DNA of 64,000 nt from Agaribacillus aureus. Lineage in GTDB: Bacteria > Bacteroidota > Bacteroidia > Cytophagales > Cyclobacteriaceae. Every line of letters starts with the position of its first letter. The first letter of the stretch is position 1. The stretch covers positions 1,054,001 to 1,118,000 of the forward strand of contig JAUJEB010000001.1 of the NCBI GenBank assembly GCA_030442055.1. The letters run 5' to 3'. The translations under genes were made by a program, and so were the position numbers. The notes under the pieces were generated by a model, which was not told where the DNA came from, ran no database searches, and saw only the letters and a list, made by a program, of their open reading frames with translations. Of this stretch, positions 1-64,000 are shown piece by piece.

Positions 1-299
1 AAAAGCGCTTCCGTTAGATTCAGTAATTTTGGTAGCCGGAAAGCTTTTTTCGCCGATACCAATCGCCATGCGTGCATCAAGTTGTTTATACTGTTTGATA
101 TTGGCCTTTACCAATAAGGCGGCCTTTAAGGCTTCCGAAGGCGTTACCTCCAGTTGAAAACTATCACCCCGGTATATCTCCCACGATGCCGGCTCTTGCC
201 CATATCGATTTAGAGCAGCTTTTAAAGTAGCCAGCCATGCGCCATCAAGCACTTTTCTTGAGTTGATAATATCTCCGGTGATAACGCTGGTCATCATTG
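1..299 (-). CDS. SatD-like family protein, partial (C-terminus outside window)
   Basis: Reading the minus strand from the ATG pair at 299/296 gives an open frame to the window edge, beginning MMTSVITGDIINSRKV and continuing with a WEIYRGDSFQLEV stretch. I recognise this as the SatD-like family of Bacteroidota (often annotated as a transcriptional regulator), whose N-terminal half resembles a nucleotide-cyclase-like fold and whose missing C-terminal half usually carries a helix-turn-helix. About 99 residues are visible. The gene is cut by the window edge, not broken. An array of three inverted repeats begins 29 bp upstream of the start, which would suit autoregulation (inference). The family call rests on memory of the motif only. 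Confidence 0.75.
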
Positions 300-327
300 A
301 TTCACAGATTTAGTAAATTTCCGGCAA

Positions 328-403
328 TATCGTATAAAAAGGCGATAATTAAAAATATCGGCTTAAAAGACGATAATTGAGAATATCGGCTTAAAAGGCG
401 ATA
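328..403. promoter_or_regulatory. Array of three TATCG-N10-CGATA operators
   Basis: Three inverted repeats occur in a row: TATCG at 328, 356 and 384, each followed after exactly 10 bases by CGATA (343, 371, 399). The repeat period is exactly 28 bp. The spacers of sites 2 and 3 are nearly identical (GCTTAAAAGA, GCTTAAAAGG). The array lies just upstream of the SatD-like gene and reads like a cooperative repressor binding region. The binding protein is not known from sequence; the neighbouring gene is the simplest candidate. Confidence 0.6.
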
Positions 404-411
404 ATCAACCA

Positions 412-607
412 ACTAGCCCTAGGATTCCCTGGTCAAGAGTTTTTAACTCCATTTGCTAGTCACAAAAAATCCCCGGCTTTCAAAAATGTATCCGGGCATT
501 ACAAATGCCAAACCAGCGCATCCGCATTACCCTTCCCACTGGCCTCACACTCAAATGCGGACGATGAGGAATTTTTGGGTTAAAATTGAAAACTTTAGCT
601 AGTGGAG
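412..607 (+). repeat. Dispersed palindrome-rich repeat, copy 1
   Basis: The core runs from ACTAG (412) to ACGAT (565) and matches 4389-4553 and 5601-5765 over its whole length. Shared blocks include GGTCAAGAGTTTTTAACTC, a TCAAAAATGTATCCGGGCAT block, and an ATCCGCATT / AATGCGGAcGAT inverted pair at the 3' end. This copy has lost about 9-11 bases of the 5' hairpin present in the others. Similarity to copy 2 continues to about 607 (a GGTTAAA..TT...GTGG(A/G)GG block). It carries no gene. Confidence 0.8.
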
Positions 608-757
608 GTATACACTTTAACCAGGGAGCAACGTTAATTTTAAAACATTCAAAAGGAAACGGATTGTGCCAATAACCTGCTCATTTTTTATCTTCAAAAA
701 TATTTACAAGAATCAGTCACTCAAAATCCGCTCAAAACTTCACTAATTTAAACCAGT

Positions 758-2074
758 ATGCTTAAAATCTGGTATTTACATAAGTCATTTACATATCTCA
801 AGGTTTGGATGCTATTGTTATTTGCCGGCCTGCAACTCCACGGCCAGGAACTGATAACCTTGCGTGGTGCGGTGATTAACAAAGAAACTAACAAGCCCAT
901 TCCATATTCTTCAATCGGCCTGATCGATCATAATATTTTTACAACATCTAATTCCGATGGATATTTCACATTCCACATACCCCAAAAACACATCAACGAC
1001 TTCATCGGAATTTCTCACGTAGGTTATCAGAAAGCCAGGTATCGTATAAAGGACATGGTCAATAAATCCACTTTTTACCTAACGCCAAAGATGGTCTTCC
1101 TGGATGAAATCATTATAACCGATAATCCTGAAAAGTTTGCCTGGCAAGTAGTTAAGCAGGCGTTGGAGAGGATAAGTGAGCATTATCCGACACAGGCATA
1201 TGTTCTGGAAGGGTATTTTAGAAAGACACATAAAATTGACTCGTCCTATGTATCTTTTTTGGACGCTGCCATCAAATTGTTTGACATGGAATTTGCCATC
1301 AACAATAAGAAAAAAGCCCCGGAAGCAGTATTAGTTGAAGCTGTTAGAAAAAGTTATGATCTCAACAACAAGCCTTATAGAAGTTGGATAGATGATATCT
1401 CGCATGAATCAAATTGGCTGGCCAGGCTGCTTAAACGGAATGATGTCCGGTACCAAAATGGTTTGTTGGACAAAAAAAACAAGTATACCTTATCCGGGTC
1501 TATTTTATTTAATGGTGAACTTTGTTATGAAATTGAGGTAACAAAGTTACCATGGAGATATACCAAGGCTACCACTGGTTCCTTAATTAAACTGGTTATT
1601 GGATCTAAAACCTATAAAATCTTCAGGATTGTACATGAGGAAATGGCCAGGGAAAATGATTTTGATTTGTTTGGATGGGGTAAGCAAACGAATGACACTA
1701 TTTTTTCTGCTTTTAGAGGTGGCACAAAAATACTCGAGTTTAAGGATATTGGAGGAAAGTTATATTTGAATTATCTGAGAGAAACCCATTATGTAGATGA
1801 CTTCAGTATACAGGCAAGAAAAACTGCCTATTCAAATGTATATTCCTGGGAGTTGTTTATCAATAAGGTGATTGAAAATGTAGACAGTGACTTACGTGAA
1901 AATATGAACTTTAATAATACACGGGATAACTTTAAAATCCTCGATAAACCATACGATCCGGATTTTTGGAAATCATTTAACCTCGTTCCCTTTACTGCCG
2001 AAAATAAGCAAGCATTCAAAGATTTGAGTGTTGAAACCGAGATTGAAGATCAATTTAAACATATAAGTAACTGA
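758..2074 (+). CDS. Exported CarboxypepD_reg-like domain protein
   Basis: The 438-residue protein starts with a long hydrophobic N-terminus (residues 15-30, ending LQLHGQ) that looks like a signal peptide. Residues 33-108 match the carboxypeptidase regulatory-like fold common at the start of Bacteroidota surface proteins (a GAVINKETNKPIPYSSI type opening, DGYFTF, then a GY motif). The remaining ~320 residues are of a type seen in many Bacteroidota proteins of this architecture but have no known activity. The stop codon is 3 bp before the ATG of the permease gene, so the two are almost certainly co-transcribed. The function is unknown; a cell-envelope location is inferred. Confidence 0.8.
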   Translation: MLKIWYLHKSFTYLKVWMLLLFAGLQLHGQELITLRGAVINKETNKPIPYSSIGLIDHNIFTTSNSDGYFTFHIPQKHINDFIGISHVGYQKARYRIKDMVNKSTFYLTPKMVFLDEIIITDNPEKFAWQVVKQALERISEHYPTQAYVLEGYFRKTHKIDSSYVSFLDAAIKLFDMEFAINNKKKAPEAVLVEAVRKSYDLNNKPYRSWIDDISHESNWLARLLKRNDVRYQNGLLDKKNKYTLSGSILFNGELCYEIEVTKLPWRYTKATTGSLIKLVIGSKTYKIFRIVHEEMARENDFDLFGWGKQTNDTIFSAFRGGTKILEFKDIGGKLYLNYLRETHYVDDFSIQARKTAYSNVYSWELFINKVIENVDSDLRENMNFNNTRDNFKILDKPYDPDFWKSFNLVPFTAENKQAFKDLSVETEIEDQFKHISN

Positions 2075-2077
2075 CAA

Positions 2078-4393
2078 ATGCCGAGATTTTTTATCGTGTT
2101 ATTTCTGAGGAATCTTCAAAGAAATTTTCGATTCCAATTTATAAATATCCTTTCATTTTCTGCCAGTATTTACCTGGCCATGGTGGTACTTATTTATGTC
2201 AGACAAGAGCTTGCTTACAATTCTAATTTTCCTGATTCTCAAAGGATTTATAGATTAACTACTGATGTGACGTCCTCTTCTTACAGCGAGCAAATTGGTA
2301 TGACCCTATCATTTACAGGACCTTTAATCACGGCATCCATTCCTGAAATCGAGTATAGTTCAGGTACCATAGAAAAGCACCTCATTGACATAGCGTTTCC
2401 CGGCCAGGACAGAATCGTGGTTGCCAATGTGGTACTTGAAGCAGATACCAATTATTTCAATATATTTAAGTTACCGCTGCTTTCAGGCGATACAGCCAAA
2501 TCTCCAAAACTCAATGATGCCTTCGTCTCATCAAAGTTTAGCGCGGACCTGTTTGGTCAAGAAAATCCTGTCGGCAATGAAATTATTGTTGATGGTAGAA
2601 GTTACCTCGTAAAAGGAGTGGTAGACAATAGCACCGACACAGATCTCGATTTCAATGTGCTTTTGTTCAGGCAGCTCGAGTCGGAATGGTCAACAACATT
2701 TCTAAAAACCGGAAAGCACACCGGAGATGTAGATCGTATAGAAAAAAAAATCAATAGCTTGCTTCTTGAACAATTGAGCGGCGAATACAATGAGGAAGCA
2801 ATGCAGCTTTCTTTTTCCATGGAAAGTCTAGCGGACCTACATTTTACTAAGGCATTATTCAACAACTTTAGAGCAAGCGACAAAACGTTAATCAGCATCC
2901 TGATCATCTCCTCAATCCTGCTGATGTTTTGCGCTATGTTCAATTCGGTAAACTTAATCGTGGCAGGGTCGGCAAGCAGGGTAAAAGAATTTTCGCTCAA
3001 AAGAATATATGGTGCCAAAAACCTGACTATTTTTTTTCAACTAGGTGCCGAAGTGATTATTCCCATTCTATTATCATCAATGGTTGCCGGGACTATTCTA
3101 TTCCTGTCACTCGAAAATTTGACAGACTTTTTTGGAAATTATAAAATCAAAGAAAGCCCCTTTGATTTATTATTCTTTTCAATTTTTATATTGATTATTG
3201 CTATTTTGGTTATTCTGACCTCCATACTCAGCTACTATTTCTTTTATGAATCGATAAAAGGGAGCCTGATTAACCGGAAAATTTATGTTATTAATCAGAG
3301 GTTTACATCATTGGTGGTCTTGCAGGTTATCATCTGTTTTAGTTTGTTATGCATGGCTTATTTTGTTAATAACCAGATACAGCTCATTCGGGATCAAAAT
3401 CTTTTGAGTAGCTATGAACGACTTATTGTAACAAAATTTTCAAATTCAGAATCTTATAATCGTTGTCTAAATTTTAAGCATCATATTTTAAGAATTTCAT
3501 CAGTCGAGTCAGCCGCATTTTGCCATGAAAACTCGGTATTGGGAAGTCAACCCAATCTCGATTTATTTAAATTTCAAGATGCAGCTGAGGCTGAAGCTTT
3601 TTTAGCAAAGCGATTGCTGGTTGACAAAGACTATTTTAAAACAATGGGCATTCCCCTGGCAGAAGAAAAGATTAAAGATAATAATTGGCATAATCAACTG
3701 ATTCTGAGTGCCAGCGCTGCAAAGATGGCCAGCGATGGCATAGAGGTAGGAATAGACAAGATGAATAACCGTATAATTGCCGGTATTTCTGATCACTTTA
3801 CATGGAACTTATACAGAGGAATTGAGCCGATAGTATTTCATATGGATTCCACCCAATTAAATTCGATGATTATAGGCTTCAGGGCAGAGGTCTCAAATAA
3901 TGACATTGAAATGGTGGCAAGAGAATGGAGCAAGTTTTTTCCTAATACGCCATTCAATTACGAATACTTAAGTCAATCAAATGCTCGGATATATCACAAT
4001 GAATTTCTAATTGGCAAATTTCTTACTTCTATGTCTTTATTAGTCTACGCTATCTCGTTGATCGGAATACTTACCATTACATCCATGTCTATCATGCGAA
4101 GACTTAAAGAATTTAGTATTAGAAGAGTCTTTGGTGCCACCGAAATTGGATTAACACTAAGATTAGGCCATTACTTAGGCAAGATCTTTATCGTTGCATT
4201 TTGTTTCTCCATCCCCTTGATTTATTTCACCATGGACCAATGGCTGATAAGATTCAAAGATAGTATCAGCATCGGTCTACATGAAATTCTCATGATATTC
4301 TTTTTATTCGTGCTTATTTCCATTGCTTTGAATATTCTTTTTGTAAGAAAGCTACTTAATACAAACCCGATAAAAATACTTAAGGACTACTAG
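2078..4393 (+). CDS. FtsX/MacB-type ABC transporter permease
   Basis: The 771-residue membrane protein has the double MacB-like layout: an N-terminal membrane anchor (about residues 15-42), a periplasmic domain, and two FtsX-type membrane blocks. Each block carries the hallmark just before a helix: SRVKEFSLKRIYGA near residue 299 and RRLKEFSIRRVFGA near 673. Such permeases usually work with a LolD/MacB ATPase; none is adjacent, the nearest being at 42862. It follows the CarboxypepD_reg gene by 3 bp. Its last codons and TAG stop (TACTAG) overlap the start of repeat copy 2. The substrate is unknown; lipoprotein or peptide export is typical of the family. Confidence 0.88.
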   Translation: MPRFFIVLFLRNLQRNFRFQFINILSFSASIYLAMVVLIYVRQELAYNSNFPDSQRIYRLTTDVTSSSYSEQIGMTLSFTGPLITASIPEIEYSSGTIEKHLIDIAFPGQDRIVVANVVLEADTNYFNIFKLPLLSGDTAKSPKLNDAFVSSKFSADLFGQENPVGNEIIVDGRSYLVKGVVDNSTDTDLDFNVLLFRQLESEWSTTFLKTGKHTGDVDRIEKKINSLLLEQLSGEYNEEAMQLSFSMESLADLHFTKALFNNFRASDKTLISILIISSILLMFCAMFNSVNLIVAGSASRVKEFSLKRIYGAKNLTIFFQLGAEVIIPILLSSMVAGTILFLSLENLTDFFGNYKIKESPFDLLFFSIFILIIAILVILTSILSYYFFYESIKGSLINRKIYVINQRFTSLVVLQVIICFSLLCMAYFVNNQIQLIRDQNLLSSYERLIVTKFSNSESYNRCLNFKHHILRISSVESAAFCHENSVLGSQPNLDLFKFQDAAEAEAFLAKRLLVDKDYFKTMGIPLAEEKIKDNNWHNQLILSASAAKMASDGIEVGIDKMNNRIIAGISDHFTWNLYRGIEPIVFHMDSTQLNSMIIGFRAEVSNNDIEMVAREWSKFFPNTPFNYEYLSQSNARIYHNEFLIGKFLTSMSLLVYAISLIGILTITSMSIMRRLKEFSIRRVFGATEIGLTLRLGHYLGKIFIVAFCFSIPLIYFTMDQWLIRFKDSISIGLHEILMIFFLFVLISIALNILFVRKLLNTNPIKILKDY

Positions 4394-4627
4394 TCTTCGT
4401 TCCCAACGAGGATTCCCTGGTCAAGAGTTTTTAACTCTATTTATTAATCACAAAAAATTCGATATCTTTCAAAAATGTATCCGGGCATTGCAAATGCAAA
4501 ACCAGGGCATCCGCATTAGGCATCCCCTTTTTCTCCCGTAAAATGCGGACGATAAGGCTTTTTATGTTTGTTAAGTTATAAACTTCCCACATTTTAGGTT
4601 AAAGTTGGGAGCTTAAACCAGTGGGGC
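4389..4627 (+). repeat. Dispersed palindrome-rich repeat, copy 2
   Basis: The core is 4389-4553, in the same orientation as copies 1 and 3. It begins with ACTAG, of which the TAG is the stop codon of the permease gene, so the insertion point is at the gene end. The 5' hairpin is CGTTcccAACG. The 3' hairpin pairs ATCCGCATT with AATGCGGA(c)GAT. Similarity to copy 1 continues to about 4627, interrupted by roughly 28 extra bases here. The extension overlaps the 3' end of the hypothetical gene on the other strand. Confidence 0.8.
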
Positions 4628-5213
4628 CCTTGCCCCATATGCCTGCCTGTTTTCTCCCTTCCAGTACCTCTTTAAACTCAAACAAGAAACCCAAAAGCTC
4701 CAAATACTCCTTACTGCCGGTATAATGCACCTTTCCGGTGCAAAGGGCAATGAATTTAATCCACTTTTCAATTTCCCGGATCAGATGCTTCCGACCGTAC
4801 ATGCTATCTATGAATTTTAGTAATTCACCAGCACTACCTTCCCTTTTTTGAGCTTGTAGCTCCTCTTTGAAAGTAAATAAAAAAAACAGCAGGTCCAGGT
4901 ACTCCTCGCTTCCGATATGATTTTTTTGGTCGGTACACAGGGCTACAAATTTAATCCAGGTATCAATATGATTAATGAGGTGTTTTTTTCCTTGGTAAAC
5001 ACTATAAACTAATCCATGTAACCTCCTGGCTAACCTGGCACGTTTATTCGCTGGCTTCGTGGCTTTCTTTTTTTCCGGCTGGCATACAATACTTACTTCA
5101 GCCAATACATCTGGCAAGGCGGCTTCAAATGCCTGCCGGTCCTGCATAGCAGCCTCGTAGGCAAGCTGATTGATGTAGGCGATTTTTTCAGATTCTTTGG
5201 TTTTTGTTTTCAT
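4599..5213 (-). CDS. Hypothetical protein with an internal ~52-residue duplication
   Basis: I do not recognise the family. The ATG at 5213 (MKTKTKESEK) is chosen over the earlier start at 5306, because the extra 31 codons fall inside a hairpin-rich leader. The 204-residue product is soluble and lysine-rich. Its second half consists of two tandem copies of a helical unit: GKKHLINHIDTWIKFVALCT and GRKHLIREIEKWIKFIALCT, each followed by a GS(E/K)EYL(D/E)LL..LF.FKE tail. The gene is bracketed by repeat copies 2 and 3 and its 3' end runs into the extension of copy 2. That context suggests an accessory or mobile cargo gene (inference). Confidence 0.6.
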   Translation of the reverse strand: MKTKTKESEKIAYINQLAYEAAMQDRQAFEAALPDVLAEVSIVCQPEKKKATKPANKRARLARRLHGLVYSVYQGKKHLINHIDTWIKFVALCTDQKNHIGSEEYLDLLFFLFTFKEELQAQKREGSAGELLKFIDSMYGRKHLIREIEKWIKFIALCTGKVHYTGSKEYLELLGFLFEFKEVLEGRKQAGIWGKGPTGLSSQL

Positions 5214-5229
5214 GGTTATAAAAAAATAA

Positions 5230-5367
5230 GCGTGGAACTTGAGTCTATTCGCTTCCAAGGTACTGGTATACCCGTGCCGCAACAGACCAAGCCCACGCCA
5301 TAACATGGCCTTAATCTATTTTCTCGCGGCACAATGAATTACCAGTTTTTGGGAAGCGAGAAAATAG
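5230..5367 (-). other. Two adjacent hairpins in the leader of the hypothetical gene
   Basis: The first structure pairs GCGTGG..CTTG (5230-5241) with CAAG.CCACGC (5288-5298) around a loop of about 46 bases. The second is a perfect 12-bp inverted repeat, CTATTTTCTCGC (5316-5327) with GCGAGAAAATAG (5356-5367). Both lie in the stretch just upstream of the ATG at 5213 and would sit in its transcript leader. They could be a structured RNA, a regulator site, or the end of a mobile unit; the sequence alone does not decide. Confidence 0.45.
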
Positions 5368-5516
5368 CTAATGCTATATTTTCAATATGTTTTTAATTAG
5401 TTTTTTCGATAGATGAAATTTTGATGTACTTAAATTTAAAGAGGAAAAGTGATATATAGTAGTGTTTCAGGAAATTTGTGCGGTTGAGAATGTTAATTGT
5501 ATTTATTTTCTTGATA

Positions 5517-5596
5517 GGTGGGGTCCAAGCGGGTCGCTTGAAAGAAGTGGTGCAATTATTTTTTTACGTTGGCGGGATCCAGGCAGAACGCTTGAA
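5517..5596 (+). repeat. Two 26-bp direct repeats, each able to fold
   Basis: The units at 5517-5542 and 5571-5596 match at about 20 of 26 positions (GGyGGGrTCCArGC...CGCTTGAA) and start 54 bp apart. The first contains the perfect hairpin CAAGCG-GGT-CGCTTG; the second keeps a weaker version. They sit immediately before repeat copy 3. The 5307-5934 gap otherwise holds the leader hairpins, repeat copy 3 and a short region before dnaE. Confidence 0.5.
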
Positions 5597-5600
5597 CCCA

Positions 5601-5765
5601 ACTAGTACTCGTTTCCAACGAGGACTCGCTAGTCAAGAGTTTTTACCTCAATTTCTCAATCATACAAAATCCCCTGCCTCTCAAAAATATACCCAGGCAT
5701 TACAAATGGAAAACCATAGCATCCGCATTAGGCATTCCCTGGTGCCCCCCTAAAATGCGGACGAT
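5601..5765 (+). repeat. Dispersed palindrome-rich repeat, copy 3
   Basis: This 165-bp copy is in the same orientation as copies 1 and 2. It has the best preserved 5' end: CTCGTttccAACGAG, nested inside an outer ACTAG...CTAGT pair. The 3' hairpin pairs TCCGCATTagg with cctaaAATGCGGA. Unlike copies 1 and 2 it shows no similarity beyond ACGAT. A 91-codon open frame crosses it but is explained by the repeat and has no coding character. Confidence 0.8.
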
Positions 5766-5934
5766 TCGAGTTAACATCACCAACACTATTTTACAAAATA
5801 ATCCTCCGCCTCTTGCCAAGAATTTAATATCTTTGATTCCATACAATTGTTTGATGGGGAAGCGCTGGCCGTGACGGCTTTCTCCATAATTTTTACTATT
5901 TTATTAGTCGTAAAACCCCTAACCCTGGCTGTTT

Positions 5935-8900
5935 ATGTACCTGATTTTTGACACCGAAACTACCGGACTTCCAAAAAATTACAATGCCCCGATTACTGAC
6001 CTGGATAACTGGCCCCGGCTGGTACAAATCGCCTGGCAACTACATGACAGCAAAGGAAAGTTAATTGATGCTCAAAATTTTATTGTGAAGCCCGAGGGAT
6101 TTACCATTCCCTATAACTCGGAAAAGGTGCACGGCATTTCCACACAACGGGCGTTGGATGAAGGCCACGATCTGAAGGAGGTTTTATCTACCTTTGCTGG
6201 CGCTATTGCCCGTTCCGCATTGATCATCGGCCACAATGTTGAATTTGACATCAACATCATGGGCGCGGAATTCATCAGGAAGACGGTCGACAGCAAGCTT
6301 TTAGACACTAAAAAGTTAGACACCAAAGAAGCCTCCACCGAATATTGTGCCATCCCGGGCGGCAGGGGCGGGAAGTTTAAATGGCCCACGCTAACCGAAT
6401 TGCACCAAAAATTATTTAACCAGGGCTTTGAAGATGCCCATGATGCTGCCTATGATGTAGCAGCCACGGCTAAATGCTTTTTTGGCTTAATCGGGGAGAG
6501 TGTGGTGGCACCTCTGGAAAATGTCCCGGTTGGTGAAATAGTCTATGAGGCACCCACTCTTGATGCGGCTAATTTTGCCAAAAAGGATACAGCAACACAG
6601 GATACCGGAACGAGCGATGTCCATAAAAATGTGGTCATCACAAAACCTTTCTGCCACCTGCATATCCACTCCCAGTACTCGGTGCTACAGGCAACACCCA
6701 ATATCAAAGGACTAATTGCCAAGGCAAAAGAAGACAATATGCCGGCCATTGCCCTCACAGATCTGGGAAATATGTACGCGGCGTTTAAGTTCGTGAGTGA
6801 AGCTTTAAAGCATGAAATTAAGCCGGTAGTCGGGTGTGAGTTTTTTCTGGCGGAAGAAAGGCTGAAGTTAAAATTCACCAAAGATCATCCCGACAAGCGC
6901 TTTAAGCAGGTTTTGCTGGCTAAAAATAAAGAAGGTTATTTGAACCTGGCCAAGCTCAGTTCCTTTGGCTACATCGAAGGTTTATATGGCCTTTATCCAA
7001 GGATCGACAAGGAATTGGTAAAAAACCACGCGCGGGGACTCATCGCGACCACCGGTGGCTTGGGAGGGGAAATTCCCAATTTAATATTAAATGTCGGAGA
7101 GCACCAGGCAGAGGAAGCCTTTCAGTGGTGGCTGGAGGTATTTGGTGAGGACTTTTATATCGAGCTTAACAGGCATGGCTTGGAAGAAGAAAACCGCGTG
7201 AACGATGTTTTACTCGGATTTGCCAAAAAATATCAGGTAAAAGTATTTGCCGCCAACGAGGCATATTATCTTAACAAGCAAGATGCCAATGCCCACGATG
7301 TGTTGCTATGTGTAAAAGAAGGTGAATTCAAATCAACCCAGATTGGCAAAGGAAGAGGTTTCCGCTTTGGGTTTCCCAATGACGAATATTTCATGAAAAG
7401 CCAGGAGGAAATGAAAAAACTATTTGCAGATATTCCCGAGGCCATCGAAAATATTTCCGAAATCCTTGATAAAATAGAGTCCTATGAATTGGAGCGGGAA
7501 GTACTGCTGCCAAAATTTGAAATACCTGAACAGTTTGCCACGGAAGATGACTATTTAAAGCACCTCACCTATGAAGGCGCCCGGAAAAGATATGACACGC
7601 TAACTCCTGAAATTACCGACAGGCTTGACTTTGAGTTGGAAACTATCAAAAATACAGGCTATCCCGGCTATTTCCTGATCGTGCAGGATTTCACCTCCAA
7701 AGCCCGTGAAATGGGCGTGTCGGTAGGACCCGGCAGGGGCTCTGCAGCCGGCTCGGCAGTTGCTTATTGCATTGGTATTACAAATGTGGATCCAATTGCC
7801 TACGACCTGCTGTTTGAGCGTTTTCTAAATCCTGACCGTGTTTCCCTGCCTGATATCGATATAGATTTTGATGACGAAGGCCGGGAAAAGGTTATTGACT
7901 ACGTGATCAATAAATATGGTAAAAACCAGGTAGCCCAAATCATCACTTACGGCACCATGGCCGCCAAGTCTTCCATACGCGATGCCGGCAGGGTGATGGA
8001 ATTGCCACTTTCGGAAACCAACGAATTGGCAAAGCTCGTACCTGAAAGACCGGGCACCACGCTAAGCAAAGCCTTCAAGGAGGTCCCCGAGCTGGATCAG
8101 TTGTTGCGGGGAACGGACCTGAAAGCCCAGGTATTGCAACAGGCAAAGATCATTGAGGGATCGGTCAGGAATACCGGCACCCATGCCTGTGGTGTTATCA
8201 TCACACCGGATGAGCTCACCAAGTTTATTCCCGTTTCTACCGCCAAGGATTCGGAAATGCTGGTGACACAATTCGATAACAGTGTGGTAGAAAACGCGGG
8301 AATGCTTAAAATGGACTTTCTGGGCCTAAAAACATTAACCATTATTAAAACGGCCCTTAAATACATTAAAAAACGGCATGATATAGATATAGATATCGAC
8401 AAGGTACCACTGGACGATGAAAAAGCTTACGCACTTTACCAAAGAGGGGAAACCAACGGTACTTTCCAGTTTGAGTCTCCCGGTATGCAAAAACATTTGA
8501 GGGCACTCAAACCAGATAAATTCGGGGACCTTATAGCCATGAATGCGCTTTATCGTCCCGGGCCCATGGAATACATCCCTAATTTTATTTCCCGAAAACA
8601 TGGTAGTGAAGAAATTACCTATGACCTGCCTGAAATGGAAGAGTACCTTGCCGAGACCTATGGCATTACCGTCTATCAGGAGCAGGTGATGTTATTGTCG
8701 CAAAAGCTGGCAGGATTTTCAAAGGGCGATGCTGATGTTTTAAGGAAAGCCATGGGTAAAAAGATTTTTGCCCTGCTGGAAAAACTAAAGCCACAGTTCC
8801 TGGAGGGCTGTAAAAACAACGGGCATCCCGAGGAAATCGCGGAAAAAATCTGGAAAGACTGGCAGGCCTTTGCCGCCTATGCTTTTAACAAATCTCATTC

Positions 8901-10116
8901 TACCTGCTATTCCATCGTCGCGTATCATACCGCTTACCTGAAAGCACACTACCCGGCAGAATATATGGCTTCTGTGTTAACCCATAATCAAAGTAATATC
9001 GAGAAGGTGACCTTCTTTTTGGATGAATGCAAAAAACAAGGCATCAAAGTTTTAGGGCCTGATGTGAATGAATCGGGTGTAAATTTCGAGGTAAATAAAG
9101 ATGGAGAAATCCGTTTTGGACTTGGGGCCATCAAAGGTTCGGGCGAAGCTGCGGTAGAGTCAATTATCATGGAAAGGGAAGAAAACGGGCTTTATACTGA
9201 TATTTTTAATTTTTCCGAAAGGGTCAACCTAAGGGTGGTCAACAAGAAAACATTTGAAAGCCTTGCCATGGGCGGTGCGTTTGACTGCTTCACCGATTAC
9301 CACCGCAGACAATATTTGCATGCGGAGAGCAATGATATTACTTTAATTGAAAAGGCTGTAAAGTATGCCAATCAATTGCAGCTCGAAAAAGTTTCTGCCC
9401 AACAATCAATTTTTGGAGGAGATGCAGCGGTAGCCACCCCGATGCCGAAGGTAGCTGTTTGTGAACCTTTCGGAGAAATTGAAAAACTAAAAATAGAAAA
9501 GGAGGTCATTGGCTTTTATATATCCGGCCACCCGTTAGATCAATATAAACTGGAGATTGAAAACTTCTGTAACACAGAGGTTTCAACACTTGAGGATCTC
9601 TCCTCCCTGCAAGGAAAAGACATTCGCATGGCGGGTATTGTCACAGAAATGGCTAACAGAACCACCAAGACCGGTAAACCGTTCGGCACTTTTACGCTGG
9701 AAGATTTCTCTGGATCATACACGTTTTTCCTCTTTTCGGATGACTACCTGAAATTCAAGGAATTTATGGTGAAAGGGTGGTTTCTTTATGTAAGGGGGCT
9801 GGTTACCACCAAGTGGAACGGAAGCGACCTGACCTTTAAAATCAATGCCATGGACCTGCTGACCGATATCAGGGAAAAAATGACCTCCAAGGTATTGGTA
9901 AACATCGAAGCAGCCCGTGTCTCGGAAGATTTAATAAACCGGCTGGATAAAATAGCCTCTCAATTTCCAGGCAAATGCGCGCTTAACATCAATGTGATGG
10001 ACAGCAACGAAAAAATAATGGTGGAGCTCATGTCAAGGAAGTACAAAGTAAGCCCCGAAAACACCTTAATGGAAGCCCTGGACGAATTGGGTGAGATTAG
10101 TTATAAAATTGTTTAA
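5935..10116 (+). CDS. dnaE: DNA polymerase III subunit alpha fused to a proofreading exonuclease
   Basis: This is the replicative polymerase, 1393 residues. Residues 1-190 form a DEDDh exonuclease like DnaQ: DTETTG at 6-11, HNVEFD, and HDAAYDVA for motif III. A PHP domain begins near residue 240 (HLHIHSQYS). Its usual ALTDHGN motif reads ALTDLGN, so at least one metal ligand is replaced and the PHP site is probably inactive. The catalytic centre has GPGRGSAAGS and the acidic PDIDIDFDDEGRE (near 639). A helix-hairpin-helix, OB-fold and C-terminal region follow. The fusion is common in Bacteroidota and explains the length over the usual ~1160. The FAD reductase follows after 41 bp, then trxA. 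Confidence 0.97.
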   Translation: MYLIFDTETTGLPKNYNAPITDLDNWPRLVQIAWQLHDSKGKLIDAQNFIVKPEGFTIPYNSEKVHGISTQRALDEGHDLKEVLSTFAGAIARSALIIGHNVEFDINIMGAEFIRKTVDSKLLDTKKLDTKEASTEYCAIPGGRGGKFKWPTLTELHQKLFNQGFEDAHDAAYDVAATAKCFFGLIGESVVAPLENVPVGEIVYEAPTLDAANFAKKDTATQDTGTSDVHKNVVITKPFCHLHIHSQYSVLQATPNIKGLIAKAKEDNMPAIALTDLGNMYAAFKFVSEALKHEIKPVVGCEFFLAEERLKLKFTKDHPDKRFKQVLLAKNKEGYLNLAKLSSFGYIEGLYGLYPRIDKELVKNHARGLIATTGGLGGEIPNLILNVGEHQAEEAFQWWLEVFGEDFYIELNRHGLEEENRVNDVLLGFAKKYQVKVFAANEAYYLNKQDANAHDVLLCVKEGEFKSTQIGKGRGFRFGFPNDEYFMKSQEEMKKLFADIPEAIENISEILDKIESYELEREVLLPKFEIPEQFATEDDYLKHLTYEGARKRYDTLTPEITDRLDFELETIKNTGYPGYFLIVQDFTSKAREMGVSVGPGRGSAAGSAVAYCIGITNVDPIAYDLLFERFLNPDRVSLPDIDIDFDDEGREKVIDYVINKYGKNQVAQIITYGTMAAKSSIRDAGRVMELPLSETNELAKLVPERPGTTLSKAFKEVPELDQLLRGTDLKAQVLQQAKIIEGSVRNTGTHACGVIITPDELTKFIPVSTAKDSEMLVTQFDNSVVENAGMLKMDFLGLKTLTIIKTALKYIKKRHDIDIDIDKVPLDDEKAYALYQRGETNGTFQFESPGMQKHLRALKPDKFGDLIAMNALYRPGPMEYIPNFISRKHGSEEITYDLPEMEEYLAETYGITVYQEQVMLLSQKLAGFSKGDADVLRKAMGKKIFALLEKLKPQFLEGCKNNGHPEEIAEKIWKDWQAFAAYAFNKSHSTCYSIVAYHTAYLKAHYPAEYMASVLTHNQSNIEKVTFFLDECKKQGIKVLGPDVNESGVNFEVNKDGEIRFGLGAIKGSGEAAVESIIMEREENGLYTDIFNFSERVNLRVVNKKTFESLAMGGAFDCFTDYHRRQYLHAESNDITLIEKAVKYANQLQLEKVSAQQSIFGGDAAVATPMPKVAVCEPFGEIEKLKIEKEVIGFYISGHPLDQYKLEIENFCNTEVSTLEDLSSLQGKDIRMAGIVTEMANRTTKTGKPFGTFTLEDFSGSYTFFLFSDDYLKFKEFMVKGWFLYVRGLVTTKWNGSDLTFKINAMDLLTDIREKMTSKVLVNIEAARVSEDLINRLDKIASQFPGKCALNINVMDSNEKIMVELMSRKYKVSPENTLMEALDELGEISYKIV

Positions 10117-10157
10117 ACCTTACCAATAAACCCTGTCATGGCCACATTTTATGTTTT

Positions 10158-11399
10158 ATGCGAGAGACTGATGTCGTGATCGTTGGCGCCGGCCCCGGTG
10201 GCCTGGCTGCAGCTTTATTTTTGGGAAAAAAGGGTATTAACACCTTATTGGTTGATCAGGCCACTTTTCCAAGAGACAAAGTCTGTGGCGACGGCATCAG
10301 CGGCTGGACCGTAGACATCCTTAAAAAACTAAGTCCGGACATCATACCAAAGCTGGCGCTGCAACCACACAGCCTGGACTCCTGGGGCGTCCGTTTTGTA
10401 GCGCCAAATTTAAGGTCAGTAGATATCCCCTATCGCCCGAAAAATCAAGAAAATAGTGATCATCCTGCGGGATTTATTAGCAAAAGAGTTCACTTTGATA
10501 ACTTTCTGTGGGAAGAGGTGAAACAATTTTCCTCAGTTTCGATGCTGGAAGGTTTGAAAATTGAGAACTTCATCTATGACCGGAACCGAATTATTGTTAG
10601 CGACAATTCAGGCCAGGTAAAAATAGCGGCTAAACTTGCCCTCATTGCTGATGGTGCCCAATCAGTTTTGTCAAAAAAAATGAATAGCCACCACACACCT
10701 ATCGAAAAGCGACATCAAATGGCAGGCGTACGTGCCTACTTTAAAGGTGTAAAGCACAATCACTCGAAAAACTACATCGAGCTACATTTTCTAAAGGAAT
10801 TTCTACCGGGATACTTTTGGATCTTTCCCTTGCCTGACAATCAGGTCAATGCAGGTATCGCCATGAGGAGCGACAAGGTAAGTCAACATAAAATTAATTT
10901 GAGAAAATCGCTTGACGAGGTGATTCAATCTCATGCCTATCTTTCAAAAAGATTTGACGGCGCGGAAAAAATTTCACCAACCCAGGGATTTGGTTTGCCG
11001 CTGGGTTCAAGGAAAAGAAAGCTTTCAGGTCGAAACATGATGAAAATAGGCGATGCCGCAGGGCTTATAGATCCCTTCACGGGAGAGGGCATAGGCAATG
11101 CCATGGCCAGTGGTTTATATGCCGGCCGTCATGCACTGAAATGTCTGGAGATAAATGATTTTTCGGAAGAAAATATGCTTAATTACGATCAATTGGTTTA
11201 TCAAAAATTAGGCAATGAATTACAGCTCAGCACGTGGTTGCAACGATTATTGCGATTCCCGTGGTTATTTAATCTGGTAGTCAACAAAGCCCGCAAAAAC
11301 GAGATGTTAAGGGAAACAATTTCCACCATGTTTGTCGATCAGGACGTGAAGGCACGCCTAAAAAACCCGCTGTTTTATTTAAAATTATTGGCAGGCTAA
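10158..11399 (+). CDS. Geranylgeranyl-reductase-family FAD-dependent oxidoreductase
   Basis: The 413-residue flavoprotein opens with the Rossmann FAD motif GAGPGG (residues 10-15). It then has the family signature PRDKVCGDGISG (38-49) and a second FAD motif, GDAAGLIDPFTGEGIGNA, near residue 298. These are typical of the geranylgeranyl reductase / halogenase-like group, which reduces isoprenoid or related double bonds or hydroxylates aromatic rings. The substrate cannot be told from sequence. It lies 41 bp after dnaE on the same strand and may be read from the dnaE promoter; no terminator is visible between them. Confidence 0.88.
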   Translation: MRETDVVIVGAGPGGLAAALFLGKKGINTLLVDQATFPRDKVCGDGISGWTVDILKKLSPDIIPKLALQPHSLDSWGVRFVAPNLRSVDIPYRPKNQENSDHPAGFISKRVHFDNFLWEEVKQFSSVSMLEGLKIENFIYDRNRIIVSDNSGQVKIAAKLALIADGAQSVLSKKMNSHHTPIEKRHQMAGVRAYFKGVKHNHSKNYIELHFLKEFLPGYFWIFPLPDNQVNAGIAMRSDKVSQHKINLRKSLDEVIQSHAYLSKRFDGAEKISPTQGFGLPLGSRKRKLSGRNMMKIGDAAGLIDPFTGEGIGNAMASGLYAGRHALKCLEINDFSEENMLNYDQLVYQKLGNELQLSTWLQRLLRFPWLFNLVVNKARKNEMLRETISTMFVDQDVKARLKNPLFYLKLLAG

Positions 11400-11470
11400 C
11401 TGGCAGGCAACCAGCTTTCTCCTGTCTATTTGTCATTTAAATTACATTTGTGACGGAATTCCATGCCAAA

Positions 11471-11503
11471 TTGTGACGGCAAAAAACTTTTGCATTATAT
11501 TTG
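11471..11503 (+). promoter_or_regulatory. Bacteroidota-type promoter of trxA
   Basis: TATATTTG at 11496-11503 fits the TAnnTTTG -7 box, and TTGTG at 11471-11475 stands 20 bases upstream as a -33 element. The ATG is 41 bp further on. The sequence TTGTGACGG occurs twice (11448 and 11471, 23 bp apart), the second overlapping the -33 element. It could be a regulator site. Confidence 0.55.
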
Positions 11504-11544
11504 CGTTCTAACTGAGAAATTAAGGATATTAAAATATAAATATT

Positions 11545-11868
11545 ATGGCAAATACAGTTGAAATCACGGATGCTAATTTTGAAGAAGTCATAAACTCAGA
11601 AAAGCCTGTTTTGGTAGATTTCTGGGCGGAATGGTGCGGACCGTGTAAAATGATTGGGCCTTTGGTTGAAGAATTGGCTACGGATTATGACGGGAAGGCA
11701 GTTATTGGTAAGGTTAATGTAGACGAAAACCCCAATGTATCAGCTAAATTTGGTATCAGAAGTATTCCTACCTTATTGGTATTTAAAGCCGGTGAAATTG
11801 TTGACAAACAAATTGGAGCCGTGCCTAAAGGAGTCCTGGCCCAAAAATTGGACGCGCAAATAGCATAA
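11545..11868 (+). CDS. trxA: Thioredoxin
   Basis: The 107-residue cytosolic thioredoxin has the canonical active site WCGPCK (residues 30-35), the buried Asp of the VLVDFWAEW strand and the cis-proline of IRSIPTLLVF (Pro75). Length and motifs match the general disulfide reductant of the thioredoxin reductase system, which serves ribonucleotide reductase and peroxidases. It has its own promoter and an intrinsic terminator right after the stop, so it is probably monocistronic. Confidence 0.97.
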   Translation: MANTVEITDANFEEVINSEKPVLVDFWAEWCGPCKMIGPLVEELATDYDGKAVIGKVNVDENPNVSAKFGIRSIPTLLVFKAGEIVDKQIGAVPKGVLAQKLDAQIA

Positions 11869-11896
11869 TCTATTATTTAGATATAAAGAAACAACA

Positions 11897-11924
11897 GCCC
11901 GGGTAAATTATCCGGGCTTTTTTT
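11897..11924 (+). terminator. Intrinsic terminator of trxA
   Basis: The stem GCCCGG / TCCGGGC (11897-11902 with 11911-11917) is followed by seven T residues and lies 29 bp after the trxA stop codon. Confidence 0.85.
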
Positions 11925-12150
11925 GCTATCATAGGAGAAGGAAGTGAGTGTGAAGTGTGTGAATGCAGATAGGTTATGTGGGTGGTCTTAGTTCCTTTTT
12001 TTGTTCCTTATTTAAAAGAGGATAATTAATCCTTCCCTGGGGAAGGTGGCCCAGCGGGTATGTGTCGATTAGAATGAATGAACTGGCCGGAAGGGGTAAT
12101 TCGTGAGTGTAAAGGTGAGTGTAAGAGGAAGAGGCATGTGAGCTTACCGG

Positions 12151-12663
12151 TCAGCGATTGATTGTCTTTTTAATCTCCTTATCTTTTTTGATAACTACGC
12201 CTTGTGTATCAAAATAAACGTCCCATTCTTCCTCCCCTTTCTGGAACTCGAGTTTATACATTTTTTTTGCCGGTGATTCAATTAAGGTTTTATCAGCTAG
12301 AAACCAGTCTGCATAGTCGGATGTATTAACAGTATTCCTGATCTTTTCCGGGATCCTTTTTTTGAATCTGATGCCTACCTCACTGCGTACCCAATCACCG
12401 TTTTTATCAAATTTGACTTTAAAATGATTTCCGCCAATCTTAAAATCCGTAGCAAAATGATTTTGCTCTATTTTCAGATCATAGGGTCCTATATTTGGAT
12501 ACATCAATTTCAGGCTTTGATCAATAAAGGCTTCAGGCTTTTCCCTGGCATCGTTTGCCATAGGCTTACGCTCCGCCTCAATGTTGGTGCCGGTGTCAAA
12601 GTTGCTTTGGCAGGCTGACAAGATAAGCACGGTAAGTACCAGAAAACGGAAGCCCTTAATCAT
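12151..12663 (-). CDS. Lipoprotein with PepSY-like domain
   Basis: The 170-residue protein has a lipoprotein signal with lipobox LSAC (Cys18). The mature part has the repeated beta-strand character of PepSY-like (beta-lactamase-inhibitor-like) domains of Bacteroidota: a YDLKIEQNHFATDFKIGGN type block ending KVKFDKNGDW, then YKLEFQKGEEEWDVYFDTQG. Such proteins are envelope proteins of unknown function. It is convergent with trxA across about 220 bp that holds only GTGAGTGT-rich sequence and no gene. Confidence 0.75.
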   Translation of the reverse strand: MIKGFRFLVLTVLILSACQSNFDTGTNIEAERKPMANDAREKPEAFIDQSLKLMYPNIGPYDLKIEQNHFATDFKIGGNHFKVKFDKNGDWVRSEVGIRFKKRIPEKIRNTVNTSDYADWFLADKTLIESPAKKMYKLEFQKGEEEWDVYFDTQGVVIKKDKEIKKTINR

Positions 12664-12696
12664 ATAGATAACGGTTTGACCTAAATGAGAATTATT

Positions 12697-12728
12697 TGAA
12701 TATAACCAGATTGCCTCTTTAATGCAAA
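12697..12728 (-). promoter_or_regulatory. Candidate promoter of the PepSY-like lipoprotein gene
   Basis: On the minus strand TTTG (12725-12728) is followed after exactly 20 bases by TATATTCA (12697-12704), close to the TTTG-N20-TAnnTTTG pattern seen before ilvE. It ends 34 bp before the ATG. Confidence 0.4.
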
Positions 12729-12766
12729 CTGAAACTCAGAATAGCCAAACCCAAATCAAAGCCAGT

Positions 12767-13738
12767 CTATTCTGTGATTTTAGCCACGTCTTGTACGAAC
12801 TGCGGTGTCCTGGGTTCTCCCTGGAAAAAACTCCCCTTTTTTCCCATAGATAATGCCCACCGGTCTATCCAGGAAATACCGGCCTTGCCAACAAACGTGT
12901 CTTCACTTTCATACACCTTATCAGTTAGGGCCTTTTCCAGGCTTATAAAATCGTAATTTCTTTTATTCATTCTGGCCAATAAAGGGTCTAAATAATCGGC
13001 ATTTAGCTGGTTGGCGTGAATAAGCAGGATCTGCTTTATTTCATAATTCCATAGCTTTTTAGACTGTCCCTCAAAATAAGCTGTTTTTTCTTCCATATAA
13101 TCGACATAGGCCATCCCTATTTTTTTCATCATGGTGGAATCCTTTTCCATAAAAGCAATTTCATAGGCTCTCGCAAAAATCCACTCAGAATTATCAATGG
13201 TGACAGGGGCAACCTCGTACCCCTTTTCCGCGAGGAACTTTTCCAGCGCTACCTTTTTCTCCTGGCTATTTCCAACATGTAAATACGGATGCCGGAAATA
13301 TTTCAAGCGTTGATTTTGGGCTGAAAGGATTTTTTTGGTAACTTTTTCCCCTTCCAAAACATCCGTTTTGTATTCGTCTATGGTAACGTTATTGTAGTCG
13401 GCATGACTATACCCATGATTTCCTAATTCCATACCATTATCTATCCATTTTTGCAGCAACGACACCTCCTGTTCAGACAATTGGCCTTTTTTGTAAAGCT
13501 TAGACTCATTGACAAAACCTATACCTGGCACCTCGTGGTTTTTTAATGCCTGTAAAATTTTTTCCGTTATATACATGCGATGTGAAAATTCCCGGACTAT
13601 CGAGTTGACGGGTAAATCATCAATGGTAACAGCCATCAATCTTTTACCTGTCTTCCCGTTGCCTGCCGGTGGGTCTTGGGCGAGGCCATTATCAATCATC
13701 GCAAAAAACAAAACAAGCGCTAAAAAAATACTTTTCAT
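12767..13738 (-). CDS. Secreted polysaccharide deacetylase
   Basis: The start at 13738 gives a 323-residue protein with a clean signal peptide (to about residue 20, NGLAQ). An in-frame upstream ATG at 13759 falls inside a dispersed repeat. The NodB fold signatures are visible: TIDD (Asp40-Asp41), the metal-binding His108-x3-His112 of NHGYSHAD, the YFRHPYLHVG motif, and the C-terminal LLIHANQLN motif. The family removes acetyl groups from chitooligosaccharides or peptidoglycan with a metal cofactor. A role in polysaccharide use or wall modification is inferred; the substrate is not determined. The 135 bp around and upstream of the start is a repeat shared with 46455-46588. Confidence 0.88.
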   Translation of the reverse strand: MKSIFLALVLFFAMIDNGLAQDPPAGNGKTGKRLMAVTIDDLPVNSIVREFSHRMYITEKILQALKNHEVPGIGFVNESKLYKKGQLSEQEVSLLQKWIDNGMELGNHGYSHADYNNVTIDEYKTDVLEGEKVTKKILSAQNQRLKYFRHPYLHVGNSQEKKVALEKFLAEKGYEVAPVTIDNSEWIFARAYEIAFMEKDSTMMKKIGMAYVDYMEEKTAYFEGQSKKLWNYEIKQILLIHANQLNADYLDPLLARMNKRNYDFISLEKALTDKVYESEDTFVGKAGISWIDRWALSMGKKGSFFQGEPRTPQFVQDVAKITE

Positions 13739-13870
13739 GTGTTTATAATTTATTTTCATTGGTCATATGGAACCTTTGATGCTTGTTATAATCATTCCTT
13801 TGCGCCTCCGCTAAAGCTATGGCTACACGCGGTATAAGCTTAATAATTATATCAAGCATGTCGGTTTCAT
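13736..13870 (-). repeat. Start-codon-abutting repeat, copy A
   Basis: Read on the minus strand, this runs from ATGAAACCGACATGCTTG (from 13870) through CCGCGTGTAGCCATAGC and TTTAGCGGAGGCGCAAAGG to AAATTATAAACACATGAAA, which includes the start codon of the deacetylase gene. It matches 46455-46588 at roughly 92 percent, with about 9 substitutions and one single-base indel. The rest of the 13739-14023 gap shows no gene. Confidence 0.8.
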
Positions 13871-14023
13871 ATGGACAAAAATGGTTTTCGAAGGTTTAAA
13901 GTAATGTTTAATCATGATAAAAAATTGAATAAATATTAAAAATTCACGACTCAAAATGAAACAAAACACCCGCTAATTCCTTTAAATACTTTACAGGTCT
14001 TCGATTTTTATCCCTAAATCCGC

Positions 14024-14725
14024 ATGAAAAGACTGATTTTTATAGTGGCTCTTACCCTGATTACCCATTTGATGACGGTTGCGCAGTTTAAGATGTTAGG
14101 TACTTCGCGCGACATGGGCAATGGTTGCATTCAATTGACACCTAATGTCGCTTACAGCGAGGGGTTGGCCTACAGCTATGCGAAATTGGATCTTTCGGAA
14201 AATTTTCAAATAGAATTTGATATTTTTTTAGGCGACAAAGAAAACGGCGCGGATGGTATTACTTTTGTCATTCACAATGACGAAAGAGGTTTTAATGCTT
14301 TTGGCAACTGGGGAGAATGCATGGGATACGGCCGGTTTAACCCCAATTATCCAGGTAATTGTATTGATCCGTCCATAGCTGTTGAATTTGATACCTATCA
14401 AAATCCCAACCAAAACGACCCTTCATCCGATCATGTGGCTTTCCTTGAAAATGGTAGCAGTCGCCATTATCAATATTGGAACAATGATGACCTGGCGTTC
14501 AATCTGGAGGACAACAGACTGCATAATTTCAGATTCCGCTGGGAACACGAGCAACAAAGAATTTCGGTCTCACTGGATGGTATGCTGGTCTATCAAGGTC
14601 GAAAAGACCTTATTAATGACATTTTCCAGGGGAAAACCAAAGTCATATGGGGTTTTACCGCTTCCACAGGGCGCGCTCATAATTTGCAATACTTTTGCCT
14701 GCGAAGATTGGCCAGCGCTAAATAA
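14024..14725 (+). CDS. Exported L-type (legume-lectin-like) lectin-domain protein
   Basis: The 233-residue protein has a signal peptide (to about residue 20, TVAQ) and consists of one legume-lectin-like beta-sandwich. Visible hallmarks are ADGITFVIHND (76-86), the metal-site strand AVEFDTYQNPNQND (119-132) followed by D136 of SSDHVAF, and HNFRFRWEHEQQRISVSLDG near the C-terminal half. Carbohydrate binding with Ca/Mn is expected for the family. No sorting domain or anchor follows, so it is probably periplasmic or released. It is convergent with the CHAP-protein gene. Confidence 0.85.
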   Translation: MKRLIFIVALTLITHLMTVAQFKMLGTSRDMGNGCIQLTPNVAYSEGLAYSYAKLDLSENFQIEFDIFLGDKENGADGITFVIHNDERGFNAFGNWGECMGYGRFNPNYPGNCIDPSIAVEFDTYQNPNQNDPSSDHVAFLENGSSRHYQYWNNDDLAFNLEDNRLHNFRFRWEHEQQRISVSLDGMLVYQGRKDLINDIFQGKTKVIWGFTASTGRAHNLQYFCLRRLASAK

Positions 14726-14792
14726 CAATAGACACAAGGTTTTGCCTTTGGCAACTTTACCACTTAATCTTCCGCCAGGGATAGTTTTCTAT

Positions 14793-15587
14793 TTAAACCT
14801 TCAACGAAAACACATCAATATTTTTGCGCCGGAAATTGCGCATTCTGCTACAGACTTCAAACCCTTCCCGAACACCCTCATCGTTGGTGTTGCCTTCAAT
14901 AGTATGAAACCAATCTCCTTCCCTATCTATGATCAAACCGGTATGGATCCAGTCCCTGGGATTTTTAACGATTAAAAACAGATCTCCCGGCTGGACAGCA
15001 TCAACATGCCCTTGCCTAAGAAGGCGGTTTCTTATCAGGTTTTGATTATTCTGTCCGTGAAAGCCAACAACGTCGCAACTGTAAGTGTGAGGAATGTGAT
15101 CAGTAAATTTTTGGTCAATCGTGGAAAAAGCCATGTCTAAAACCGCCTGAACGAAACCCATACACCAAGCCCAGGGCGAGCCTTCATTGCCATCCATATA
15201 CGACCGCACCCACGGACCTTCATTATTGTTATTAAGTTCGCGCGGAATATTTTTAAGATGCTGTTCGCCATAATGCACAATTAGCTTTCTGATATCTCTC
15301 CCGGTTTTTAGCTTATAAGCATTAGCCAATGGGCTGGTCAATACCTGGTAAGTAGCAACATTTACGATGCCGGTGGCTGGCAACTTTTTAAGTGTTTGAA
15401 AGGCGTGAACCGCATTTTTGGTTTGAGGCCCAAAGTCTCCGTCGATGGTCACGATATTGGTCCAACGGGGCTCCACATACCGCCAAAGATTCAGCCATTC
15501 CTGTATTTTTTTTACCTGGTTTCCTTTGGCGCCCTTCCGCACAGTGCTTTTTAAGGTTAATTCTTTTTTATAGTGTTTTTTTATCAT
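14793..15587 (-). CDS. Peptidoglycan-binding / CHAP-like amidase-endopeptidase
   Basis: The 264-residue protein pairs a PG_binding_1 repeat (about residues 18-85; GDFGPQTKNAVHAFQ) with a C-terminal papain-like domain. In that domain the catalytic Cys142 of SPWAWCMGFVQ, His215 of DWIHTGLI and the polar EGNTN (231-235) form a plausible CHAP/NlpC triad. No signal peptide is visible, which is phage-lysin-like and odd for a wall hydrolase; it must be released by lysis, a holin or another route, or act on other substrates. It starts 69 bp after the end of the 607-residue gene on the same strand and may be the last gene of that operon. Confidence 0.8.
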   Translation of the reverse strand: MIKKHYKKELTLKSTVRKGAKGNQVKKIQEWLNLWRYVEPRWTNIVTIDGDFGPQTKNAVHAFQTLKKLPATGIVNVATYQVLTSPLANAYKLKTGRDIRKLIVHYGEQHLKNIPRELNNNNEGPWVRSYMDGNEGSPWAWCMGFVQAVLDMAFSTIDQKFTDHIPHTYSCDVVGFHGQNNQNLIRNRLLRQGHVDAVQPGDLFLIVKNPRDWIHTGLIIDREGDWFHTIEGNTNDEGVREGFEVCSRMRNFRRKNIDVFSLKV

Positions 15588-15656
15588 GCTGGTAGTTGTT
15601 AAGTTTCTATGTTTCTTCTGATGTATTTACTAATATTTACGTTTTAGGGCAAATGA

Positions 15657-17480
15657 TTAAGGCACACTTCCCGCCTCCCTGTTAAAGGTGATGGCACTAA
15701 GCGATAAAGGGATGCGCAAGCCAAAAAACCAATAGGCTTTGTCGCGATATACGTTATAGCCAAACCCTCCCTGTAAGTAATCCCTGAACACAGAACCGAC
15801 CAGGCCAAGCCCAATCTCTGGAACATCATCGTGATCAAAATCAAGCGCCGCTACATTGAGACCAATTCCCGGGTTGAAGGTACGGTTATAACCCATGCTT
15901 TTCCTGGATCCTTTTTTCAATAAGATGCTATATGAGGCCGACAGTTGGAATTTGCTATCTACGGTCTCCGATTCCGGGAGATCTGCAAAGATTAACCCTA
16001 CTACTGTTTTGATATGAGGCAACAGCTGAAATAACCTAAATCGCCGATGTTCCAAAACTTGTCTTTGCCGGGTACTATCGCCTGCAGCAATTCGCACAAG
16101 AATTTTATCGCCGGATTGCCTTCTTCCAGTCTTGGTAAGGGTAAATTCCGTTTTATCGGGTAAGCCGTCAATATCAAATTTGAATACCTCCTCACTTAAT
16201 TCCAACGCCGCCTCATTCAATTTCTTGAATCCGGTTAATTCCGTAAAAAGCGCTTTCGCCTTATTTATCAAATCCTTGATTCCCGTTTCCAAAAGTTCCG
16301 AGCAATGGACGATCGTATTACCCAGGTCATTAACTGCCAATCGTATGGCACTGGAACCTGTCTCGAAGCGACTGGCAAAATCCGTTCTCAAGTTTTTGGC
16401 CCGCTCAATAAGTTCTTCGGTCCTATTTTTAATTTGAGAGAGGTCGTCGTTGGTTTGAATTAAAAATGCAGTTGAGGAAGTGGTGAGGCTTCCTGTTTGG
16501 TACTTATTTTTCAGCCCTTTCAGAAAATCTACATAGCCTGTTATCTGCGATTTCAGGTCTTTTACGTCTCCTTTGGCAATGGCTTGTTGCTGTGTTAGTT
16601 CGTTATCTAAATTGTCAAGCCGTCCGCGAATGCTATCAGCACATTGGTTAAAGGTATCAATGATCTCCCTGATCATTTCGGGAGTGGTGAGTTGAATGTT
16701 TCTCAAAGCCCCCTTAAAACTGTTGCCATTAAAATTATTTGCCAAATGCTCAATGGATCTTAATGTTTCTTTTTGCTCCTGAGATAGATTTATGTTCCAG
16801 CGCTCTACCACAAATGCCTCACCTTCCGGATATTCGTCGAACCCTGGCAAATGAATAGGAGCGGTTGTCTTTCGTGTGTCCACCCAGGCACCGAGTTGTA
16901 CAAAAACACCGTGGTTTCTGGCAATAGAATCCAATGCAGCTTTTAATGCCATTGCTTCCTGTAATGCGCCGTCAAATAAAATACGGTAAGTTCCTGCCGT
17001 GCCTGCCTCCCTTGGAATGTTTGCCAGCTGTGAATTAAAAGTCTCCCTGAGCCTGGAACCTGGTGTCGCCAGGTTTATCAATCTTAAGGCGGGATCGCCT
17101 ATTCTTCGAAATACCGGTTGCAGCGTTTTACTATCCCGCAGGCTATCGGGAGTACGGGACCAGCTTAGCAGGGAATCCTGTAAGGGCGCTAATGCCGCCA
17201 AACCGTCTACTGCGATATTTTGCAGGACAGAAATTCTGTTTATGATCTCAGCAGACAAAGGGGTTACGTCCAGTTGGGCAAACAAGACCTTTCGCAACGC
17301 ATCTTTATCGATTGTTATCTCTACACGGCTGTTAATATCAAAAGCTGCTATCTGTCTCAAAGAATCGGCTACCACACGATCGTCATCGTCATATTCCGTA
17401 AATTTCAATATAGATTGACCAGATGCCTGAGAGAAGACCAATAGGGAAACACCTAACATTACCAGAAAAAAATACCTCAT
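15657..17480 (-). CDS. Hypothetical exported protein with coiled-coil-like middle
   Basis: I do not recognise the family. The 607-residue protein has a signal peptide (MRYFFLVMLGVSLLVFSQ, cleavage near ASGQ). A long helical, charged middle (about residues 240-420) has heptad-like stretches, and the C-terminal ~120 residues alternate beta strands with glycines and aromatics, ending in a short barrel- or sandwich-like region. It overlaps the 130-codon gene before it by 4 bp (ATGA), so translation is coupled. With the CHAP protein downstream this looks like a three-gene unit. Envelope location is inferred; no function is proposed. Confidence 0.7.
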   Translation of the reverse strand: MRYFFLVMLGVSLLVFSQASGQSILKFTEYDDDDRVVADSLRQIAAFDINSRVEITIDKDALRKVLFAQLDVTPLSAEIINRISVLQNIAVDGLAALAPLQDSLLSWSRTPDSLRDSKTLQPVFRRIGDPALRLINLATPGSRLRETFNSQLANIPREAGTAGTYRILFDGALQEAMALKAALDSIARNHGVFVQLGAWVDTRKTTAPIHLPGFDEYPEGEAFVVERWNINLSQEQKETLRSIEHLANNFNGNSFKGALRNIQLTTPEMIREIIDTFNQCADSIRGRLDNLDNELTQQQAIAKGDVKDLKSQITGYVDFLKGLKNKYQTGSLTTSSTAFLIQTNDDLSQIKNRTEELIERAKNLRTDFASRFETGSSAIRLAVNDLGNTIVHCSELLETGIKDLINKAKALFTELTGFKKLNEAALELSEEVFKFDIDGLPDKTEFTLTKTGRRQSGDKILVRIAAGDSTRQRQVLEHRRFRLFQLLPHIKTVVGLIFADLPESETVDSKFQLSASYSILLKKGSRKSMGYNRTFNPGIGLNVAALDFDHDDVPEIGLGLVGSVFRDYLQGGFGYNVYRDKAYWFFGLRIPLSLSAITFNREAGSVP

Positions 17481-17869
17481 ACTATATCGGACTCAGCTTT
17501 AATAAAAGATTCTAAAATTCGAGACATATCCGGTTCCGGGTCGGTAGTCAATATCAAATCTCTCACCGTATCAGAGAAAGACAGGGAAAATGCCAGTGCA
17601 TTCTGAAAGTTTGCCACCAGTTGCATGTTATTTTGCAATAATGCCACGACTTCTTCAATTTGATTAGGTCTTCTTGCCCAGATTACCCATCGGGGTTCGT
17701 CCATCGCGCCGGTCATTTTATCAGCCCGCTGTACCAGCCGCTGGGCGGCATCACTTCTTCCCAGGACTACTAAAAGCACCAGAGGTTCATCAAATATTAA
17801 TTCGGACAGCATATCAATGGCGTCTTTTTTACTATCCGTTGGTAAAATGGTTGTTTTGAAAAGTGACAT
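17477..17869 (-). CDS. Small hypothetical protein coupled to the 607-residue exported protein
   Basis: The 130-residue product is soluble with no signal peptide or transmembrane segment, and I know no family for it. It has a hydrophobic strand (EPLVLLVVLGRSDAAQRL) and an RWVIWARRPNQIEEVVALL stretch suggestive of a small alpha/beta fold. Its stop overlaps the next start by 4 bp, so it should be made together with that exported protein. The 590 bp upstream (17870-18459) holds no convincing gene, only intergenic sequence shared with the divergent gluconolactonase gene. Confidence 0.65.
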   Translation of the reverse strand: MSLFKTTILPTDSKKDAIDMLSELIFDEPLVLLVVLGRSDAAQRLVQRADKMTGAMDEPRWVIWARRPNQIEEVVALLQNNMQLVANFQNALAFSLSFSDTVRDLILTTDPEPDMSRILESFIKAESDIV

Positions 17870-18459
17870 ATTTTATTAGGTTTTGTATTTAATAAGAAAT
17901 TGCCATAGAAAGCCGGTAATCCGGTTATAACCCAGGCCGTGTTATGACTGAAAATGTAAAAATCTATTTTTGTCTTGGGTAACCTGGTTTGGGTGGTAAA
18001 ATTATTTCCATGTGCCGGTAAGTAAATTTGTTTAAAACATCGCAATGGCCCTTCAGCCAATAGTTTTCCCTCCTGTTGTCACCTGTTGCGACGACAATTT
18101 ATAAAATTACCGCCAGGAATAAAATCAACCTATCTGTGATCATTCCATGTTAAAACCTCTCTATCTCGATAACCCGTGACCGCACCTGCCATCAACACCC
18201 GGTTACCTTAGACAGGGATCACTCTTTGCCTTGATGGATTTTAGCTTTAAAGAAGTATTTCGGAATTGTCAACTTTTAATCTTATTCCGCCAAAGTATCA
18301 GCTTTGTCCAGCAGGTACAGCTATAATATACTTAATATAAATCTTCAAAAATCGTAACCCAACCGTTTAAGATGATTAAGTATTTGTACAAAAACAATTG
18401 GTCGATTCCATTTTCGCTCAAATCTCCCTATATTCACCGCTTTATCAAACTGCTTTTTT

Positions 18460-19503
18460 ATGAACAAGCCTACCCTGATTTTCAGCATTCTGTTTTTATT
18501 GCAGGCCTGTAGCTCTCCCAAGCAAAATAAGGATAACGAAGAGCCTAGAGTAGACGAGGTAACAGCCTCCTATCGCACCACCGGATCTGTTGAAAGACTG
18601 CATGATGAAGTTAATCAATTGATTCCGGCCAATGCGCAAATAGAGATTTTAGCAGAGGGTTTCACCTGGTCTGAAGGCCCCTTGTGGCTGGCCGAAGAAA
18701 AAATGCTTGTATTCTCCGATGTTCCAGAAAATACTGTTTACAGCTGGAAGGAAGGGGAAGAAAAAGCCATTTACCTGCAGCCTTCAGGTTATACGGGTCA
18801 AGCTCCAAGAGCAGGAGAAACCGGCTCCAACGGCTTATTATTAAGCCCTGACGGTAAATTGGTATTATGCCAACACGGCGATCGCCGGGTAGCTACTATG
18901 CAGGCGCCGTTGGCGACACCTCAAGCCACATTCTCTACGTTGGCAGATAATTGGGAAGGCAAAAAATTCAACAGTCCAAACGATGCTGCTTTCCATCAAA
19001 ATGGTGATTTATATTTCACAGACCCACCATATGGCTTACCCAAACAGGCAGAAGATACGACCAGGGAAATTGATATTCAAGGGGTATACAGGCTGGATAA
19101 AACCGGGTCCACAATTTTATTAACTGATGAACTCACCCGGCCCAATGGTATTGCCTTTTCGCCAGACTATAAAACACTTTATGTCGCCAATTCCGATTCG
19201 AAAAAGGCCATTTGGATGGCCTATGATGTAAAAGAAGATGGCACCTTAGACAACGGAAGGGTCTTCTTTGACGCTACCGACATGACGGCGGAAAGAAAAG
19301 GGCTTCCGGATGGCTTAAAAGTAAATCCAAACGGCTATATTTTTGCCACAGGGCCTGGTGGTGTATTGCTGTTCGACCCAGAAGGAAAGCATTTGGGTAC
19401 TATCTTAACAGGACAAGCTACGGCTAACTGTGCCTTTGACGACGAGTACAATTACTTATACATCACGGCAGATATGTACCTGATGCGTATTAAATTACAA
19501 TAA
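18460..19503 (+). CDS. SMP-30/gluconolactonase-like lipoprotein
   Basis: The 347-residue protein has a lipoprotein signal (LLQACSS). Its mature part is a six-bladed beta-propeller of the SMP-30/gluconolactonase/LRE family: LAEGFTWSEGPLWLAEEKML, NSPNDAAFHQNGDLYFTDPPYGL, LTRPNGIAFSPDYKTLYVANSD and GLPDGLKVNPNGYIFATGPG carry the expected divalent-metal ligands (Glu, Asn, Asp). The family hydrolyses lactones; here a periplasmic sugar-lactone role is likely. Its last 14 bases overlap the end of the convergent membrane-protein gene. Confidence 0.9.
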   Translation: MNKPTLIFSILFLLQACSSPKQNKDNEEPRVDEVTASYRTTGSVERLHDEVNQLIPANAQIEILAEGFTWSEGPLWLAEEKMLVFSDVPENTVYSWKEGEEKAIYLQPSGYTGQAPRAGETGSNGLLLSPDGKLVLCQHGDRRVATMQAPLATPQATFSTLADNWEGKKFNSPNDAAFHQNGDLYFTDPPYGLPKQAEDTTREIDIQGVYRLDKTGSTILLTDELTRPNGIAFSPDYKTLYVANSDSKKAIWMAYDVKEDGTLDNGRVFFDATDMTAERKGLPDGLKVNPNGYIFATGPGGVLLFDPEGKHLGTILTGQATANCAFDDEYNYLYITADMYLMRIKLQ

Positions 19504-19897
19504 CAAAGTACAGATAAAAGCTGGCTGCCAACAAAATCAATTTAAACAACGCTGCCCACAAGTTAGTTTTATTGGGAAACCATTGATGAAGGAGTTTGCC
19601 AATTTCTCCGTCATTCCCCTGATTTAATGCCGGTTTACCAAGCACCAGTACATTAATTAGTGCCGGGTTAATAATAGCGTAGGCTGCCGCCATCAATATC
19701 ACGAGACTTAGCAGTGCCCAACTAAAACTTTCATATCGCAGGGCAATGGCCACGAAAAACAACCAACGCATCGGAGCAATAGCCTGAAACAATATTTTAT
19801 CCGTTTTTTGAAATACGTAATAAATCATCCAGGTTTCTGCCAGGGCGACCAGCAGTAACTCTATAAAAAATCCATATGAATGATACCAGTTAGCCAT
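19490..19897 (-). CDS. Small integral membrane protein, unknown function
   Basis: The 135-residue protein has about four hydrophobic segments (residues 10-27, 40-55, 60-85 and 112-133) and no recognised family motif. Its 3' end overlaps the convergent gluconolactonase gene by 14 bp. It is followed by no terminator on this strand that I can see. Confidence 0.65.
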   Translation of the reverse strand: MANWYHSYGFFIELLLVALAETWMIYYVFQKTDKILFQAIAPMRWLFFVAIALRYESFSWALLSLVILMAAAYAIINPALINVLVLGKPALNQGNDGEIGKLLHQWFPNKTNLWAALFKLILLAASFYLYFVIVI

Positions 19898-19988
19898 TAG
19901 TTATATTGTTTGTTTTCCGGGATATATTTAAGAAAACTAAGGTCAAAATCCAATGACTTTCGCTGGTTCTTTTCTTTTTACGACGGTA

Positions 19989-20807
19989 TTATATCAGGCC
20001 ATTGTTAAAGGCATAATGAAGCATGTTGGTACTTTTGTTCACACCCAGCTTTTCCATAATGTTTCGCCGGTGCGAGTTGACGGTATGAGGACTTATGGAT
20101 AACTCCTGTGCTATTGACCTGCTACTATGACCACTGGCAATCAAGGTGAGAATTTGTTTTTCACGATTACTCAGCAGCACATGTTTTTCTGCTTTGGATT
20201 CTATTGGAGGTGAATCTACCTGATGGCTCCAAAAAAACTGCTCATCCTCCGTGCCAGTGATGGTTAGGGTAACTGTATTCGATTTTTGCCAATGGGAAAT
20301 ATCCGTACAGACACCCACCATGTGTACCACATTACCTTTCTTATCCTGGTTTAATATAGCTTTTTGCAAAAGGATATGGACATATTCCCCGTTAGATTTG
20401 CGCACCCTGAAATCAATACCGATTTTATATTTTTTCCGCAGATTTGGTTGTAAACCACGAATGTACCTCCACGATTCCTTAGCCAGCTCGAACACTGCCT
20501 CGCGATCTTCCGGATGAATGGCATCATAAATAGCATCCCGACTTAATTTCATGAGTTGCTTTTCCGTATAACCCAAAATTCTATCAATATTCTTACTGAT
20601 AAAATGGTAACATTCATGATAACAATCATATATATAGGTAAAATACGGGCCAATGCTCAAAATACTGTCTGGGGCGTAATTTGGGTATAATAGTGAAATG
20701 TAGTCAGGTAAGTTGGGATCAAATGGCTGGTTGCGCCATGAAGGTTCGACACTTTCGACATCAAGCGCATGGCCTGATACCGGTAATTTATCTGCAATAA
20801 AACTCAT
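19989..20807 (-). CDS. PAS domain-LuxR-type transcriptional regulator
   Basis: The 272-residue protein has one PAS fold (about residues 55-170: YHFISKNIDRILGYTEKQL, HPEDREAVFELAKESW, then MVGVCTDISHW). It ends in a LuxR/GerE helix-turn-helix (about 208-272: LSNREKQILTLIASGHSSRS, ISPHTVNSHRRNIMEKLGV). There is no receiver domain or kinase, so the signal is probably a small ligand or redox state sensed by the PAS domain. The target is unknown. Confidence 0.88.
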   Translation of the reverse strand: MSFIADKLPVSGHALDVESVEPSWRNQPFDPNLPDYISLLYPNYAPDSILSIGPYFTYIYDCYHECYHFISKNIDRILGYTEKQLMKLSRDAIYDAIHPEDREAVFELAKESWRYIRGLQPNLRKKYKIGIDFRVRKSNGEYVHILLQKAILNQDKKGNVVHMVGVCTDISHWQKSNTVTLTITGTEDEQFFWSHQVDSPPIESKAEKHVLLSNREKQILTLIASGHSSRSIAQELSISPHTVNSHRRNIMEKLGVNKSTNMLHYAFNNGLI

Positions 20808-21160
20808 GATATAGACTGGTTAGTTAATTCCTTTCCAATGATCTGGTACTTATAATCTAACAATAGCTGGGTAAGGGTGGTTCAAAGTAATGTAAGTTGT
20901 AGAAAGTCGCCGGATAATTCTGATTTTTTTACCCCTCTCCTCCTGTGGCGAGAATACCTTGCTGCACCCTTTAATTTTTATATATAGCTCACCCTTTTTA
21001 CTAAAAATGCTTTTCAATATATTAATTAATACAGCCAAATTCAAGTTATTCGAATTCTGATTAATGATTTAATCTGATATAACAGATAAATTTCACGAAA
21101 AAAAGCCCGCCATCAGGCGGACTTTTTTTAAACTCAACAACTTATATTTTTATCTTTTAC
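20808..21160. other. Intergenic stretch with one bidirectional terminator
   Basis: Apart from the terminator at 21098-21129 I see no gene. A 64-codon minus-strand frame at 20850-21044 has no coding character. The region should hold the promoter of the PAS-LuxR gene. Confidence 0.5.
21098..21129 (-). terminator. Bidirectional intrinsic terminator after the beta-barrel gene
   Basis: The stem CCGCC-atca-GGCGG is flanked by seven A on the left and seven T on the right, so it can act on both strands. It lies 32 bp past the stop of the minus-strand beta-barrel gene. Confidence 0.85.
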
Positions 21161-21844
21161 TTAGAACATATAGCCTACTGATACTTTTGCTACCCGGTTA
21201 AAGACATCAAAACTGTTTCGGTCATCCAAGGAGGTCAAACCAAAATCATAACTGGCGCTAAGGCTGAAGCCATTAGGCAATTTATAACCCAACCCGGCGG
21301 TCATGGCTACGTCCAATTTTCTAAATCCCTCATTGATATCAAGGGCCTGATTGAGTACATTGAACCCCAGTGCTCCCGCTTCAACATTCAACTTATTTGA
21401 GGCAAGATAAGATAGCTGAGGACCGGCGAAAATGTTGAAACCCTCATTAACATAATACTTTGCAACGATCGGCATGTCAATGTAATGCGCTCTGTTGGTA
21501 ATGGTGGCATTGACGTTTAACAGGTCTATGATACCTGGCAGATTTTCGGGAAGTCGCCCTTTTACTCTAATACCTTTTTGAGAATATAGCAATGCAGGTT
21601 CAATTACCAAGCCACCTCCAACGGGAATTTCCATAAATGATCCCACATGGAAACCGAAATTGGGATTGGTTTCAAACACATTGGTCAATGATACCAGGTC
21701 TGTGATAGTAGCCGCGGCGTCTCCACCCCAATCGGAAACATTCAAGCCGGCTTTAAATCCATATTTTATGTTGTCCTGAGCCTGCAAATTTGGTAATGAT
21801 AAGGTAGCAGTTATGATAATGGCTAATAATATCTTTTTCATCAT
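21161..21844 (-). CDS. Outer-membrane beta-barrel protein (porin/OmpW-like family)
   Basis: The 227-residue protein has a signal peptide (MMKKILLAIIITATLSLPNLQAQ). The rest is amphipathic beta-strands typical of the Bacteroidota outer-membrane beta-barrel domain: YGFKAGLNVSDWGG at the start, GFHVGSFMEIPVGGGLVIEP, YVNEGFNIFAGPQLSYL, and a terminal strand VAKVSVGYMF ending in Phe. This is an eight-strand barrel of unknown function. The ATG at 21841 (MKK) is an equally good start. Confidence 0.88.
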   Translation of the reverse strand: MMKKILLAIIITATLSLPNLQAQDNIKYGFKAGLNVSDWGGDAAATITDLVSLTNVFETNPNFGFHVGSFMEIPVGGGLVIEPALLYSQKGIRVKGRLPENLPGIIDLLNVNATITNRAHYIDMPIVAKYYVNEGFNIFAGPQLSYLASNKLNVEAGALGFNVLNQALDINEGFRKLDVAMTAGLGYKLPNGFSLSASYDFGLTSLDDRNSFDVFNRVAKVSVGYMF

Positions 21845-22592
21845 TTTAAGGTTAATTTTGATTTAGTGTTTCAGGTTATTTTTCAATCTATCTTATCAAA
21901 AAACCGTGCCAAAAATATTTTCCTTTCCAGATCCAACTAAAAAAATCTCAGAAAAACAAAGTTCAAATAATTGACTATCAATTATTTATATCTAATGCAA
22001 AAAATTAAAACTGTCTATTTATGACCCTGTAGGCATGATTTTTTACTTTATTCAGGGATGAAAGGTTCAGAAAAAAATACCCGGTTATCGCATTATTAGA
22101 ATGCTAATATTTTTTTCGGAATTGATAAAATTTTGGATTATTACTAAAATAATCAGTCATAAATTAAAAGGTCGTATATTTTCAGGGCCCCTCTTTTATC
22201 TTAACCTGAAATATGTAAAATTTGTAATAAGCGAATTGGAAATTATATAACAGATAGCTGACTAAAACACTGATAAAAACAAATAAAAAGATTCTAAATC
22301 CCTGGAAAAAATAAACATTCGTAAAACCTAAAAAAAATTATCAACATTACAATCCAGGTACAGTTTAAGTTATTATTTCTCATACTTTTATTCTCATAGT
22401 TGCCATTAAGCCTTTCACCTCTGAAAGGCTTTTTTGATGTATAAACACTTGCCCGGAGGTAGGAAAGGTGCATAAGGATGACAGCCACGTCTACAGGAGG
22501 GGCACTTACATTATATGCTTATACACCAATAATTGACGGCATAAAATGAGGATATAAATTCAACTAGTTGGCGGCTGACACCGGCAGGAAAC
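21845..22592. other. 748-bp AT-rich gap with an orphan terminator
   Basis: No convincing protein gene. The minus-strand 64-codon frame at 22294-22488 crosses the terminator at 22408-22436 and is likely spurious; its last 29 codons (MRNNNLNCTWIVMLIIFF...) would form a hydrophobic peptide, but nothing supports it. The terminator faces + while both flanking genes face -, so a small + strand RNA is possible. Confidence 0.4.
22408..22436 (+). terminator. Intrinsic terminator without an upstream gene
   Basis: AAGCCTTTC (22408-22416) pairs perfectly with GAAAGGCTT (22423-22431), with a 6-base loop and a T run after it. No + strand gene ends nearby. Confidence 0.7.
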
Positions 22593-24452
22593 TTAATCAA
22601 GCTCAAACTCTTCCTGCCAGTTGGAATCGTCTTTTATCTTTTCTTGTTCTTTTTTATCAAATACGTAGTTGCCTAACACGAGATAATCCATCTCCGTTCT
22701 CATAAAGCAGCGATAGCCATCTTCCGGAGTACATACGATAGGCTCTCCTCTGACGTTGAAACTGGTATTCACCAATAGCCCATATCCGGTCTTTTCCTTG
22801 AATTTGTTAATGAGGTTCCAATATCGGGGATTAACGTCCCTGCTAACGCTCTGAACACGCGCGGAATAATCTATATGGGTAATAGAAGGTATATCGGAGC
22901 GTAGATGGTAAAGCCTGTCATACATTTCAAGGTCATTATAACCTTCCGGTTCCGGTGTCTTTCTTTTTTCATTGACGGGAACCACCAACAGCATATAGGG
23001 TGATTTTGTGGGGAGTTCAAAATACTCCTGAATATCTTCTTCAATAACCGAAGGCGCAAATGGACGAAAGCCTTCGCGGTATTTTATCTTCAGGTTCATT
23101 TTTTTCTGCATCTCAGGGTTTCTGGCGTCCCCAATAATGCTTCTGTTCCCAAGTGCCCGGGGCCCGTATTCCATTCTGCCCTGAAACCATCCCACCACAT
23201 TGCCTTCGGCTAAAATATCCGAAATTCGTTCGTACAATTGATTGTCATCTTCAAAATAATGGTATTTGGCGCCACTTTTTCTGGCCACTTTCTCAATATC
23301 CCTGGCTGAAAAATCAGGTCCCAGATAAGCGCCTTTCATGGCATCCTGGCCAGTTACAGCATTTCTTTCTTCTCCCTTCCAGATATGCCAGGCAGCCAGC
23401 GCCGCGCCAAGTGCCCCTCCCGCATCGCCGGCGGCAGGCTGGATCCAGATGTCATCAAAAATACCGGATTTTAACAGTTTGCCATTTGATACGCAATTCA
23501 GCGCTACACCACCCGCCAATACAATATTCCGGCTATTTGTTAATTCCTGGGTAGTTTTGGCCAGCCTGAGCACAACGTCCTCGGTAATCATCTGAATAGC
23601 CAGGGCAAGATTCATATATTCCTGCGTCAAATTTGACTCCGGCTTACGTATGGGAATTCCTAAAACCTGCTCCCATTTTTTATCCTTCGCCATTTTAAGC
23701 CCCGTAGCATAATCAAAGTAGGCCATATTCAGCAATATGGATCCATCTTCCCGCATATCGACAAAGTGCTCCAGTATTTTCTTCTTAAACGTTATGGTTT
23801 GCTCCGCCTGCGGGTTGCCATAGGGTGCCAGACCCATTAACTTGTACTCACCACTATTTACTTTAAAACCGCAGTAATAAGTAAAAGCAGAGTACAACAG
23901 TCCTAATGAGTGAGGAAAATCCAATTCTCTCAATATCTGGATCTCTTTCCCTTTTCCATGTCCAATGGTGGTGGTTGCCCATTCCCCTACGCCGTCCAGG
24001 GTAAGGATGGCCGCTTCCTCAAAAGGTGACGGATAAAATGCACTGGCAGCGTGAGAGAGATGATGTTCCGGAAATAATACGGGTACCTTTTTATCGCCCA
24101 ATTTCGCTAATTCATCATTGAGCATTTTTTTCATAAAAAGCTTCTCCTTGATCCAGACCGGCATGGCGGATAGAAAACTTATCAATCCCTTGGGAACAAA
24201 CGAGTGGTAGGTCTCCAGCAAGCGCTCAAATTTAATATAAGGCTTGTCATAAAACGCCACCGCCGTAAGATCGTTATAGGCAATGCCTGCCTCGTCTAAA
24301 ACATATTTGGCCGCGTTAATAGGAAAAGAAGGATCGTGCTTTTTGCGGGTGAACCTCTCCTCATGAGCTGCCGCAATAATTTCTCCATCCACAAGGATAG
24401 CAGCAGCACTATCATGGTAATATGCTGAAATACCTAGTATTGCCTTTGGCAT
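22593..24452 (-). CDS. Carbamoyltransferase (NodU/CmcH/HypF-C family)
   Basis: The 619-residue enzyme starts MPKAILGISAYYHDSAAAIL. It has the N-terminal metal/ATP-binding ASKHA half (PEHHLSHAASAFYPSPFEEA, LTLDGVGEWATT, LAGGVALNCVSNGKLL) and the C-terminal carbamoyl-transfer half (GRMEYGPRALGNRSIIGDAR, FRPFAPSV, TSFNVRGEPIVCTPEDGYRCF). The family moves a carbamoyl group from carbamoyl phosphate to a hydroxyl of a sugar, antibiotic or lipid. It is the last gene of a tight operon with the DUF5989 and SxtJ genes. That trio is recurrent and suggests modification of a membrane-linked glycan or metabolite (inference). Confidence 0.93.
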   Translation of the reverse strand: MPKAILGISAYYHDSAAAILVDGEIIAAAHEERFTRKKHDPSFPINAAKYVLDEAGIAYNDLTAVAFYDKPYIKFERLLETYHSFVPKGLISFLSAMPVWIKEKLFMKKMLNDELAKLGDKKVPVLFPEHHLSHAASAFYPSPFEEAAILTLDGVGEWATTTIGHGKGKEIQILRELDFPHSLGLLYSAFTYYCGFKVNSGEYKLMGLAPYGNPQAEQTITFKKKILEHFVDMREDGSILLNMAYFDYATGLKMAKDKKWEQVLGIPIRKPESNLTQEYMNLALAIQMITEDVVLRLAKTTQELTNSRNIVLAGGVALNCVSNGKLLKSGIFDDIWIQPAAGDAGGALGAALAAWHIWKGEERNAVTGQDAMKGAYLGPDFSARDIEKVARKSGAKYHYFEDDNQLYERISDILAEGNVVGWFQGRMEYGPRALGNRSIIGDARNPEMQKKMNLKIKYREGFRPFAPSVIEEDIQEYFELPTKSPYMLLVVPVNEKRKTPEPEGYNDLEMYDRLYHLRSDIPSITHIDYSARVQSVSRDVNPRYWNLINKFKEKTGYGLLVNTSFNVRGEPIVCTPEDGYRCFMRTEMDYLVLGNYVFDKKEQEKIKDDSNWQEEFELD

Positions 24453-24466
24453 GAATAAAAATCAGT

Positions 24467-24616
24467 TTAAAATAACGTATAAATAAAAGGTGCAATGGCG
24501 GAGCCACTAGTAAAAATAATTAATACACCAAATAATAGGAGGATGACTATTAAGGGTAATAGCCAGAACTTTTTTCTTTCTTTTAAGAATCCCCATAAAT
24601 CTTTTAAAAATTCCAT
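24467..24616 (-). CDS. DUF5989-type small membrane protein
   Basis: This 49-codon gene starts at the ATG at 24616 and ends with TAA at 24467. The product opens MEFLKDLWGFLKERKKFW, continues with one hydrophobic segment (about 19-37) and ends SGSAIAPFIYTLF, which I recognise as the DUF5989 pattern found next to NodU-type carbamoyltransferases. Spacing is 15 bp from the SxtJ gene and 14 bp to the carbamoyltransferase, so it is inside the operon. It is short enough to be missed by automated calling. Function unknown. Confidence 0.85.
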   Translation of the reverse strand: MEFLKDLWGFLKERKKFWLLPLIVILLLFGVLIIFTSGSAIAPFIYTLF

Positions 24617-24631
24617 ATGCGTATAATAATA

Positions 24632-25039
24632 TTAATAAGGTTTTTCGAGATCTTTAGCTATAAAAGTGTGATTTCTTACCTTCATTACCGATTCATTTCC
24701 CCTTTTCCAATGTTTGAGCAACATAGGATCTTTGCCTGAAACCCGCCTTAGGAAACCAATGGGAACTACCACAATAAAAAAAACAATACTGAGAAGCACC
24801 TTTGACATTACAGATCCCAGAAGATTGGATAACCCAAACCATACTATGGCAATCGGATAATAGATTTTAGGAACAATCATATTTACCAACAAAGCGATAG
24901 TGGCTATGTGATAGTACAAAACATCTTTGGTAAAATACCCAACAAGTAACAGGATTAGCATCATAGCCATACCCGTATCCTTGCATTGATCTTTGCTCAT
25001 GTTGGTATCAAATAAACTAGTTTTATCTGTTTTTGCCAT
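24632..25039 (-). CDS. SxtJ-family membrane protein
   Basis: The start at 25039 (MAKTDKTSLFDTNMSKDQCK) gives 135 residues; an upstream start at 25075 adds 12 unlikely residues. The protein has three or four hydrophobic segments (about 25-40, 45-60 and 70-105) and a polar C-terminus. The name comes from the saxitoxin cluster, where SxtJ sits beside a carbamoyltransferase as here. The role is unknown; a membrane partner of the carbamoyltransferase is a reasonable inference. Confidence 0.75.
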   Translation of the reverse strand: MAKTDKTSLFDTNMSKDQCKDTGMAMMLILLLVGYFTKDVLYYHIATIALLVNMIVPKIYYPIAIVWFGLSNLLGSVMSKVLLSIVFFIVVVPIGFLRRVSGKDPMLLKHWKRGNESVMKVRNHTFIAKDLEKPY

Positions 25040-25255
25040 AATATTTAATGCCAGAATGATGTCGAATAACAACACCCCCTATTCAAAATCAAAAATGGAT
25101 TATTAACGCCTGCTAATAGGAAGACAAAGAAATGAAAATTAATCAAATAAGGCAAGAAATTTAATTATTTTAATTTTAAATTATATATTTTGAAGATGCA
25201 CCCATAGTACAAAAGTAAAGCAAGTGGGGTAAAACACTATAAAAATTCGCATCAT

Positions 25256-28177
25256 TTATCGGTGACAGATTCCTGCATAAGGACAAGTCTGACAGTTTTT
25301 TTCATTTTGTGTTTGTTCAAAACTATCTTTGGTTGAAAATATTTCTGCCAATAAGGCGGAGAGCTCCTGTCTGAATTCTGCTAAAAACGGCCTGGCATCA
25401 TTGATTGGAACATATTTGTTTTGGCTTTCTGACTCCCTGATTTTCAAACGCGGATCGAAGTGATCCGCAAACATCTCTTTACTGTTAAAAATTCCCGGCA
25501 TGACCGCAGAAATATCTTCGGGTTTGGATTCTGCAAACAACATACTGTAAAACAAGGTTTGCATGCCCGCTTTATTACGTTTTTCATGCCCCGCGTCAAA
25601 CAGGCTCGATATGTCTTCAATCCTCCGGTCATCTCTGCCTGTCTTGTAATCAATGACCCGCACTACAGCTTCTTTGCTATCAATTCTGTCAATTACTCCC
25701 TTCAACCCGATCATATGTTGTTTCCCTTCGATGAGAACGGGATGATCGATGTGATAGCCCTCCTCCTCATCAGCCTCCAAACCAATCACATCGAAAGGGG
25801 CATATTGCCGGTCATTTTCCAGTATTTTTTTTGCAAATTTCTTCACCATAGCCTTTGCCAGAATATTGCGGCCCTCGAATGTAAAATTTTTATGTTCCGG
25901 AATCTGGTATTGAATTTTAAAGGCCATGTTAATAGCTTCTTCTAAATTTTTTTCCAGAAAATCAAAATCACCGGCTGTTACGGCATTTTTCTTTTTCCAG
26001 TTTATGAAATGCTTGTACAGGAACTCCATTGTGTGATGTAATAAGTTCCCAAAAACTCTTGGATCGACCTCATCTTCCAGCTTCTCGGGCTCCCTGATCT
26101 GGGCAATGTGGCGCAGGTAAAACTTTAACTCGCAATCCAGATAGGTATTGATGGCCGAGGGTGTCAATCGCTTCGAAAATTCAGGCTGGTCTGCCATGAA
26201 TCTCTTCATCTCACCTTTGATCTGTTTTGATTTATTGATAGTAATGACTTTGGGTACAGGTAGCTTGACCCCATTGTTGAGCACATACTTTTGGATCTTA
26301 AAATCAGCCTCCAGTAATAATTGTTGCAAAAAGCGACTCATTTCACCTCCTATATTGATGCCGCTTTCGGTATTGTAAAACAAATGGACATTTTTGGCCC
26401 TTTGTAGCAGGCGATAAAAAAGATAGGCATAAATTGCATCCAGGTGATCGTACGTTGGCAGATCAAAAGCCTTGCGTAAATTATAGGGTATAAATGAATG
26501 CTGACCGGCCGAAGAAGGGAAGGCTCCTTCGTTCATGGACAAAATAAACACATTCTCAAAATCGAGATTACGGCTTTCCAGGACTCCCATGATCTGCAGA
26601 CCGCGCAATGGTTCCCCGCTGAAAGGCAACCTCAGTGATTGAACCATTTGACGGAATAACCGCAAAAAGGAATCAAGGGCCAGCTCAATACCCTGTTCCC
26701 GGGTTATTTCCCGAAGTCTGTTGAGTTGGGTAAAAAACTGATAGGCGTATTCCTTCTCCAGCTGATACTGGCTGTCCTCTTCATTTCCTGTGTTAATAAC
26801 CATTAATATATCCAGCAGGTAGGAGAATATCTCGCTTCCGGTTTGCAGGGTTTTAAAAATTAACGGATACAGCACCCCATCAAACTGCAGTGTTTCCGAG
26901 CTGATGAAGATTTTATTATTTCTTTCGATATCCCTGATGTTGCGCTCAGCCAGCTCGGGATCGAAGTACCTGACGTAGGGATGTTTCAGAATAGCCAGCA
27001 CCTGCCGGTGCGGAAAAAACACTTCTCCTGATTTCGTTTTCCGGAGATTAATTTGCATTTCCAGCAAATGCTCGAATAAGCTATACAAAGAGGTATTTCT
27101 CAAGGGGAATCCCATGGTAACGTTGATCCTTTCCACCTCATCGGGCAAGGAATGCAGCACGGGAAACAGTAAGTGCTCTTCCGGTAAAATGATAACCGTC
27201 TTTTCATATTGTTCCGGATGACTAAATTCCTCCTTCAGATACTGGCCAAGGATTTTGGCCTGGCCAACAGCCATCGACACCCCGGTAACCGTGATATGCT
27301 TTTCCTCCGCGTTGGTCATATGACTGGGCAAGGGCTTACTAAAACTCTCTTTGAAAGCATTTTTTTTCGCATATTCCCTAAAGAACAGACCGGCTTCCTG
27401 GTTTTTATTGCTTACGTAAAAATCATCAATATCCCAATGTACCGATGCATGCCCTTCCTTCAGAAACCAGCCTATAATTTCCTCCTCGGATTTGGTAAGC
27501 GCATTAAAGCCGGCAAATATTACCTGATCATATGGCGAGCTGAGGGTTCCGGCTTTTATTTTATCGACTACATCGCGATAAATCATACCCATATATCCGC
27601 TTTTTTCTTTTTTCAACAGCGTGGTAAACCGGTCATATAGCTCAAAAAGGATCTCCCAAATCTTAAGAAAATTTTCTTTCTCTTTTGACGGATGCTCGTG
27701 AAAATTATGCCAGAAATCAAGGATGATCTTTTTTTGCTCTTCAGTGAGGTAGTCAAATACCTGGTCGAGTTCCTTTTGCCTGCTCAGGTTCACAAACAGG
27801 TTTTTGGCGTTGACGAGATACTTATCAATATCGTCGAAATCTTTTAGTAGCATTTCACCCCAGTAAAAAAATCTGTCAAAAGCCTCCTTAACCGGGTAGA
27901 TCTTCTTGTAAAGACCAAAAAGTTTAAAGACCAATGAAAGCTTATCCAGGGGTTGGATCAAAGAGAGTGGCTGTACAAAGTCCTCCAGGCTCATAATGGC
28001 TGGTGACCAGATGGGCTTTTCCAAGTTTTCCGCAAGATATTTTCTAAAAAATAACCCGGCCCGGCGGTTGGGAAATACGATGGTAACACGGTCAAGCTGT
28101 GTGCCATGATCCCGGTAGATTTTTTCTGCCAGTTCTTCTAAAAAAGCTTTCACTCCGTTTGATTTAAATGTATTCAT
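25256..28177 (-). CDS. AddB-like subunit: inactivated helicase with PD-(D/E)XK nuclease
   Basis: The 973-residue protein has a helicase-like N-terminal half without a convincing Walker A lysine, and a C-terminal nuclease of the AddB/Cas4 type. The active-site strand is GVIDRIDSKEAVVRVIDYKTG. Four cysteines are positioned for a [4Fe-4S] cluster: one in LDCELKFYLRHIAQ, and the trio in NCQTCPYAGIC at the very C-terminus. It begins in a 4-bp ATGA overlap with the stop of the AddA-like gene. Together they should resect double-strand ends for recombination, in the role of RecBCD. Confidence 0.88.
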   Translation of the reverse strand: MNTFKSNGVKAFLEELAEKIYRDHGTQLDRVTIVFPNRRAGLFFRKYLAENLEKPIWSPAIMSLEDFVQPLSLIQPLDKLSLVFKLFGLYKKIYPVKEAFDRFFYWGEMLLKDFDDIDKYLVNAKNLFVNLSRQKELDQVFDYLTEEQKKIILDFWHNFHEHPSKEKENFLKIWEILFELYDRFTTLLKKEKSGYMGMIYRDVVDKIKAGTLSSPYDQVIFAGFNALTKSEEEIIGWFLKEGHASVHWDIDDFYVSNKNQEAGLFFREYAKKNAFKESFSKPLPSHMTNAEEKHITVTGVSMAVGQAKILGQYLKEEFSHPEQYEKTVIILPEEHLLFPVLHSLPDEVERINVTMGFPLRNTSLYSLFEHLLEMQINLRKTKSGEVFFPHRQVLAILKHPYVRYFDPELAERNIRDIERNNKIFISSETLQFDGVLYPLIFKTLQTGSEIFSYLLDILMVINTGNEEDSQYQLEKEYAYQFFTQLNRLREITREQGIELALDSFLRLFRQMVQSLRLPFSGEPLRGLQIMGVLESRNLDFENVFILSMNEGAFPSSAGQHSFIPYNLRKAFDLPTYDHLDAIYAYLFYRLLQRAKNVHLFYNTESGINIGGEMSRFLQQLLLEADFKIQKYVLNNGVKLPVPKVITINKSKQIKGEMKRFMADQPEFSKRLTPSAINTYLDCELKFYLRHIAQIREPEKLEDEVDPRVFGNLLHHTMEFLYKHFINWKKKNAVTAGDFDFLEKNLEEAINMAFKIQYQIPEHKNFTFEGRNILAKAMVKKFAKKILENDRQYAPFDVIGLEADEEEGYHIDHPVLIEGKQHMIGLKGVIDRIDSKEAVVRVIDYKTGRDDRRIEDISSLFDAGHEKRNKAGMQTLFYSMLFAESKPEDISAVMPGIFNSKEMFADHFDPRLKIRESESQNKYVPINDARPFLAEFRQELSALLAEIFSTKDSFEQTQNEKNCQTCPYAGICHR

Positions 28178-31100
28178 ACCACCTGTTCTGTCGCTTCCTC
28201 CCCGATATACAATAGATACCCCTTGATCTCAGTAAAACCCATTGCCTTTAACAGGTCTGCATATTCAATAACCTGTTGCCGGTCCCTGCTTTTTCTTTCT
28301 CCGGTTTTAAAGTCAACAATTATTGCCTGTTGTCCCCGGATCATCACCCGGTCGGGCCGGCTCATTTCGCCTGTTTTAGGCAAAATGGGCACTTCGGTTT
28401 TTACCTCCCAATCAGTGCTAAACCAGGCATCTACGGAAGGTACCTGCCATAATTTTGTAATCTTTTGATGAAGCAGGTTTTGCTCGTTTTTGCCAATCAC
28501 CCCTTCCAACAGTAAATCCTGCAGCGCCTTTTCCACGTTGTCTTTATGTTTTATTCTTGACAATAGCTCATGTATTAATAAGCCATAATTAATTTTGGAC
28601 TGTCTCTCTTCAATTACTTCGGTAAATAATTCCCCTGCCCGTTGTCTGATCGCCAATTTATGACGCCAACTGCTGGTATGATACCCATTCAACGTGATGG
28701 TACGAATTTGCTCCTTTCCCTTCTCACTGCTGCTTACATCAGCAATTGAACCTACCTTAAAGGTCGTTTGATCATCACCATCAACCTCAATCCCCATTTC
28801 AGCATCGGTGAGTATATGGTAAACCAGAGCAGCGACGTCATTTATTTTTTGCCGCGTTTGCCTGGTTTTCGACGGCTGACTGCCAAAGGCAAATAAGCCA
28901 TCTTCGGCCCTGGTAAAAGCCACATACAATAAATTGAGATTATCCATGTAAGACAAGATCATTTCCTGGTAATAGTCGGCTTTAAATACCGTATTTTTCA
29001 GATTATTAGAATATCTCAGCGGGAAATACCCGAACTTTGAAAAGGGTTCGGCAGCAGGTTTACTCCACAGAATATTACTTTTTCTGGTATCATGATCCAA
29101 TTCCCAATTCAAATAAGGGATAATCACTACTTTAAACTGCAGCCCCTTTGATTTATGGATTGTTAAAATCTGAACTGCGTCAATGTCATCGGAAACCTGG
29201 ATAGCTAACTTATGGGCATTATCCTCCCACCAACTCAAAAATGAACTTATATCGTCTTTTTCCTTGCCGGTGAAGTTTAGCACATAATCCTGAAATGCCT
29301 GGATATATGCCAGCTCTCCTGACAACTTATGGAGCTCAAATATCTCAATTAACCGCTCTACCAACTCGAATAGCGGGATTTTATTCAGTAAATTTCGCTG
29401 CTTGCGGAAAGCCTCCGGCAAATGTGCTTCCAATGTTTCTTCATCCTTTACGAATAACAAGTCATCGTTGGCAACTTCCTCATTGTTAATCACATACCGC
29501 TGGTATTCATAGGCAACCGAAACCCTTGCCACCTGATCCTGCGGATTGACGAGGTATTTGAATATGTTGATCAGCAACTGGATAGACGGCGCTGCCTGTA
29601 AAAAAAGCGCTTCGTTTGAAACCACATCATAACGGTATCCCTGCTTTGCCTGGCCTGACTGCCGAAAATCCAGCAAGAAGTCAGCGATCGCTTTTCCATC
29701 CCTGGCATTCCGAACCAGCAATGCGATATCTTTAAGGCTTACCCCCTGATCCTGCAGGTCTTCCAGGATTCCGGGAATTTGCCGATTCACCTTTTCTTTC
29801 CAACCGGTTTTGGTCCCATCCTCATCAACACTATCTTCCAGGAACGTCATATGAATACATCCCTTTTTCACCTCATCGCCGGTTTGTGTCGGTTGTTGTT
29901 TTACCTGCTGATAAGCAGCTTCTATTTTAGCCGCTTCAGGCAAAAGCTTTGCCTGTAACGGTTCGTCCTCAATTGCGGATATGATTTCAGACAACTTATT
30001 CTTCAGCAATTCCGCCGCTGTGGCAAAAAGTTGATTGTTAAATGTGACCACATAATATTTACTGCGAAAGTTATGTGCCAATTCAGCCGCCTGGATGTAA
30101 CCCTCCGGTATCTCATTTTGAATGCCATCCAGCAACAATTTCCAATCGCCTCCCCGCCAGCGGTAAATTGATTGCTTCACATCACCTACCACCATATTGC
30201 TGTAGCCCTCGGCCAGACTATTCTCTACCAAAGGTTTAAAATTTTGCCACTGAAACCCCGAGGTATCCTGAAATTCATCGATCAGGAAGTGGTGGTAAAA
30301 AGAACCGACTTTTTCGTAAATAAACGGGCTGTCGTTATCATCAATAATTTCTTTCAAAAAATGGGCGGCATCGGAGATGAGCATCACATCATTTTCTTGC
30401 TTGTATTCCCTGAGCTTCCTGGTGATATCGGAAAGAATGCCGTAGGTATACAGATTTCGGAGCACTTCACGAGCCGACTCATAAAAGAAAAATTGCTTGT
30501 GGTAGTAGTCTACCGCGTCATTTAACCAGGCAATGAGCCCTGCTTCTACTGCCTGCAGAATAATTTCCTTTTTTGGGGAGGTCTTACTATACCACGCTTC
30601 CACATTGTCCAGTGCCAGTAACACCCGGTTTTTGGGTTCATAATCATTCCCTTCCACCAGGCGGTTAAAATAATTGGCTACTCCTGTCTTACCATAGGCA
30701 AAATCGCCCACTTCCAATTGGTACTGCTGCATCAACGACAACCCTTTTTCCCCCAGACCTTTCATATAATTTTCAAAAACAGCTATTATCTGTCGCACCT
30801 CTTTCACTGAGGCCAGTAACCGATCCGGGGTGGCGGAAGCCTGAATCAGGCCGGGTTCAATGGTTTTAAAATGTTCCTTAAAAACCTCATAACCAAGCGC
30901 CCTGATATCATTCCGCACGTCCCAGGATTTTCCCTCGTCTACCTTTCCTTCTGAAAAACGGATCAGCCACTCGGTCAATGTTTGGTTTTCTCCAATTTCT
31001 TCCATGAGTTGGTCGATGACAACGGCCAGCACCTTTTCCTGCTCGAGCTCTAACGTAAACCCACCATAAAGCCCCACTTCCCTGCTAAAGGCCCTGATGA

Positions 31101-31443
31101 CTTTTTGGAAAAAAGCGTCGATGGTACTAACGGCGAAATTAGTATAATTATGCAGAATATTGGAAAGCACTGCCTGACAGCGGTCTTGAAACTGGGTCTT
31201 ATTGAATTGCAGATAATCCCTTAATTCACGATACATCTCATTTTGCTTTCCCCGGCTAAAATCATGTAAATAGCGCAGGATCCGGTCTTTCATTTCCCGG
31301 GTGGCCTTGTTGGTAAAGGTAACTGCCAGGATATGCCGGAAGTAGGCGGGATTGCGCAAGGCCAGCCTCAGGTAATCTTTGGCCAAAGTATAGGTCTTTC
31401 CCGAGCCGGCTGAAGAACGATATATTTTAAAGGGTTTCGGCAT
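28174..31443 (-). CDS. AddA-like UvrD-family helicase-nuclease
   Basis: The 1089-residue superfamily 1 helicase has Walker A SSAGSGKT (residues 9-16), FTNKATREMKDRI (motif Ia), LIDEFQDTS for Walker B, GDVKQSIYRWRGGD (motif III), LTIHKSKGLQFKVVIIP (motif V) and YVAFTRAEDGL (motif VI). A C-terminal PD-(D/E)XK nuclease has the motif VMIRGQQAIIVDFKTGE. It is the ATP-driven motor of the end-resection complex encoded with the AddB-like gene, which overlaps it by 4 bp. The 501 bp upstream hold no visible gene. Confidence 0.92.
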   Translation of the reverse strand: MPKPFKIYRSSAGSGKTYTLAKDYLRLALRNPAYFRHILAVTFTNKATREMKDRILRYLHDFSRGKQNEMYRELRDYLQFNKTQFQDRCQAVLSNILHNYTNFAVSTIDAFFQKVIRAFSREVGLYGGFTLELEQEKVLAVVIDQLMEEIGENQTLTEWLIRFSEGKVDEGKSWDVRNDIRALGYEVFKEHFKTIEPGLIQASATPDRLLASVKEVRQIIAVFENYMKGLGEKGLSLMQQYQLEVGDFAYGKTGVANYFNRLVEGNDYEPKNRVLLALDNVEAWYSKTSPKKEIILQAVEAGLIAWLNDAVDYYHKQFFFYESAREVLRNLYTYGILSDITRKLREYKQENDVMLISDAAHFLKEIIDDNDSPFIYEKVGSFYHHFLIDEFQDTSGFQWQNFKPLVENSLAEGYSNMVVGDVKQSIYRWRGGDWKLLLDGIQNEIPEGYIQAAELAHNFRSKYYVVTFNNQLFATAAELLKNKLSEIISAIEDEPLQAKLLPEAAKIEAAYQQVKQQPTQTGDEVKKGCIHMTFLEDSVDEDGTKTGWKEKVNRQIPGILEDLQDQGVSLKDIALLVRNARDGKAIADFLLDFRQSGQAKQGYRYDVVSNEALFLQAAPSIQLLINIFKYLVNPQDQVARVSVAYEYQRYVINNEEVANDDLLFVKDEETLEAHLPEAFRKQRNLLNKIPLFELVERLIEIFELHKLSGELAYIQAFQDYVLNFTGKEKDDISSFLSWWEDNAHKLAIQVSDDIDAVQILTIHKSKGLQFKVVIIPYLNWELDHDTRKSNILWSKPAAEPFSKFGYFPLRYSNNLKNTVFKADYYQEMILSYMDNLNLLYVAFTRAEDGLFAFGSQPSKTRQTRQKINDVAALVYHILTDAEMGIEVDGDDQTTFKVGSIADVSSSEKGKEQIRTITLNGYHTSSWRHKLAIRQRAGELFTEVIEERQSKINYGLLIHELLSRIKHKDNVEKALQDLLLEGVIGKNEQNLLHQKITKLWQVPSVDAWFSTDWEVKTEVPILPKTGEMSRPDRVMIRGQQAIIVDFKTGERKSRDRQQVIEYADLLKAMGFTEIKGYLLYIGEEATEQVV

Positions 31444-31944
31444 TTTCAGGATAGCGCTTAGTGCTTGACCGCAATGGATATGTTATTGCCTGAATTTCGG
31501 AGATTAAACTGATGATATTTTAAAAGAAAAGATGTGAGGTTTGTCATGATGCAGTTGGCTATGATTACCACGTTGTTAAGCTAATTTAATACTTTGCCGG
31601 CCAGGTTATTTTTTCCTGGATGTTTATATATTTTTAACAGTTCAATATTCATAATTGCGTTCTCCAAAAAAGTCAAATTAATCCCGTGATCTGCCCCTTA
31701 TTCGAAAACCCTTATTGAAGTTGGAAAGATGTATATTTACACTGGCATTTTCAAGTTTCGGGATATAACTTTTTATCGGCTGCCACCCATTTGATCAACG
31801 GTGTCCTGTTGAATTAGCTGCTTCTAATGCTTCACCAATACCTATACTAATCACTTTGTTAAATAAATCGTAAAACAATTCAATTAATATAGTTATCTTA
31901 TCAGGTGTTTCCTCCCATTATTTAGACATATAAAGTATGCTGTT
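31444..31944. other. 501-bp divergent intergenic region
   Basis: Between the AddA-like gene (-) and the lipoprotein gene (+). I see only a weak CCAGG/CCTGG hairpin near 31600-31620 and no protein gene, tRNA or repeat. It should contain both promoters. Confidence 0.4.
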
Positions 31945-32490
31945 ATGAAACCATTGATCCTGTTGATTATTCTTTTCCTGGGCGTTTCCTGTCATAATAG
32001 GTATAAAAAAATGTATAAAGAGGATTACAACTTAACCCCTTCTGAAAGCATCAGCATATTATCAGGGGATAATCAACAGCGTTGGAAGATCATTGAGCGA
32101 AGAGTCAACGGCCACTATACACACCTGGGGGGCTGCAAACTTGATTACAGGGCAATTTTTGATGTAAACGGAGCGTATAAACCTGGGGTGGAAGCGGGAA
32201 AAGCATTCTGTGGGGAAGCGCTTTTTCTTCAAAATACAACGGGGATGCAAGTCCCTGACGGCAAACCTTTCTCTTATTATTTCGATCAGAAAGAACCCTT
32301 TCTTTACATTAAAACAGATACAATTCTCGCCGCTTACAAGGTTTTTAAGATCGTTCCTGACACGATTATCATTGGGTCATACAGTTATGCCGAATGGGAT
32401 CCGATAAAAAATAAAACCAATAAAATGTTTGTTGTCGAGACGCTGATCCCCGAACATATTCCAAACACCACGCGCTACAAACATTTATAG
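31945..32490 (+). CDS. Hypothetical lipoprotein (lipocalin-like?)
   Basis: The 181-residue protein has a lipoprotein signal (FLGVSCH, Cys16). Beta-rich repeats (DNQQRWKIIERRVNG, CKLDYRAIFDVNG, PFSYYFDQKEPFLYIKTDT, YKVFKIVPDTIIIGSY) resemble the lipocalin-like folds found in Bacteroidota lipoproteins (moderate resemblance, no named family). Outer-membrane or inner-membrane anchoring is not decided. It is convergent with the macro-domain gene. Confidence 0.65.
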   Translation: MKPLILLIILFLGVSCHNRYKKMYKEDYNLTPSESISILSGDNQQRWKIIERRVNGHYTHLGGCKLDYRAIFDVNGAYKPGVEAGKAFCGEALFLQNTTGMQVPDGKPFSYYFDQKEPFLYIKTDTILAAYKVFKIVPDTIIIGSYSYAEWDPIKNKTNKMFVVETLIPEHIPNTTRYKHL

Positions 32491-32510
32491 CCACTATCGG
32501 TAAGTGCAAA

Positions 32511-33038
32511 TTAATGCGGCGTCTTTTTGCCGGTCAGCAATTCCTCATAAATTTCATAATTCTCCGTGTCATAGCAAACAAAATGCACGGCAATGGAGGG
32601 GTGTTCCCGCAGGAACAAGGTAACGCATTTAATAGCAATTTCCGCAGCTTTTACCTTTGGGAACCTGTATATGCCGGTACTGATATTTGGAAATGCCACC
32701 GAGGTTAAGTTATTTTCCCTGGCGAGAAGCAAGCTATTCTGGTACGCATTGTAGAGGAGTTCTTCCTCTCCCTGGCGACCATCCTGCCAGACCGGCCCGA
32801 CCGTATGAATAACAAAACGCGCCGGCAACTTGCCTGCCGTAGTGATAACGGCTTCACCAACCTTACAGCCACCTTGCTGCGACCTGATCTTGCGACAATC
32901 TTCCAATATTTCGGGGCCACCTGCCTTATGGATGGCACCATCTACACCTCCCCCACCCAACAGGCTGGTATTAGCTGCGTTGACAATGGCGTCAACTTCG
33001 ATTTTGGTGATATCACCATTTAACAGATTTATATTCAT
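32511..33038 (-). CDS. ymdB: Macro-domain O-acetyl-ADP-ribose deacetylase
   Basis: The start at 33038 gives 175 residues; an earlier in-frame start at 33062 adds 8. The signatures of the MacroD-type ADP-ribose-binding fold are present: [44 protein letters not shown] and [10 protein letters not shown]. Enzymes of this type remove the acetyl group from O-acetyl-ADP-ribose and can reverse mono-ADP-ribosylation. Neighbours give no further clue. I use ymdB because the length and motifs match the E. coli enzyme. Confidence 0.9.
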
Positions 33039-33088
33039 AGTCTTAATTATTGATAAACACAATAAATAACTACAATTCTTCGAAAATA

Positions 33089-33700
33089 TCAGTTTTTTCG
33101 GTCAAATGCCGCCTCCGGGATGGCCGTTGCCCCTCCGGACACGATGAATTTCATAAAATGCGTTCTGGACACATCTATGCGTTTTACACTGGATCTGGGA
33201 ACAACATAGAAGTTCCCGGAAAAATTGTAAGAATGGGGCAAATAAACGCCAACCATGTCTTCAAGCCCCAGGTTGGACAGGTTATCTTGGGTAATAAAAC
33301 CCAATCTTCGAATACCATTTTCAGGATCCATCGCCACAATAACGGGCTTATTAAATTTTTTCTGCTCACCGACAAAGGCCCCTATTAACTCTTTCAGTGA
33401 TGAATAAATAAGGCTGATAAAGGGTATTTTGAGAATTCCACGTTCAAAATACTCAAAGACTCCTTTAATCACAATCGTGGAAGTGAGATAACCCACTACC
33501 GTGATGGTACCCAAAACTATAATCAATCCCAGTCCGGGAATATTAATGGCCGGTATGAGGCCGTCCAGCCAATTTAAAGCAAAAATGATAATGTAAAGCG
33601 TTAAAGCAATTGGTGCAAGTACCAAAAGTCCTTTGAAAAAATAATTCAGGACCTTGCTGAAGGTAACTTTTTCAGGTTGGTATTTTACAGGGTGATTCAT
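33089..33700 (-). CDS. DUF502 family membrane protein
   Basis: The 203-residue protein has two hydrophobic segments (about 20-45 and 57-80) and the DUF502 hallmarks: [31 protein letters not shown] and [22 protein letters not shown]. The family is a conserved bacterial membrane protein of unknown role. It lies downstream of the nqr operon and its terminator, so it is probably separately transcribed. Confidence 0.9.
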
Positions 33701-33754
33701 TTGGTGCGTATTTAAAGTTAAATGAGTAAACGTAGATGGTCAAAAAATGATTAA

Positions 33755-33785
33755 CAAAAAAGCCCTGACTTTAAAGGCCAGGGCT
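33755..33785 (-). terminator. Terminator at the end of the nqr operon
   Basis: On the minus strand AGCCCTGg (33785 down) pairs with CAGGGCT, followed by six or seven T. It lies 27 bp past the nqrE stop and closes the operon before DUF502. Confidence 0.8.
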
Positions 33786-33811
33786 TTTTAAAAGTCTTAT
33801 AATTTATGCTG

Positions 33812-34429
33812 TCAAATTTTAATACCAATAAAAGACAGGAAACCAAGCCCCATAAGGCCGGTAATGATCATGGTAATTCCCAAACCTTTAAGAGGTGCAG
33901 GAACATTTGAATATTTGATTTTTTCTCTGATGGCAGCCAGGGCAATAATGGCTAAGAACCAGCCAATTCCCGAAGAAAACCCATAAACCGTAGCTTCAGA
34001 TAAGGTAAATTCTTTCTGCACCATAAAAAGGGAAGATCCTAAAATAGCACAGTTCACCGCAATCAGGGGCAGGAATATACCCAGGGACCCGTACAAACCG
34101 GGTGAAAATTTTTCAATAACCATTTCCACCAATTGTACCATAGCCGCGATAATGGCGATGAACATAATAAACTGGAGGAAACTAAGGTCTACACCGAGAA
34201 AATCAGCGCTGATCCAGCTTAAAGCACCTTCTTTTAATATATACTCCAGTAATATCCAGTTAACAGGAACAGTGATGGTAAGTACAAATATGACCGCCAT
34301 TCCCAAACCAAAAGCGGTAGTAACTTTCTTCGAAACAGCGAGAAAAGAACACATGCCCAAAAAATAGGCAAATACCATGTTCTCGACGAAAATTGATTTG
34401 ATACCCAGATTGAATAAACTCTCCAACAT
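33812..34429 (-). CDS. nqrE: Na+-translocating NADH:quinone reductase subunit E
   Basis: The 205-residue protein has six transmembrane segments and the typical NqrE start ([20 protein letters not shown]). With NqrD it forms the membrane cluster-binding channel pair of Na+-NQR. Spacing to nqrD is 14 bp. It is the last nqr gene: the expected nqrF is absent and a terminator follows. Confidence 0.95.
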
Positions 34430-34443
34430 GATTATTTAATATT

Positions 34444-35115
34444 TTAGTGTTCTACGTAACCGTTTTTATAGCGCTGTACCCATATAATCAGCCCCAGGAT
34501 AATAAACGCACCGATAGGGCTTACCATTAATCCGTTGGCCTGATAGCTACTCCAGCCAATGGCTTCAAAAACCTTAAAATCAAAAATGGATCCCGAACCA
34601 AATAACTCACGGAAGAATGCTACTGCCAGGATAATCCACGAATAGCCAAAACCGCTTCCCAGTCCGTCCAATACCGAATCCCAGGGCTTATTGCCCATCG
34701 CAAATGCTTCAAGACGCCCCATGATGATACAATTTGTAATGATCAACCCTACGTAAACCCCTACTACCTTGGCAACATCATACAAATAGGCTCTCAGAAC
34801 CTGGTCAACCAAAATAACCAGCGAAGCTACTACCGCCAGCTGCACAATAATCCTGACACGATTGGGAATAACATTTCGCAAGATGGAAATGATTAAATTG
34901 GAAAAAACCGTCACAAAAATCACGGCCAGCGCCATTACCAAAGTAGGCATCATTTTCACTGTCACTGCCAGTGCGGAACAAATACCCAAAACCTGAATGG
35001 TAATGGGATTATCATCATCAAGCGGATCGGAAATGATCTTCCTACGCCTTTTCGAGAGCAACGATTCGGTCTCTTTTACTTCTACTTCCAGTTGTTCGAC
35101 TGTTTCCGTACTCAT
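34444..35115 (-). CDS. nqrD: Na+-translocating NADH:quinone reductase subunit D
   Basis: The ATG at 35115 (MSTETVE) is preferred to a TTG at 35127, giving 223 residues. A charged N-terminal tail (about 35 residues, longer than usual) is followed by six membrane segments with DNPITIQVLGICSALAVT, TNCIIMGRLEAFAM and GFGYSWIILAVAFFRELFG typical of NqrD. It lies 59 bp after nqrC in the five-gene operon. Confidence 0.95.
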   Translation of the reverse strand: MSTETVEQLEVEVKETESLLSKRRRKIISDPLDDDNPITIQVLGICSALAVTVKMMPTLVMALAVIFVTVFSNLIISILRNVIPNRVRIIVQLAVVASLVILVDQVLRAYLYDVAKVVGVYVGLIITNCIIMGRLEAFAMGNKPWDSVLDGLGSGFGYSWIILAVAFFRELFGSGSIFDFKVFEAIGWSSYQANGLMVSPIGAFIILGLIIWVQRYKNGYVEH

Positions 35116-35174
35116 AATATTTGGCAATAATTTTATTTAAGACTTAAATTTTAATTCTCTATCAGCTTATAAAA

Positions 35175-35930
35175 TTAGTTAAGGGCCACCGTTTCGCCCG
35201 CTTTAATTTTATCAATATATGCCTGGTAAAATTGTATATACTTCAGGATCATGTCATTGACGCCATTACCCGTCAAGGTAGCTCCCGACATGCCGTCTAC
35301 TTCGTGCTCGCCAAACAGGCTGGGATCGCCTCTTTCTCCTTTTTTCATTTCGATTCCAACCAAATTTCCGTTGGCGTCAAACAGCTTTTTAGTCTTATAC
35401 CTGTCCTTCACTTCCTTGTCTGTAATTCTGGCACCCAAACCCGGTGTTTCACCTTTGTGGTCCATCGCTATTCCCTTAACCGTGGTCAAATCCGGTGATA
35501 CTGCTATATAGCCCCAGATCTTATCCCACAGCCCATTTCCAAATAATGGAAAAATATAGGCATCGACCTTGCTGGCATCTTTTTCATTCATATATAAAAA
35601 AACAGGTAATAACATATCTTCCGGATCCTTTTTAGATTCCTTTTCGATACTGATTTTTTCGGCGATCAAAGGATTGCCGTCTTTATCGTTTTCTATCAGC
35701 TCTCCTTCCAGGTTAACCACAATGGAATTTGTTCTTGAATTGTAGGTACCAATTACATCGGTTTCCGGTGTCAACTCCATTACCGAACTAAGGATCTGTT
35801 TTTTGGTATCAAGCTCAATGGCCTTGGTCTGCATAGGTTTTAATCCGACAGCAGCAATTGAAAGCAAACCTCCCAGCACAACGGTGAGTGCTACTGAGAA
35901 TATAATGATATATAAATTAGACTGTTGCAC
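35175..35930 (-). CDS. nqrC: Na+-translocating NADH:quinone reductase subunit C (FMN)
   Basis: The 251-residue protein starts with GTG at 35930, inside the last 14 bp of nqrB. An N-terminal membrane helix anchors a periplasmic FMN domain, where the covalent FMN site is the Thr of DGMSGATLTGNG. Two longer loops (NDKDGNP, KESKKDPED) are present, as in Bacteroidota homologues. It transfers electrons within Na+-NQR. Confidence 0.95.
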   Translation of the reverse strand: MQQSNLYIIIFSVALTVVLGGLLSIAAVGLKPMQTKAIELDTKKQILSSVMELTPETDVIGTYNSRTNSIVVNLEGELIENDKDGNPLIAEKISIEKESKKDPEDMLLPVFLYMNEKDASKVDAYIFPLFGNGLWDKIWGYIAVSPDLTTVKGIAMDHKGETPGLGARITDKEVKDRYKTKKLFDANGNLVGIEMKKGERGDPSLFGEHEVDGMSGATLTGNGVNDMILKYIQFYQAYIDKIKAGETVALN

Positions 35931-37113
35931 GTTGTAATCTTCTTTTTTTGTTCGCTTGTACTATATAATAATCAATTAATGGCGCAAATACATTCATTAA
36001 CAAGATGGCCATCATGATTCCTTCCGGGTAGGCAGGGTTCACAACTCTGATAATCACGGTGATAACACCAATTAAAAACCCATATATCCACTTACCGGTT
36101 TCGGTTTGAGCCGCGGTGACCGGGTCAGTGGCCATAAACACGGCGCCAAACGCCAGGCCGCCAATCACCAGGTGGTATTCAGCAGGCATCTGCATGTAGG
36201 TGTTAGCACCGATCAGGTTGAACAGCAATCCTGTAAGATAGGCTCCTCCGAATACCGATACAATAATTTTCCAGCTTCCCACACCGGTTAACACCAGGAT
36301 CAAACCACCAATCAAAGCCATGATCACGGAAGTCTCTCCTATTGATCCGGGTATCTGTCCCCAAACCAGGTTGCCAAAATCGAAGAGGCCACTATGCCAG
36401 CTATTGCTCAGGGCGTCTACCACAACGGCCCCGGTATTGGATGCCTCAGCTGCGATAGCCAGGGCCGTAGCACCGGAATAGCCATCAATCACCTGTGCAT
36501 CTCCGATGTAAGTCCAAACATCTCCGGATAAATCGGTTGGATAGGCAAAATATAAAAAAGCCCTTGCTGTAAGGGCCACATTAAGAATATTCATACCAGT
36601 TCCGCCAAAGGCTTCCTTTCCAATGACAACGGCAAATACGGTTGCCAGGGCTACCTGCCAAAGAGGTACCGTGGGAGGCATTACCAAAGGAATCAACATA
36701 CCGGTGACAAGAAAGCCTTCGTTAATCGCGTGCCTTCTAAAGGTGGCAAAGGTAAACTCGACGGTTAGGCCGGACGCATATGAAACTACGACAACCGGCA
36801 ATACTTTCACGGCTCCGATTAAAAGGGAGTCAACACTAAAAAAAGCAACATCCTGACCCTGGGCAATGAAATGCTGGTAGCCAGCATTAAAAATGCCAAA
36901 AATCAGACACGGCACCATAGCGATAATCACTGTCATCATCATCCGCTTCATGTCGACGGCATCCTTTATTTGAGTTCCGGTCGCCTTGGTAGTGCTTTTA
37001 GGTGTGTACAGGAGCGTCTCATGCGCCTCAAAAATATAATAGAACTTTTCCCACTTACCCCCTTTTTCAAAATGAGGTTTTTGCTTGTCCAAAAAGTCTC
37101 TTAATAATTTCAT
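35917..37113 (-). CDS. nqrB: Na+-translocating NADH:quinone reductase subunit B (FMN)
   Basis: The 398-residue membrane subunit (about 10 helices) has the covalent FMN site at the Thr of DGYSGATALA. The start FLDKQKPHFEKGGKWEKFYY is typical of the family. It binds riboflavin and forms the sodium path with NqrD/E. It lies 8 bp after nqrA and overlaps nqrC by 14 bp. Confidence 0.96.
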   Translation of the reverse strand: MKLLRDFLDKQKPHFEKGGKWEKFYYIFEAHETLLYTPKSTTKATGTQIKDAVDMKRMMMTVIIAMVPCLIFGIFNAGYQHFIAQGQDVAFFSVDSLLIGAVKVLPVVVVSYASGLTVEFTFATFRRHAINEGFLVTGMLIPLVMPPTVPLWQVALATVFAVVIGKEAFGGTGMNILNVALTARAFLYFAYPTDLSGDVWTYIGDAQVIDGYSGATALAIAAEASNTGAVVVDALSNSWHSGLFDFGNLVWGQIPGSIGETSVIMALIGGLILVLTGVGSWKIIVSVFGGAYLTGLLFNLIGANTYMQMPAEYHLVIGGLAFGAVFMATDPVTAAQTETGKWIYGFLIGVITVIIRVVNPAYPEGIMMAILLMNVFAPLIDYYIVQANKKRRLQRATV

Positions 37114-37121
37114 TATATCGC

Positions 37122-38483
37122 TTAGCTATATTGCATTAAATTTAGTCCATCTCTTAAAATTGCCTGGATATCATGTTTGGAAACATCCACAAACTCACAT
37201 AACGCCAGGTCTTCCTCTATCACTTCATATATTCCCAGCGCTTCCATAGCGTCAAAATCCTCAGCCATGATTGCCTTGATCAAATACATAGGCAATACAT
37301 CCATTGGAATCACTCTTTCAAAAACCCCTGTTTGCACAAAAGCCCTATCTTCCCCATGCGTATTCGTATCTACCACGTAATCCTTTTTTGGCATCATAAA
37401 GGACAGCAGGCCAAAGGCCCGGTGGAAACTTAATTTTTTTGTGCTAGGCAATATCCACCCAAAGAATTCATGATAATCACCCTCGGGAATAACGGTCACC
37501 TGATTGTCATAAAACCCAGTATGATCTTCCTTCCCGATCCTTTTCCCCGTCAGCACATTTCCGGAAACGTATCTAAGGTGATCTGATTTTAAGTTATTCT
37601 CAATAATTTTTTTAATTGAACCGCCTGTGTAAGTTTTATAGTATTGGGGGGTTTTTACCTCGGATCCGGTGAGAGCCACCAACCTAGAGGCATCGTATTT
37701 CCCTTCCAAAAACAGCTTGCCGATTTGCACTACACCAAACGGGCTAACGGTCCAGACAATATCGCCTTTTCTAATCGGATCGATATGGTGAATCTGAACA
37801 CCTACATTCCCCGCCGGATGTGGCCCGGAAAACTTATTGATCTGGATATCCTTGGTTTGTGATAACAATCCTGAGACCTCAGAATTAGCGTCAACATTCA
37901 GATGTATGGAAGGAGAAAATTTCCTTAACACTGCGATACCAGCTTCAAAATATTTGTCCTGGTCCTTAATCAGAAAATCGAGATCGGGGGCCAGCGGATT
38001 GGTATCGAAAGCTGAAATGAATATAGATTTGGGATGAGCTGCCGGATCGGCAATTATGCCGTAGGGACGTTGAATGATATTGGGCCACACACCGCTGGCT
38101 ATCATAGGTTCCAGGCAATCTTCGGTTTTCAGGTTGACAATGTCAGAAATGGTGTAGGTAGGAAACTGGACATATTCTATCTCTTTATCAGCGAGAATAA
38201 CAATTTCCAGTAACTTCCTTTTGTCTCCCCTTTTTACGGCTACTACTTCTCCGCTAACCGGAGCTGTGTGCTTAATTTTGTCATTTTTTCCATCAATGAG
38301 AACCGGCGTTCCCGCTTTTACGGTGTCTCCCTCCCGAACTAAAACTTTGGGTCTTAAAATACCTTGAAAATCTGTGGGTTTTACGGCGTAGGTGTCAGGC
38401 CGTTCAACTCCCGCGATCTGTTTTTCAGCTTTCCCTGCCAGTTTGATGTCAAATCCCTTTTTAAGCTTTACAAACTTCGACAT
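37122..38483 (-). CDS. nqrA: Na+-translocating NADH:quinone reductase subunit A
   Basis: The 453-residue soluble subunit starts MSKFVKLKKGFDIKLAGKAE and has the lipoyl-like domain (DTVKAGTPVLIDGKNDK, SGEVVAVKRGDKRKLLEIVI) and the quinone-side NqrA core (HPAGNVGVQIHHIDPI, WTVSPFGVVQIGKLFLEGKY). It is the first gene of the nqrABCDE operon. The candidate promoter is about 38 bp upstream. Confidence 0.96.
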   Translation of the reverse strand: MSKFVKLKKGFDIKLAGKAEKQIAGVERPDTYAVKPTDFQGILRPKVLVREGDTVKAGTPVLIDGKNDKIKHTAPVSGEVVAVKRGDKRKLLEIVILADKEIEYVQFPTYTISDIVNLKTEDCLEPMIASGVWPNIIQRPYGIIADPAAHPKSIFISAFDTNPLAPDLDFLIKDQDKYFEAGIAVLRKFSPSIHLNVDANSEVSGLLSQTKDIQINKFSGPHPAGNVGVQIHHIDPIRKGDIVWTVSPFGVVQIGKLFLEGKYDASRLVALTGSEVKTPQYYKTYTGGSIKKIIENNLKSDHLRYVSGNVLTGKRIGKEDHTGFYDNQVTVIPEGDYHEFFGWILPSTKKLSFHRAFGLLSFMMPKKDYVVDTNTHGEDRAFVQTGVFERVIPMDVLPMYLIKAIMAEDFDAMEALGIYEVIEEDLALCEFVDVSKHDIQAILRDGLNLMQYS

Positions 38484-38521
38484 AAAAGTTGTTATAAGTA
38501 ATCAAAACGTTTAAAACGTGG

Positions 38522-38529
38522 CAAAATTA
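38522..38529 (-). promoter_or_regulatory. Candidate -7 element of the nqr operon
   Basis: TAATTTTG on the minus strand fits TAnnTTTG and lies 38 bp before the nqrA start. No clear -33 TTTG is seen at the expected spacing, so support is moderate. Confidence 0.4.
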
Positions 38530-38755
38530 ATAAAAATTTGAACAATAAAAATTTAATTAATGGGATTTAAATATTATTTAGAATAATTGTAAAAACGATT
38601 GTTAACGGAATAGGCTCGGGGAGTTGGAGTGTGGGTGTGAGCGGTGGTTAGATCCGACGCTTTTGGCTTCAATTAAACTAAAAGAATCCATGTTGTTTAC
38701 CACTCAAAATACCGGCACCAACTGATCATTCCTCCGCGAACCATCTCTGCTCCTA

Positions 38756-39652
38756 TTACTCCATCACCGGATCCAGATCCAGGGACCTGATCCGCTCCGC
38801 CACCTTCTCCATTAACCACATAGGCGTACTGGTAGCGCCACAAATTCCTACCGAATCGCCAGGTTCAAACCAAGCCAAATCCAATTCCTCCTCGCTCTCG
38901 ATAAAATAGCTTCTTTCGTTTTCATTTTGGCATACACTGAATAAAGCTCTCCCATTTGAGCTTTTTTTCCCGCTAACAAAAACAATAACATCATGGTTAC
39001 CGGCAAATTTCAGCAAATGCGGCTCCCGGTTGGACACCTGGCGGCAAATGCTGTCATTAGCAATAAAGTCACCATCTGTAAAATCCGTTTTTTCTCTGGC
39101 TAACCGCTCTTGTATCAATGCTTTGATCTGATAAAACCCCTTGGTGCTTTTAGTTGTTTGGCTAAACAAAGTAACCGGACGCGAAAAGTCAATTTTTCCC
39201 AAATCCTCTTCAGTGGTCACAATAATAGCCTCACCATTTGTTTGGCCGGTAATGCCGATAACCTCTGCATGCCCTTTTTTTCCGTAAATAACGACCTGGC
39301 CATTTACTTTTTGCATTTGATCATAGGCGTGTTTTACCCGATTCTGAAGCTTCAATACTACCGGACACGAAGCATCCACCAACTCGAGGTTATTTTCCAT
39401 CGCCGTTTTATAGGTTTCCGGGGGCTCGCCATGAGCGCGGATTAGTACCTTGGCATCTCTAATATGTTGTAGCTGATCGCGATTAATGATTCGCAAACCC
39501 TGATCATATAATCGCTTCACCTCCATATCATTATGTACAATATCGCCCAGGCAATATAAATGGCCTTCTTCCCGCATCTCATCTTCAGCCATTTTAATGG
39601 CGAACTCAACGCCAAAACAATATCCTGAATTTTGATCTATTTCTACAACCAT
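38756..39652 (-). CDS. ispH: 4-hydroxy-3-methylbut-2-enyl diphosphate reductase
   Basis: The 298-residue iron-sulfur enzyme makes IPP and DMAPP in the last step of the MEP isoprenoid pathway. The three cluster cysteines are recognisable: Cys12 (SGYCFGV), one in DASCPVV and one in NDSICRQVSNRE. The active-site HAEVIGITGQ and the RAHGEPP loop are also present. It follows cmk by 11 bp on the same strand, a pair found together in many Bacteroidota. Confidence 0.95.
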   Translation of the reverse strand: MVVEIDQNSGYCFGVEFAIKMAEDEMREEGHLYCLGDIVHNDMEVKRLYDQGLRIINRDQLQHIRDAKVLIRAHGEPPETYKTAMENNLELVDASCPVVLKLQNRVKHAYDQMQKVNGQVVIYGKKGHAEVIGITGQTNGEAIIVTTEEDLGKIDFSRPVTLFSQTTKSTKGFYQIKALIQERLAREKTDFTDGDFIANDSICRQVSNREPHLLKFAGNHDVIVFVSGKKSSNGRALFSVCQNENERSYFIESEEELDLAWFEPGDSVGICGATSTPMWLMEKVAERIRSLDLDPVME

Positions 39653-39663
39653 AATATAGCTGT

Positions 39664-40341
39664 TTAATTAATTATTTTTTCCGCCAGTCGCACAATTTGA
39701 TCGATTTGCTCCTCCATTGTCAATTTTGTGGTGTCGATAACATAAGCATCGTCGGCTTTCTTAAGAGGGCTTTCAGACCTGGTAGTATCGATGGCATCCC
39801 TGTGCTGTAAATTTTTTTTCACCTCATCAAACGTGATCATTTCACCTTTTTCCAGCAATTCGCGTTGACGCCTTTCCGCTCTTACGTCAAAATCAGCCGT
39901 CATGAAAATTTTCAATTCCGCATCCGGAAAGACAAAAGATCCGATATCTCTGCCGTCCATGACTACAGCCTTATTTTTTCCCAATTTCCTCTGCTGCTCA
40001 ACCATTGCTTTCCTTACCTTCGCAAGGGCACTTACTTCACTGACTTTCATGGAAACATCCATCCTTCTAATTTCTTTTTCAACATTCAATCCATTCAAAT
40101 AAGTTTCATTTGTTCCGGTTGCCGGATTGCATTTAAAGCTTATATGGATTTGATCGAGGGCTTTTTCTACGTTTTTAGGATTGGTGAGGTTAATATAGTT
40201 TTGGATAAAAAACAATGTTACGGCACGGTACATGGCACCAGTATCAATATAAATATACCCTAATCTGGAAGCTACTTCCTTAGCGGTAGAGCTTTTCCCA
40301 CAAGCAGAATAGCCATCCACAGCTATTACGATTTTTTTCAT
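39664..40341 (-). CDS. cmk: Cytidylate kinase
   Basis: The 225-residue protein has the P-loop GYSACGKSSTA, the substrate motif DGRDIGSFVFPDAELKIFMT and the lid RAERRQREL. It phosphorylates CMP and dCMP. It is the first gene of the cmk-ispH pair. Confidence 0.96.
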   Translation of the reverse strand: MKKIVIAVDGYSACGKSSTAKEVASRLGYIYIDTGAMYRAVTLFFIQNYINLTNPKNVEKALDQIHISFKCNPATGTNETYLNGLNVEKEIRRMDVSMKVSEVSALAKVRKAMVEQQRKLGKNKAVVMDGRDIGSFVFPDAELKIFMTADFDVRAERRQRELLEKGEMITFDEVKKNLQHRDAIDTTRSESPLKKADDAYVIDTTKLTMEEQIDQIVRLAEKIIN

Positions 40342-40451
40342 CCAGGATAAAAAAACGACAACATTTAATACAGCAAGCTTTCAATTTGCTCGCAAATATA
40401 ATATAATATTGATAGCTTTAGTAGATGAAGTAATATATTCCGGTATATTCC

Positions 40452-40589
40452 TTAACAATCCTTTGTAGGGCACGGAATAGGCTTATTTTTTTTGAGTTTT
40501 TTACCCCGGTGCTGGGTGGAAGAACAAGCCGTAAAAAGCGATGACAAAACGATCAATACTGTTAATATAATACTTATTTTCTTTTTCAA
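40452..40589 (-). CDS. Small lipoprotein (45 residues)
   Basis: From the TTG at 40589 an open frame of 45 codons encodes a lysine-rich start (KKKIS), a hydrophobic stretch (about 6-19) and a lipobox FTAC (Cys21), then a basic tail with KKLKKNKPIPCPTKDC at the end. Two extra cysteines near the C-terminus could form a disulfide. I know of similar short Bacteroidota lipoproteins with a PCP...C tail but cannot name a family. No ATG start exists in frame, which lowers confidence. It lies in the gap between cmk and the adenine deaminase gene. Confidence 0.55.
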   Translation of the reverse strand: MKKKISIILTVLIVLSSLFTACSSTQHRGKKLKKNKPIPCPTKDC

Positions 40590-40747
40590 AGCGTTCGTTG
40601 TTATGATTGATGGGTACAAATATAACCTGATTTTAATAAGCTAATTTTTAATACTTCTTATAAATTCACACACGTAAGAACATAACCGCGAATCACCGGG
40701 GATTATTGTACATTTACGCCCTTAAACTATTAACTGAAATAAGCATT

Positions 40748-42382
40748 ATGGATAACAACTTCAGCATCTCCGGTCATATCATTGACATTTTGGGGGAAAG
40801 GATTTATAAAGGGGAAATTTCCGTGGCGAATGGCCGCATAGCCGGCATCAGGGAAACGGCGGAAGTTGAAGATCAATATTTATTGCCAGGCCTTATCGAT
40901 TCACATGTTCATATTGAAAGTTCCATGTTGGTGCCATCGGAGTTTGCCAGGCTATCGGTAGTTCACGGTACAGTAGCCACTGTTTCCGATCCGCATGAAA
41001 TAGGTAATGTCCTGGGGGTGGAAGGGGTAAAATATATGATTGAAAATGGGAAAGAGGTAGATTTCAAATTTTTCTTTGGCGCCCCCTCCTGCGTACCGGC
41101 CACCACTTTCGAGACGGCTGGGAAAACTATTACACCCAATGAAATTGACCAGTTGTTATCCATGAAGGAAGTTAAGTATCTGGCGGAAATGATGAACTGG
41201 CCCGGTGTGCTGGGTCAGGATCCTCTGGTAATGGAGAAATTAGCCGTAGCCAAAAAACACCAAAAGGTAATAGACGGGCACGCCCCTGGCCTGAGGGGTG
41301 AGATGGCACTTGATTACATCAAAGCCGGCATATCCACCGATCATGAATGTTTTACGAAGGAGGAAGCATTAGACAAACTGGCGCACGGCATGAAAATCAT
41401 CATCCGTGAAGGAAGTGCCGCCAAAAACTTCGAGGCACTTATCCCTTTATTGAGCGACTATGAAAACGAAATTATGTTTTGCTCGGATGACAAACATCCG
41501 GACAACCTCGTTGAAGGCCATATTAACCAACTGGTAAAAAGGGCACTGGCAAAAGGCATCGGCTTATTTAAGGTATTAAAGGCAGCCTGCGTCAATCCCG
41601 TTCGTCATTACGGACTCGAGGTCGGACTGCTCAAAGCAGGGGATCCGGCAGATTTTATTGTGATCGATCACCCCGAAACTTTTAAAATTATCCAAACTTT
41701 CATTAACGGGAAATTGGTTGCAGAAAATGGGGAAACCCGTATTGAATCGGTACAAAACCCTATTATTAATAACTTCTCTATCCAGCCGTTGCAACCAGCT
41801 GCACTTAAGTTACACGCTAAAGGCACCAAAGTAAACGTTATTGAAGCATTGGATGGCCAGTTGATCACCAACAGGTTAAAAGTTCCGTGTTCTGTTGAAG
41901 ATGGTTTTATGGTATCAAATGTTGAGGAAGATATATTAAAGCTGGTGGTTATCAACCGGTATCAGGCGGCTTCACCTGCAATCGCCTTTATCAAGAATTT
42001 TGGCTTGAAATCCGGGGCTATTGCTTCATCGGTTGCTCATGATTCCCATAATATCATCGCCGTGGGGGTAGACGATGACAGTTTGTGTCGGGCTGTTAAC
42101 TTAATTATTGAAGAAAAAGGAGGTGTTTCGGCGGTGGGCCAGGAAGAAGAAAGAGTGGTGCCCCTGCCTGTAGCTGGGTTAATGTCCCCGCTGGATGGCT
42201 ATGAAATTGCGAGGGATTATGCTTCTATAGACAATTTTTCCAAAAAACTGGGAAGCAGTCTCAACTCGCCATTTATGACACTTTCTTTTATGGCTTTGTT
42301 GGTGATTCCTTCCTGTAAATTAAGTGACAAGGGTTTGTTCGATGGAGAGAAATTCGAATTTATAAAACTTTTTGAGGCATAA
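40748..42382 (+). CDS. ade: Adenine deaminase
   Basis: The ATG at 40748 (MDNNFSISGHIID) gives 544 residues; the earlier start at 40706 adds 14 residues with no family support. This is an amidohydrolase-fold enzyme with the metal motif DSHVHIESSM, then DPHEIGNVLG, DGHAPGLRG, STDHECFTKEEA, CSDDKHPDN and a C-terminal ADE domain (AVGQEEERVVPLPVAGLMS). It converts adenine to hypoxanthine in purine salvage. The next gene begins 39 bp after it. Confidence 0.95.
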   Translation: MDNNFSISGHIIDILGERIYKGEISVANGRIAGIRETAEVEDQYLLPGLIDSHVHIESSMLVPSEFARLSVVHGTVATVSDPHEIGNVLGVEGVKYMIENGKEVDFKFFFGAPSCVPATTFETAGKTITPNEIDQLLSMKEVKYLAEMMNWPGVLGQDPLVMEKLAVAKKHQKVIDGHAPGLRGEMALDYIKAGISTDHECFTKEEALDKLAHGMKIIIREGSAAKNFEALIPLLSDYENEIMFCSDDKHPDNLVEGHINQLVKRALAKGIGLFKVLKAACVNPVRHYGLEVGLLKAGDPADFIVIDHPETFKIIQTFINGKLVAENGETRIESVQNPIINNFSIQPLQPAALKLHAKGTKVNVIEALDGQLITNRLKVPCSVEDGFMVSNVEEDILKLVVINRYQAASPAIAFIKNFGLKSGAIASSVAHDSHNIIAVGVDDDSLCRAVNLIIEEKGGVSAVGQEEERVVPLPVAGLMSPLDGYEIARDYASIDNFSKKLGSSLNSPFMTLSFMALLVIPSCKLSDKGLFDGEKFEFIKLFEA

Positions 42383-42421
42383 TCAAGTCCTATAAGGTGA
42401 GTACAAGTAATTTAACATAAA

Positions 42422-42706
42422 ATGGAAGATCAAAAACAAGGGAGCGCTGAAAAGCTTTTCAAGAATTTCGGAAAAAAAATTGATGAACTGATTGACAAGG
42501 CTAAAAATAACAGTGACAACCTCGATCAGCGATTTGAAGATGGGATGGCAGAGATGAAAAAAAATTGGGATAAATTCGACAGTGAAGTAAAAAATTTCAC
42601 GGAAGAGCACAAAGACAAATTCCAGGAGGTTGGTATTCAAATAGAAAAAGCAGCGCAAGAATTAAAAAAAGCAGTGGAAGCCGCCTTTTCTAAAAACAAA
42701 AACTAA
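42422..42706 (+). CDS. Small charged helical protein
   Basis: The 94-residue protein is almost entirely helical and charged: repeated K/E pairs with aromatic residues every 7-11 positions (KLFKNFGKKIDELIDK, WDKFDSEVKNF). No signal or membrane segment. It may be a coiled-coil or apolipoprotein-like cytosolic protein. It starts 39 bp after ade and may be co-transcribed; function unknown. Confidence 0.7.
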   Translation: MEDQKQGSAEKLFKNFGKKIDELIDKAKNNSDNLDQRFEDGMAEMKKNWDKFDSEVKNFTEEHKDKFQEVGIQIEKAAQELKKAVEAAFSKNKN

Positions 42707-42729
42707 ATTGGCCCAAACGTTAGCCGCGT

Positions 42730-42746
42730 TAAGGTTTAAAACCTTA
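42730..42746. repeat. Near-perfect palindrome after the small helical gene
   Basis: TAAGGTTT-A-AAACCTTA forms 8-bp arms around one base. This kind of palindrome is frequent between genes in Bacteroidota and may be a weak terminator or a REP-like unit; no T run follows. Confidence 0.4.
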
Positions 42747-42861
42747 GATACCGCCAATTTTCCGTTTAAATAATTAGCATTGATGAAAAGTGCAAAATTT
42801 TATTTTTTAGTAAAAAATTAAATATTCAGTCAGGGACAAAACCTCAAAACATCGTACGTAT

Positions 42862-43575
42862 ATGACCAGGATTATTGAAACTAAGGAAATTTCAAGAGTT
42901 TATCAAATGGGAAGCGAAACCATTAATGCCCTGGTTTCTGTTTCCATCAGCATCAACAAAGGGGAATATGTGGCTTTTATGGGACCTTCCGGTTCGGGTA
43001 AATCGACGCTGATGAATATCATTGGCTGCCTGGATACGCCTTCGTCTGGCACTTATATTTTAAATAATAACGATGTAAGTGACTTAACGGAAAATGAGCT
43101 GGCGGAAATACGTAACAAAGAGATTGGCTTCGTTTTTCAAACTTTCAATCTTTTACCCAGAGCCAGCTCATTGGAAAATGTGGCACTTCCGCTAGTTTAT
43201 GCCGGCTTAAGTAAATATGACCGGGAAGAAAGAGCACTGGCAGCCTTGGATAATGTAGGCTTGGCCGACAGGGCCAGCCATAAACCCAACGAATTATCGG
43301 GCGGGCAGCGCCAGCGAGTGGCTATTGCCAGAGCCCTGGTTAATGATCCCAGTATCATATTGGCCGACGAACCAACCGGAAACCTTGACTCAAAAACCTC
43401 CTATAGCATTATGGATTTATTCCAGGAGTTACACGATAAGGGAAATACCATCATTATGGTTACGCATGAGGATGACATTGCCCACTACGCCCATCGTATC
43501 GTGCGGCTGCGCGATGGGTTGATCGAAAAAGACGAAATGAATGAAAGCGTCAGCAATACCCGCCCTGTGAGCTAG
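42862..43575 (+). CDS. LolD/MacB-type ABC transporter ATP-binding protein
   Basis: The 237-residue ATPase has Walker [10 protein letters not shown], the Q-loop region [18 protein letters not shown], the signature [15 protein letters not shown], Walker [12 protein letters not shown] and the H-loop VTHEDD. The family partners FtsX-type permeases, several of which exist in this window (2078, 50774) but none next door. It is the sort of shared ATPase that could serve such orphan permeases (inference). Confidence 0.93.
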
Positions 43576-43608
43576 GAAAAAAATAACCAACAGACCGCAA
43601 CACCTTCT

Positions 43609-43640
43609 TTTGATTGGCAGTTAAATTTTGAATATACTTG
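43609..43640 (+). promoter_or_regulatory. Promoter before the corrinoid adenosyltransferase
   Basis: TTTG at 43609-43612 is followed after 20 bases by TATACTTG (43633-43640), one base off the TAnnTTTG box. The ATG is at 43709. Confidence 0.45.
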
Positions 43641-43708
43641 CTTGTAAAAAGGAGGCACCATATAGCGGTTTCAAATAATGCTTCCATCAAAAAATCTGGC
43701 AAAATACC

Positions 43709-44266
43709 ATGAAGATATATACTAAAACCGGCGACAAGGGAACTACCGCCTTATTGGGCGGTACAAGAGTTGCTAAATCCCACGTAAGGATAGAGGCTTA
43801 CGGCACTATAGACGAATTAAATTCCCATATTGGATTAGTCAGTGATCAGGCAGTGAATGCCAAACGCATAACAATGCTGCGTGAAATTCAGGATAGATTA
43901 TTTACCATTGGCGCAACATTGGCTTCCGACCCTGAAAAGTCAAAAGTGGAAATACCTGATTTATTGGAAAGCGATGTCAGCCGGCTGGAAGAAGACATAG
44001 ACTCCATGACCGCTGAGCTTCCGGAAATGAGATCCTTTATTTTGCCGGGGGGGCATCCTGCGGTCTCATACTGTCATATTGCCCGATGTGTTTGCCGCAG
44101 AGCGGAAAGACTGGCCATCGGCCTGAGCCAGGATGAGTTTGTCGCCGCGTTGGTCATCAAATATTTAAACCGGCTTTCCGATTACCTTTTTGTATTGTCC
44201 AGAAAAATGGCTCAGGAGCTGGAAGTAGACGAAATTCCCTGGAGGCCGAGAGAAAAAAAACCCTGA
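43709..44266 (+). CDS. PduO-type cob(I)alamin adenosyltransferase
   Basis: The 185-residue enzyme has TKTGDKGTTALLGGTR (ATP loop), HVRIEAYGTIDELNSHIGL and the C-terminal YLNRLSDYLFVLSRKMAQ with the RRAER element before it. It attaches adenosyl to cobalamin to make coenzyme B12. No B12-dependent enzyme lies beside it here. Its last codons contain the terminator of the opposite gene. Confidence 0.93.
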   Translation: MKIYTKTGDKGTTALLGGTRVAKSHVRIEAYGTIDELNSHIGLVSDQAVNAKRITMLREIQDRLFTIGATLASDPEKSKVEIPDLLESDVSRLEEDIDSMTAELPEMRSFILPGGHPAVSYCHIARCVCRRAERLAIGLSQDEFVAALVIKYLNRLSDYLFVLSRKMAQELEVDEIPWRPREKKP

Positions 44267-44286
44267 AGCGATGAGGCCTCAGGGTT
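44253..44286 (-). terminator. Terminator of the secreted unknown, inside the 3' end of the adenosyltransferase gene
   Basis: AACCCTGA (44259-44266) pairs with TCAGGGTT (44279-44286) and is preceded on the plus strand by a run of A, giving T8 on the minus strand. The stem overlaps the last codon and stop of the + gene, so the two convergent ends share it. Confidence 0.75.
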
Positions 44287-44306
44287 CTAAAAGATTTTTT
44301 TATGTC

Positions 44307-45836
44307 TTAGAATGTAAGTGACTCCAAACCAATATTTACGGTTTTGTTCTTTCTATCATAGGCGTAAATACATGTATGTCCTGCTTTACCTCTCAATGCG
44401 CCGGTCTTGGCATTTTTGGGATCTCCGACAACCATTTTCAGCTTTTTAGACATCGGGATCTTTTTGGTCTCCGACTCCTCTCCCCTGGCAATAGTAGATA
44501 TGCCCACATAGGGTTTTCCCGAGCCAAGCTTGGCACCTTCCCAGTTGGTGTACACGATGGCCGGTTTGCCCGAATCCGGTAAGGTGGTTACGTACTCAAA
44601 AGTAAACATGTTGAACCGCTTCAAATAATACGCCAGTGAAACACCACCAGCGCTGGCAATGGCCCCGTCCACGTAAATAGATTTATATGGCTTTTCAATT
44701 TTGTTAATGTCAAGTGGTTTTCCATTGTCATCATAGTTGAAAATAATATAATCCATTACGGTAAAACCCATGGGTGCCGTGCTGGAGCCACTTGCTGCTG
44801 CCAACAATGTACCTGCTTTCACCGTTTTCCTGAATGTTTCGGCAATTACCTGGTAACTTCCACCGGTTTTAGTGATCTCATGGAAAAGCACTTTTGGTTT
44901 GGAACCAATGCTAAACTTCCTCGATGTCGCTTTAAGAGCGTGTTTGATGCCATTATCCCAATCAATATTGTTAAAGGCAAGCTTCTTCCCTTCCGGTGAT
45001 AATTTCAGAAAGAATATCCCGTCGGAGTTAACCTGCTGCCATTTGCTTCCTTCAAAATACATGCCGGCAGTCACAATATTGCCATTTGGTTCCACCAGGA
45101 AAGCCGAGGGCAGTCCGGTGATTTGCCCATTGTATAAATCGTATTCGAATTGTTTTGTACCATTGCTGTCGTCAAAACTCACTAGTTTTCCCAATACTTT
45201 TTTGGACATCAGGGTGGGTTTTTCAATGGTTATTAACAAGAGCTTATTGTTGCCGGCCTCGGCAGCCTCAATGCCAACATAACCCCTGTCCCTGGTCACT
45301 GTCTCTTCCCAAACCGTATTTAAATCACGATCGATTTTTTCAACTGAATAGCCCCATTTCTTCTCTTTTACGGCGGAAGTTACGTAAAATCCGTTCCCAT
45401 CTGTCCCGGGAAATACCTTCATTGAATTGGCCGTGGCAAATTTTCGATGTTTTCTGTCCTCTCTTTTAATAACATTGCCATCACTATCGATAGTAATAAA
45501 TGTGTTTAATTTCTTGCTGGCATCGGAAAAAATGAAAAGAAAATCCTTTCCATTGTACTCGGACCCAATTAATGCTGATCGTTTAGTTACGGTAACAGGG
45601 GTTTGTTTGAGCAGGTTTAAGTCTAAATCCAAAATGTCAAGATTTAGGGTAACCATCCCCTTTTTCAGCTTCTCACTTAAATAATAAGTATAATAACCTA
45701 CGGCCTTATCGCCGTTAGTAATGGACTCCACACCCCTGAAATGCAGGGGCTTTACGCCAGTAATTTGATATTGCTGCGCGTTTACGGTGGTAATTACACA
45801 AAAAAATAACGTGCTTAAGATAATTGTTTTTCTCAT
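44307..45836 (-). CDS. Hypothetical exported protein (DUF6770-like)
   Basis: The 509-residue protein has a signal peptide (LFFCVITTVNAQQ). The body has beta-propeller-like or WD-like repeats of the type LDLNLLKQTPVTV, NGFYVTSAVKEKKWGYSVEKID, GNIVTAGMYFEGSKW and IFNYDDNGKPLDINKIEK. I recall such a family (DUF6770) in Bacteroidota but am not certain of the match. Function unknown; probably periplasmic. Confidence 0.7.
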   Translation of the reverse strand: MRKTIILSTLFFCVITTVNAQQYQITGVKPLHFRGVESITNGDKAVGYYTYYLSEKLKKGMVTLNLDILDLDLNLLKQTPVTVTKRSALIGSEYNGKDFLFIFSDASKKLNTFITIDSDGNVIKREDRKHRKFATANSMKVFPGTDGNGFYVTSAVKEKKWGYSVEKIDRDLNTVWEETVTRDRGYVGIEAAEAGNNKLLLITIEKPTLMSKKVLGKLVSFDDSNGTKQFEYDLYNGQITGLPSAFLVEPNGNIVTAGMYFEGSKWQQVNSDGIFFLKLSPEGKKLAFNNIDWDNGIKHALKATSRKFSIGSKPKVLFHEITKTGGSYQVIAETFRKTVKAGTLLAAASGSSTAPMGFTVMDYIIFNYDDNGKPLDINKIEKPYKSIYVDGAIASAGGVSLAYYLKRFNMFTFEYVTTLPDSGKPAIVYTNWEGAKLGSGKPYVGISTIARGEESETKKIPMSKKLKMVVGDPKNAKTGALRGKAGHTCIYAYDRKNKTVNIGLESLTF

Positions 45837-45885
45837 GTCTGTTCGTAAAAAAATATTTGGTTAATTGCCAAATCTATTTTTGTTC

Positions 45886-46452
45886 ATGGGAAAGAAAAAT
45901 AAAATACCGTGCCTTATAGTACTCGTATTATCATTTGGCCCCTTTTGCTCAAAAGCGCAGGAAGAGGAATCTCTGCGGTTTACTTACAATGGTGATGATG
46001 CTAAAATCGCCCAATTGACAAAGCAAAACATGCATTTTGGGTCTGCGGCATACGGTTTCATTGCCGATGAGGAAGGGATCGCGTTTCCTTATTTGATAAC
46101 GCTTAATTACGAATATGGAACCAGGTTACTTGAATTAGGCGAAATCGCCGGCATTTCCCTCAACTTTAATCCTCATATTGCTATAACACACTTTTTCGTT
46201 GGTCGTATCAGCGGTTCAGCTAACCTGAACCTTTTCAATTACGCCACAGAATCCTCCGATCAAAAACTGGGATTTTTCGCAGGTATTGGCTATGAATACT
46301 TTGGGTCATCCTTTGGGGTCAATGATCTGTACCCGGTGGTGAGAGGTGGGTTTATTTTTGACAATTTCAGATTATTATTTCAAAACGGCATCCAAACCGA
46401 CTTTGAACCTGGTAAATACCTTGTTTCGGTGGGTGCCAAAATCGATTTATAA
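45886..46452 (+). CDS. Exported protein with outer-membrane barrel-like strands
   Basis: The start at 45886 (MGKKNKIPC) gives 188 residues with a signal peptide ending near CSKAQ. Glycine- and aromatic-rich strands follow (YLITLNYEYGTRL, GFFAGIGYEYFGSSFG, KYLVSVGAKIDL at the end), consistent with a small outer-membrane beta-barrel. The 133 bp to the next gene are entirely occupied by repeat copy B. No family name recognised. Confidence 0.65.
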   Translation: MGKKNKIPCLIVLVLSFGPFCSKAQEEESLRFTYNGDDAKIAQLTKQNMHFGSAAYGFIADEEGIAFPYLITLNYEYGTRLLELGEIAGISLNFNPHIAITHFFVGRISGSANLNLFNYATESSDQKLGFFAGIGYEYFGSSFGVNDLYPVVRGGFIFDNFRLLFQNGIQTDFEPGKYLVSVGAKIDL

Positions 46453-46454
46453 CC

Positions 46455-46588
46455 ATGAAACCGACATGCTTGATATAATTATTAAACTCACACCGCGTGT
46501 CGCCATAGCTTTAGCGGCGGCGCAAGGGAATGATTATAGCAAGCATCAAAGGTTCCATGTGACCGAAAAAATAAATTATAAACACATG
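46455..46588 (+). repeat. Start-codon-abutting repeat, copy B
   Basis: Starts 2 bp after the stop of the previous gene and ends in the ATG of the YwqK-repeat gene, so it fills the gap. It matches 13736-13870 in inverted orientation at about 92 percent. An in-frame reading (MLDIIIKLTPRVAIALAAAQ...) joins the downstream gene here but ends early in copy A because of a one-base indel. It is therefore unlikely to be a conserved protein. Confidence 0.8.
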
Positions 46589-47578
46589 AAAAAAGCTATT
46601 TTTTTACTTGTAATGGTGAGTTTTCACCTAACCGTACCTGCCCAAAAAAAAGAAACTACCTATTGGAATGAAAAAACAGGACAGCTAAAAAGCCAGGGAC
46701 TTCTGAATCGGAAGGGATATAAGGAAGGCAGATGGCAAAGTTGGTATAAAGACGGGCAACTCCGCTCGGAGGAACACTATGAAAACGGCGTAAAACTGGG
46801 AAAATGCTCTTACTGGCATCCCAACGGACAATTAAAAAACGCCACCGTCTATGTACCCAGCGATTACTTCCATGAATTCAAAATAGAAAGGGAATCCCTT
46901 CCAGCAGATGGGGGTTGGGTATGCTATTTCGCCAACGGGCAAACACAATCAGAAGGAAAATATCTTCGTGGTGCAAAGGATGGTACCTGGACCGACTATT
47001 TTGAAAATGGTCACAAGAAAAAGGTATATGCAGTACAAAACGAATTGAAGGAAGGTCAGTGGGAGGAATATTACGAAAATGGGCAGCAAAAAAGTATTGG
47101 AAATTATAAAAACAATGACAAAGCTGATCTATGGAAACATTTTCACGAAAACGGGCAGGTAAAGCGCATTGAATCTTATGATGAGCGCGGTAAAGTGAAT
47201 GGCAAATTTGTTTCCTACCACGACAACGGAAAATTAAAAGAGGAAGGAAACTATCTGGCGGGTAAAAAAGAAGGGATCTGGAAAATGTGGCATCCTGACG
47301 GCACTAAAAAAATGGAATCACATCACCGCAATGGCCGCTATGACGGCGACTATAAAAGCTGGCACAACACCGGTAAAATCGCAGAAAAAGGCATCTACAA
47401 TAACGGGCTGAAAATCGGCGAGTGGAATGAATGGCATCAATCGGGACAACTAAGGTGTAAGACGGTTTACAAAAATGGCCTGAAGGACGATCGCTGTCAA
47501 TTCTGGAATAACGAAGGCCAGCTGGTGAAGGAAATACTCTATAAAAACGGCAAAAAGAAGAAAGAAACCCGTCTTTAA
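46586..47578 (+). CDS. Exported YwqK/MORN_2 repeat protein
   Basis: The 330-residue protein has a signal peptide (MKKAIFLLVMVSFHLTVPAQ) and about twelve repeats of the YwqK/MORN_2 type, with the pattern G.W..Y..NGQ......Y.NG (for example GRWQSWYKDGQLRSEEHYEN and GIWKMWHPDGTKKMESHHRN). Such repeats form a beta-solenoid of unknown function; the family name as antitoxin component is historical and not supported here by a toxin gene. The start at 46586 is preferred to frames opening further upstream, which run through the repeat. Confidence 0.85.
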   Translation: MKKAIFLLVMVSFHLTVPAQKKETTYWNEKTGQLKSQGLLNRKGYKEGRWQSWYKDGQLRSEEHYENGVKLGKCSYWHPNGQLKNATVYVPSDYFHEFKIERESLPADGGWVCYFANGQTQSEGKYLRGAKDGTWTDYFENGHKKKVYAVQNELKEGQWEEYYENGQQKSIGNYKNNDKADLWKHFHENGQVKRIESYDERGKVNGKFVSYHDNGKLKEEGNYLAGKKEGIWKMWHPDGTKKMESHHRNGRYDGDYKSWHNTGKIAEKGIYNNGLKIGEWNEWHQSGQLRCKTVYKNGLKDDRCQFWNNEGQLVKEILYKNGKKKKETRL

Positions 47579-47625
47579 CAAATACCATTTTTCTAGCAAA
47601 TGATCCATTTTATTAAATAGTGACC

Positions 47626-47657
47626 TTTGACGATTTATTCTTTTTTCCGTATCTTTG
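47626..47657 (+). promoter_or_regulatory. Near-consensus promoter of ilvE
   Basis: TTTG at 47626-47629 and TATCTTTG at 47650-47657, with a 20-base spacer, match the Bacteroidota housekeeping consensus. The ATG of ilvE is 34 bp downstream. Confidence 0.7.
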
Positions 47658-47691
47658 AAGCTCGTTTATTCCATATTTAAACCCCGTTATC

Positions 47692-48756
47692 ATGATTGAG
47701 ACGATAGATATTAAAATAGGGCAGACTGCTAAATCCAGAATCAATGAGTTGGATTTTGACAACATACCATTTGGAAGGGTCTTTTCAGATCATATGTTTG
47801 TCGCGGAGTTTGATAACGGTGTCTGGAAAAATTTTGAAATCAGACCTTACGAATTTCTAAGCCTGTCTCCGGCTAATACCATACTTCACTATGGTCAGTC
47901 AGTATTTGAAGGAATGAAGGCCTATAAAAATCTTAATGGCGAAGCTATACTTTTCAGGCCCCTGGACAATTTCATTCGGTTGAACAAATCAGCCAGAAGG
48001 ATGTGTATTCCGGAATTACCCGAAGAACTTTTTATGGGGGGGCTGACAGAGCTAATCAGGAAAGACTCCCAGTGGATACCGGACCGTCCCGGCACTTCTT
48101 TGTATGTAAGGCCATTTATCTTTGCATCTGATGATTATATTGGCATAAAGCCTTCCGATACTTATAAATTTATCATTTTCACATGTCCCGTGGGTGCCTA
48201 TTACAGCCAACCAGTAAGGGTAAAAATAGAGACGGAATTTTCAAGAGCCTTTGAGGGTGGCGTTGGTTACGCCAAAACCGGAGGTAACTATGCCGCTTCG
48301 TTGTACCCAGCCAAATTGGCTCAGGAGAAAGGTTATGATCAGTTAATCTGGACTGACGGAAAAACACATCAATATATCGAAGAATCAGGCACCATGAACT
48401 TGATGTTCGTTATTGATGGCAAGATAATAACTGCCCCAACCGATGACACCATATTGAAAGGAGTAACCAGGGACAGCGCACTAACCCTCGCGAGAGACTG
48501 GGGAATTGAGGTTGAAGAACGAAAAGTTGCCGTTGCCGAAATACTGGAAGCCCTTAAGGCCGGAAAGGTACAGGAAGCTTTTGGCACGGGCACCGCAGCT
48601 ACCATTGCTCATATTGCTGAGATCGGTTACGATGGTGTAGATTATCAACTTCCACCTGTTGAAGGAAGAACCGTTTCCAATAAGATCCTGGCTGCTCTAA
48701 ATGATATTAAATTGGGTAAAGCCGAAGATAAATTCAACTGGATCCACAAAGTCTGA
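47692..48756 (+). CDS. ilvE: Branched-chain amino acid aminotransferase
   Basis: The 354-residue class IV aminotransferase has the PLP lysine in VGYAKTGGNYAAS, HYGQSVFEGMKAYKN, GTSLYVRPFIFASDD, EESGTMNLMFVIDG and GTGTAATIAHI. It catalyses the last step of leucine, isoleucine and valine synthesis and the first of their breakdown. It has its own promoter. A hairpin (CGCCAGA/TCTGGCG, 48800-48818) follows the stop without a T run on this strand. Confidence 0.95.
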   Translation: MIETIDIKIGQTAKSRINELDFDNIPFGRVFSDHMFVAEFDNGVWKNFEIRPYEFLSLSPANTILHYGQSVFEGMKAYKNLNGEAILFRPLDNFIRLNKSARRMCIPELPEELFMGGLTELIRKDSQWIPDRPGTSLYVRPFIFASDDYIGIKPSDTYKFIIFTCPVGAYYSQPVRVKIETEFSRAFEGGVGYAKTGGNYAASLYPAKLAQEKGYDQLIWTDGKTHQYIEESGTMNLMFVIDGKIITAPTDDTILKGVTRDSALTLARDWGIEVEERKVAVAEILEALKAGKVQEAFGTGTAATIAHIAEIGYDGVDYQLPPVEGRTVSNKILAALNDIKLGKAEDKFNWIHKV

Positions 48757-48881
48757 TTTTCATTTTAGCGGCAACTTATCATCCTTTTCTTTTAGAAAAC
48801 GCCAGATAAAGTCTGGCGGCCAAAGCGCAATACATCGGCACAAATATTAATCTATGATATTTAAGGTTGTATCCGCATATG

Positions 48882-49082
48882 GATAAGACTGGGAACACAA
48901 AACCCAATCATCAAAAAAAAACTGCTTTTAGCCTGATAATACTATTTTTATCAGCGGGTATTTTTCTTATTTTGGATAATGCCGGCCATGCTTTTAACGA
49001 TGATTTCAACCAGTACAAAAAGCGGTCGCGAGCAGACAACTATCAGATTGATATTTTCATTATGAATACATGTCTCAATTAG
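48882..49082 (+). CDS. Possible small single-span membrane protein
   Basis: From the ATG at 48882 a 66-codon frame encodes a hydrophobic segment (TAFSLIILFLSAGIFLILDN) followed by a polar tail, and its stop overlaps the next gene by 13 bp, suggesting coupling. No homologue is recognised and the codon use is AT-rich. It may be spurious. Confidence 0.35.
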   Translation, partial: DKTGNTKPNHQKKTAFSLIILFLSAGIFLILDNAGHAFNDDFNQYKKRSRADNYQIDIFIMNTCLN

Positions 49083-49600
49083 TAAAATATTGTTTGTTGC
49101 TGACGATAGTTTTTCACGTCGCTGACACCGCCGCTCAGGGGCATAAATACCTGATGCTGGAAAGGGGGCACAGTCTAAAAAAAATAAGGATCTATCCGGG
49201 ATCAACGCTTAGGTTTAAATTTGAAGGTGATAAACGTTTTTATTCCGGAAAGATAAAAGACCTTCGCGGCGACATGATCATTTTTGAAAATTCGATCATT
49301 AAAGTACAAGAGATTGCCGGGATAGATATCTCGGAGTTTAAAAAACAACCACCATTGCTGTACGGGTTCGCAAAAAAACTTCCCGTTGCCGGAGCCGGAT
49401 ATTTTTTAATTGATCAGTTTAACAGGTCCGTTGTCAATGGACAGTCACTTCATATAGACCGTAAGGTATTAAGAACCAGCGCTATCATGGTGGGTGTAGG
49501 ATTATTATTAGGCTTTACGGTTAAAAACAATGTTAAGATCAGGGGTCGAAATCGACTGCGTATTGTAAACTTGCTTCCCGAGGCAAACAACAAAAATTGA
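49070..49600 (+). CDS. Hypothetical exported protein
   Basis: The 176-residue protein has a signal peptide (KYCLLLTIVFHVADTAAQ), a middle of beta-strands (RIYPGSTLRFKFEGDKRFYSGKIKDLRG) and two C-terminal hydrophobic segments (AGAGYFLIDQF, AIMVGVGLLLGFTV). I recognise this general layout from Bacteroidota genomes but no named family. It stands between ilvE and prfB on the same strand. Confidence 0.65.
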   Translation: MSQLVKYCLLLTIVFHVADTAAQGHKYLMLERGHSLKKIRIYPGSTLRFKFEGDKRFYSGKIKDLRGDMIIFENSIIKVQEIAGIDISEFKKQPPLLYGFAKKLPVAGAGYFLIDQFNRSVVNGQSLHIDRKVLRTSAIMVGVGLLLGFTVKNNVKIRGRNRLRIVNLLPEANNKN

Positions 49601-49629
49601 TTAAGGCCTGATTTTTCGCCTCAACTCGT

Positions 49630-49637
49630 TATATTTG
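49630..49637 (+). promoter_or_regulatory. -7 element before prfB
   Basis: TATATTTG fits TAnnTTTG and ends 23 bp before the prfB ATG (49661). The -33 position has no clear TTTG. Confidence 0.45.
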
Positions 49638-49660
49638 GCCTTCATTAATCAAATTTAAAT

Positions 49661-50738
49661 ATGACCACAGATCAGTTGAAAGATTTAAAGGCGCGTGTAG
49701 AGGCCTTAAGGAGGTATCTTTGACTACGATAACAAAATAAAAGAGGTAGAAGAAGAAGAAAACCTCACCACCCAACCCAGCTTTTGGGATGACCCAAAAG
49801 AAGCTGAAAAGATCCTTAAGAATATTAAATCCAAAAAAATCTGGACCGACAGTTTCAATTCGCTTCACAGTAAATTGGAGGATCTCGAAACATTAAACGA
49901 ATTTCACGAATCGGGAGAGGCAAGTCAGGAGGAAGTCGACGAGGAATACCAAAAATCAATGGAGGCCCTGGAAGAGCTGGAATTCAAAAAGATGCTAAGC
50001 AATGAAGAGGATCAGCTCAACGCTATGATTGAAATTAACCCCGGGGCAGGCGGCACGGAAAGCCAGGATTGGGCTGATATGCTTAACCGAATGTACATCA
50101 TGTGGGGGGAGCGGAACGGTTACGCCGTGAAACAAATCAATTATCAGGCAGGAGATACCGCCGGTATCAAATCCGCTACGTTGGAGATCAGCGGAGATTT
50201 CGCCTACGGTAATTTGAAATCAGAGATTGGTGTCCATCGCCTGGTGAGAATTTCTCCTTTTGATTCGGGAGGAAGGCGACATACTTCATTTGCATCGGTT
50301 TACGTCTACCCGGAAGTTGACGATAATATAGAAATAAACGTCAATCCGGCTGATATAACCTGGGAAACTTTCCGGTCAGGTGGCGCCGGTGGGCAAAATG
50401 TTAATAAGGTGGAGACGGCAGTGCGGTTGCGGCATGCGCCTTCGGGGATCATCATTGAGTGTCAGCAGGAAAGATCTCAATTGCAAAATAAGGAGAAAGC
50501 CTTAAAAATGCTGAAATCAAAGCTTTACCAACAGGAAATTGAAAAACGCAATGAGGAAAGGGATAAAATCGAAAGCGGCAAAATGAAAATTGATTTCGGA
50601 TCCCAGATCCGCAATTATGTTTTGCACCCCTACAAGCTTGTAAAGGATGCCCGAACCAGCATGGAGCGCAGCGACGTACAAAATGTGCTGGATGGGGATC
50701 TAAATGATTTTATCAAGGCTTTTTTGATGAGTCAGTGA
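49661..50738 (+). CDS. prfB: Peptide chain release factor 2 (programmed +1 frameshift)
   Basis: The gene starts at the ATG at 49661. The zero frame is 20 codons, ending TAT CTT TGA at 49723. Ribosomes slip +1 at CTT TGA C (the Asp codon GAC begins at 49722), prompted by an internal Shine-Dalgarno AGGAGG (49709-49714), and continue to 50738. Joined length is about 358 residues. RF2 features are present: the tripeptide SPF ([12 protein letters not shown]) near residue 196 and GGQ in [13 protein letters not shown] near 243. It recognises UGA and UAA and is autoregulated by the shift. The shift is normal, not a broken gene. Confidence 0.95.
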
Positions 50739-50773
50739 TATTGGTTTTTGGTCTGAGAATTTCTTTCAAAAAA

Positions 50774-53386
50774 TCATTCGGGCCTGAGATTCTTGACAGG
50801 GTTGCTGAAAGCAGCCCTCAAAACCCGAAAACCAACGGTGGTCCAGGTTACCAGTAAGGTAGAACCAATAGCCACTAAAAAAAGTGCTAATCCTAAAGAG
50901 GTGCGATAGGCAAAACCTTCGAGCCATTTTTGCATGGTGAAATAAGCAACCGGGCATGCTATTACGTTGGCGACAAGTACCAATAAAAGGAATTTCTTCG
51001 TAACCATATTGGAAATACCAGTAACCGAGGCACCTAATACTTTGCGAATGGCAATCTCCTTTAGGCGGTCTTTAACAGTCATATTGGCTATAGCAAACAT
51101 TCCCATAAAAGCTATGAACAACGCCAAAATGGTGAGGCATAAAATAATATCGGATAGTCTTTTCTCCCGCGCATGGAGGTCGGCAAATGTCTGGTCGAGG
51201 AAAGTATACTTCATCGGTATTCCATCTGTAAAATCATACCAAATATCTTCAATGGCGACCAGTGTTTCGGATAGGTTGCCGGCGGAAACCTTAAGATTGA
51301 GATAATCCATCGGCCGCTCCCGGTAAAAAAACGCAAAAGGTTTTATCTCCTTTTTAAAATCGGTAAAATGGAAGTCCTTGACGACGCCGATAACTTTTCC
51401 ATAAGTTGTGATTGAATCATTCTGAGAGGCCAGTGGCAGACTTTTCCCAACATCTTCATGAGTCATGCCCAGCTCCCGCAAGCCGGTCTCGTTGACTACA
51501 ATGGTAAGACCTTGCACATCTGTGGGTCGCTCGCGCGAAAAGTTTCTTCCTGTGACAAATTCCAGGCCCATCGTTTCAATGAATTCGGGCTCAATATCGA
51601 ACAGGTTCATGACAAATCCATCGGGATAGCCCAGCGTTCTGGTCCAGTTCAGGCCACCAAGCACGCCACTGGATAAACTTGCCGCAGGGATATTAGCAAC
51701 TTTAAGGAGTTCCGTCTTAAACGCCTCCTGATTTTTAATGCTCTTCGCATTTTCTATGACCATTACCTGTTCGGGTAAGAAACCCTTGTCGGCATTTTTC
51801 ATGTATTGCAACTGTCTGTACACTACAATAGTACCAAAAATCATAAAGGCTGAAATTGCAAACTGGATGACCAATAAACCCTTTCTTAAACCCAATGCGG
51901 ATCTTCCGGCGCGATTAAAAATCCCTTTAACTGCCAGCGCAGCTTTAAACGAAGAAAGGTGCAAGGCAGGGAATAATCCGGCTATAATTCCCGTAACCAG
52001 AACTACCAGACAGATGCCCAGAAAAATACCGAGATTTTCCGGCTGCAGCAAGGAAATCTCACGCCCCAGAATCTCTCCCAGGTATTTAAAAAGTAGCTCC
52101 GATAAAATGCTTCCTACCACCAGGGAAATTGAGATGATCAATAGCGTCTCTATCATAAACAAGGCAATGAGCGATTTTTTATAGGCCCCAAACACCTTTC
52201 GGATACCTACCTCTTTAAACCTTTTATAAGACTCGGCCACCGTGAGATTCAGGTAATTTATGCATGAAACGACCAATACAAAAACTGCCAATATCGCGAA
52301 TATATACACATTATTCATGTCCCCGTTGGCCTCCAGTTCCCATTTCAGGTTTGATTTCAGATGAATGTCAGTTAAAGCTTGCGAATAAATAATGTTATGG
52401 TTTTCCTGTTCGTTCTGATAGCTTTCATAAAAGGGTTGAAATTTTACCTCCAGATTGGCTACGTCGGCTCCCGGTGACAATTTGATATACGTATAATAAT
52501 TATACCAACCCCAATCCTGTTCAAGGTTCTGGCGGCTGATTTTTAATAAAAAGTCAAATTTAAAATGTGAGTGGACCGGCACATCCTCCAAAACAGCTGA
52601 AATTCTGAAGGTTTCATTTTTACCTCCATACATCGTCAAGACCTCTCCAACGACATCTTCTTTTCCAAAATACTTTCTTGCCGCACTTCTGGTGATAACC
52701 ATCTGATCGGGATAAGCCAAGGCATTTTGAGTATCTCCATAGATCGCCGGAAAGCTGAAAACATCAAAAAAAGTCGAATCCGTATATATCAAACCCTCTT
52801 CGTGGAATTTATTATTGTTGGAAGCACCAAGCAAAAACTTTCTTCCCCAGTTTGGATATAGTCTGACGGAGGACGCTACCTCCGGAAAGTCTCTTTTCAA
52901 CGCTGGCGCCAACGCAGGTGGTGTGGTAGCGTCAGGCAACCGGCGTTGGTTTGAATCAACAAAGTCGATCACCACGCGGTAAATGCGATCAGCGTCGTGA
53001 TGAAATCTGTCGTAGCTCAGCTCTCCTTTCAGATAAATGAAAATAAAAATGAAGCAGGCAATACCCACCCCCAGGCTTAACACATTCATAATGGCCGTTG
53101 CCTTGTGCTTCAAAACATTGCGTACAGCAAATTTCAGATAACTTTTGTACATGATGGTTTTCTTTGAATTTTTACGTTTCCCTTTCATTGCAAATGGCCT
53201 TAAAAAATGAAGCACCTCATACCAATAGATCATATTGGCATGCCAGCGGCGCTTATGCGCCCTTTCTATCCGGTAAGATTCGTGCAAATCTCCCTTCACC
53301 TCTTCCAACAACTTACCTTGGCAAAACCAGCTTAAAAAACGATCTGCGGATTTTGGTGGCCTCATATCCTTAGATTGATTTATCAT
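50774..53386 (-). CDS. FtsX-type ABC permease with PadR-linked N-terminal prefix domain
   Basis: The 870-residue protein has a cytosolic N-terminal prefix (about residues 1-75: ADRFLSWFCQGKLLEEVKGDL, a permease prefix domain of the type found beside PadR regulators). A double MacB/FtsX core follows: ESYKRFKEVGIRKVFGA near 390 and VKDRLKEIAIRKVLGA near 770 precede helices. It overlaps the PadR gene by 17 bp and should be regulated by it. No ATPase is adjacent. Confidence 0.9.
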   Translation of the reverse strand: MINQSKDMRPPKSADRFLSWFCQGKLLEEVKGDLHESYRIERAHKRRWHANMIYWYEVLHFLRPFAMKGKRKNSKKTIMYKSYLKFAVRNVLKHKATAIMNVLSLGVGIACFIFIFIYLKGELSYDRFHHDADRIYRVVIDFVDSNQRRLPDATTPPALAPALKRDFPEVASSVRLYPNWGRKFLLGASNNNKFHEEGLIYTDSTFFDVFSFPAIYGDTQNALAYPDQMVITRSAARKYFGKEDVVGEVLTMYGGKNETFRISAVLEDVPVHSHFKFDFLLKISRQNLEQDWGWYNYYTYIKLSPGADVANLEVKFQPFYESYQNEQENHNIIYSQALTDIHLKSNLKWELEANGDMNNVYIFAILAVFVLVVSCINYLNLTVAESYKRFKEVGIRKVFGAYKKSLIALFMIETLLIISISLVVGSILSELLFKYLGEILGREISLLQPENLGIFLGICLVVLVTGIIAGLFPALHLSSFKAALAVKGIFNRAGRSALGLRKGLLVIQFAISAFMIFGTIVVYRQLQYMKNADKGFLPEQVMVIENAKSIKNQEAFKTELLKVANIPAASLSSGVLGGLNWTRTLGYPDGFVMNLFDIEPEFIETMGLEFVTGRNFSRERPTDVQGLTIVVNETGLRELGMTHEDVGKSLPLASQNDSITTYGKVIGVVKDFHFTDFKKEIKPFAFFYRERPMDYLNLKVSAGNLSETLVAIEDIWYDFTDGIPMKYTFLDQTFADLHAREKRLSDIILCLTILALFIAFMGMFAIANMTVKDRLKEIAIRKVLGASVTGISNMVTKKFLLLVLVANVIACPVAYFTMQKWLEGFAYRTSLGLALFLVAIGSTLLVTWTTVGFRVLRAAFSNPVKNLRPE

Positions 53387-53720
53387 AACTCAGTCGTTTC
53401 CAGGCGAGATCCGGGATTTGATTCCACAACGAATTTCTAATTTCATGATTCTTTTCCAGAGCCCTTTTTCCGGCAACTGTAATATGAAATAATCGCTTGC
53501 GTCGACCACCCCGTTCGTGGGTAGCGTTGGCCAATTCCGATTTGAGATAACCCTTACTTTCCAGGCGGTTCAATGCCGAATGAATCGCTCCAATAGCAAC
53601 TTTTCTACCGGTTTGGTCATTGATCTCCTGCCTGATACCAAGACCATAAGCCTCCGGAAAAAGCACACCGACAATTAACAAAACCAGTTCTTCGAATTCC
53701 CCTAATTGCGTTCCTTTCAT
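53370..53720 (-). CDS. PadR family transcriptional regulator
   Basis: The ATG at 53720 gives 116 residues starting MKGTQLGEFEELVLLIVG, which is the standard start of this PadR subgroup; a TTG at 53735 would add 5. A winged helix (about 35-80: HSALNRLESKGYLKSELA, ERGGRRKRLFHITVAGKRAL) and a dimer helix follow. It is the first gene of the PadR/permease operon. A perfect inverted repeat lies 26 bp upstream (53746-53781) as a likely operator. Confidence 0.9.
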   Translation of the reverse strand: MKGTQLGEFEELVLLIVGVLFPEAYGLGIRQEINDQTGRKVAIGAIHSALNRLESKGYLKSELANATHERGGRRKRLFHITVAGKRALEKNHEIRNSLWNQIPDLAWKRLSYDKSI

Positions 53721-53745
53721 ATCAAGTTCAATCAATTTTCATAAA

Positions 53746-53781
53746 TGTAGAATAAATATATAAAATTTTACAAATTCTACA
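53746..53781. promoter_or_regulatory. Inverted repeat upstream of PadR gene
   Basis: TGTAGAAT (53746-53753) and ATTCTACA (53774-53781) are perfect arms separated by 20 bases. The position just before the padR start suggests an autorepression operator (inference). Confidence 0.55.
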
Positions 53782-53800
53782 AATATGAAATTTGATTATT

Positions 53801-54235
53801 TCAATTTCCTCCCTTGATAGCTTTCAGTAGTTTCGGGGAAATCTTTTTAATTCTTAACTGGTAGTTTAAATAGTAGGAAGGATAATAGGTTGGTGTTTTA
53901 AAAGCCAGGTCTTTTTGTAATTGGTTAGTAGGGATATAGGAACTAAAGGACGGGCTTGCCTTATCGGCGTATTCCAGGGCTTCGCGCTCCTTTAATAATT
54001 TTCGTGTGTCTTTTGTGGAAAACCCACGGGTTTTATGCTTTCCGCTCTCGCCCGAAGTGGACGACAGCCGTGTAATATTGTTTGAAACCCTGAGCGGTTC
54101 TATGACATTTCGGTGAATAATAAGTTTTTGGTCTGCAGAAAGCACATAATTGCTACTGTCGGCCTGCGCAATTACATTCTGACACATCATTGACGATGCT
54201 CCGAAAAACAACAGCAAGTAAGTGAAACCCTTCAT
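53801..54235 (-). CDS. Hypothetical exported protein
   Basis: The start at 54235 (MKGFTYLLLFFG) gives 144 residues with a signal peptide (cleavage near VIAQ). The mature part is basic and Ser/Thr/Tyr-rich with no recognised domain. It ends KAIKGGN. It lies alone between padR and the divergent LysR gene. Function unknown. Confidence 0.6.
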   Translation of the reverse strand: MKGFTYLLLFFGASSMMCQNVIAQADSSNYVLSADQKLIIHRNVIEPLRVSNNITRLSSTSGESGKHKTRGFSTKDTRKLLKEREALEYADKASPSFSSYIPTNQLQKDLAFKTPTYYPSYYLNYQLRIKKISPKLLKAIKGGN

Positions 54236-54456
54236 GATTTTAACATTCAATTAATTAAGTAAGCGCTATTTTCATTAAAAAGTTTCAAAATTTATCCATT
54301 TATAGTGAAAAACACCAGTATCTTGGGGGTTGACTTTCCAGGAGTCATCACCACAGTTCCAACGATCTGGAATTTGGTAAGTAAAGTTGCAATATTAGTA
54401 CCTCCCGATATTGTCCGGTTTAAGATAAATAGCTTAAATTAGTAACGCATTTTCAA

Positions 54457-55365
54457 ATGGTAGCTACCATGTTATCCACAAGTTATGAGGTATTTTTTGA
54501 GGTAGCCAGTTGTCAAAGCTTTTCCAAGGCTTCCAGGAAGTTGTATTTGACACAGCCGGCGGTCAGCAAACATGTCAAAAAGCTGGAACATGAACTGGGA
54601 ATCAGTTTGTTTATCCGGCAGGGAAATACTATTTCGTTGACACAGGCGGGAAAAAAGCTTTATGAATCGCTACATCAGGCCAAGATAATACAAAATAGTA
54701 TTAAGTTTGACCTTGGCGTAATCAAGAAGCTGGAAGAAGCAAGAGGCACACTGAGCTTAGGCTCCAGCACTACCCTTTCCCTGTACATGCTTCCCAAAAT
54801 AATATCGCTGGTTCATAAGAAATATCCCAATATTCAGATCCAATTGCTTAACCGAAACACAGAAAATGTACTAAAGGCCTTGCTCAATAAAGAAATAGAT
54901 CTGGGCGTAATTGAAGGGGAGCATAAAATTAGCGCTGTTTCTTATCAGTATTTTACCGACGATGAGGTCATTGCCGTTTGTTCGGTCCATAGCCCATTTG
55001 CCGGCAAGACAATAGATTTACAGGATTTAAGGCAAATACCGCTGGCACTGCGGGAACAGGGATCGGGAACGCTCTCCGCCTTGTATGAAGCGCTGGAGAA
55101 AAAAGGATTAAAGCCCAAGGAATTAAATGTTAATATAAAAATCGGCGGAACAGAGGCGTTGAAAAACTTCCTCAAGGAAGATGTTTGCCTGGGATTTCTT
55201 CCAAGGAGATCGGTTTCATTGGAGCTGGAAAATAAAACCATGAAGGAAGTAGAGATTGAAGGATTAACAATACATCGAAAGTTCTATTTCATCATGAGGC
55301 AGGGAGAGGAACAGGCAGGCATCATCAGAGAATTTATAAAAACTGCCAGGCTTCACTATAACTAA
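54457..55365 (+). CDS. LysR family transcriptional regulator
   Basis: The 302-residue protein has the N-terminal LysR helix-turn-helix (FFEVASCQSFSKASRKLYLTQ, AVSKHVKKLEHELG) and a type 2 periplasmic-binding-protein-like effector domain (LGSSTTLSLYMLPKIIS, VIEGEHKIS, KNFLKEDVCLGFLP). It resembles CysB/selenium-metabolism-type LysR proteins. The start is at 54457 or, equally plausible, at 54469; a perfect 14-bp palindrome ATGGTAGCTACCAT spans both ATGs. It is followed by the threonine synthase gene on the same strand. Confidence 0.92.
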   Translation: MVATMLSTSYEVFFEVASCQSFSKASRKLYLTQPAVSKHVKKLEHELGISLFIRQGNTISLTQAGKKLYESLHQAKIIQNSIKFDLGVIKKLEEARGTLSLGSSTTLSLYMLPKIISLVHKKYPNIQIQLLNRNTENVLKALLNKEIDLGVIEGEHKISAVSYQYFTDDEVIAVCSVHSPFAGKTIDLQDLRQIPLALREQGSGTLSALYEALEKKGLKPKELNVNIKIGGTEALKNFLKEDVCLGFLPRRSVSLELENKTMKEVEIEGLTIHRKFYFIMRQGEEQAGIIREFIKTARLHYN

Positions 55366-55366
55366 T

Positions 55367-55432
55367 GGTTATAGCTTATAATTAAATATTGCACTATCTG
55401 TTATAATTGTTGTGGCCGTGTAGATAATTTTG
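55367..55432. promoter_or_regulatory. Candidate LysR site before the threonine synthase gene
   Basis: In the 74-bp gap TTATA-GCT-TATAA is a perfect inverted repeat, and TGTTATAATTG follows about 20 bp later. The size and the AT-rich dyad fit a LysR box. It may let the LysR protein control the next gene (inference). Confidence 0.35.
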
Positions 55433-55439
55433 AACTATC

Positions 55440-56615
55440 ATGTTTGAAACTATCAGATTATCGCCCCAGGCATTCCTGTTATGCTCTCATTGTAGCCGGT
55501 CCTTCGATTTGACTAACAGGCAGTCCTATTGCCAGCATTGTGAGAAGCCATTGCTAGTGAAATACGATTTAACCGGCTTTTTTGATAAGGATTTATTGGA
55601 TTCTGATAACCTGACCATGTGGCGATATGCGGCGATGCTTCCGATCCGGGACAGGGATCATATTGTAAGTCTTGGCGAAGGAATGACACCTATGCTTCCC
55701 CTGAGGAATTTAGGCTACAACCATGGCTTTGATCAATTATGGCTAAAAGATGAAGGTCAGAATCCAACCGGTTCATTTAAATCCAGGGGCATCAGTATGG
55801 CTGTCTCAAAGGCCCTGGAGCTAGGGGTAACAGACTGCATTGTCCCTACAGCCGGCAATGCTGGCGGGGCTATGAGCGCCTATTGTGCGGCGGCGGGTAT
55901 CAGAGCCACGGTGATTATGCCAAAAAATACGCCACAAATTTTTAAGGATGAATGCAGGTTGTTTGGGGCAGAACTCATGCTGGTTGACGGACTGATAGAC
56001 CAGTGCGGCAAGGAGATAACCCGCATAAAAGCGAAAAAGGATGTGTATGATATTTCCACCATGAAAGAACCTTATCGCCTGGAAGGGAAAAAAACCATGG
56101 GTTACGAAATAGCCGAACAAATGGACTGGAGCCTGCCCGATGTGATTTTGTATCCAACGGGAGGTGGTACGGGATTAATTGGCATTTGGAAGGCATTTCA
56201 GGAATTGCTGGATCTGGGATGGATTGAAGGAAAGCTACCAAAAATGATTGCCGTTCAGTCTGAAAATTGCTCACCCGTAGTTGAGGCTTTTCATAAGAGA
56301 CAGTCGATTTCCAAAAATTACCAAGGCTCCATAGCTAGTGGCCTGGCAGTGCCCCGGGCATTCGGGCAGGATCTGATTATGAAGGCGCTACGGGAATCAG
56401 GGGGTTTTGCTACGACGGTTAGCGAAAGTGAGATCCTGAAGGGCGTAAAAGAAATAACACGGACGGAAGGTGTTCTGGTCTCACCCGAAGGTGCTGCCGT
56501 CTGGATGGCATTACTAAAACTGACGAACGCAGGCTATATTAAACGGGATGAAAAAATAGTTTTGCTCAATACCGGCTCCGGGTATAAATATTTTGAGAAT
56601 ATTGTAGAAAATTGA
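55440..56615 (+). CDS. thrC: Threonine synthase
   Basis: The 391-residue fold-type II PLP enzyme has a short N-terminal zinc-ribbon-like motif (CSHC...CQHC, residues 16-34), the PLP lysine in NPTGSFKSRG, the phosphate loop PTAGNAGGAMSAY and GGGTGLIG. It converts O-phosphohomoserine to threonine, although paralogues of this short type have been found in other roles. No other threonine-pathway gene lies nearby. It is convergent with the sigma-factor gene. Confidence 0.85.
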   Translation: MFETIRLSPQAFLLCSHCSRSFDLTNRQSYCQHCEKPLLVKYDLTGFFDKDLLDSDNLTMWRYAAMLPIRDRDHIVSLGEGMTPMLPLRNLGYNHGFDQLWLKDEGQNPTGSFKSRGISMAVSKALELGVTDCIVPTAGNAGGAMSAYCAAAGIRATVIMPKNTPQIFKDECRLFGAELMLVDGLIDQCGKEITRIKAKKDVYDISTMKEPYRLEGKKTMGYEIAEQMDWSLPDVILYPTGGGTGLIGIWKAFQELLDLGWIEGKLPKMIAVQSENCSPVVEAFHKRQSISKNYQGSIASGLAVPRAFGQDLIMKALRESGGFATTVSESEILKGVKEITRTEGVLVSPEGAAVWMALLKLTNAGYIKRDEKIVLLNTGSGYKYFENIVEN

Positions 56616-56696
56616 GGTGGTTTGTTTTGACGAAAATTATTCTGCGTAGCCAACAGTATCCGAGCCCTGAAAGGGGCTGCAGGTAATGATGTTGAT

Positions 56697-57374
56697 CTAT
56701 TGAAGAATTGACTTCATTACCTGATTAACCATTTTATCACATCGCCCAAAGCCAAATTCAAAGGCTTCTGCCGTTGAAACCGAGGCATAAAGGCTCTCCT
56801 TCAACATCGTTTTCGCCCGGTGCAACCTCACTTTAACATTGCCGACACTAATGTTCAAACAGGTGGAAATTTCAGCTATTGGCATCTCTTCCACTTTACC
56901 CAGCATGTAAATCACCCTATATTTTGAGGGCAAATTCTCAATGGCTTTTTCAAACATCTGTTTTGCCTCTTGTTTAATCATATTTTTTTCCGGATTCAAA
57001 TTATCCGACCCTGGCAGACGGAACACGCTCTGGTGGAATAGCGGGGAGTCAATGTTCAGGAGCAAGTGGTTTTTTCTTTTTGATTTAATCCTTGCCAGCG
57101 CTTCATTAATTCCGATGCGAATCAGCCAGGTCGAAAAGTTTGCTTTTTGATTAAATTGATAGAGTTTTTCGTAAGATTTCAAATACGTGTTTTGCATTAC
57201 ATCCTCCACCTCTGCCTCATCACGTAAATAGCTTTTAATCACCCTATACAACTTCTGATTATTCCTTCTCATTAATATTTCAAATAACTCCTTCTCTCCT
57301 GACAATATCTTTTCAACCACCACAGAATCCTGCACTTCATGGCCGCTGTTATAACCAATTCCAGATGTCTTCAT
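56697..57374 (-). CDS. ECF-type RNA polymerase sigma factor
   Basis: The start at 57374 (MKTSGIGYNSGHEVQ) gives 225 residues. Region 2 is AEVEDVMQNTYLKSYEKLYQ with FSTWLIRIGINEALARIKSK; region 4 is LPSKYRVIYMLGKVEEMPIA followed by ISVGNVKVRLHRAKTMLKES. No anti-sigma factor is adjacent. It is divergent from the DoxX gene. The C-terminus after region 4 is about 25 residues longer than usual and contains a single Cys. Confidence 0.92.
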   Translation of the reverse strand: MKTSGIGYNSGHEVQDSVVVEKILSGEKELFEILMRRNNQKLYRVIKSYLRDEAEVEDVMQNTYLKSYEKLYQFNQKANFSTWLIRIGINEALARIKSKRKNHLLLNIDSPLFHQSVFRLPGSDNLNPEKNMIKQEAKQMFEKAIENLPSKYRVIYMLGKVEEMPIAEISTCLNISVGNVKVRLHRAKTMLKESLYASVSTAEAFEFGFGRCDKMVNQVMKSILQ

Positions 57375-57494
57375 AGCGATATTTTTATTGTTAGATAAAC
57401 AATTGGAAAAAAAGTTACAATTACCTGTAACCATTTTGCCCTGATGTTATCCAATAGGAACATCAAGTAATTCTTTCTTTCAAAAACAAAAATT

Positions 57495-57884
57495 ATGACT
57501 GAAAAGATCAAACAAACCCTGATAATACTAAAATACACCTATGGAATCGTCCCTATCGTGGCCGGATTAGACAAATTTACCAATCTCCTGACCGATTGGA
57601 CCCAATATGTGGGCCTGGGTATGGCTTCCGTGTTACCTTTTGAACCAACTACTTTTATGATGATCGTCGGGGTTATAGAAATTGCGGCCGGGTTGTTGGT
57701 ATTGCTGCGAACCAATCTCGGCGGCCTGGTGGTTACCGGATGGCTGGTTGCTATCGCCATTATACTTATATCCAGTGGTCATTACATCGATATAGCTATA
57801 AGAGATCTGGTCATGGCAGCCGGCGCTTATGTCCTGGCAACGCTATATGAGCCGGTTTCCGGAAAAAAACTGGCCAATAACTGA
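57495..57884 (+). CDS. DoxX-like membrane protein
   Basis: The 129-residue protein has four hydrophobic segments and the DoxX pattern near the start (YGIVPIVAGLDKFTNLLTDW) and in the middle (MMIVGVIEIAAGLLVLL). DoxX proteins are membrane proteins linked in some bacteria to redox stress, so regulation by the divergent sigma factor is plausible. It ends just before a strong terminator. Confidence 0.8.
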   Translation: MTEKIKQTLIILKYTYGIVPIVAGLDKFTNLLTDWTQYVGLGMASVLPFEPTTFMMIVGVIEIAAGLLVLLRTNLGGLVVTGWLVAIAIILISSGHYIDIAIRDLVMAAGAYVLATLYEPVSGKKLANN

Positions 57885-57950
57885 TCATAAACTGTCAAAG
57901 ACTGCATAAATTTTAGAAAGTAAAATGTAATAAGTTCCTAATTCAAAATA

Positions 57951-57985
57951 AAAAGAGGTAGTAAATTCACTTTACTACCTCTTTT
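57951..57985. terminator. Bidirectional terminator between DoxX and the efflux genes
   Basis: A 14-bp stem, AAAGAGGTAGTAAA with TTTACTACCTCTTT around a 5-base loop, with A run before and T run after. It serves the convergent doxX-like (+) and HlyD (-) genes. Confidence 0.9.
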
Positions 57986-58004
57986 TGTATGAGTTTTTCA
58001 AAGG

Positions 58005-59399
58005 TTAATCATCGTCATCTTCTTTCTTATCACCGCGTTTTCCTTTTTTCTTGGGTTTAATTTTATCACCTTTTTTAATACGTTTGGAAACTACCAAAAA
58101 CGGACCGGAGACCACTTCGTCTCCTTCACTAACTCCCTCCAGCACCTCAATATTATCGAAATCGCTGATTCCCGTTGTTACCTCCACCATTTTGGCGGCC
58201 CCATTGTCATTGACAAATACAACTTCCAGAATTTCATCCTCATCATCTCCTTCTCTGTCTTCATTCACCTCTTCATCTTCTTCCTCTTCGTCATCATCCT
58301 TGTTAAACCTGTCAAGCTTTTTTGGATCCCTGGTGGTAACTGACGCCAGGGGAACCGTCAGTACATTTTCTTTTCTTTCGGTAATGATATCAACACTTGC
58401 CGTCATACCGGGACGGAATGGCGTTTTTATATTTCTTTCTTTTAGCAGTTCCTGAAACGAGCTATTCAGAATGCGTATTCTCACCTCAAATTCTGTGACT
58501 GCATCTGCTGAGGCTTTTTCATTAGCGGTATTGGCAATAGCGGTAACCACCCCTTTGAACTTCTTATCCAAATTGGAATAGGCATCCACATCGATGATAG
58601 CTGTATCGTTTAATGACACCCTGATGATATCATTTTCGTTTACATCAACCCTCACCTCCATCTTATTCAGATCGGCAATGCGCAACAGCTCCGTACCGGA
58701 CATCATGTTACTACCCACTACTCTTTCACCTTTTTCAACATTTAACTTTGAAACCGTGCCGCCAGACGGGGCATATACGTTGGTCAACCGAAGATTTTCT
58801 GCCGCTTCGGATACCGATGCCTGTGAACTTTTTACAATAAATTCCGAGGCCCTGACATTTTCAAAAGCTGATTTTTTATCATTTTCTGCAGCCAAAAAAT
58901 TGGCCTGCGCCAATTCCCAGTCCGATTTGGAAATAACCTTTTGGTCCCAAAGTTTTTGCTGACGCTTGTACTCCAGGTTGGCCCGGTCAAAATTGGCCGC
59001 CGCTTTGGAATAAGCAGCCTTGGCGTTGGCCAGATTAGCCTTTTGTGTGTTCAAAGACGCCTTAGTTCTTTCCAGGGCTGATTCCAGGTTATCCGGCCTG
59101 ATTTTTACCAGTAACTTGCCATACGTCACCGAGTCTCCTTCCTCCACATTCAACTCTATAATTTCTCCCGACACATCGGGACTCAGCTTGATTTCTATCT
59201 CAGGCTGTACGGTACCGGAAGCACTTACCTTTTCCACGACAGTCGTTTTTTTGGCTTTGGAGAGGTTTACTTCAATTTCTTTAGATTTACCTACCCAGCC
59301 CTGGGACTTTCCAACAATTACAATCAACAACAAAAGCACCACGAATCCACCCAGTATATATATTAATTTGTTACTATTCTTTTTCTTTGGTCTTGCCAT
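58005..59399 (-). CDS. Periplasmic adaptor (HlyD/MacA family) of an efflux system
   Basis: The ATG at 59399 (MARPKKKNSNK) or the one a codon before it starts a 464-residue adaptor. It has an N-terminal membrane anchor (about 12-32), a lipoyl/barrel-sandwich pair (SGTVQPEIEIKLSPDVSGEI, VYAPSGGTVSKLNVEKGERV), a helical hairpin of about 100 residues and a beta-barrel (FRPGMTASVDI). It links an inner-membrane pump to TolC. An acidic loop of about 25 residues (DDDEEEEDEEVNEDREGDDE) interrupts the membrane-proximal domain. Only one base separates it from the TolC stop codon. Confidence 0.92.
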   Translation of the reverse strand: MARPKKKNSNKLIYILGGFVVLLLLIVIVGKSQGWVGKSKEIEVNLSKAKKTTVVEKVSASGTVQPEIEIKLSPDVSGEIIELNVEEGDSVTYGKLLVKIRPDNLESALERTKASLNTQKANLANAKAAYSKAAANFDRANLEYKRQQKLWDQKVISKSDWELAQANFLAAENDKKSAFENVRASEFIVKSSQASVSEAAENLRLTNVYAPSGGTVSKLNVEKGERVVGSNMMSGTELLRIADLNKMEVRVDVNENDIIRVSLNDTAIIDVDAYSNLDKKFKGVVTAIANTANEKASADAVTEFEVRIRILNSSFQELLKERNIKTPFRPGMTASVDIITERKENVLTVPLASVTTRDPKKLDRFNKDDDEEEEDEEVNEDREGDDEDEILEVVFVNDNGAAKMVEVTTGISDFDNIEVLEGVSEGDEVVSGPFLVVSKRIKKGDKIKPKKKGKRGDKKEDDDD

Positions 59400-59402
59400 C
59401 AT

Positions 59403-60863
59403 TTAAAAAGTTAAAGATTTACCCTGATAAAAGTCTAATATCTTGGTTTTAAAGATAAAGTCATATTTGTTTCTCACCAGGTCGGACTTTGCCTGATACA
59501 AATCATTTTCCGCAATCTGATAATCTACAAAATTAATTACACCCAGATTATATTGCTGGGACGCAATTCTAAATGACTCTTCCAATGCCTCTACCTGCTT
59601 CAGGGAGGCATCATAATTTTTTGAAGCGGCAAAGGCGTCATAGTATGCCTGCTCTATCACCTGTCTCAAGGTCTGCCTTGTCTGTCTGGCGTCTATCTCA
59701 GCCCTTTGCTTCTGTATTTTGGAGCGTTGTATGTTTGATCTTGTTGTCAGGCCGTTGAATATTGGGATACTTAGCTGCAAACTTAGCTGTTGGTTAAAGT
59801 TATCACTAAACTGCTCACTTACAGAATAACCCTCATCAACCCCAATCACATTGGGCCTGGTCACTTCGCTCAAAACCACTTCATTAGTATTTTCAACAAA
59901 ACCAATAGGCACTATTTGATCAACCGTACCATCCACAATATCTCTTTGACGATCAACGGCATCCGAGTAATTGGATCCAAGGCTTCCACGAATAGAAACC
60001 GAGGGGTACAAGCCTCCTTTGGCAATAGCTTCCCCTTTGGCAGCGCTTTCCACGTTCAGGTCTGCACTTTTAATATCGGGTTGAATAGCCAGGGACGTTT
60101 TGTATATCTCTTCGACATTGATGGCGGCTATGGCCTGCGGATCGACTTCCAGATCGGGAATCACAATGTCAAACGGCTCGCTGGCGGGAATCAGCAGCGC
60201 CTGTTTTAAATTCAATAAAGAAATATTCAAATTATTTTCGGCATTGACCACATTCACCTCATTGGTAGCCAATTGCGACTGCAGGTTTAGCAAGTTGGAA
60301 TAAGGCAGTGAACCGGCTTCCACCAGCGCCTTGGTTCTTTCCAATTGCTGCTGCGTGGAAGCCAGCTGCGTACGATTGTTACTTAGCAGCTCTTTGTTGA
60401 ATATCACGTTCAAATACAAAGAAGCAACGTTTAAGGCTATATCATTGCGGGCATCGTCCAGGTCTTTTTTGCTGGCATTAAGGTCAAGGATCCCCTGTTT
60501 AATGGTATTCTGCTTTTGAAATCCTGAAAATAACGTCACGCCAGTGCTGGCACTGTATCCTGTAAATGCAACTCTTTGATTAATGAACAAATTGGTAGTC
60601 GGGTCAATCCCTCTTCCCCAGTTAAACCCATAGTTTCCCCCCGCGTTCAGGGTCGGCAACAGATCGGCTTTCGACTGTTTCAAATTCACCTCCCTGTCCC
60701 GAACTGTCAATTTAGATTGTTGTAAGGTCAGGTTTTTTTCCCAGGCCTGATCAATACATTCCTGCAGGTTCCACTTTTTAACATTGTCATTATCCTGAGC
60801 CTTGCTTTCCAGCCCAAAGATCAGTCCAAAAAGCAAAAGATAATACTTGGCTATTTTTATCAT
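59403..60863 (-). CDS. TolC family outer-membrane efflux protein
   Basis: The 486-residue protein has a signal peptide (LLLFGLIFGLESKAQ) and the TolC double repeat: ECIDQAWEKNLTLQQSKLTV, TPSLNAGGNYGFNWGRGID type start, then YLNVIFNKELLSNNRTQLAS and the second half IPIFNGLTTRSNIQRSK...QVEALEESFRIASQQYNLGV. It forms the outer-membrane duct for the adaptor that follows directly (TAA|ATG). The pump itself (ABC or RND) is not in the window. The serine dehydratase gene ends 3 bp before its start. Confidence 0.92.
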   Translation of the reverse strand: MIKIAKYYLLLFGLIFGLESKAQDNDNVKKWNLQECIDQAWEKNLTLQQSKLTVRDREVNLKQSKADLLPTLNAGGNYGFNWGRGIDPTTNLFINQRVAFTGYSASTGVTLFSGFQKQNTIKQGILDLNASKKDLDDARNDIALNVASLYLNVIFNKELLSNNRTQLASTQQQLERTKALVEAGSLPYSNLLNLQSQLATNEVNVVNAENNLNISLLNLKQALLIPASEPFDIVIPDLEVDPQAIAAINVEEIYKTSLAIQPDIKSADLNVESAAKGEAIAKGGLYPSVSIRGSLGSNYSDAVDRQRDIVDGTVDQIVPIGFVENTNEVVLSEVTRPNVIGVDEGYSVSEQFSDNFNQQLSLQLSIPIFNGLTTRSNIQRSKIQKQRAEIDARQTRQTLRQVIEQAYYDAFAASKNYDASLKQVEALEESFRIASQQYNLGVINFVDYQIAENDLYQAKSDLVRNKYDFIFKTKILDFYQGKSLTF

Positions 60864-60866
60864 ATC

Positions 60867-61544
60867 TTAAAGATCAATATCTGGTATATAAATTATTTCA
60901 TCCACCCACTTCAGGCTTTCCAGGTATTTAAGGGTCAACGGCTTAAGCCCGGAATCCATTTCGATCACCTGGCAGGCAAGATCATTTCTTCCCTTTCTGG
61001 AGACGGACATTGTGGCAATATTGCAATCATCCTGGGCCAGTACATTGGCGATAAAGGCAATGCTTCCTCTTACATCATCGGCCGTGATGATCAATGTATG
61101 TAAACTAACACTAAAATTGGCAGTGAATCCGTTGATCTCAGCAATGTTTACGATACCTCCTCCCAGGCTTTCCCCCAATATCTCCACCTTATCTTTTCCG
61201 GCCGTCAGGTTAATTTTCAATGTGTTAGGGTGCAGGGTCGAGGCATTGCCAACGGATTTAAACGCATACTTAAGTTTTTCTTTTTTAGCATGCTCAAAAG
61301 AATTTTTGATGCGATTATCATCCGTTTTGAAGTCCAGCAACCCTCCAATAACAGCTTTGTCGCTGCCATGCCCCTCGTAAGTCCTGGCAAAGGAATTGTA
61401 GAAGGTAATAACTGCTTTTTCAGGTTTCTTGCCCAACACTCTGATAGCCGCTCTGGCTATCCTTACCACGCCGGCTGTGTGAGAACTGGAAGGACCTATC
61501 ATCACCGGGCCTATCATTTCAAAAACGCTGCTTTTTGTGACCAT
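60867..61544 (-). CDS. sdaAB: L-serine ammonia-lyase, iron-sulfur-dependent, beta subunit
   Basis: The 225-residue subunit has MIGPSSSHTAGVVRIARAA, FYNSFARTYEGHGSDKAVIG and a C-terminal ACT domain (SLHTLIITADDVRGSIAFIA). With the alpha subunit it deaminates serine to pyruvate. The alpha gene is not in the window. It sits 3 bp upstream of the TolC gene, so the three genes are probably one transcript, an unusual pairing for serine breakdown and efflux. Confidence 0.93.
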   Translation of the reverse strand: MVTKSSVFEMIGPVMIGPSSSHTAGVVRIARAAIRVLGKKPEKAVITFYNSFARTYEGHGSDKAVIGGLLDFKTDDNRIKNSFEHAKKEKLKYAFKSVGNASTLHPNTLKINLTAGKDKVEILGESLGGGIVNIAEINGFTANFSVSLHTLIITADDVRGSIAFIANVLAQDDCNIATMSVSRKGRNDLACQVIEMDSGLKPLTLKYLESLKWVDEIIYIPDIDL

Positions 61545-61771
61545 AGATTGTTAGATTACTTTTCAATAATAAGTAATATTTTAGTTTTCGATAACAATAA
61601 AGTTATAAATGGTTATATTCTTCCATGAAAAACCGATGAAAGTGTAAATAAACGAAATTTCCACTTTCTGATAATTAATTGCAGCCAAATACCCAATGGT
61701 GAATCAACTAAAACCAGGACTATATACGGCCCAAAACCAATCCAATTATTACCTAAATTGTTTTAGTGTTT

Positions 61772-63736
61772 ATGATGTCAACACCCTCGTCAGGAAATCC
61801 GAAAATCAAGCGCTTTTCTTATAAACAATATCCGGTTTATGAGGGGATGGATCTGGGCGTCACTTATTCCCAAAACCAGACTGTCTTCAAACTATGGTCT
61901 CCTGCCGCTAACCAGGTTAAAGTAAATATTTACGGTCAGGATGAAAGTCAAGAGCCCGAACTTATAAAAAAGCTGTTAAAAAAAAACGACGGTGTATGGG
62001 AGCTGGTCTTGAAGGGAGACTTTCTTAACAAGTATTACACTTTCCAGATTTCTTGGGATGGCCAGTGGTTTGCTGAAGTCCCTGATCCATATGCAACAGC
62101 GGTTGGCACCAACGGCAAAAAGGGAATGATCGTACACTTACCTTCAACGGATCCGGAGGGTTGGAAGTCGGATCAAGGACCTCAGGTCCAATCGGCGACA
62201 GATGCCATCATCTACGAGTTACACATCAGAGATTTGTCTGTTCATGTCAATGCGGGCATTGATAACAAAGGAAAATTTTTGGGTTTGTGCGAGTTAGGTA
62301 CACAATCTCATGATGGGGAAAGTACTGGCTTAAGTCATCTGAAGGAATTGGGTATAACCCATGTTCATTTATTACCCTGTTTTGATTTTGATGCCATAGA
62401 CGAGTCTTTTCCCGAAAGCAATCAATTCAACTGGGGCTATTCACCCCAAAACTATAATACTCCTGAAGGCTCTTATGCCACCGTTCCCGGCGATGGCAAT
62501 ATCAGGATTAAAGAGTTTAAACAACTGGTAAAAACTTTGCATGACCACGGAATCGGGGTGATTATGGATGTGGTTTATAATCATACCGGAGACACCAAAA
62601 ATGCCAGCTTTAACCTGCTTACACCTGGCTACTTTTACCGGCAAGATGAGGCAGGAGGCTTTTCAAATGCCACTGCTTGTGGCAATGAAACCGCTTCGGA
62701 AAGGCCCATGATGAGAAAATTTATGCTTGATTCGGTTCAATACTGGGCCAGGGAATATCATATCGACGGCTTCCGGTTTGACCTGATGGGAGTCCATGAC
62801 ATCGAAACCATGAATTTGATTAGCCGGGCGCTCAAAAAAATTAACCCCGGAATAATTATCTACGGCGAAGGGTGGACGGCCAATGACAGCCCCTTTCCCG
62901 AGAGCCTGCGTGCCTTGAAGCATAATACGCACCTTTTAAATGAAATTGCCTCTTTCAATGATGATTTAAGAGATGCCGTCAAAGGTCATTGGTCCAGACA
63001 TACGGCCAAAGGGTTTGTGAGTGGTAAAAAAGGGTTTGAAGAAAGTATCAGGTTTGGCATTGTTGCCTCCACCTACCACCCTCAGGTAAATTACAAGAAA
63101 GTAAACTATTCAAAGACACCCTGGGCTAAAGAGCCCACACAATGCATCAATTATGTTTCCTGCCACGACAATCACACCTTATATGACAAATTAAAAATTT
63201 CCAATCCCGGTGCCACAGAGGAAGCGCTTATAAAAATGCATCTGCTAAGCAACACCATTGTGTTTACCTCACAGGGCATCGCTTTTATGCACGCCGGGGT
63301 AGAAATGCTAAGGACCAAGGGAGGTATTGAAAATTCTTTTAACTCACCGGATGCCGTTAATGCCATCAATTGGGAATGGAAGTCAAAAAACAAAGTTGTT
63401 TATAATTACTATTGTCAATTGATCCAATTAAGAAAAAACCATCCCGCCTTTCGAATGCCAAATAACCACATGATCCAGAAACATCTTAAATTTTTTAACA
63501 TTCGTGAAAACAATCTAATAGGATACGAAATAACCGGCAACGCCAATGGTGATAGCTGGGGTCATATCTTGTTATTTTTCAATGGCAATAACCAGGCGAA
63601 ACACATTAATATTGATACCGGCAATTACACAAGGGTTATAGCTGATCATCAGATTAATGAACAGGGACTTGGTGATATACAAGGCGGAAGAATTGTTATC
63701 GGGGGAAGAAGTGCACTATTGCTGGTAAAATACTAA
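61772..63736 (+). CDS. pulA: Type I pullulanase
   Basis: The ATG at 61772 (or 61775) gives about 654 residues without signal peptide. An N-terminal CBM48-like region (NQTVFKLWSPAANQVKVNIYG) is followed by a GH13 catalytic barrel: NWGYSPQNYNTPEGSYA (the type I pullulanase signature), MDVVYNHTGD, the nucleophile Asp in DGFRFDLMGVHD, the acid/base Glu in IIIYGEGW and the stabilising Asp in VSCHDNHTLYDKL. It cuts alpha-1,6 links of branched glucans in the cytoplasm, so it likely serves glycogen turnover. The remnant at 63795 follows after 58 bp. Confidence 0.94.
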   Translation: MMSTPSSGNPKIKRFSYKQYPVYEGMDLGVTYSQNQTVFKLWSPAANQVKVNIYGQDESQEPELIKKLLKKNDGVWELVLKGDFLNKYYTFQISWDGQWFAEVPDPYATAVGTNGKKGMIVHLPSTDPEGWKSDQGPQVQSATDAIIYELHIRDLSVHVNAGIDNKGKFLGLCELGTQSHDGESTGLSHLKELGITHVHLLPCFDFDAIDESFPESNQFNWGYSPQNYNTPEGSYATVPGDGNIRIKEFKQLVKTLHDHGIGVIMDVVYNHTGDTKNASFNLLTPGYFYRQDEAGGFSNATACGNETASERPMMRKFMLDSVQYWAREYHIDGFRFDLMGVHDIETMNLISRALKKINPGIIIYGEGWTANDSPFPESLRALKHNTHLLNEIASFNDDLRDAVKGHWSRHTAKGFVSGKKGFEESIRFGIVASTYHPQVNYKKVNYSKTPWAKEPTQCINYVSCHDNHTLYDKLKISNPGATEEALIKMHLLSNTIVFTSQGIAFMHAGVEMLRTKGGIENSFNSPDAVNAINWEWKSKNKVVYNYYCQLIQLRKNHPAFRMPNNHMIQKHLKFFNIRENNLIGYEITGNANGDSWGHILLFFNGNNQAKHINIDTGNYTRVIADHQINEQGLGDIQGGRIVIGGRSALLLVKY

Positions 63737-63794
63737 TTCCCCATTAATGCATTATTACCAAAAAAATCCCTATCTGAAACGGCTTTTGATACAG

Positions 63795-63936
63795 ATTAGG
63801 AGAAACAGTAAACATATATCAATTTGCACATTCAGAGGAGGTGAAGGTTAACCTAAACGGAGCAAAGGGGGTCTATGCTATAACAATACAGACAGGAGCG
63901 GGACATGCTGCAGCTTTTGAGGTGATCAAGGGGTGA
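63795..63936 (+). pseudogene. C-terminal remnant of a type IX secretion sorting domain
   Basis: A frame closed upstream by TGA (about 63790) reads YRLGETVNIYQFAHSEEVKV, then NLNGAKGVYAITIQTGAGHA and AAFEVIKG before its stop TGA at 63934. The pattern (charged turn, hydrophobic strand GVYAITI, G.G, then a short basic end) matches the last ~45 residues of type A sorting domains. There is no start, signal or passenger domain, so it is a fragment of a lost gene, or the last exon-like remnant of a deletion. Confidence 0.6.
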
Positions 63937-63956
63937 GGTATAGCAGCAAGAGCAAC

Positions 63957-63992
63957 AGCATACAGCAACAGACGATACTGTTGCCGTATGCT
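63957..63992 (+). other. Strong hairpin at the window end
   Basis: AGCATACaGCAACAG (63957-63971) pairs with CTGTTGCcGTATGCT (63978-63992), 14 of 15 positions. It lies 20 bp after the sorting-domain remnant's stop and could be its terminator, although no T run is visible, or part of a mobile-element end. Confidence 0.55.
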
Positions 63993-64000
63993 CACACTCT

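What the first reader, a model, noticed from the sequence alone, without database searches (positions are those of the whole stretch)
13736..46588. A ~134-bp repeat ending exactly at two start codons, 32.6 kb apart
Copy A (13736-13870, minus) and copy B (46455-46588, plus) are about 92 percent identical and in inverted orientation. Each ends in AAATTATAAACACATGAAA, where ATG is the start of an unrelated gene for an exported protein (deacetylase and YwqK-repeat protein). Copy B fills the gap between two genes completely. The core contains CCATAGCTTTAGCGG, which recalls REP-like sequences. A mobile 5'-UTR or promoter module that retargets envelope genes is one reading; a duplicated leader is another. 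It is not explained by any gene call.
Basis: seen in the sequence. Interest (0 to 1): 0.7.

Follow-up and report, generated by a model that had tools for sequence, protein, structure and literature searches.

The report
Mobile hairpins that land on start codons
Short hairpin-forming DNA pieces that look mobile sit exactly at the first codon of many genes in this bacterium and its relatives, and each brings a replacement start signal and start codon, so the gene stays readable while its translation start region is exchanged.

Summary
The repeat is real and belongs to a large family. The two window copies (124 of 135 aligned columns identical, flanks unrelated) are 2 of about 80 in this 9.39-Mb genome (85 right-end hits, 2 for the reversed control). 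A copy runs from one ATGAAA to the next (88-287 nt): stem-loop, TTCCATSTGACC box, A/T-rich initiation region, ATGAAA. 66 of 72 outermost copies with a box open an ORF of at least 80 aa; of 100 intergenic ATGAAA sites without element, 43 are starts (p = 1e-11). Copies stack head to tail, up to four at one gene in relatives. A same-genus genome lacks the element at the orthologues of two genes. 39 of 148 same-family genomes have right-end matches (15 with five or more), and the whole structure recurs in other families of the class. The box base S covaries with the base before the ATG, so an internal guide appears to pair with the start site. Best reading: a non-autonomous, single-strand-type mobile element that targets ATGAAA and regenerates the start codon. 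The mobilising enzyme was not found; effects on expression are inferred. Exported proteins are common among the targets but not exclusive.

The parts
13736..13870 (-). Copy A of the start-codon element, from the old (left) ATG to the new (right) ATG of the polysaccharide deacetylase gene
   Evidence: homologous site without element in same-genus G009, L249
13863..13870 (-). Left end of copy A, ATGAAACC (retained target; old start codon by inference)
   Evidence: G009 gene starts at the corresponding place
13842..13859 (-). Left arm of main stem, copy A
   Evidence: fold; coordinates
13779..13796 (-). Right arm of main stem, copy A
   Evidence: fold; coordinates
13764..13772 (-). Guide box TTCCATATG, copy A (consensus TTCCATSTG; differs at the S base, so it does not match the C before its ATG)
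13739..13751 (-). Supplied initiation region AAATTATAAACAC, directly before the deacetylase ATG (13736-13738)
12767..13738 (-). Downstream gene of copy A, polysaccharide deacetylase (323 aa)
46455..46588 (+). Copy B of the start-codon element, from left ATG to the ATG of the YwqK/MORN_2 gene
46455..46462 (+). Left end of copy B, ATGAAACC
46466..46483 (+). Left arm of main stem, copy B
46529..46546 (+). Right arm of main stem, copy B
46553..46561 (+). Guide box TTCCATGTG, copy B
46573..46585 (+). Supplied initiation region AAATTATAAACAC before the ATG at 46586-46588
46586..47578 (+). Downstream gene of copy B, YwqK/MORN_2-repeat protein (330 aa)

Best explanation
It is a short non-autonomous mobile element that inserts at ATGAAA and is mostly found at gene starts. 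SHOWN: the unit ATGAAA-[stem-loop]-TTCCATSTGACC-N-AAATTATAAACAS-ATGAAA occurs about 80 times here and in many relatives; it opens ORFs far more often than intergenic ATGAAA sites do; copies stack by sharing the ATGAAA junction; sites without the element exist in the same genus, with the native ATG at the left boundary; the box base S covaries with the base before the right ATG, and the first stem pair covaries (C-G or T-A). INFERRED: on the strand opposite the gene the element reads 5'-TTTCAT|STG...CASATGGAA-[hairpin]-TTTCAT-3'. The guide CASATGGAA, next to the hairpin foot, can pair with TTTCATSTG at one end (9 bp, one G.T wobble) or with TTTCAT at the other. That is the layout of guide and cleavage sequences in IS200/IS605-type single-strand transposition, so a trans-acting HUH (Y1) enzyme is the likely mobiliser, and the guide explains the ATGAAA target. 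CONSEQUENCE, INFERRED: the old start codon becomes the start of a short leader ORF (here MKPSMT* or MKPTCLI*), and the gene restarts from the element's own A/T-rich initiation region and ATG, partly held in the box/ATG stem. Insertion at a start codon therefore spares the protein but replaces its translation control, which lets copies persist there.
For: Copies: 85 vs 2; G101 198, G031 209, control 0. Anatomy: 68 of 88 places have an exact ATGAAACC left end at 88-287 nt; 84 of 88 right ends are ATGAAA although the search required only ATGA. Check free of the right-end pattern: of 42 hairpin hits that reach the box, 41 have a listed right end within 45 nt, and the 42nd is a second copy in L115 with a one-base-shorter right end, also at a gene start. 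ORFs: 66 of 72; strict parse 59 of 64 here, 57 of 74 in other genomes. Background 43 start: 57 other intergenic ATGAAA, p = 1e-11. Stacking. Sites without element: malate dehydrogenase and deacetylase in same-genus G009. Covariation of S: own G/C 48, C/G 11, G/G 2, C/C 6, four others (p = 6e-7); relatives 21, 24, 1, 5 (p = 1e-8). First stem pair C/G 67, T/A 67, 4 others, nearest left end taken blindly. RNAalifold on 68 copies returns only the box/ATG stem. Left flanks (60 non-tandem copies) are A-rich with peaks at -13/-12, as reported for Flavobacterium starts (PMC6847099, passages). IS200/IS605 guide logic: PMC6006769, passages.
Against: No transposase was found in or as the ends of any copy. 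None of the 7 Y1 genes of this genome or the 30 fetched Y1 loci of relatives has the element as its ends; a copy lies about 0.5 kb from one own Y1 gene (L041) and about 0.9 kb from one in G031 (L200), and two other loci (L212, L214) show a single motif. Strong Y1 hits are in 14 of 15 element-rich genomes against 75 of 133 others (p = 0.005), but one rich genome (G121) is not among the matches and relatedness is uncorrected. Some copies lie at ATGAAA sites that are not starts (L057, L063, L101) or in leaders (L047, L106, L113), more in G418, G121 and G031/G101, so the target is the hexamer and start enrichment may be partly survivorship. Most copies were ascertained with a pattern ending in ATGA, so ATG abutment itself is partly built in; the ORF test and one search are the safeguards. 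The mdh comparison is not clean: G009's native region (TAAATTGTAAATCACAAA-ATG) resembles the element's right end, so loss in G009 is possible. The tandem G.A pairs in the stem favour the gene strand, the G.T wobble the other.
Confidence: 0.7

Rival explanations
1. A cis-regulatory RNA (riboswitch-like leader): a structured element with a conserved core (near CACACAGNGGGATGATTAT) and a stem that holds the start codon, spread by duplication and kept for regulation.
For: The core and the box/ATG stem are conserved in copies from several families of the class; in relatives a second stem with compensatory forms is seen (TGACG/CGTCA, GAGAA/TTCTC, TGAGG/CCTCA); the start codon is paired.
Against: Downstream genes share no pathway; copies stack up to 3-4 at one start; patchy between two same-genus genomes (72 vs 1); some copies are at ATGAAA sites that are not starts; no Rfam family at gathering score in the window and only sub-threshold hits on copy B.
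Confidence: 0.12
2. A MITE of a classical DDE transposase with a 6-bp target duplication (ATGAAA).
For: Direct ATGAAA at both sides, short size, high copy number, no gene inside.
Against: The outer ends are not inverted repeats of each other: the left end pairs with a site about 35 nt inside the right end. The repeated hexamer hardly varies (84 of 88), whereas a duplication normally would.
Confidence: 0.08
3. An RNA-mediated or folded-recombination-site mechanism (reverse transcription of a leader RNA, or an integrase acting on a folded site).
For: Structured element in the sense orientation of the mRNA; right-end-only copies exist (L093, L117 and remnants left of tandem copies), as 5'-truncated retro-copies would look.
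Against: The right end carries the gene's start and is expected to be kept by selection, so right-only remnants need no retro step. No reverse-transcriptase or integrase association was tested.
Confidence: 0.08
4. A duplicated leader spread by homologous recombination or gene conversion between 5' regions, without a mobility mechanism.
For: Near-identical copies upstream of unrelated genes.
Against: Flanks of the copies are unrelated up to the ATGAAA boundaries, leaving no homology for exchange; stacked arrays; ends conserved between families.
Confidence: 0.02

Closest known systems
IS200/IS605 family (IS608, ISDra2) and their non-autonomous derivatives
   Same: Hairpin near the end; an internal guide next to the hairpin foot able to pair with the sequences at both ends; fixed target sequence; no terminal inverted repeats; target retained so that copies can stack.
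   Different: No tnpA inside or as the neighbour ends of the copies examined; one hairpin seen instead of one at each end; proposed target is a hexamer (ATGAAA) coinciding with start codons; the element carries its own initiation region and start codon.
REP / BIME elements mobilised by RAYT (TnpA-REP)
   Same: Many-copy palindromes, tandem arrays, possible Y1 enzyme in trans.
   Different: 88-287 nt instead of 20-40; no GTAG/CGTC tag; sits at 5' starts; does not flank the Y1 genes examined.
TAACTGA repeats of Beggiatoaceae (PMC4679880, abstract and outline seen)
   Same: Repeats within several nucleotides upstream of start codons, downstream genes of no common function, suggested role in translation.
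   Different: Direct repeats of a heptamer, not an 88-nt or longer hairpin unit from ATG to ATG; the abstract names no transfer mechanism.
Correia repeat enclosed elements and other bacterial MITEs (recalled, no call)
   Same: Short mobile elements that alter gene expression from upstream.
   Different: Terminal inverted repeats with TA duplication; not tied to the start codon (recalled).

Membership tests
IS200/IS605-type non-autonomous element | Subterminal DNA hairpin | tested here: met
   stem-loop in copies of each subfamily folded; first stem pair covaries. DNA folds of two of the three subfamilies are not much better than shuffles (z -0.3 to -1.7), the third is (z -3.5)
IS200/IS605-type non-autonomous element | Guide 5' of the hairpin foot able to pair with the flanking target and with the terminal sequence | tested here: met
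   On the strand opposite the gene CASATGGAA lies 5' of the foot; S covaries; box/ATG stem is the alifold consensus. Met by sequence only, no biochemistry
IS200/IS605-type non-autonomous element | Insertion next to a fixed target, no variable duplication | tested here: met
   84 of 88 right ends are ATGAAA; 68 of 88 exact ATGAAACC left ends, others mostly decayed
IS200/IS605-type non-autonomous element | Associated Y1 (HUH) transposase | tested here: inconclusive
   Strong Y1 hits in 14 of 15 rich genomes, but none of 7 own and 30 relatives' loci has the element as its ends
REP/RAYT | 20-40 nt palindrome with GTAG- or CGTC-type tag | tested here: not met
   88-287 nt, left end ATGAAA[C/T]C; the REP definition is from the abstract start of PMC3733652 in a search listing
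REP/RAYT | Copies flanking a RAYT gene | tested here: not met
   the 7 Y1 loci of this genome do not have the element as ends; several carry other palindromes, by eye
Classical MITE (DDE) | Terminal inverted repeats | tested here: not met
   Left end pairs with an internal site, not with the right end
Known structured RNA / riboswitch | Match to an Rfam family | tested here: not met
   0 at gathering in the window; only sub-threshold hits on copy B
Integron attC or other folded recombination site | Cognate integrase and core sites | not tested
   no integrase search made

The most novel reading that the evidence does not exclude
A class-wide family of self-guided mobile DNA in Bacteroidia that homes to start codons through an internal anti-start guide and carries a complete replacement initiation module, so that a host gene's translation control is exchanged without loss of the protein. 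Stacked insertions would give an evolvable series of expression settings across tens to hundreds of genes per genome.
Probability: 0.4. Interest if true: 0.9.

Novelty: new variant of a known kind. Interest (0 to 1): 0.77.

Why it matters
Mobile elements usually damage genes or sit between them. This one occupies the start codon and gives it back, so it can sit in core genes (malate dehydrogenase here, ribosomal protein L36 in one relative) without destroying them. If the guide model holds, a single-strand element with its targeting rule is written out in many genomes, with hundreds of natural guide and target examples. In a phylum that generally lacks Shine-Dalgarno signals it is also a natural experiment on what makes a start work: the element puts C at -3 (adenine there is a positive determinant in Flavobacterium, PMC6847099, passages) and pairs the start codon, which predicts lowered or conditional translation.

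Tried and rejected
Y1_Tnp as the cis partner: 7 own and 30 relatives' loci scanned, none with the element as ends (an ORF could be printed for only part of the 30, the motif scan covered all). The presence correlation is suggestive only.

Mobility through phages or plasmids: no match in viral contigs (exact pattern), plasmids or phages (only the relatives' version was tried there).

Rfam: nothing at gathering in the window; weak hits on copy B (best mir-218, E 0.0017, 23.5 bits against a cut-off of 62) taken as chance palindrome matches.

Leader-peptide attenuation as a general mechanism: the short leader ORF (6-7 aa here, 4 aa in some relatives) runs to 27-30 aa in many G034 copies, so it is not conserved.

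Tip palindromes as a separate repeat: none outside elements in 387 kb of own sequence; but a similar-looking palindrome stands upstream of one Y1 gene outside that set (L040, by eye), so the question is open.

Second stem of the core: 4 bp or more in 21 of 39 parsed relatives' and class copies but in 1 of 21 own copies; 8 of 68 were not parsed. Tentative.

Literature: searches gave nothing describing the element in the listings seen; this speaks for those six searches of an open-access library only. Seen: PMC6006769 and PMC6847099 passages, PMC4679880 abstract and outline; PMC3733652 and the rest from search listings only.

Useless calls: 39 and 72 used wrong coordinates; the third comparison (L048/L126) missed its anchor, so the homology of L048 and L126 is read by eye.

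Mended on re-check: the wider-family count, the second-stem numbers, the Y1 neighbours, the standing of exported targets, and two added calls (86, 87).
Full report
OBSERVATION. Copies A (13736-13870, minus) and B (46455-46588, plus) share 124 of 135 aligned columns, are inverted, and have unrelated flanks; they are the best repeat pair of the window. Each starts with ATGAAACC and ends with AAATTATAAACAC followed by the ATGAAA of a real gene: polysaccharide deacetylase and a YwqK/MORN_2 protein. Both fold into a long imperfect hairpin.

A LARGE FAMILY. A 137-nt query gave 61 BLAST pieces in the own genome (9.39 Mb, 36 contigs); the 40 best reach query position 136-137, that is, the ATGAAA end. 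The right-end pattern with up to 2 mismatches gave 85 places against 2 for the same pattern read backwards. I fetched all 85 plus 3 BLAST-only copies. Of these 88, 68 have an exact ATGAAACC left end 88-287 nt upstream, and 84 have ATGAAA at the right end. The commonest unit is 88-89 nt (22 of 68); longer forms carry palindromes nested in the hairpin tip. Two stem subfamilies occur here. Tandem copies join as ...AAATTATAAACAC|ATGAAACC.... Because the pattern ends in ATGA, I checked with a hairpin query that stops before the initiation region: of 42 hits that reach the box, 41 have a listed right end within 45 nt, and the other is a copy in L115 with a shortened right end, also at a gene start. 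One search scored 40 of 79 candidates, so it is not a full census.

POSITION. After dropping 16 of the 88 (no recognisable box, or internal members of tandems), 72 outermost copies remain; 66 open an ORF of at least 80 aa. The six exceptions are three in leaders just upstream of a gene (L047, L106, L113) and three at ATGAAA with no gene start (L057, L063, L101). Among ATGAAA sites without element in 387 kb of the same genome, 405 lie inside ORFs, 43 are starts and 57 are intergenic non-starts; 66:6 against 43:57 gives p = 1e-11 (crude ORF calling). A stricter parse gives 59 of 64 here and 57 of 74 in other genomes; of the 15 short cases there, some are tandem members whose next copy escaped the parse, one (L138) is ribosomal protein L36 with 38 aa, and others are non-start sites. 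So the sequence target appears to be ATGAAA; start codons dominate because of preference, survivorship or both.

SITES WITHOUT THE ELEMENT. The same-genus genome G009 has 1 match to the right-end pattern against 72 here. At malate dehydrogenase, G009 and the 27 other genomes searched show no element in the 170 nt before the start, by eye; the G000 left flank is homologous to the G009 upstream region. At the deacetylase (copy A), G009 has a homologous upstream region running into its ATGAAG at the place where copy A has its left ATG (the protein match itself covers residues 146-323 at 75 percent). Caveat: at mdh the G009 native region resembles the element's right end, so loss rather than gain cannot be excluded there. 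The one G009 copy (L126) lies at the orthologue of L048 and looks like a shared old insertion (by eye).

DISTRIBUTION. Right-end pattern, 1 mismatch: 39 of 148 same-family genomes match, 15 with at least 5 places, reversed control 2 in all. A slightly different pattern gave 198 and 209 places in G101 and G031 with 0 control hits. In 395 genomes of the class 71 match; single hits are near the control level (11 control hits by my count), but G418 (same family) 78, G402 28, G325 23, G162 13 and G258 11 stand out. Of 40 further loci, the strict parse finds elements in those of G418 (6), G121 (7), G325 (5), G402 (1) and G162 (1) and none in G258 and G509; by eye G258 and G509 loci do carry the structure with a variant or interrupted box, most G402 copies look decayed, and four G162 loci are a different, longer palindrome with a similar right end. 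The one named record is a Cyclobacteriaceae MAG (L124), which by contig number and position is handle G134 of the window's family; the window is therefore taken to be from that family.

STRUCTURE AND COVARIATION. In 68 copies of near-core length from own, family and class genomes the constants are ATGAAA, a core near CACACAGNGGGATGATTAT (less regular in G121 and G162 copies), TTCCATSTGACC and AAATTATAAACASATGAAA; the stems vary. The base S in the box and the base before the right ATG covary: own G/C 48, C/G 11, G/G 2, C/C 6, four others; relatives 21, 24, 1, 5. Copy A itself is one of the four others. The first base after ATGAAA and the base before TTCCAT covary: C/G 67, T/A 67, 4 others, with the nearest left end taken without regard to pairing. 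Related and tandem copies are not independent, but both S states occur within several genomes. RNAalifold's only consensus helix is box/ATG.

MECHANISM. On the strand opposite the gene the order is TTTCAT | STGTTTATAATTT ... GGTCASATGGAA [hairpin] TTTCAT. The segment CASATGGAA can pair with TTTCATSTG at one end (9 bp with a G.T wobble) or with TTTCAT at the hairpin foot at the other. Passages of PMC6006769 describe this principle for IS200/IS605: a guide 5' of the hairpin foot interacts with the target flanking the left end, and a similar interaction involves the final bases of the right end. The wobble may keep the guide from being a target itself (inference). The enzyme is unknown: strong Y1 hits are in 14 of 15 rich genomes against 75 of 133 others (p = 0.005), but no Y1 gene looked at has the element as its ends; two have a copy 0.5-0.9 kb away.

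EFFECT ON THE HOST GENE. Left flanks of 60 non-tandem copies are A-rich, with A at 0.57 and 0.60 at -13 and -12, 0.52 at -6 and 0.45 at -3; PMC6847099 reports A at these positions as positive determinants (passages). After insertion that region drives a short leader ORF, and the gene starts from the element's ATG, with A at -6, -12 and -13 but C at -3, and with the ATG inside the box stem. Reduced or conditional translation is predicted, not shown. Of 73 downstream proteins, 7 match SusD_RagB and 4 SusD-like_2; none of the 25 families shown of 109 is a transposase.

VERDICT. A mobile, start-codon-preserving element family: supported by copy number, boundaries, stacking and element-free sites; movement itself was not observed. 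Single-strand, guide-directed transposition in trans: likely, resting on layout and covariation. Exclusive envelope targeting: not supported. Not found in print in searches.

Noticed in passing
window 421-575, 4389-4563, 5601-5765: A second repeat family, about 150-165 bp direct repeats at roughly 78-82 percent identity.
   Followed up: no
window 57950-57986: A 37-bp near-perfect palindrome AAAAAGAGGTAGTAAA...TTTACTACCTCTTTTT, terminator-like.
   Followed up: no
window 12767-13759 (minus): In copies with GACCAATGAAAATAAATTATAAACACATG the element holds an in-frame ATG 7 codons upstream of the gene's ATG, so gene callers will extend such genes into the element.
   Followed up: partly
L041, L042, L044, L039 (own genome Y1 genes): Y1/RAYT-like genes carry their own palindromes (e.g. 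GCGCAGGTCCTCCGGTCCTGTGC), different from the start-codon element (by eye).
   Followed up: partly
L040, upstream of a Y1 gene: A palindrome resembling the nested tip palindromes of the long elements (GCGTTCGCATAAAGCTTTAGCGGTTGCGAAAGC; by eye).
   Followed up: no
L307, L308, L310, L311 (G162, another family): A multi-copy palindromic sequence of up to 144 nt with right end AAATTATATACAG|ATGAAA sits close to contig ends; it may be a related subfamily.
   Followed up: no
L193, L199, L201 (relatives): Short palindromes beside some Y1 genes read like GACCTCGAAGAGGTCACATGTTTATAG, sharing GGTCACATG and TGTTTATA with the element's opposite strand; possibly a hint to the mobiliser.
   Followed up: no
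own genome, right-end hits: Strand imbalance of copies (29 forward, 56 reverse; p = 0.005), not corrected for gene orientation.
   Followed up: no
L117, L093, and left neighbours in L055, L064, L070, L111: Right-end-only sequences directly before a start codon or a complete copy, consistent with loss of the hairpin while the initiation region is kept; L117 is at lpxB.
   Followed up: partly
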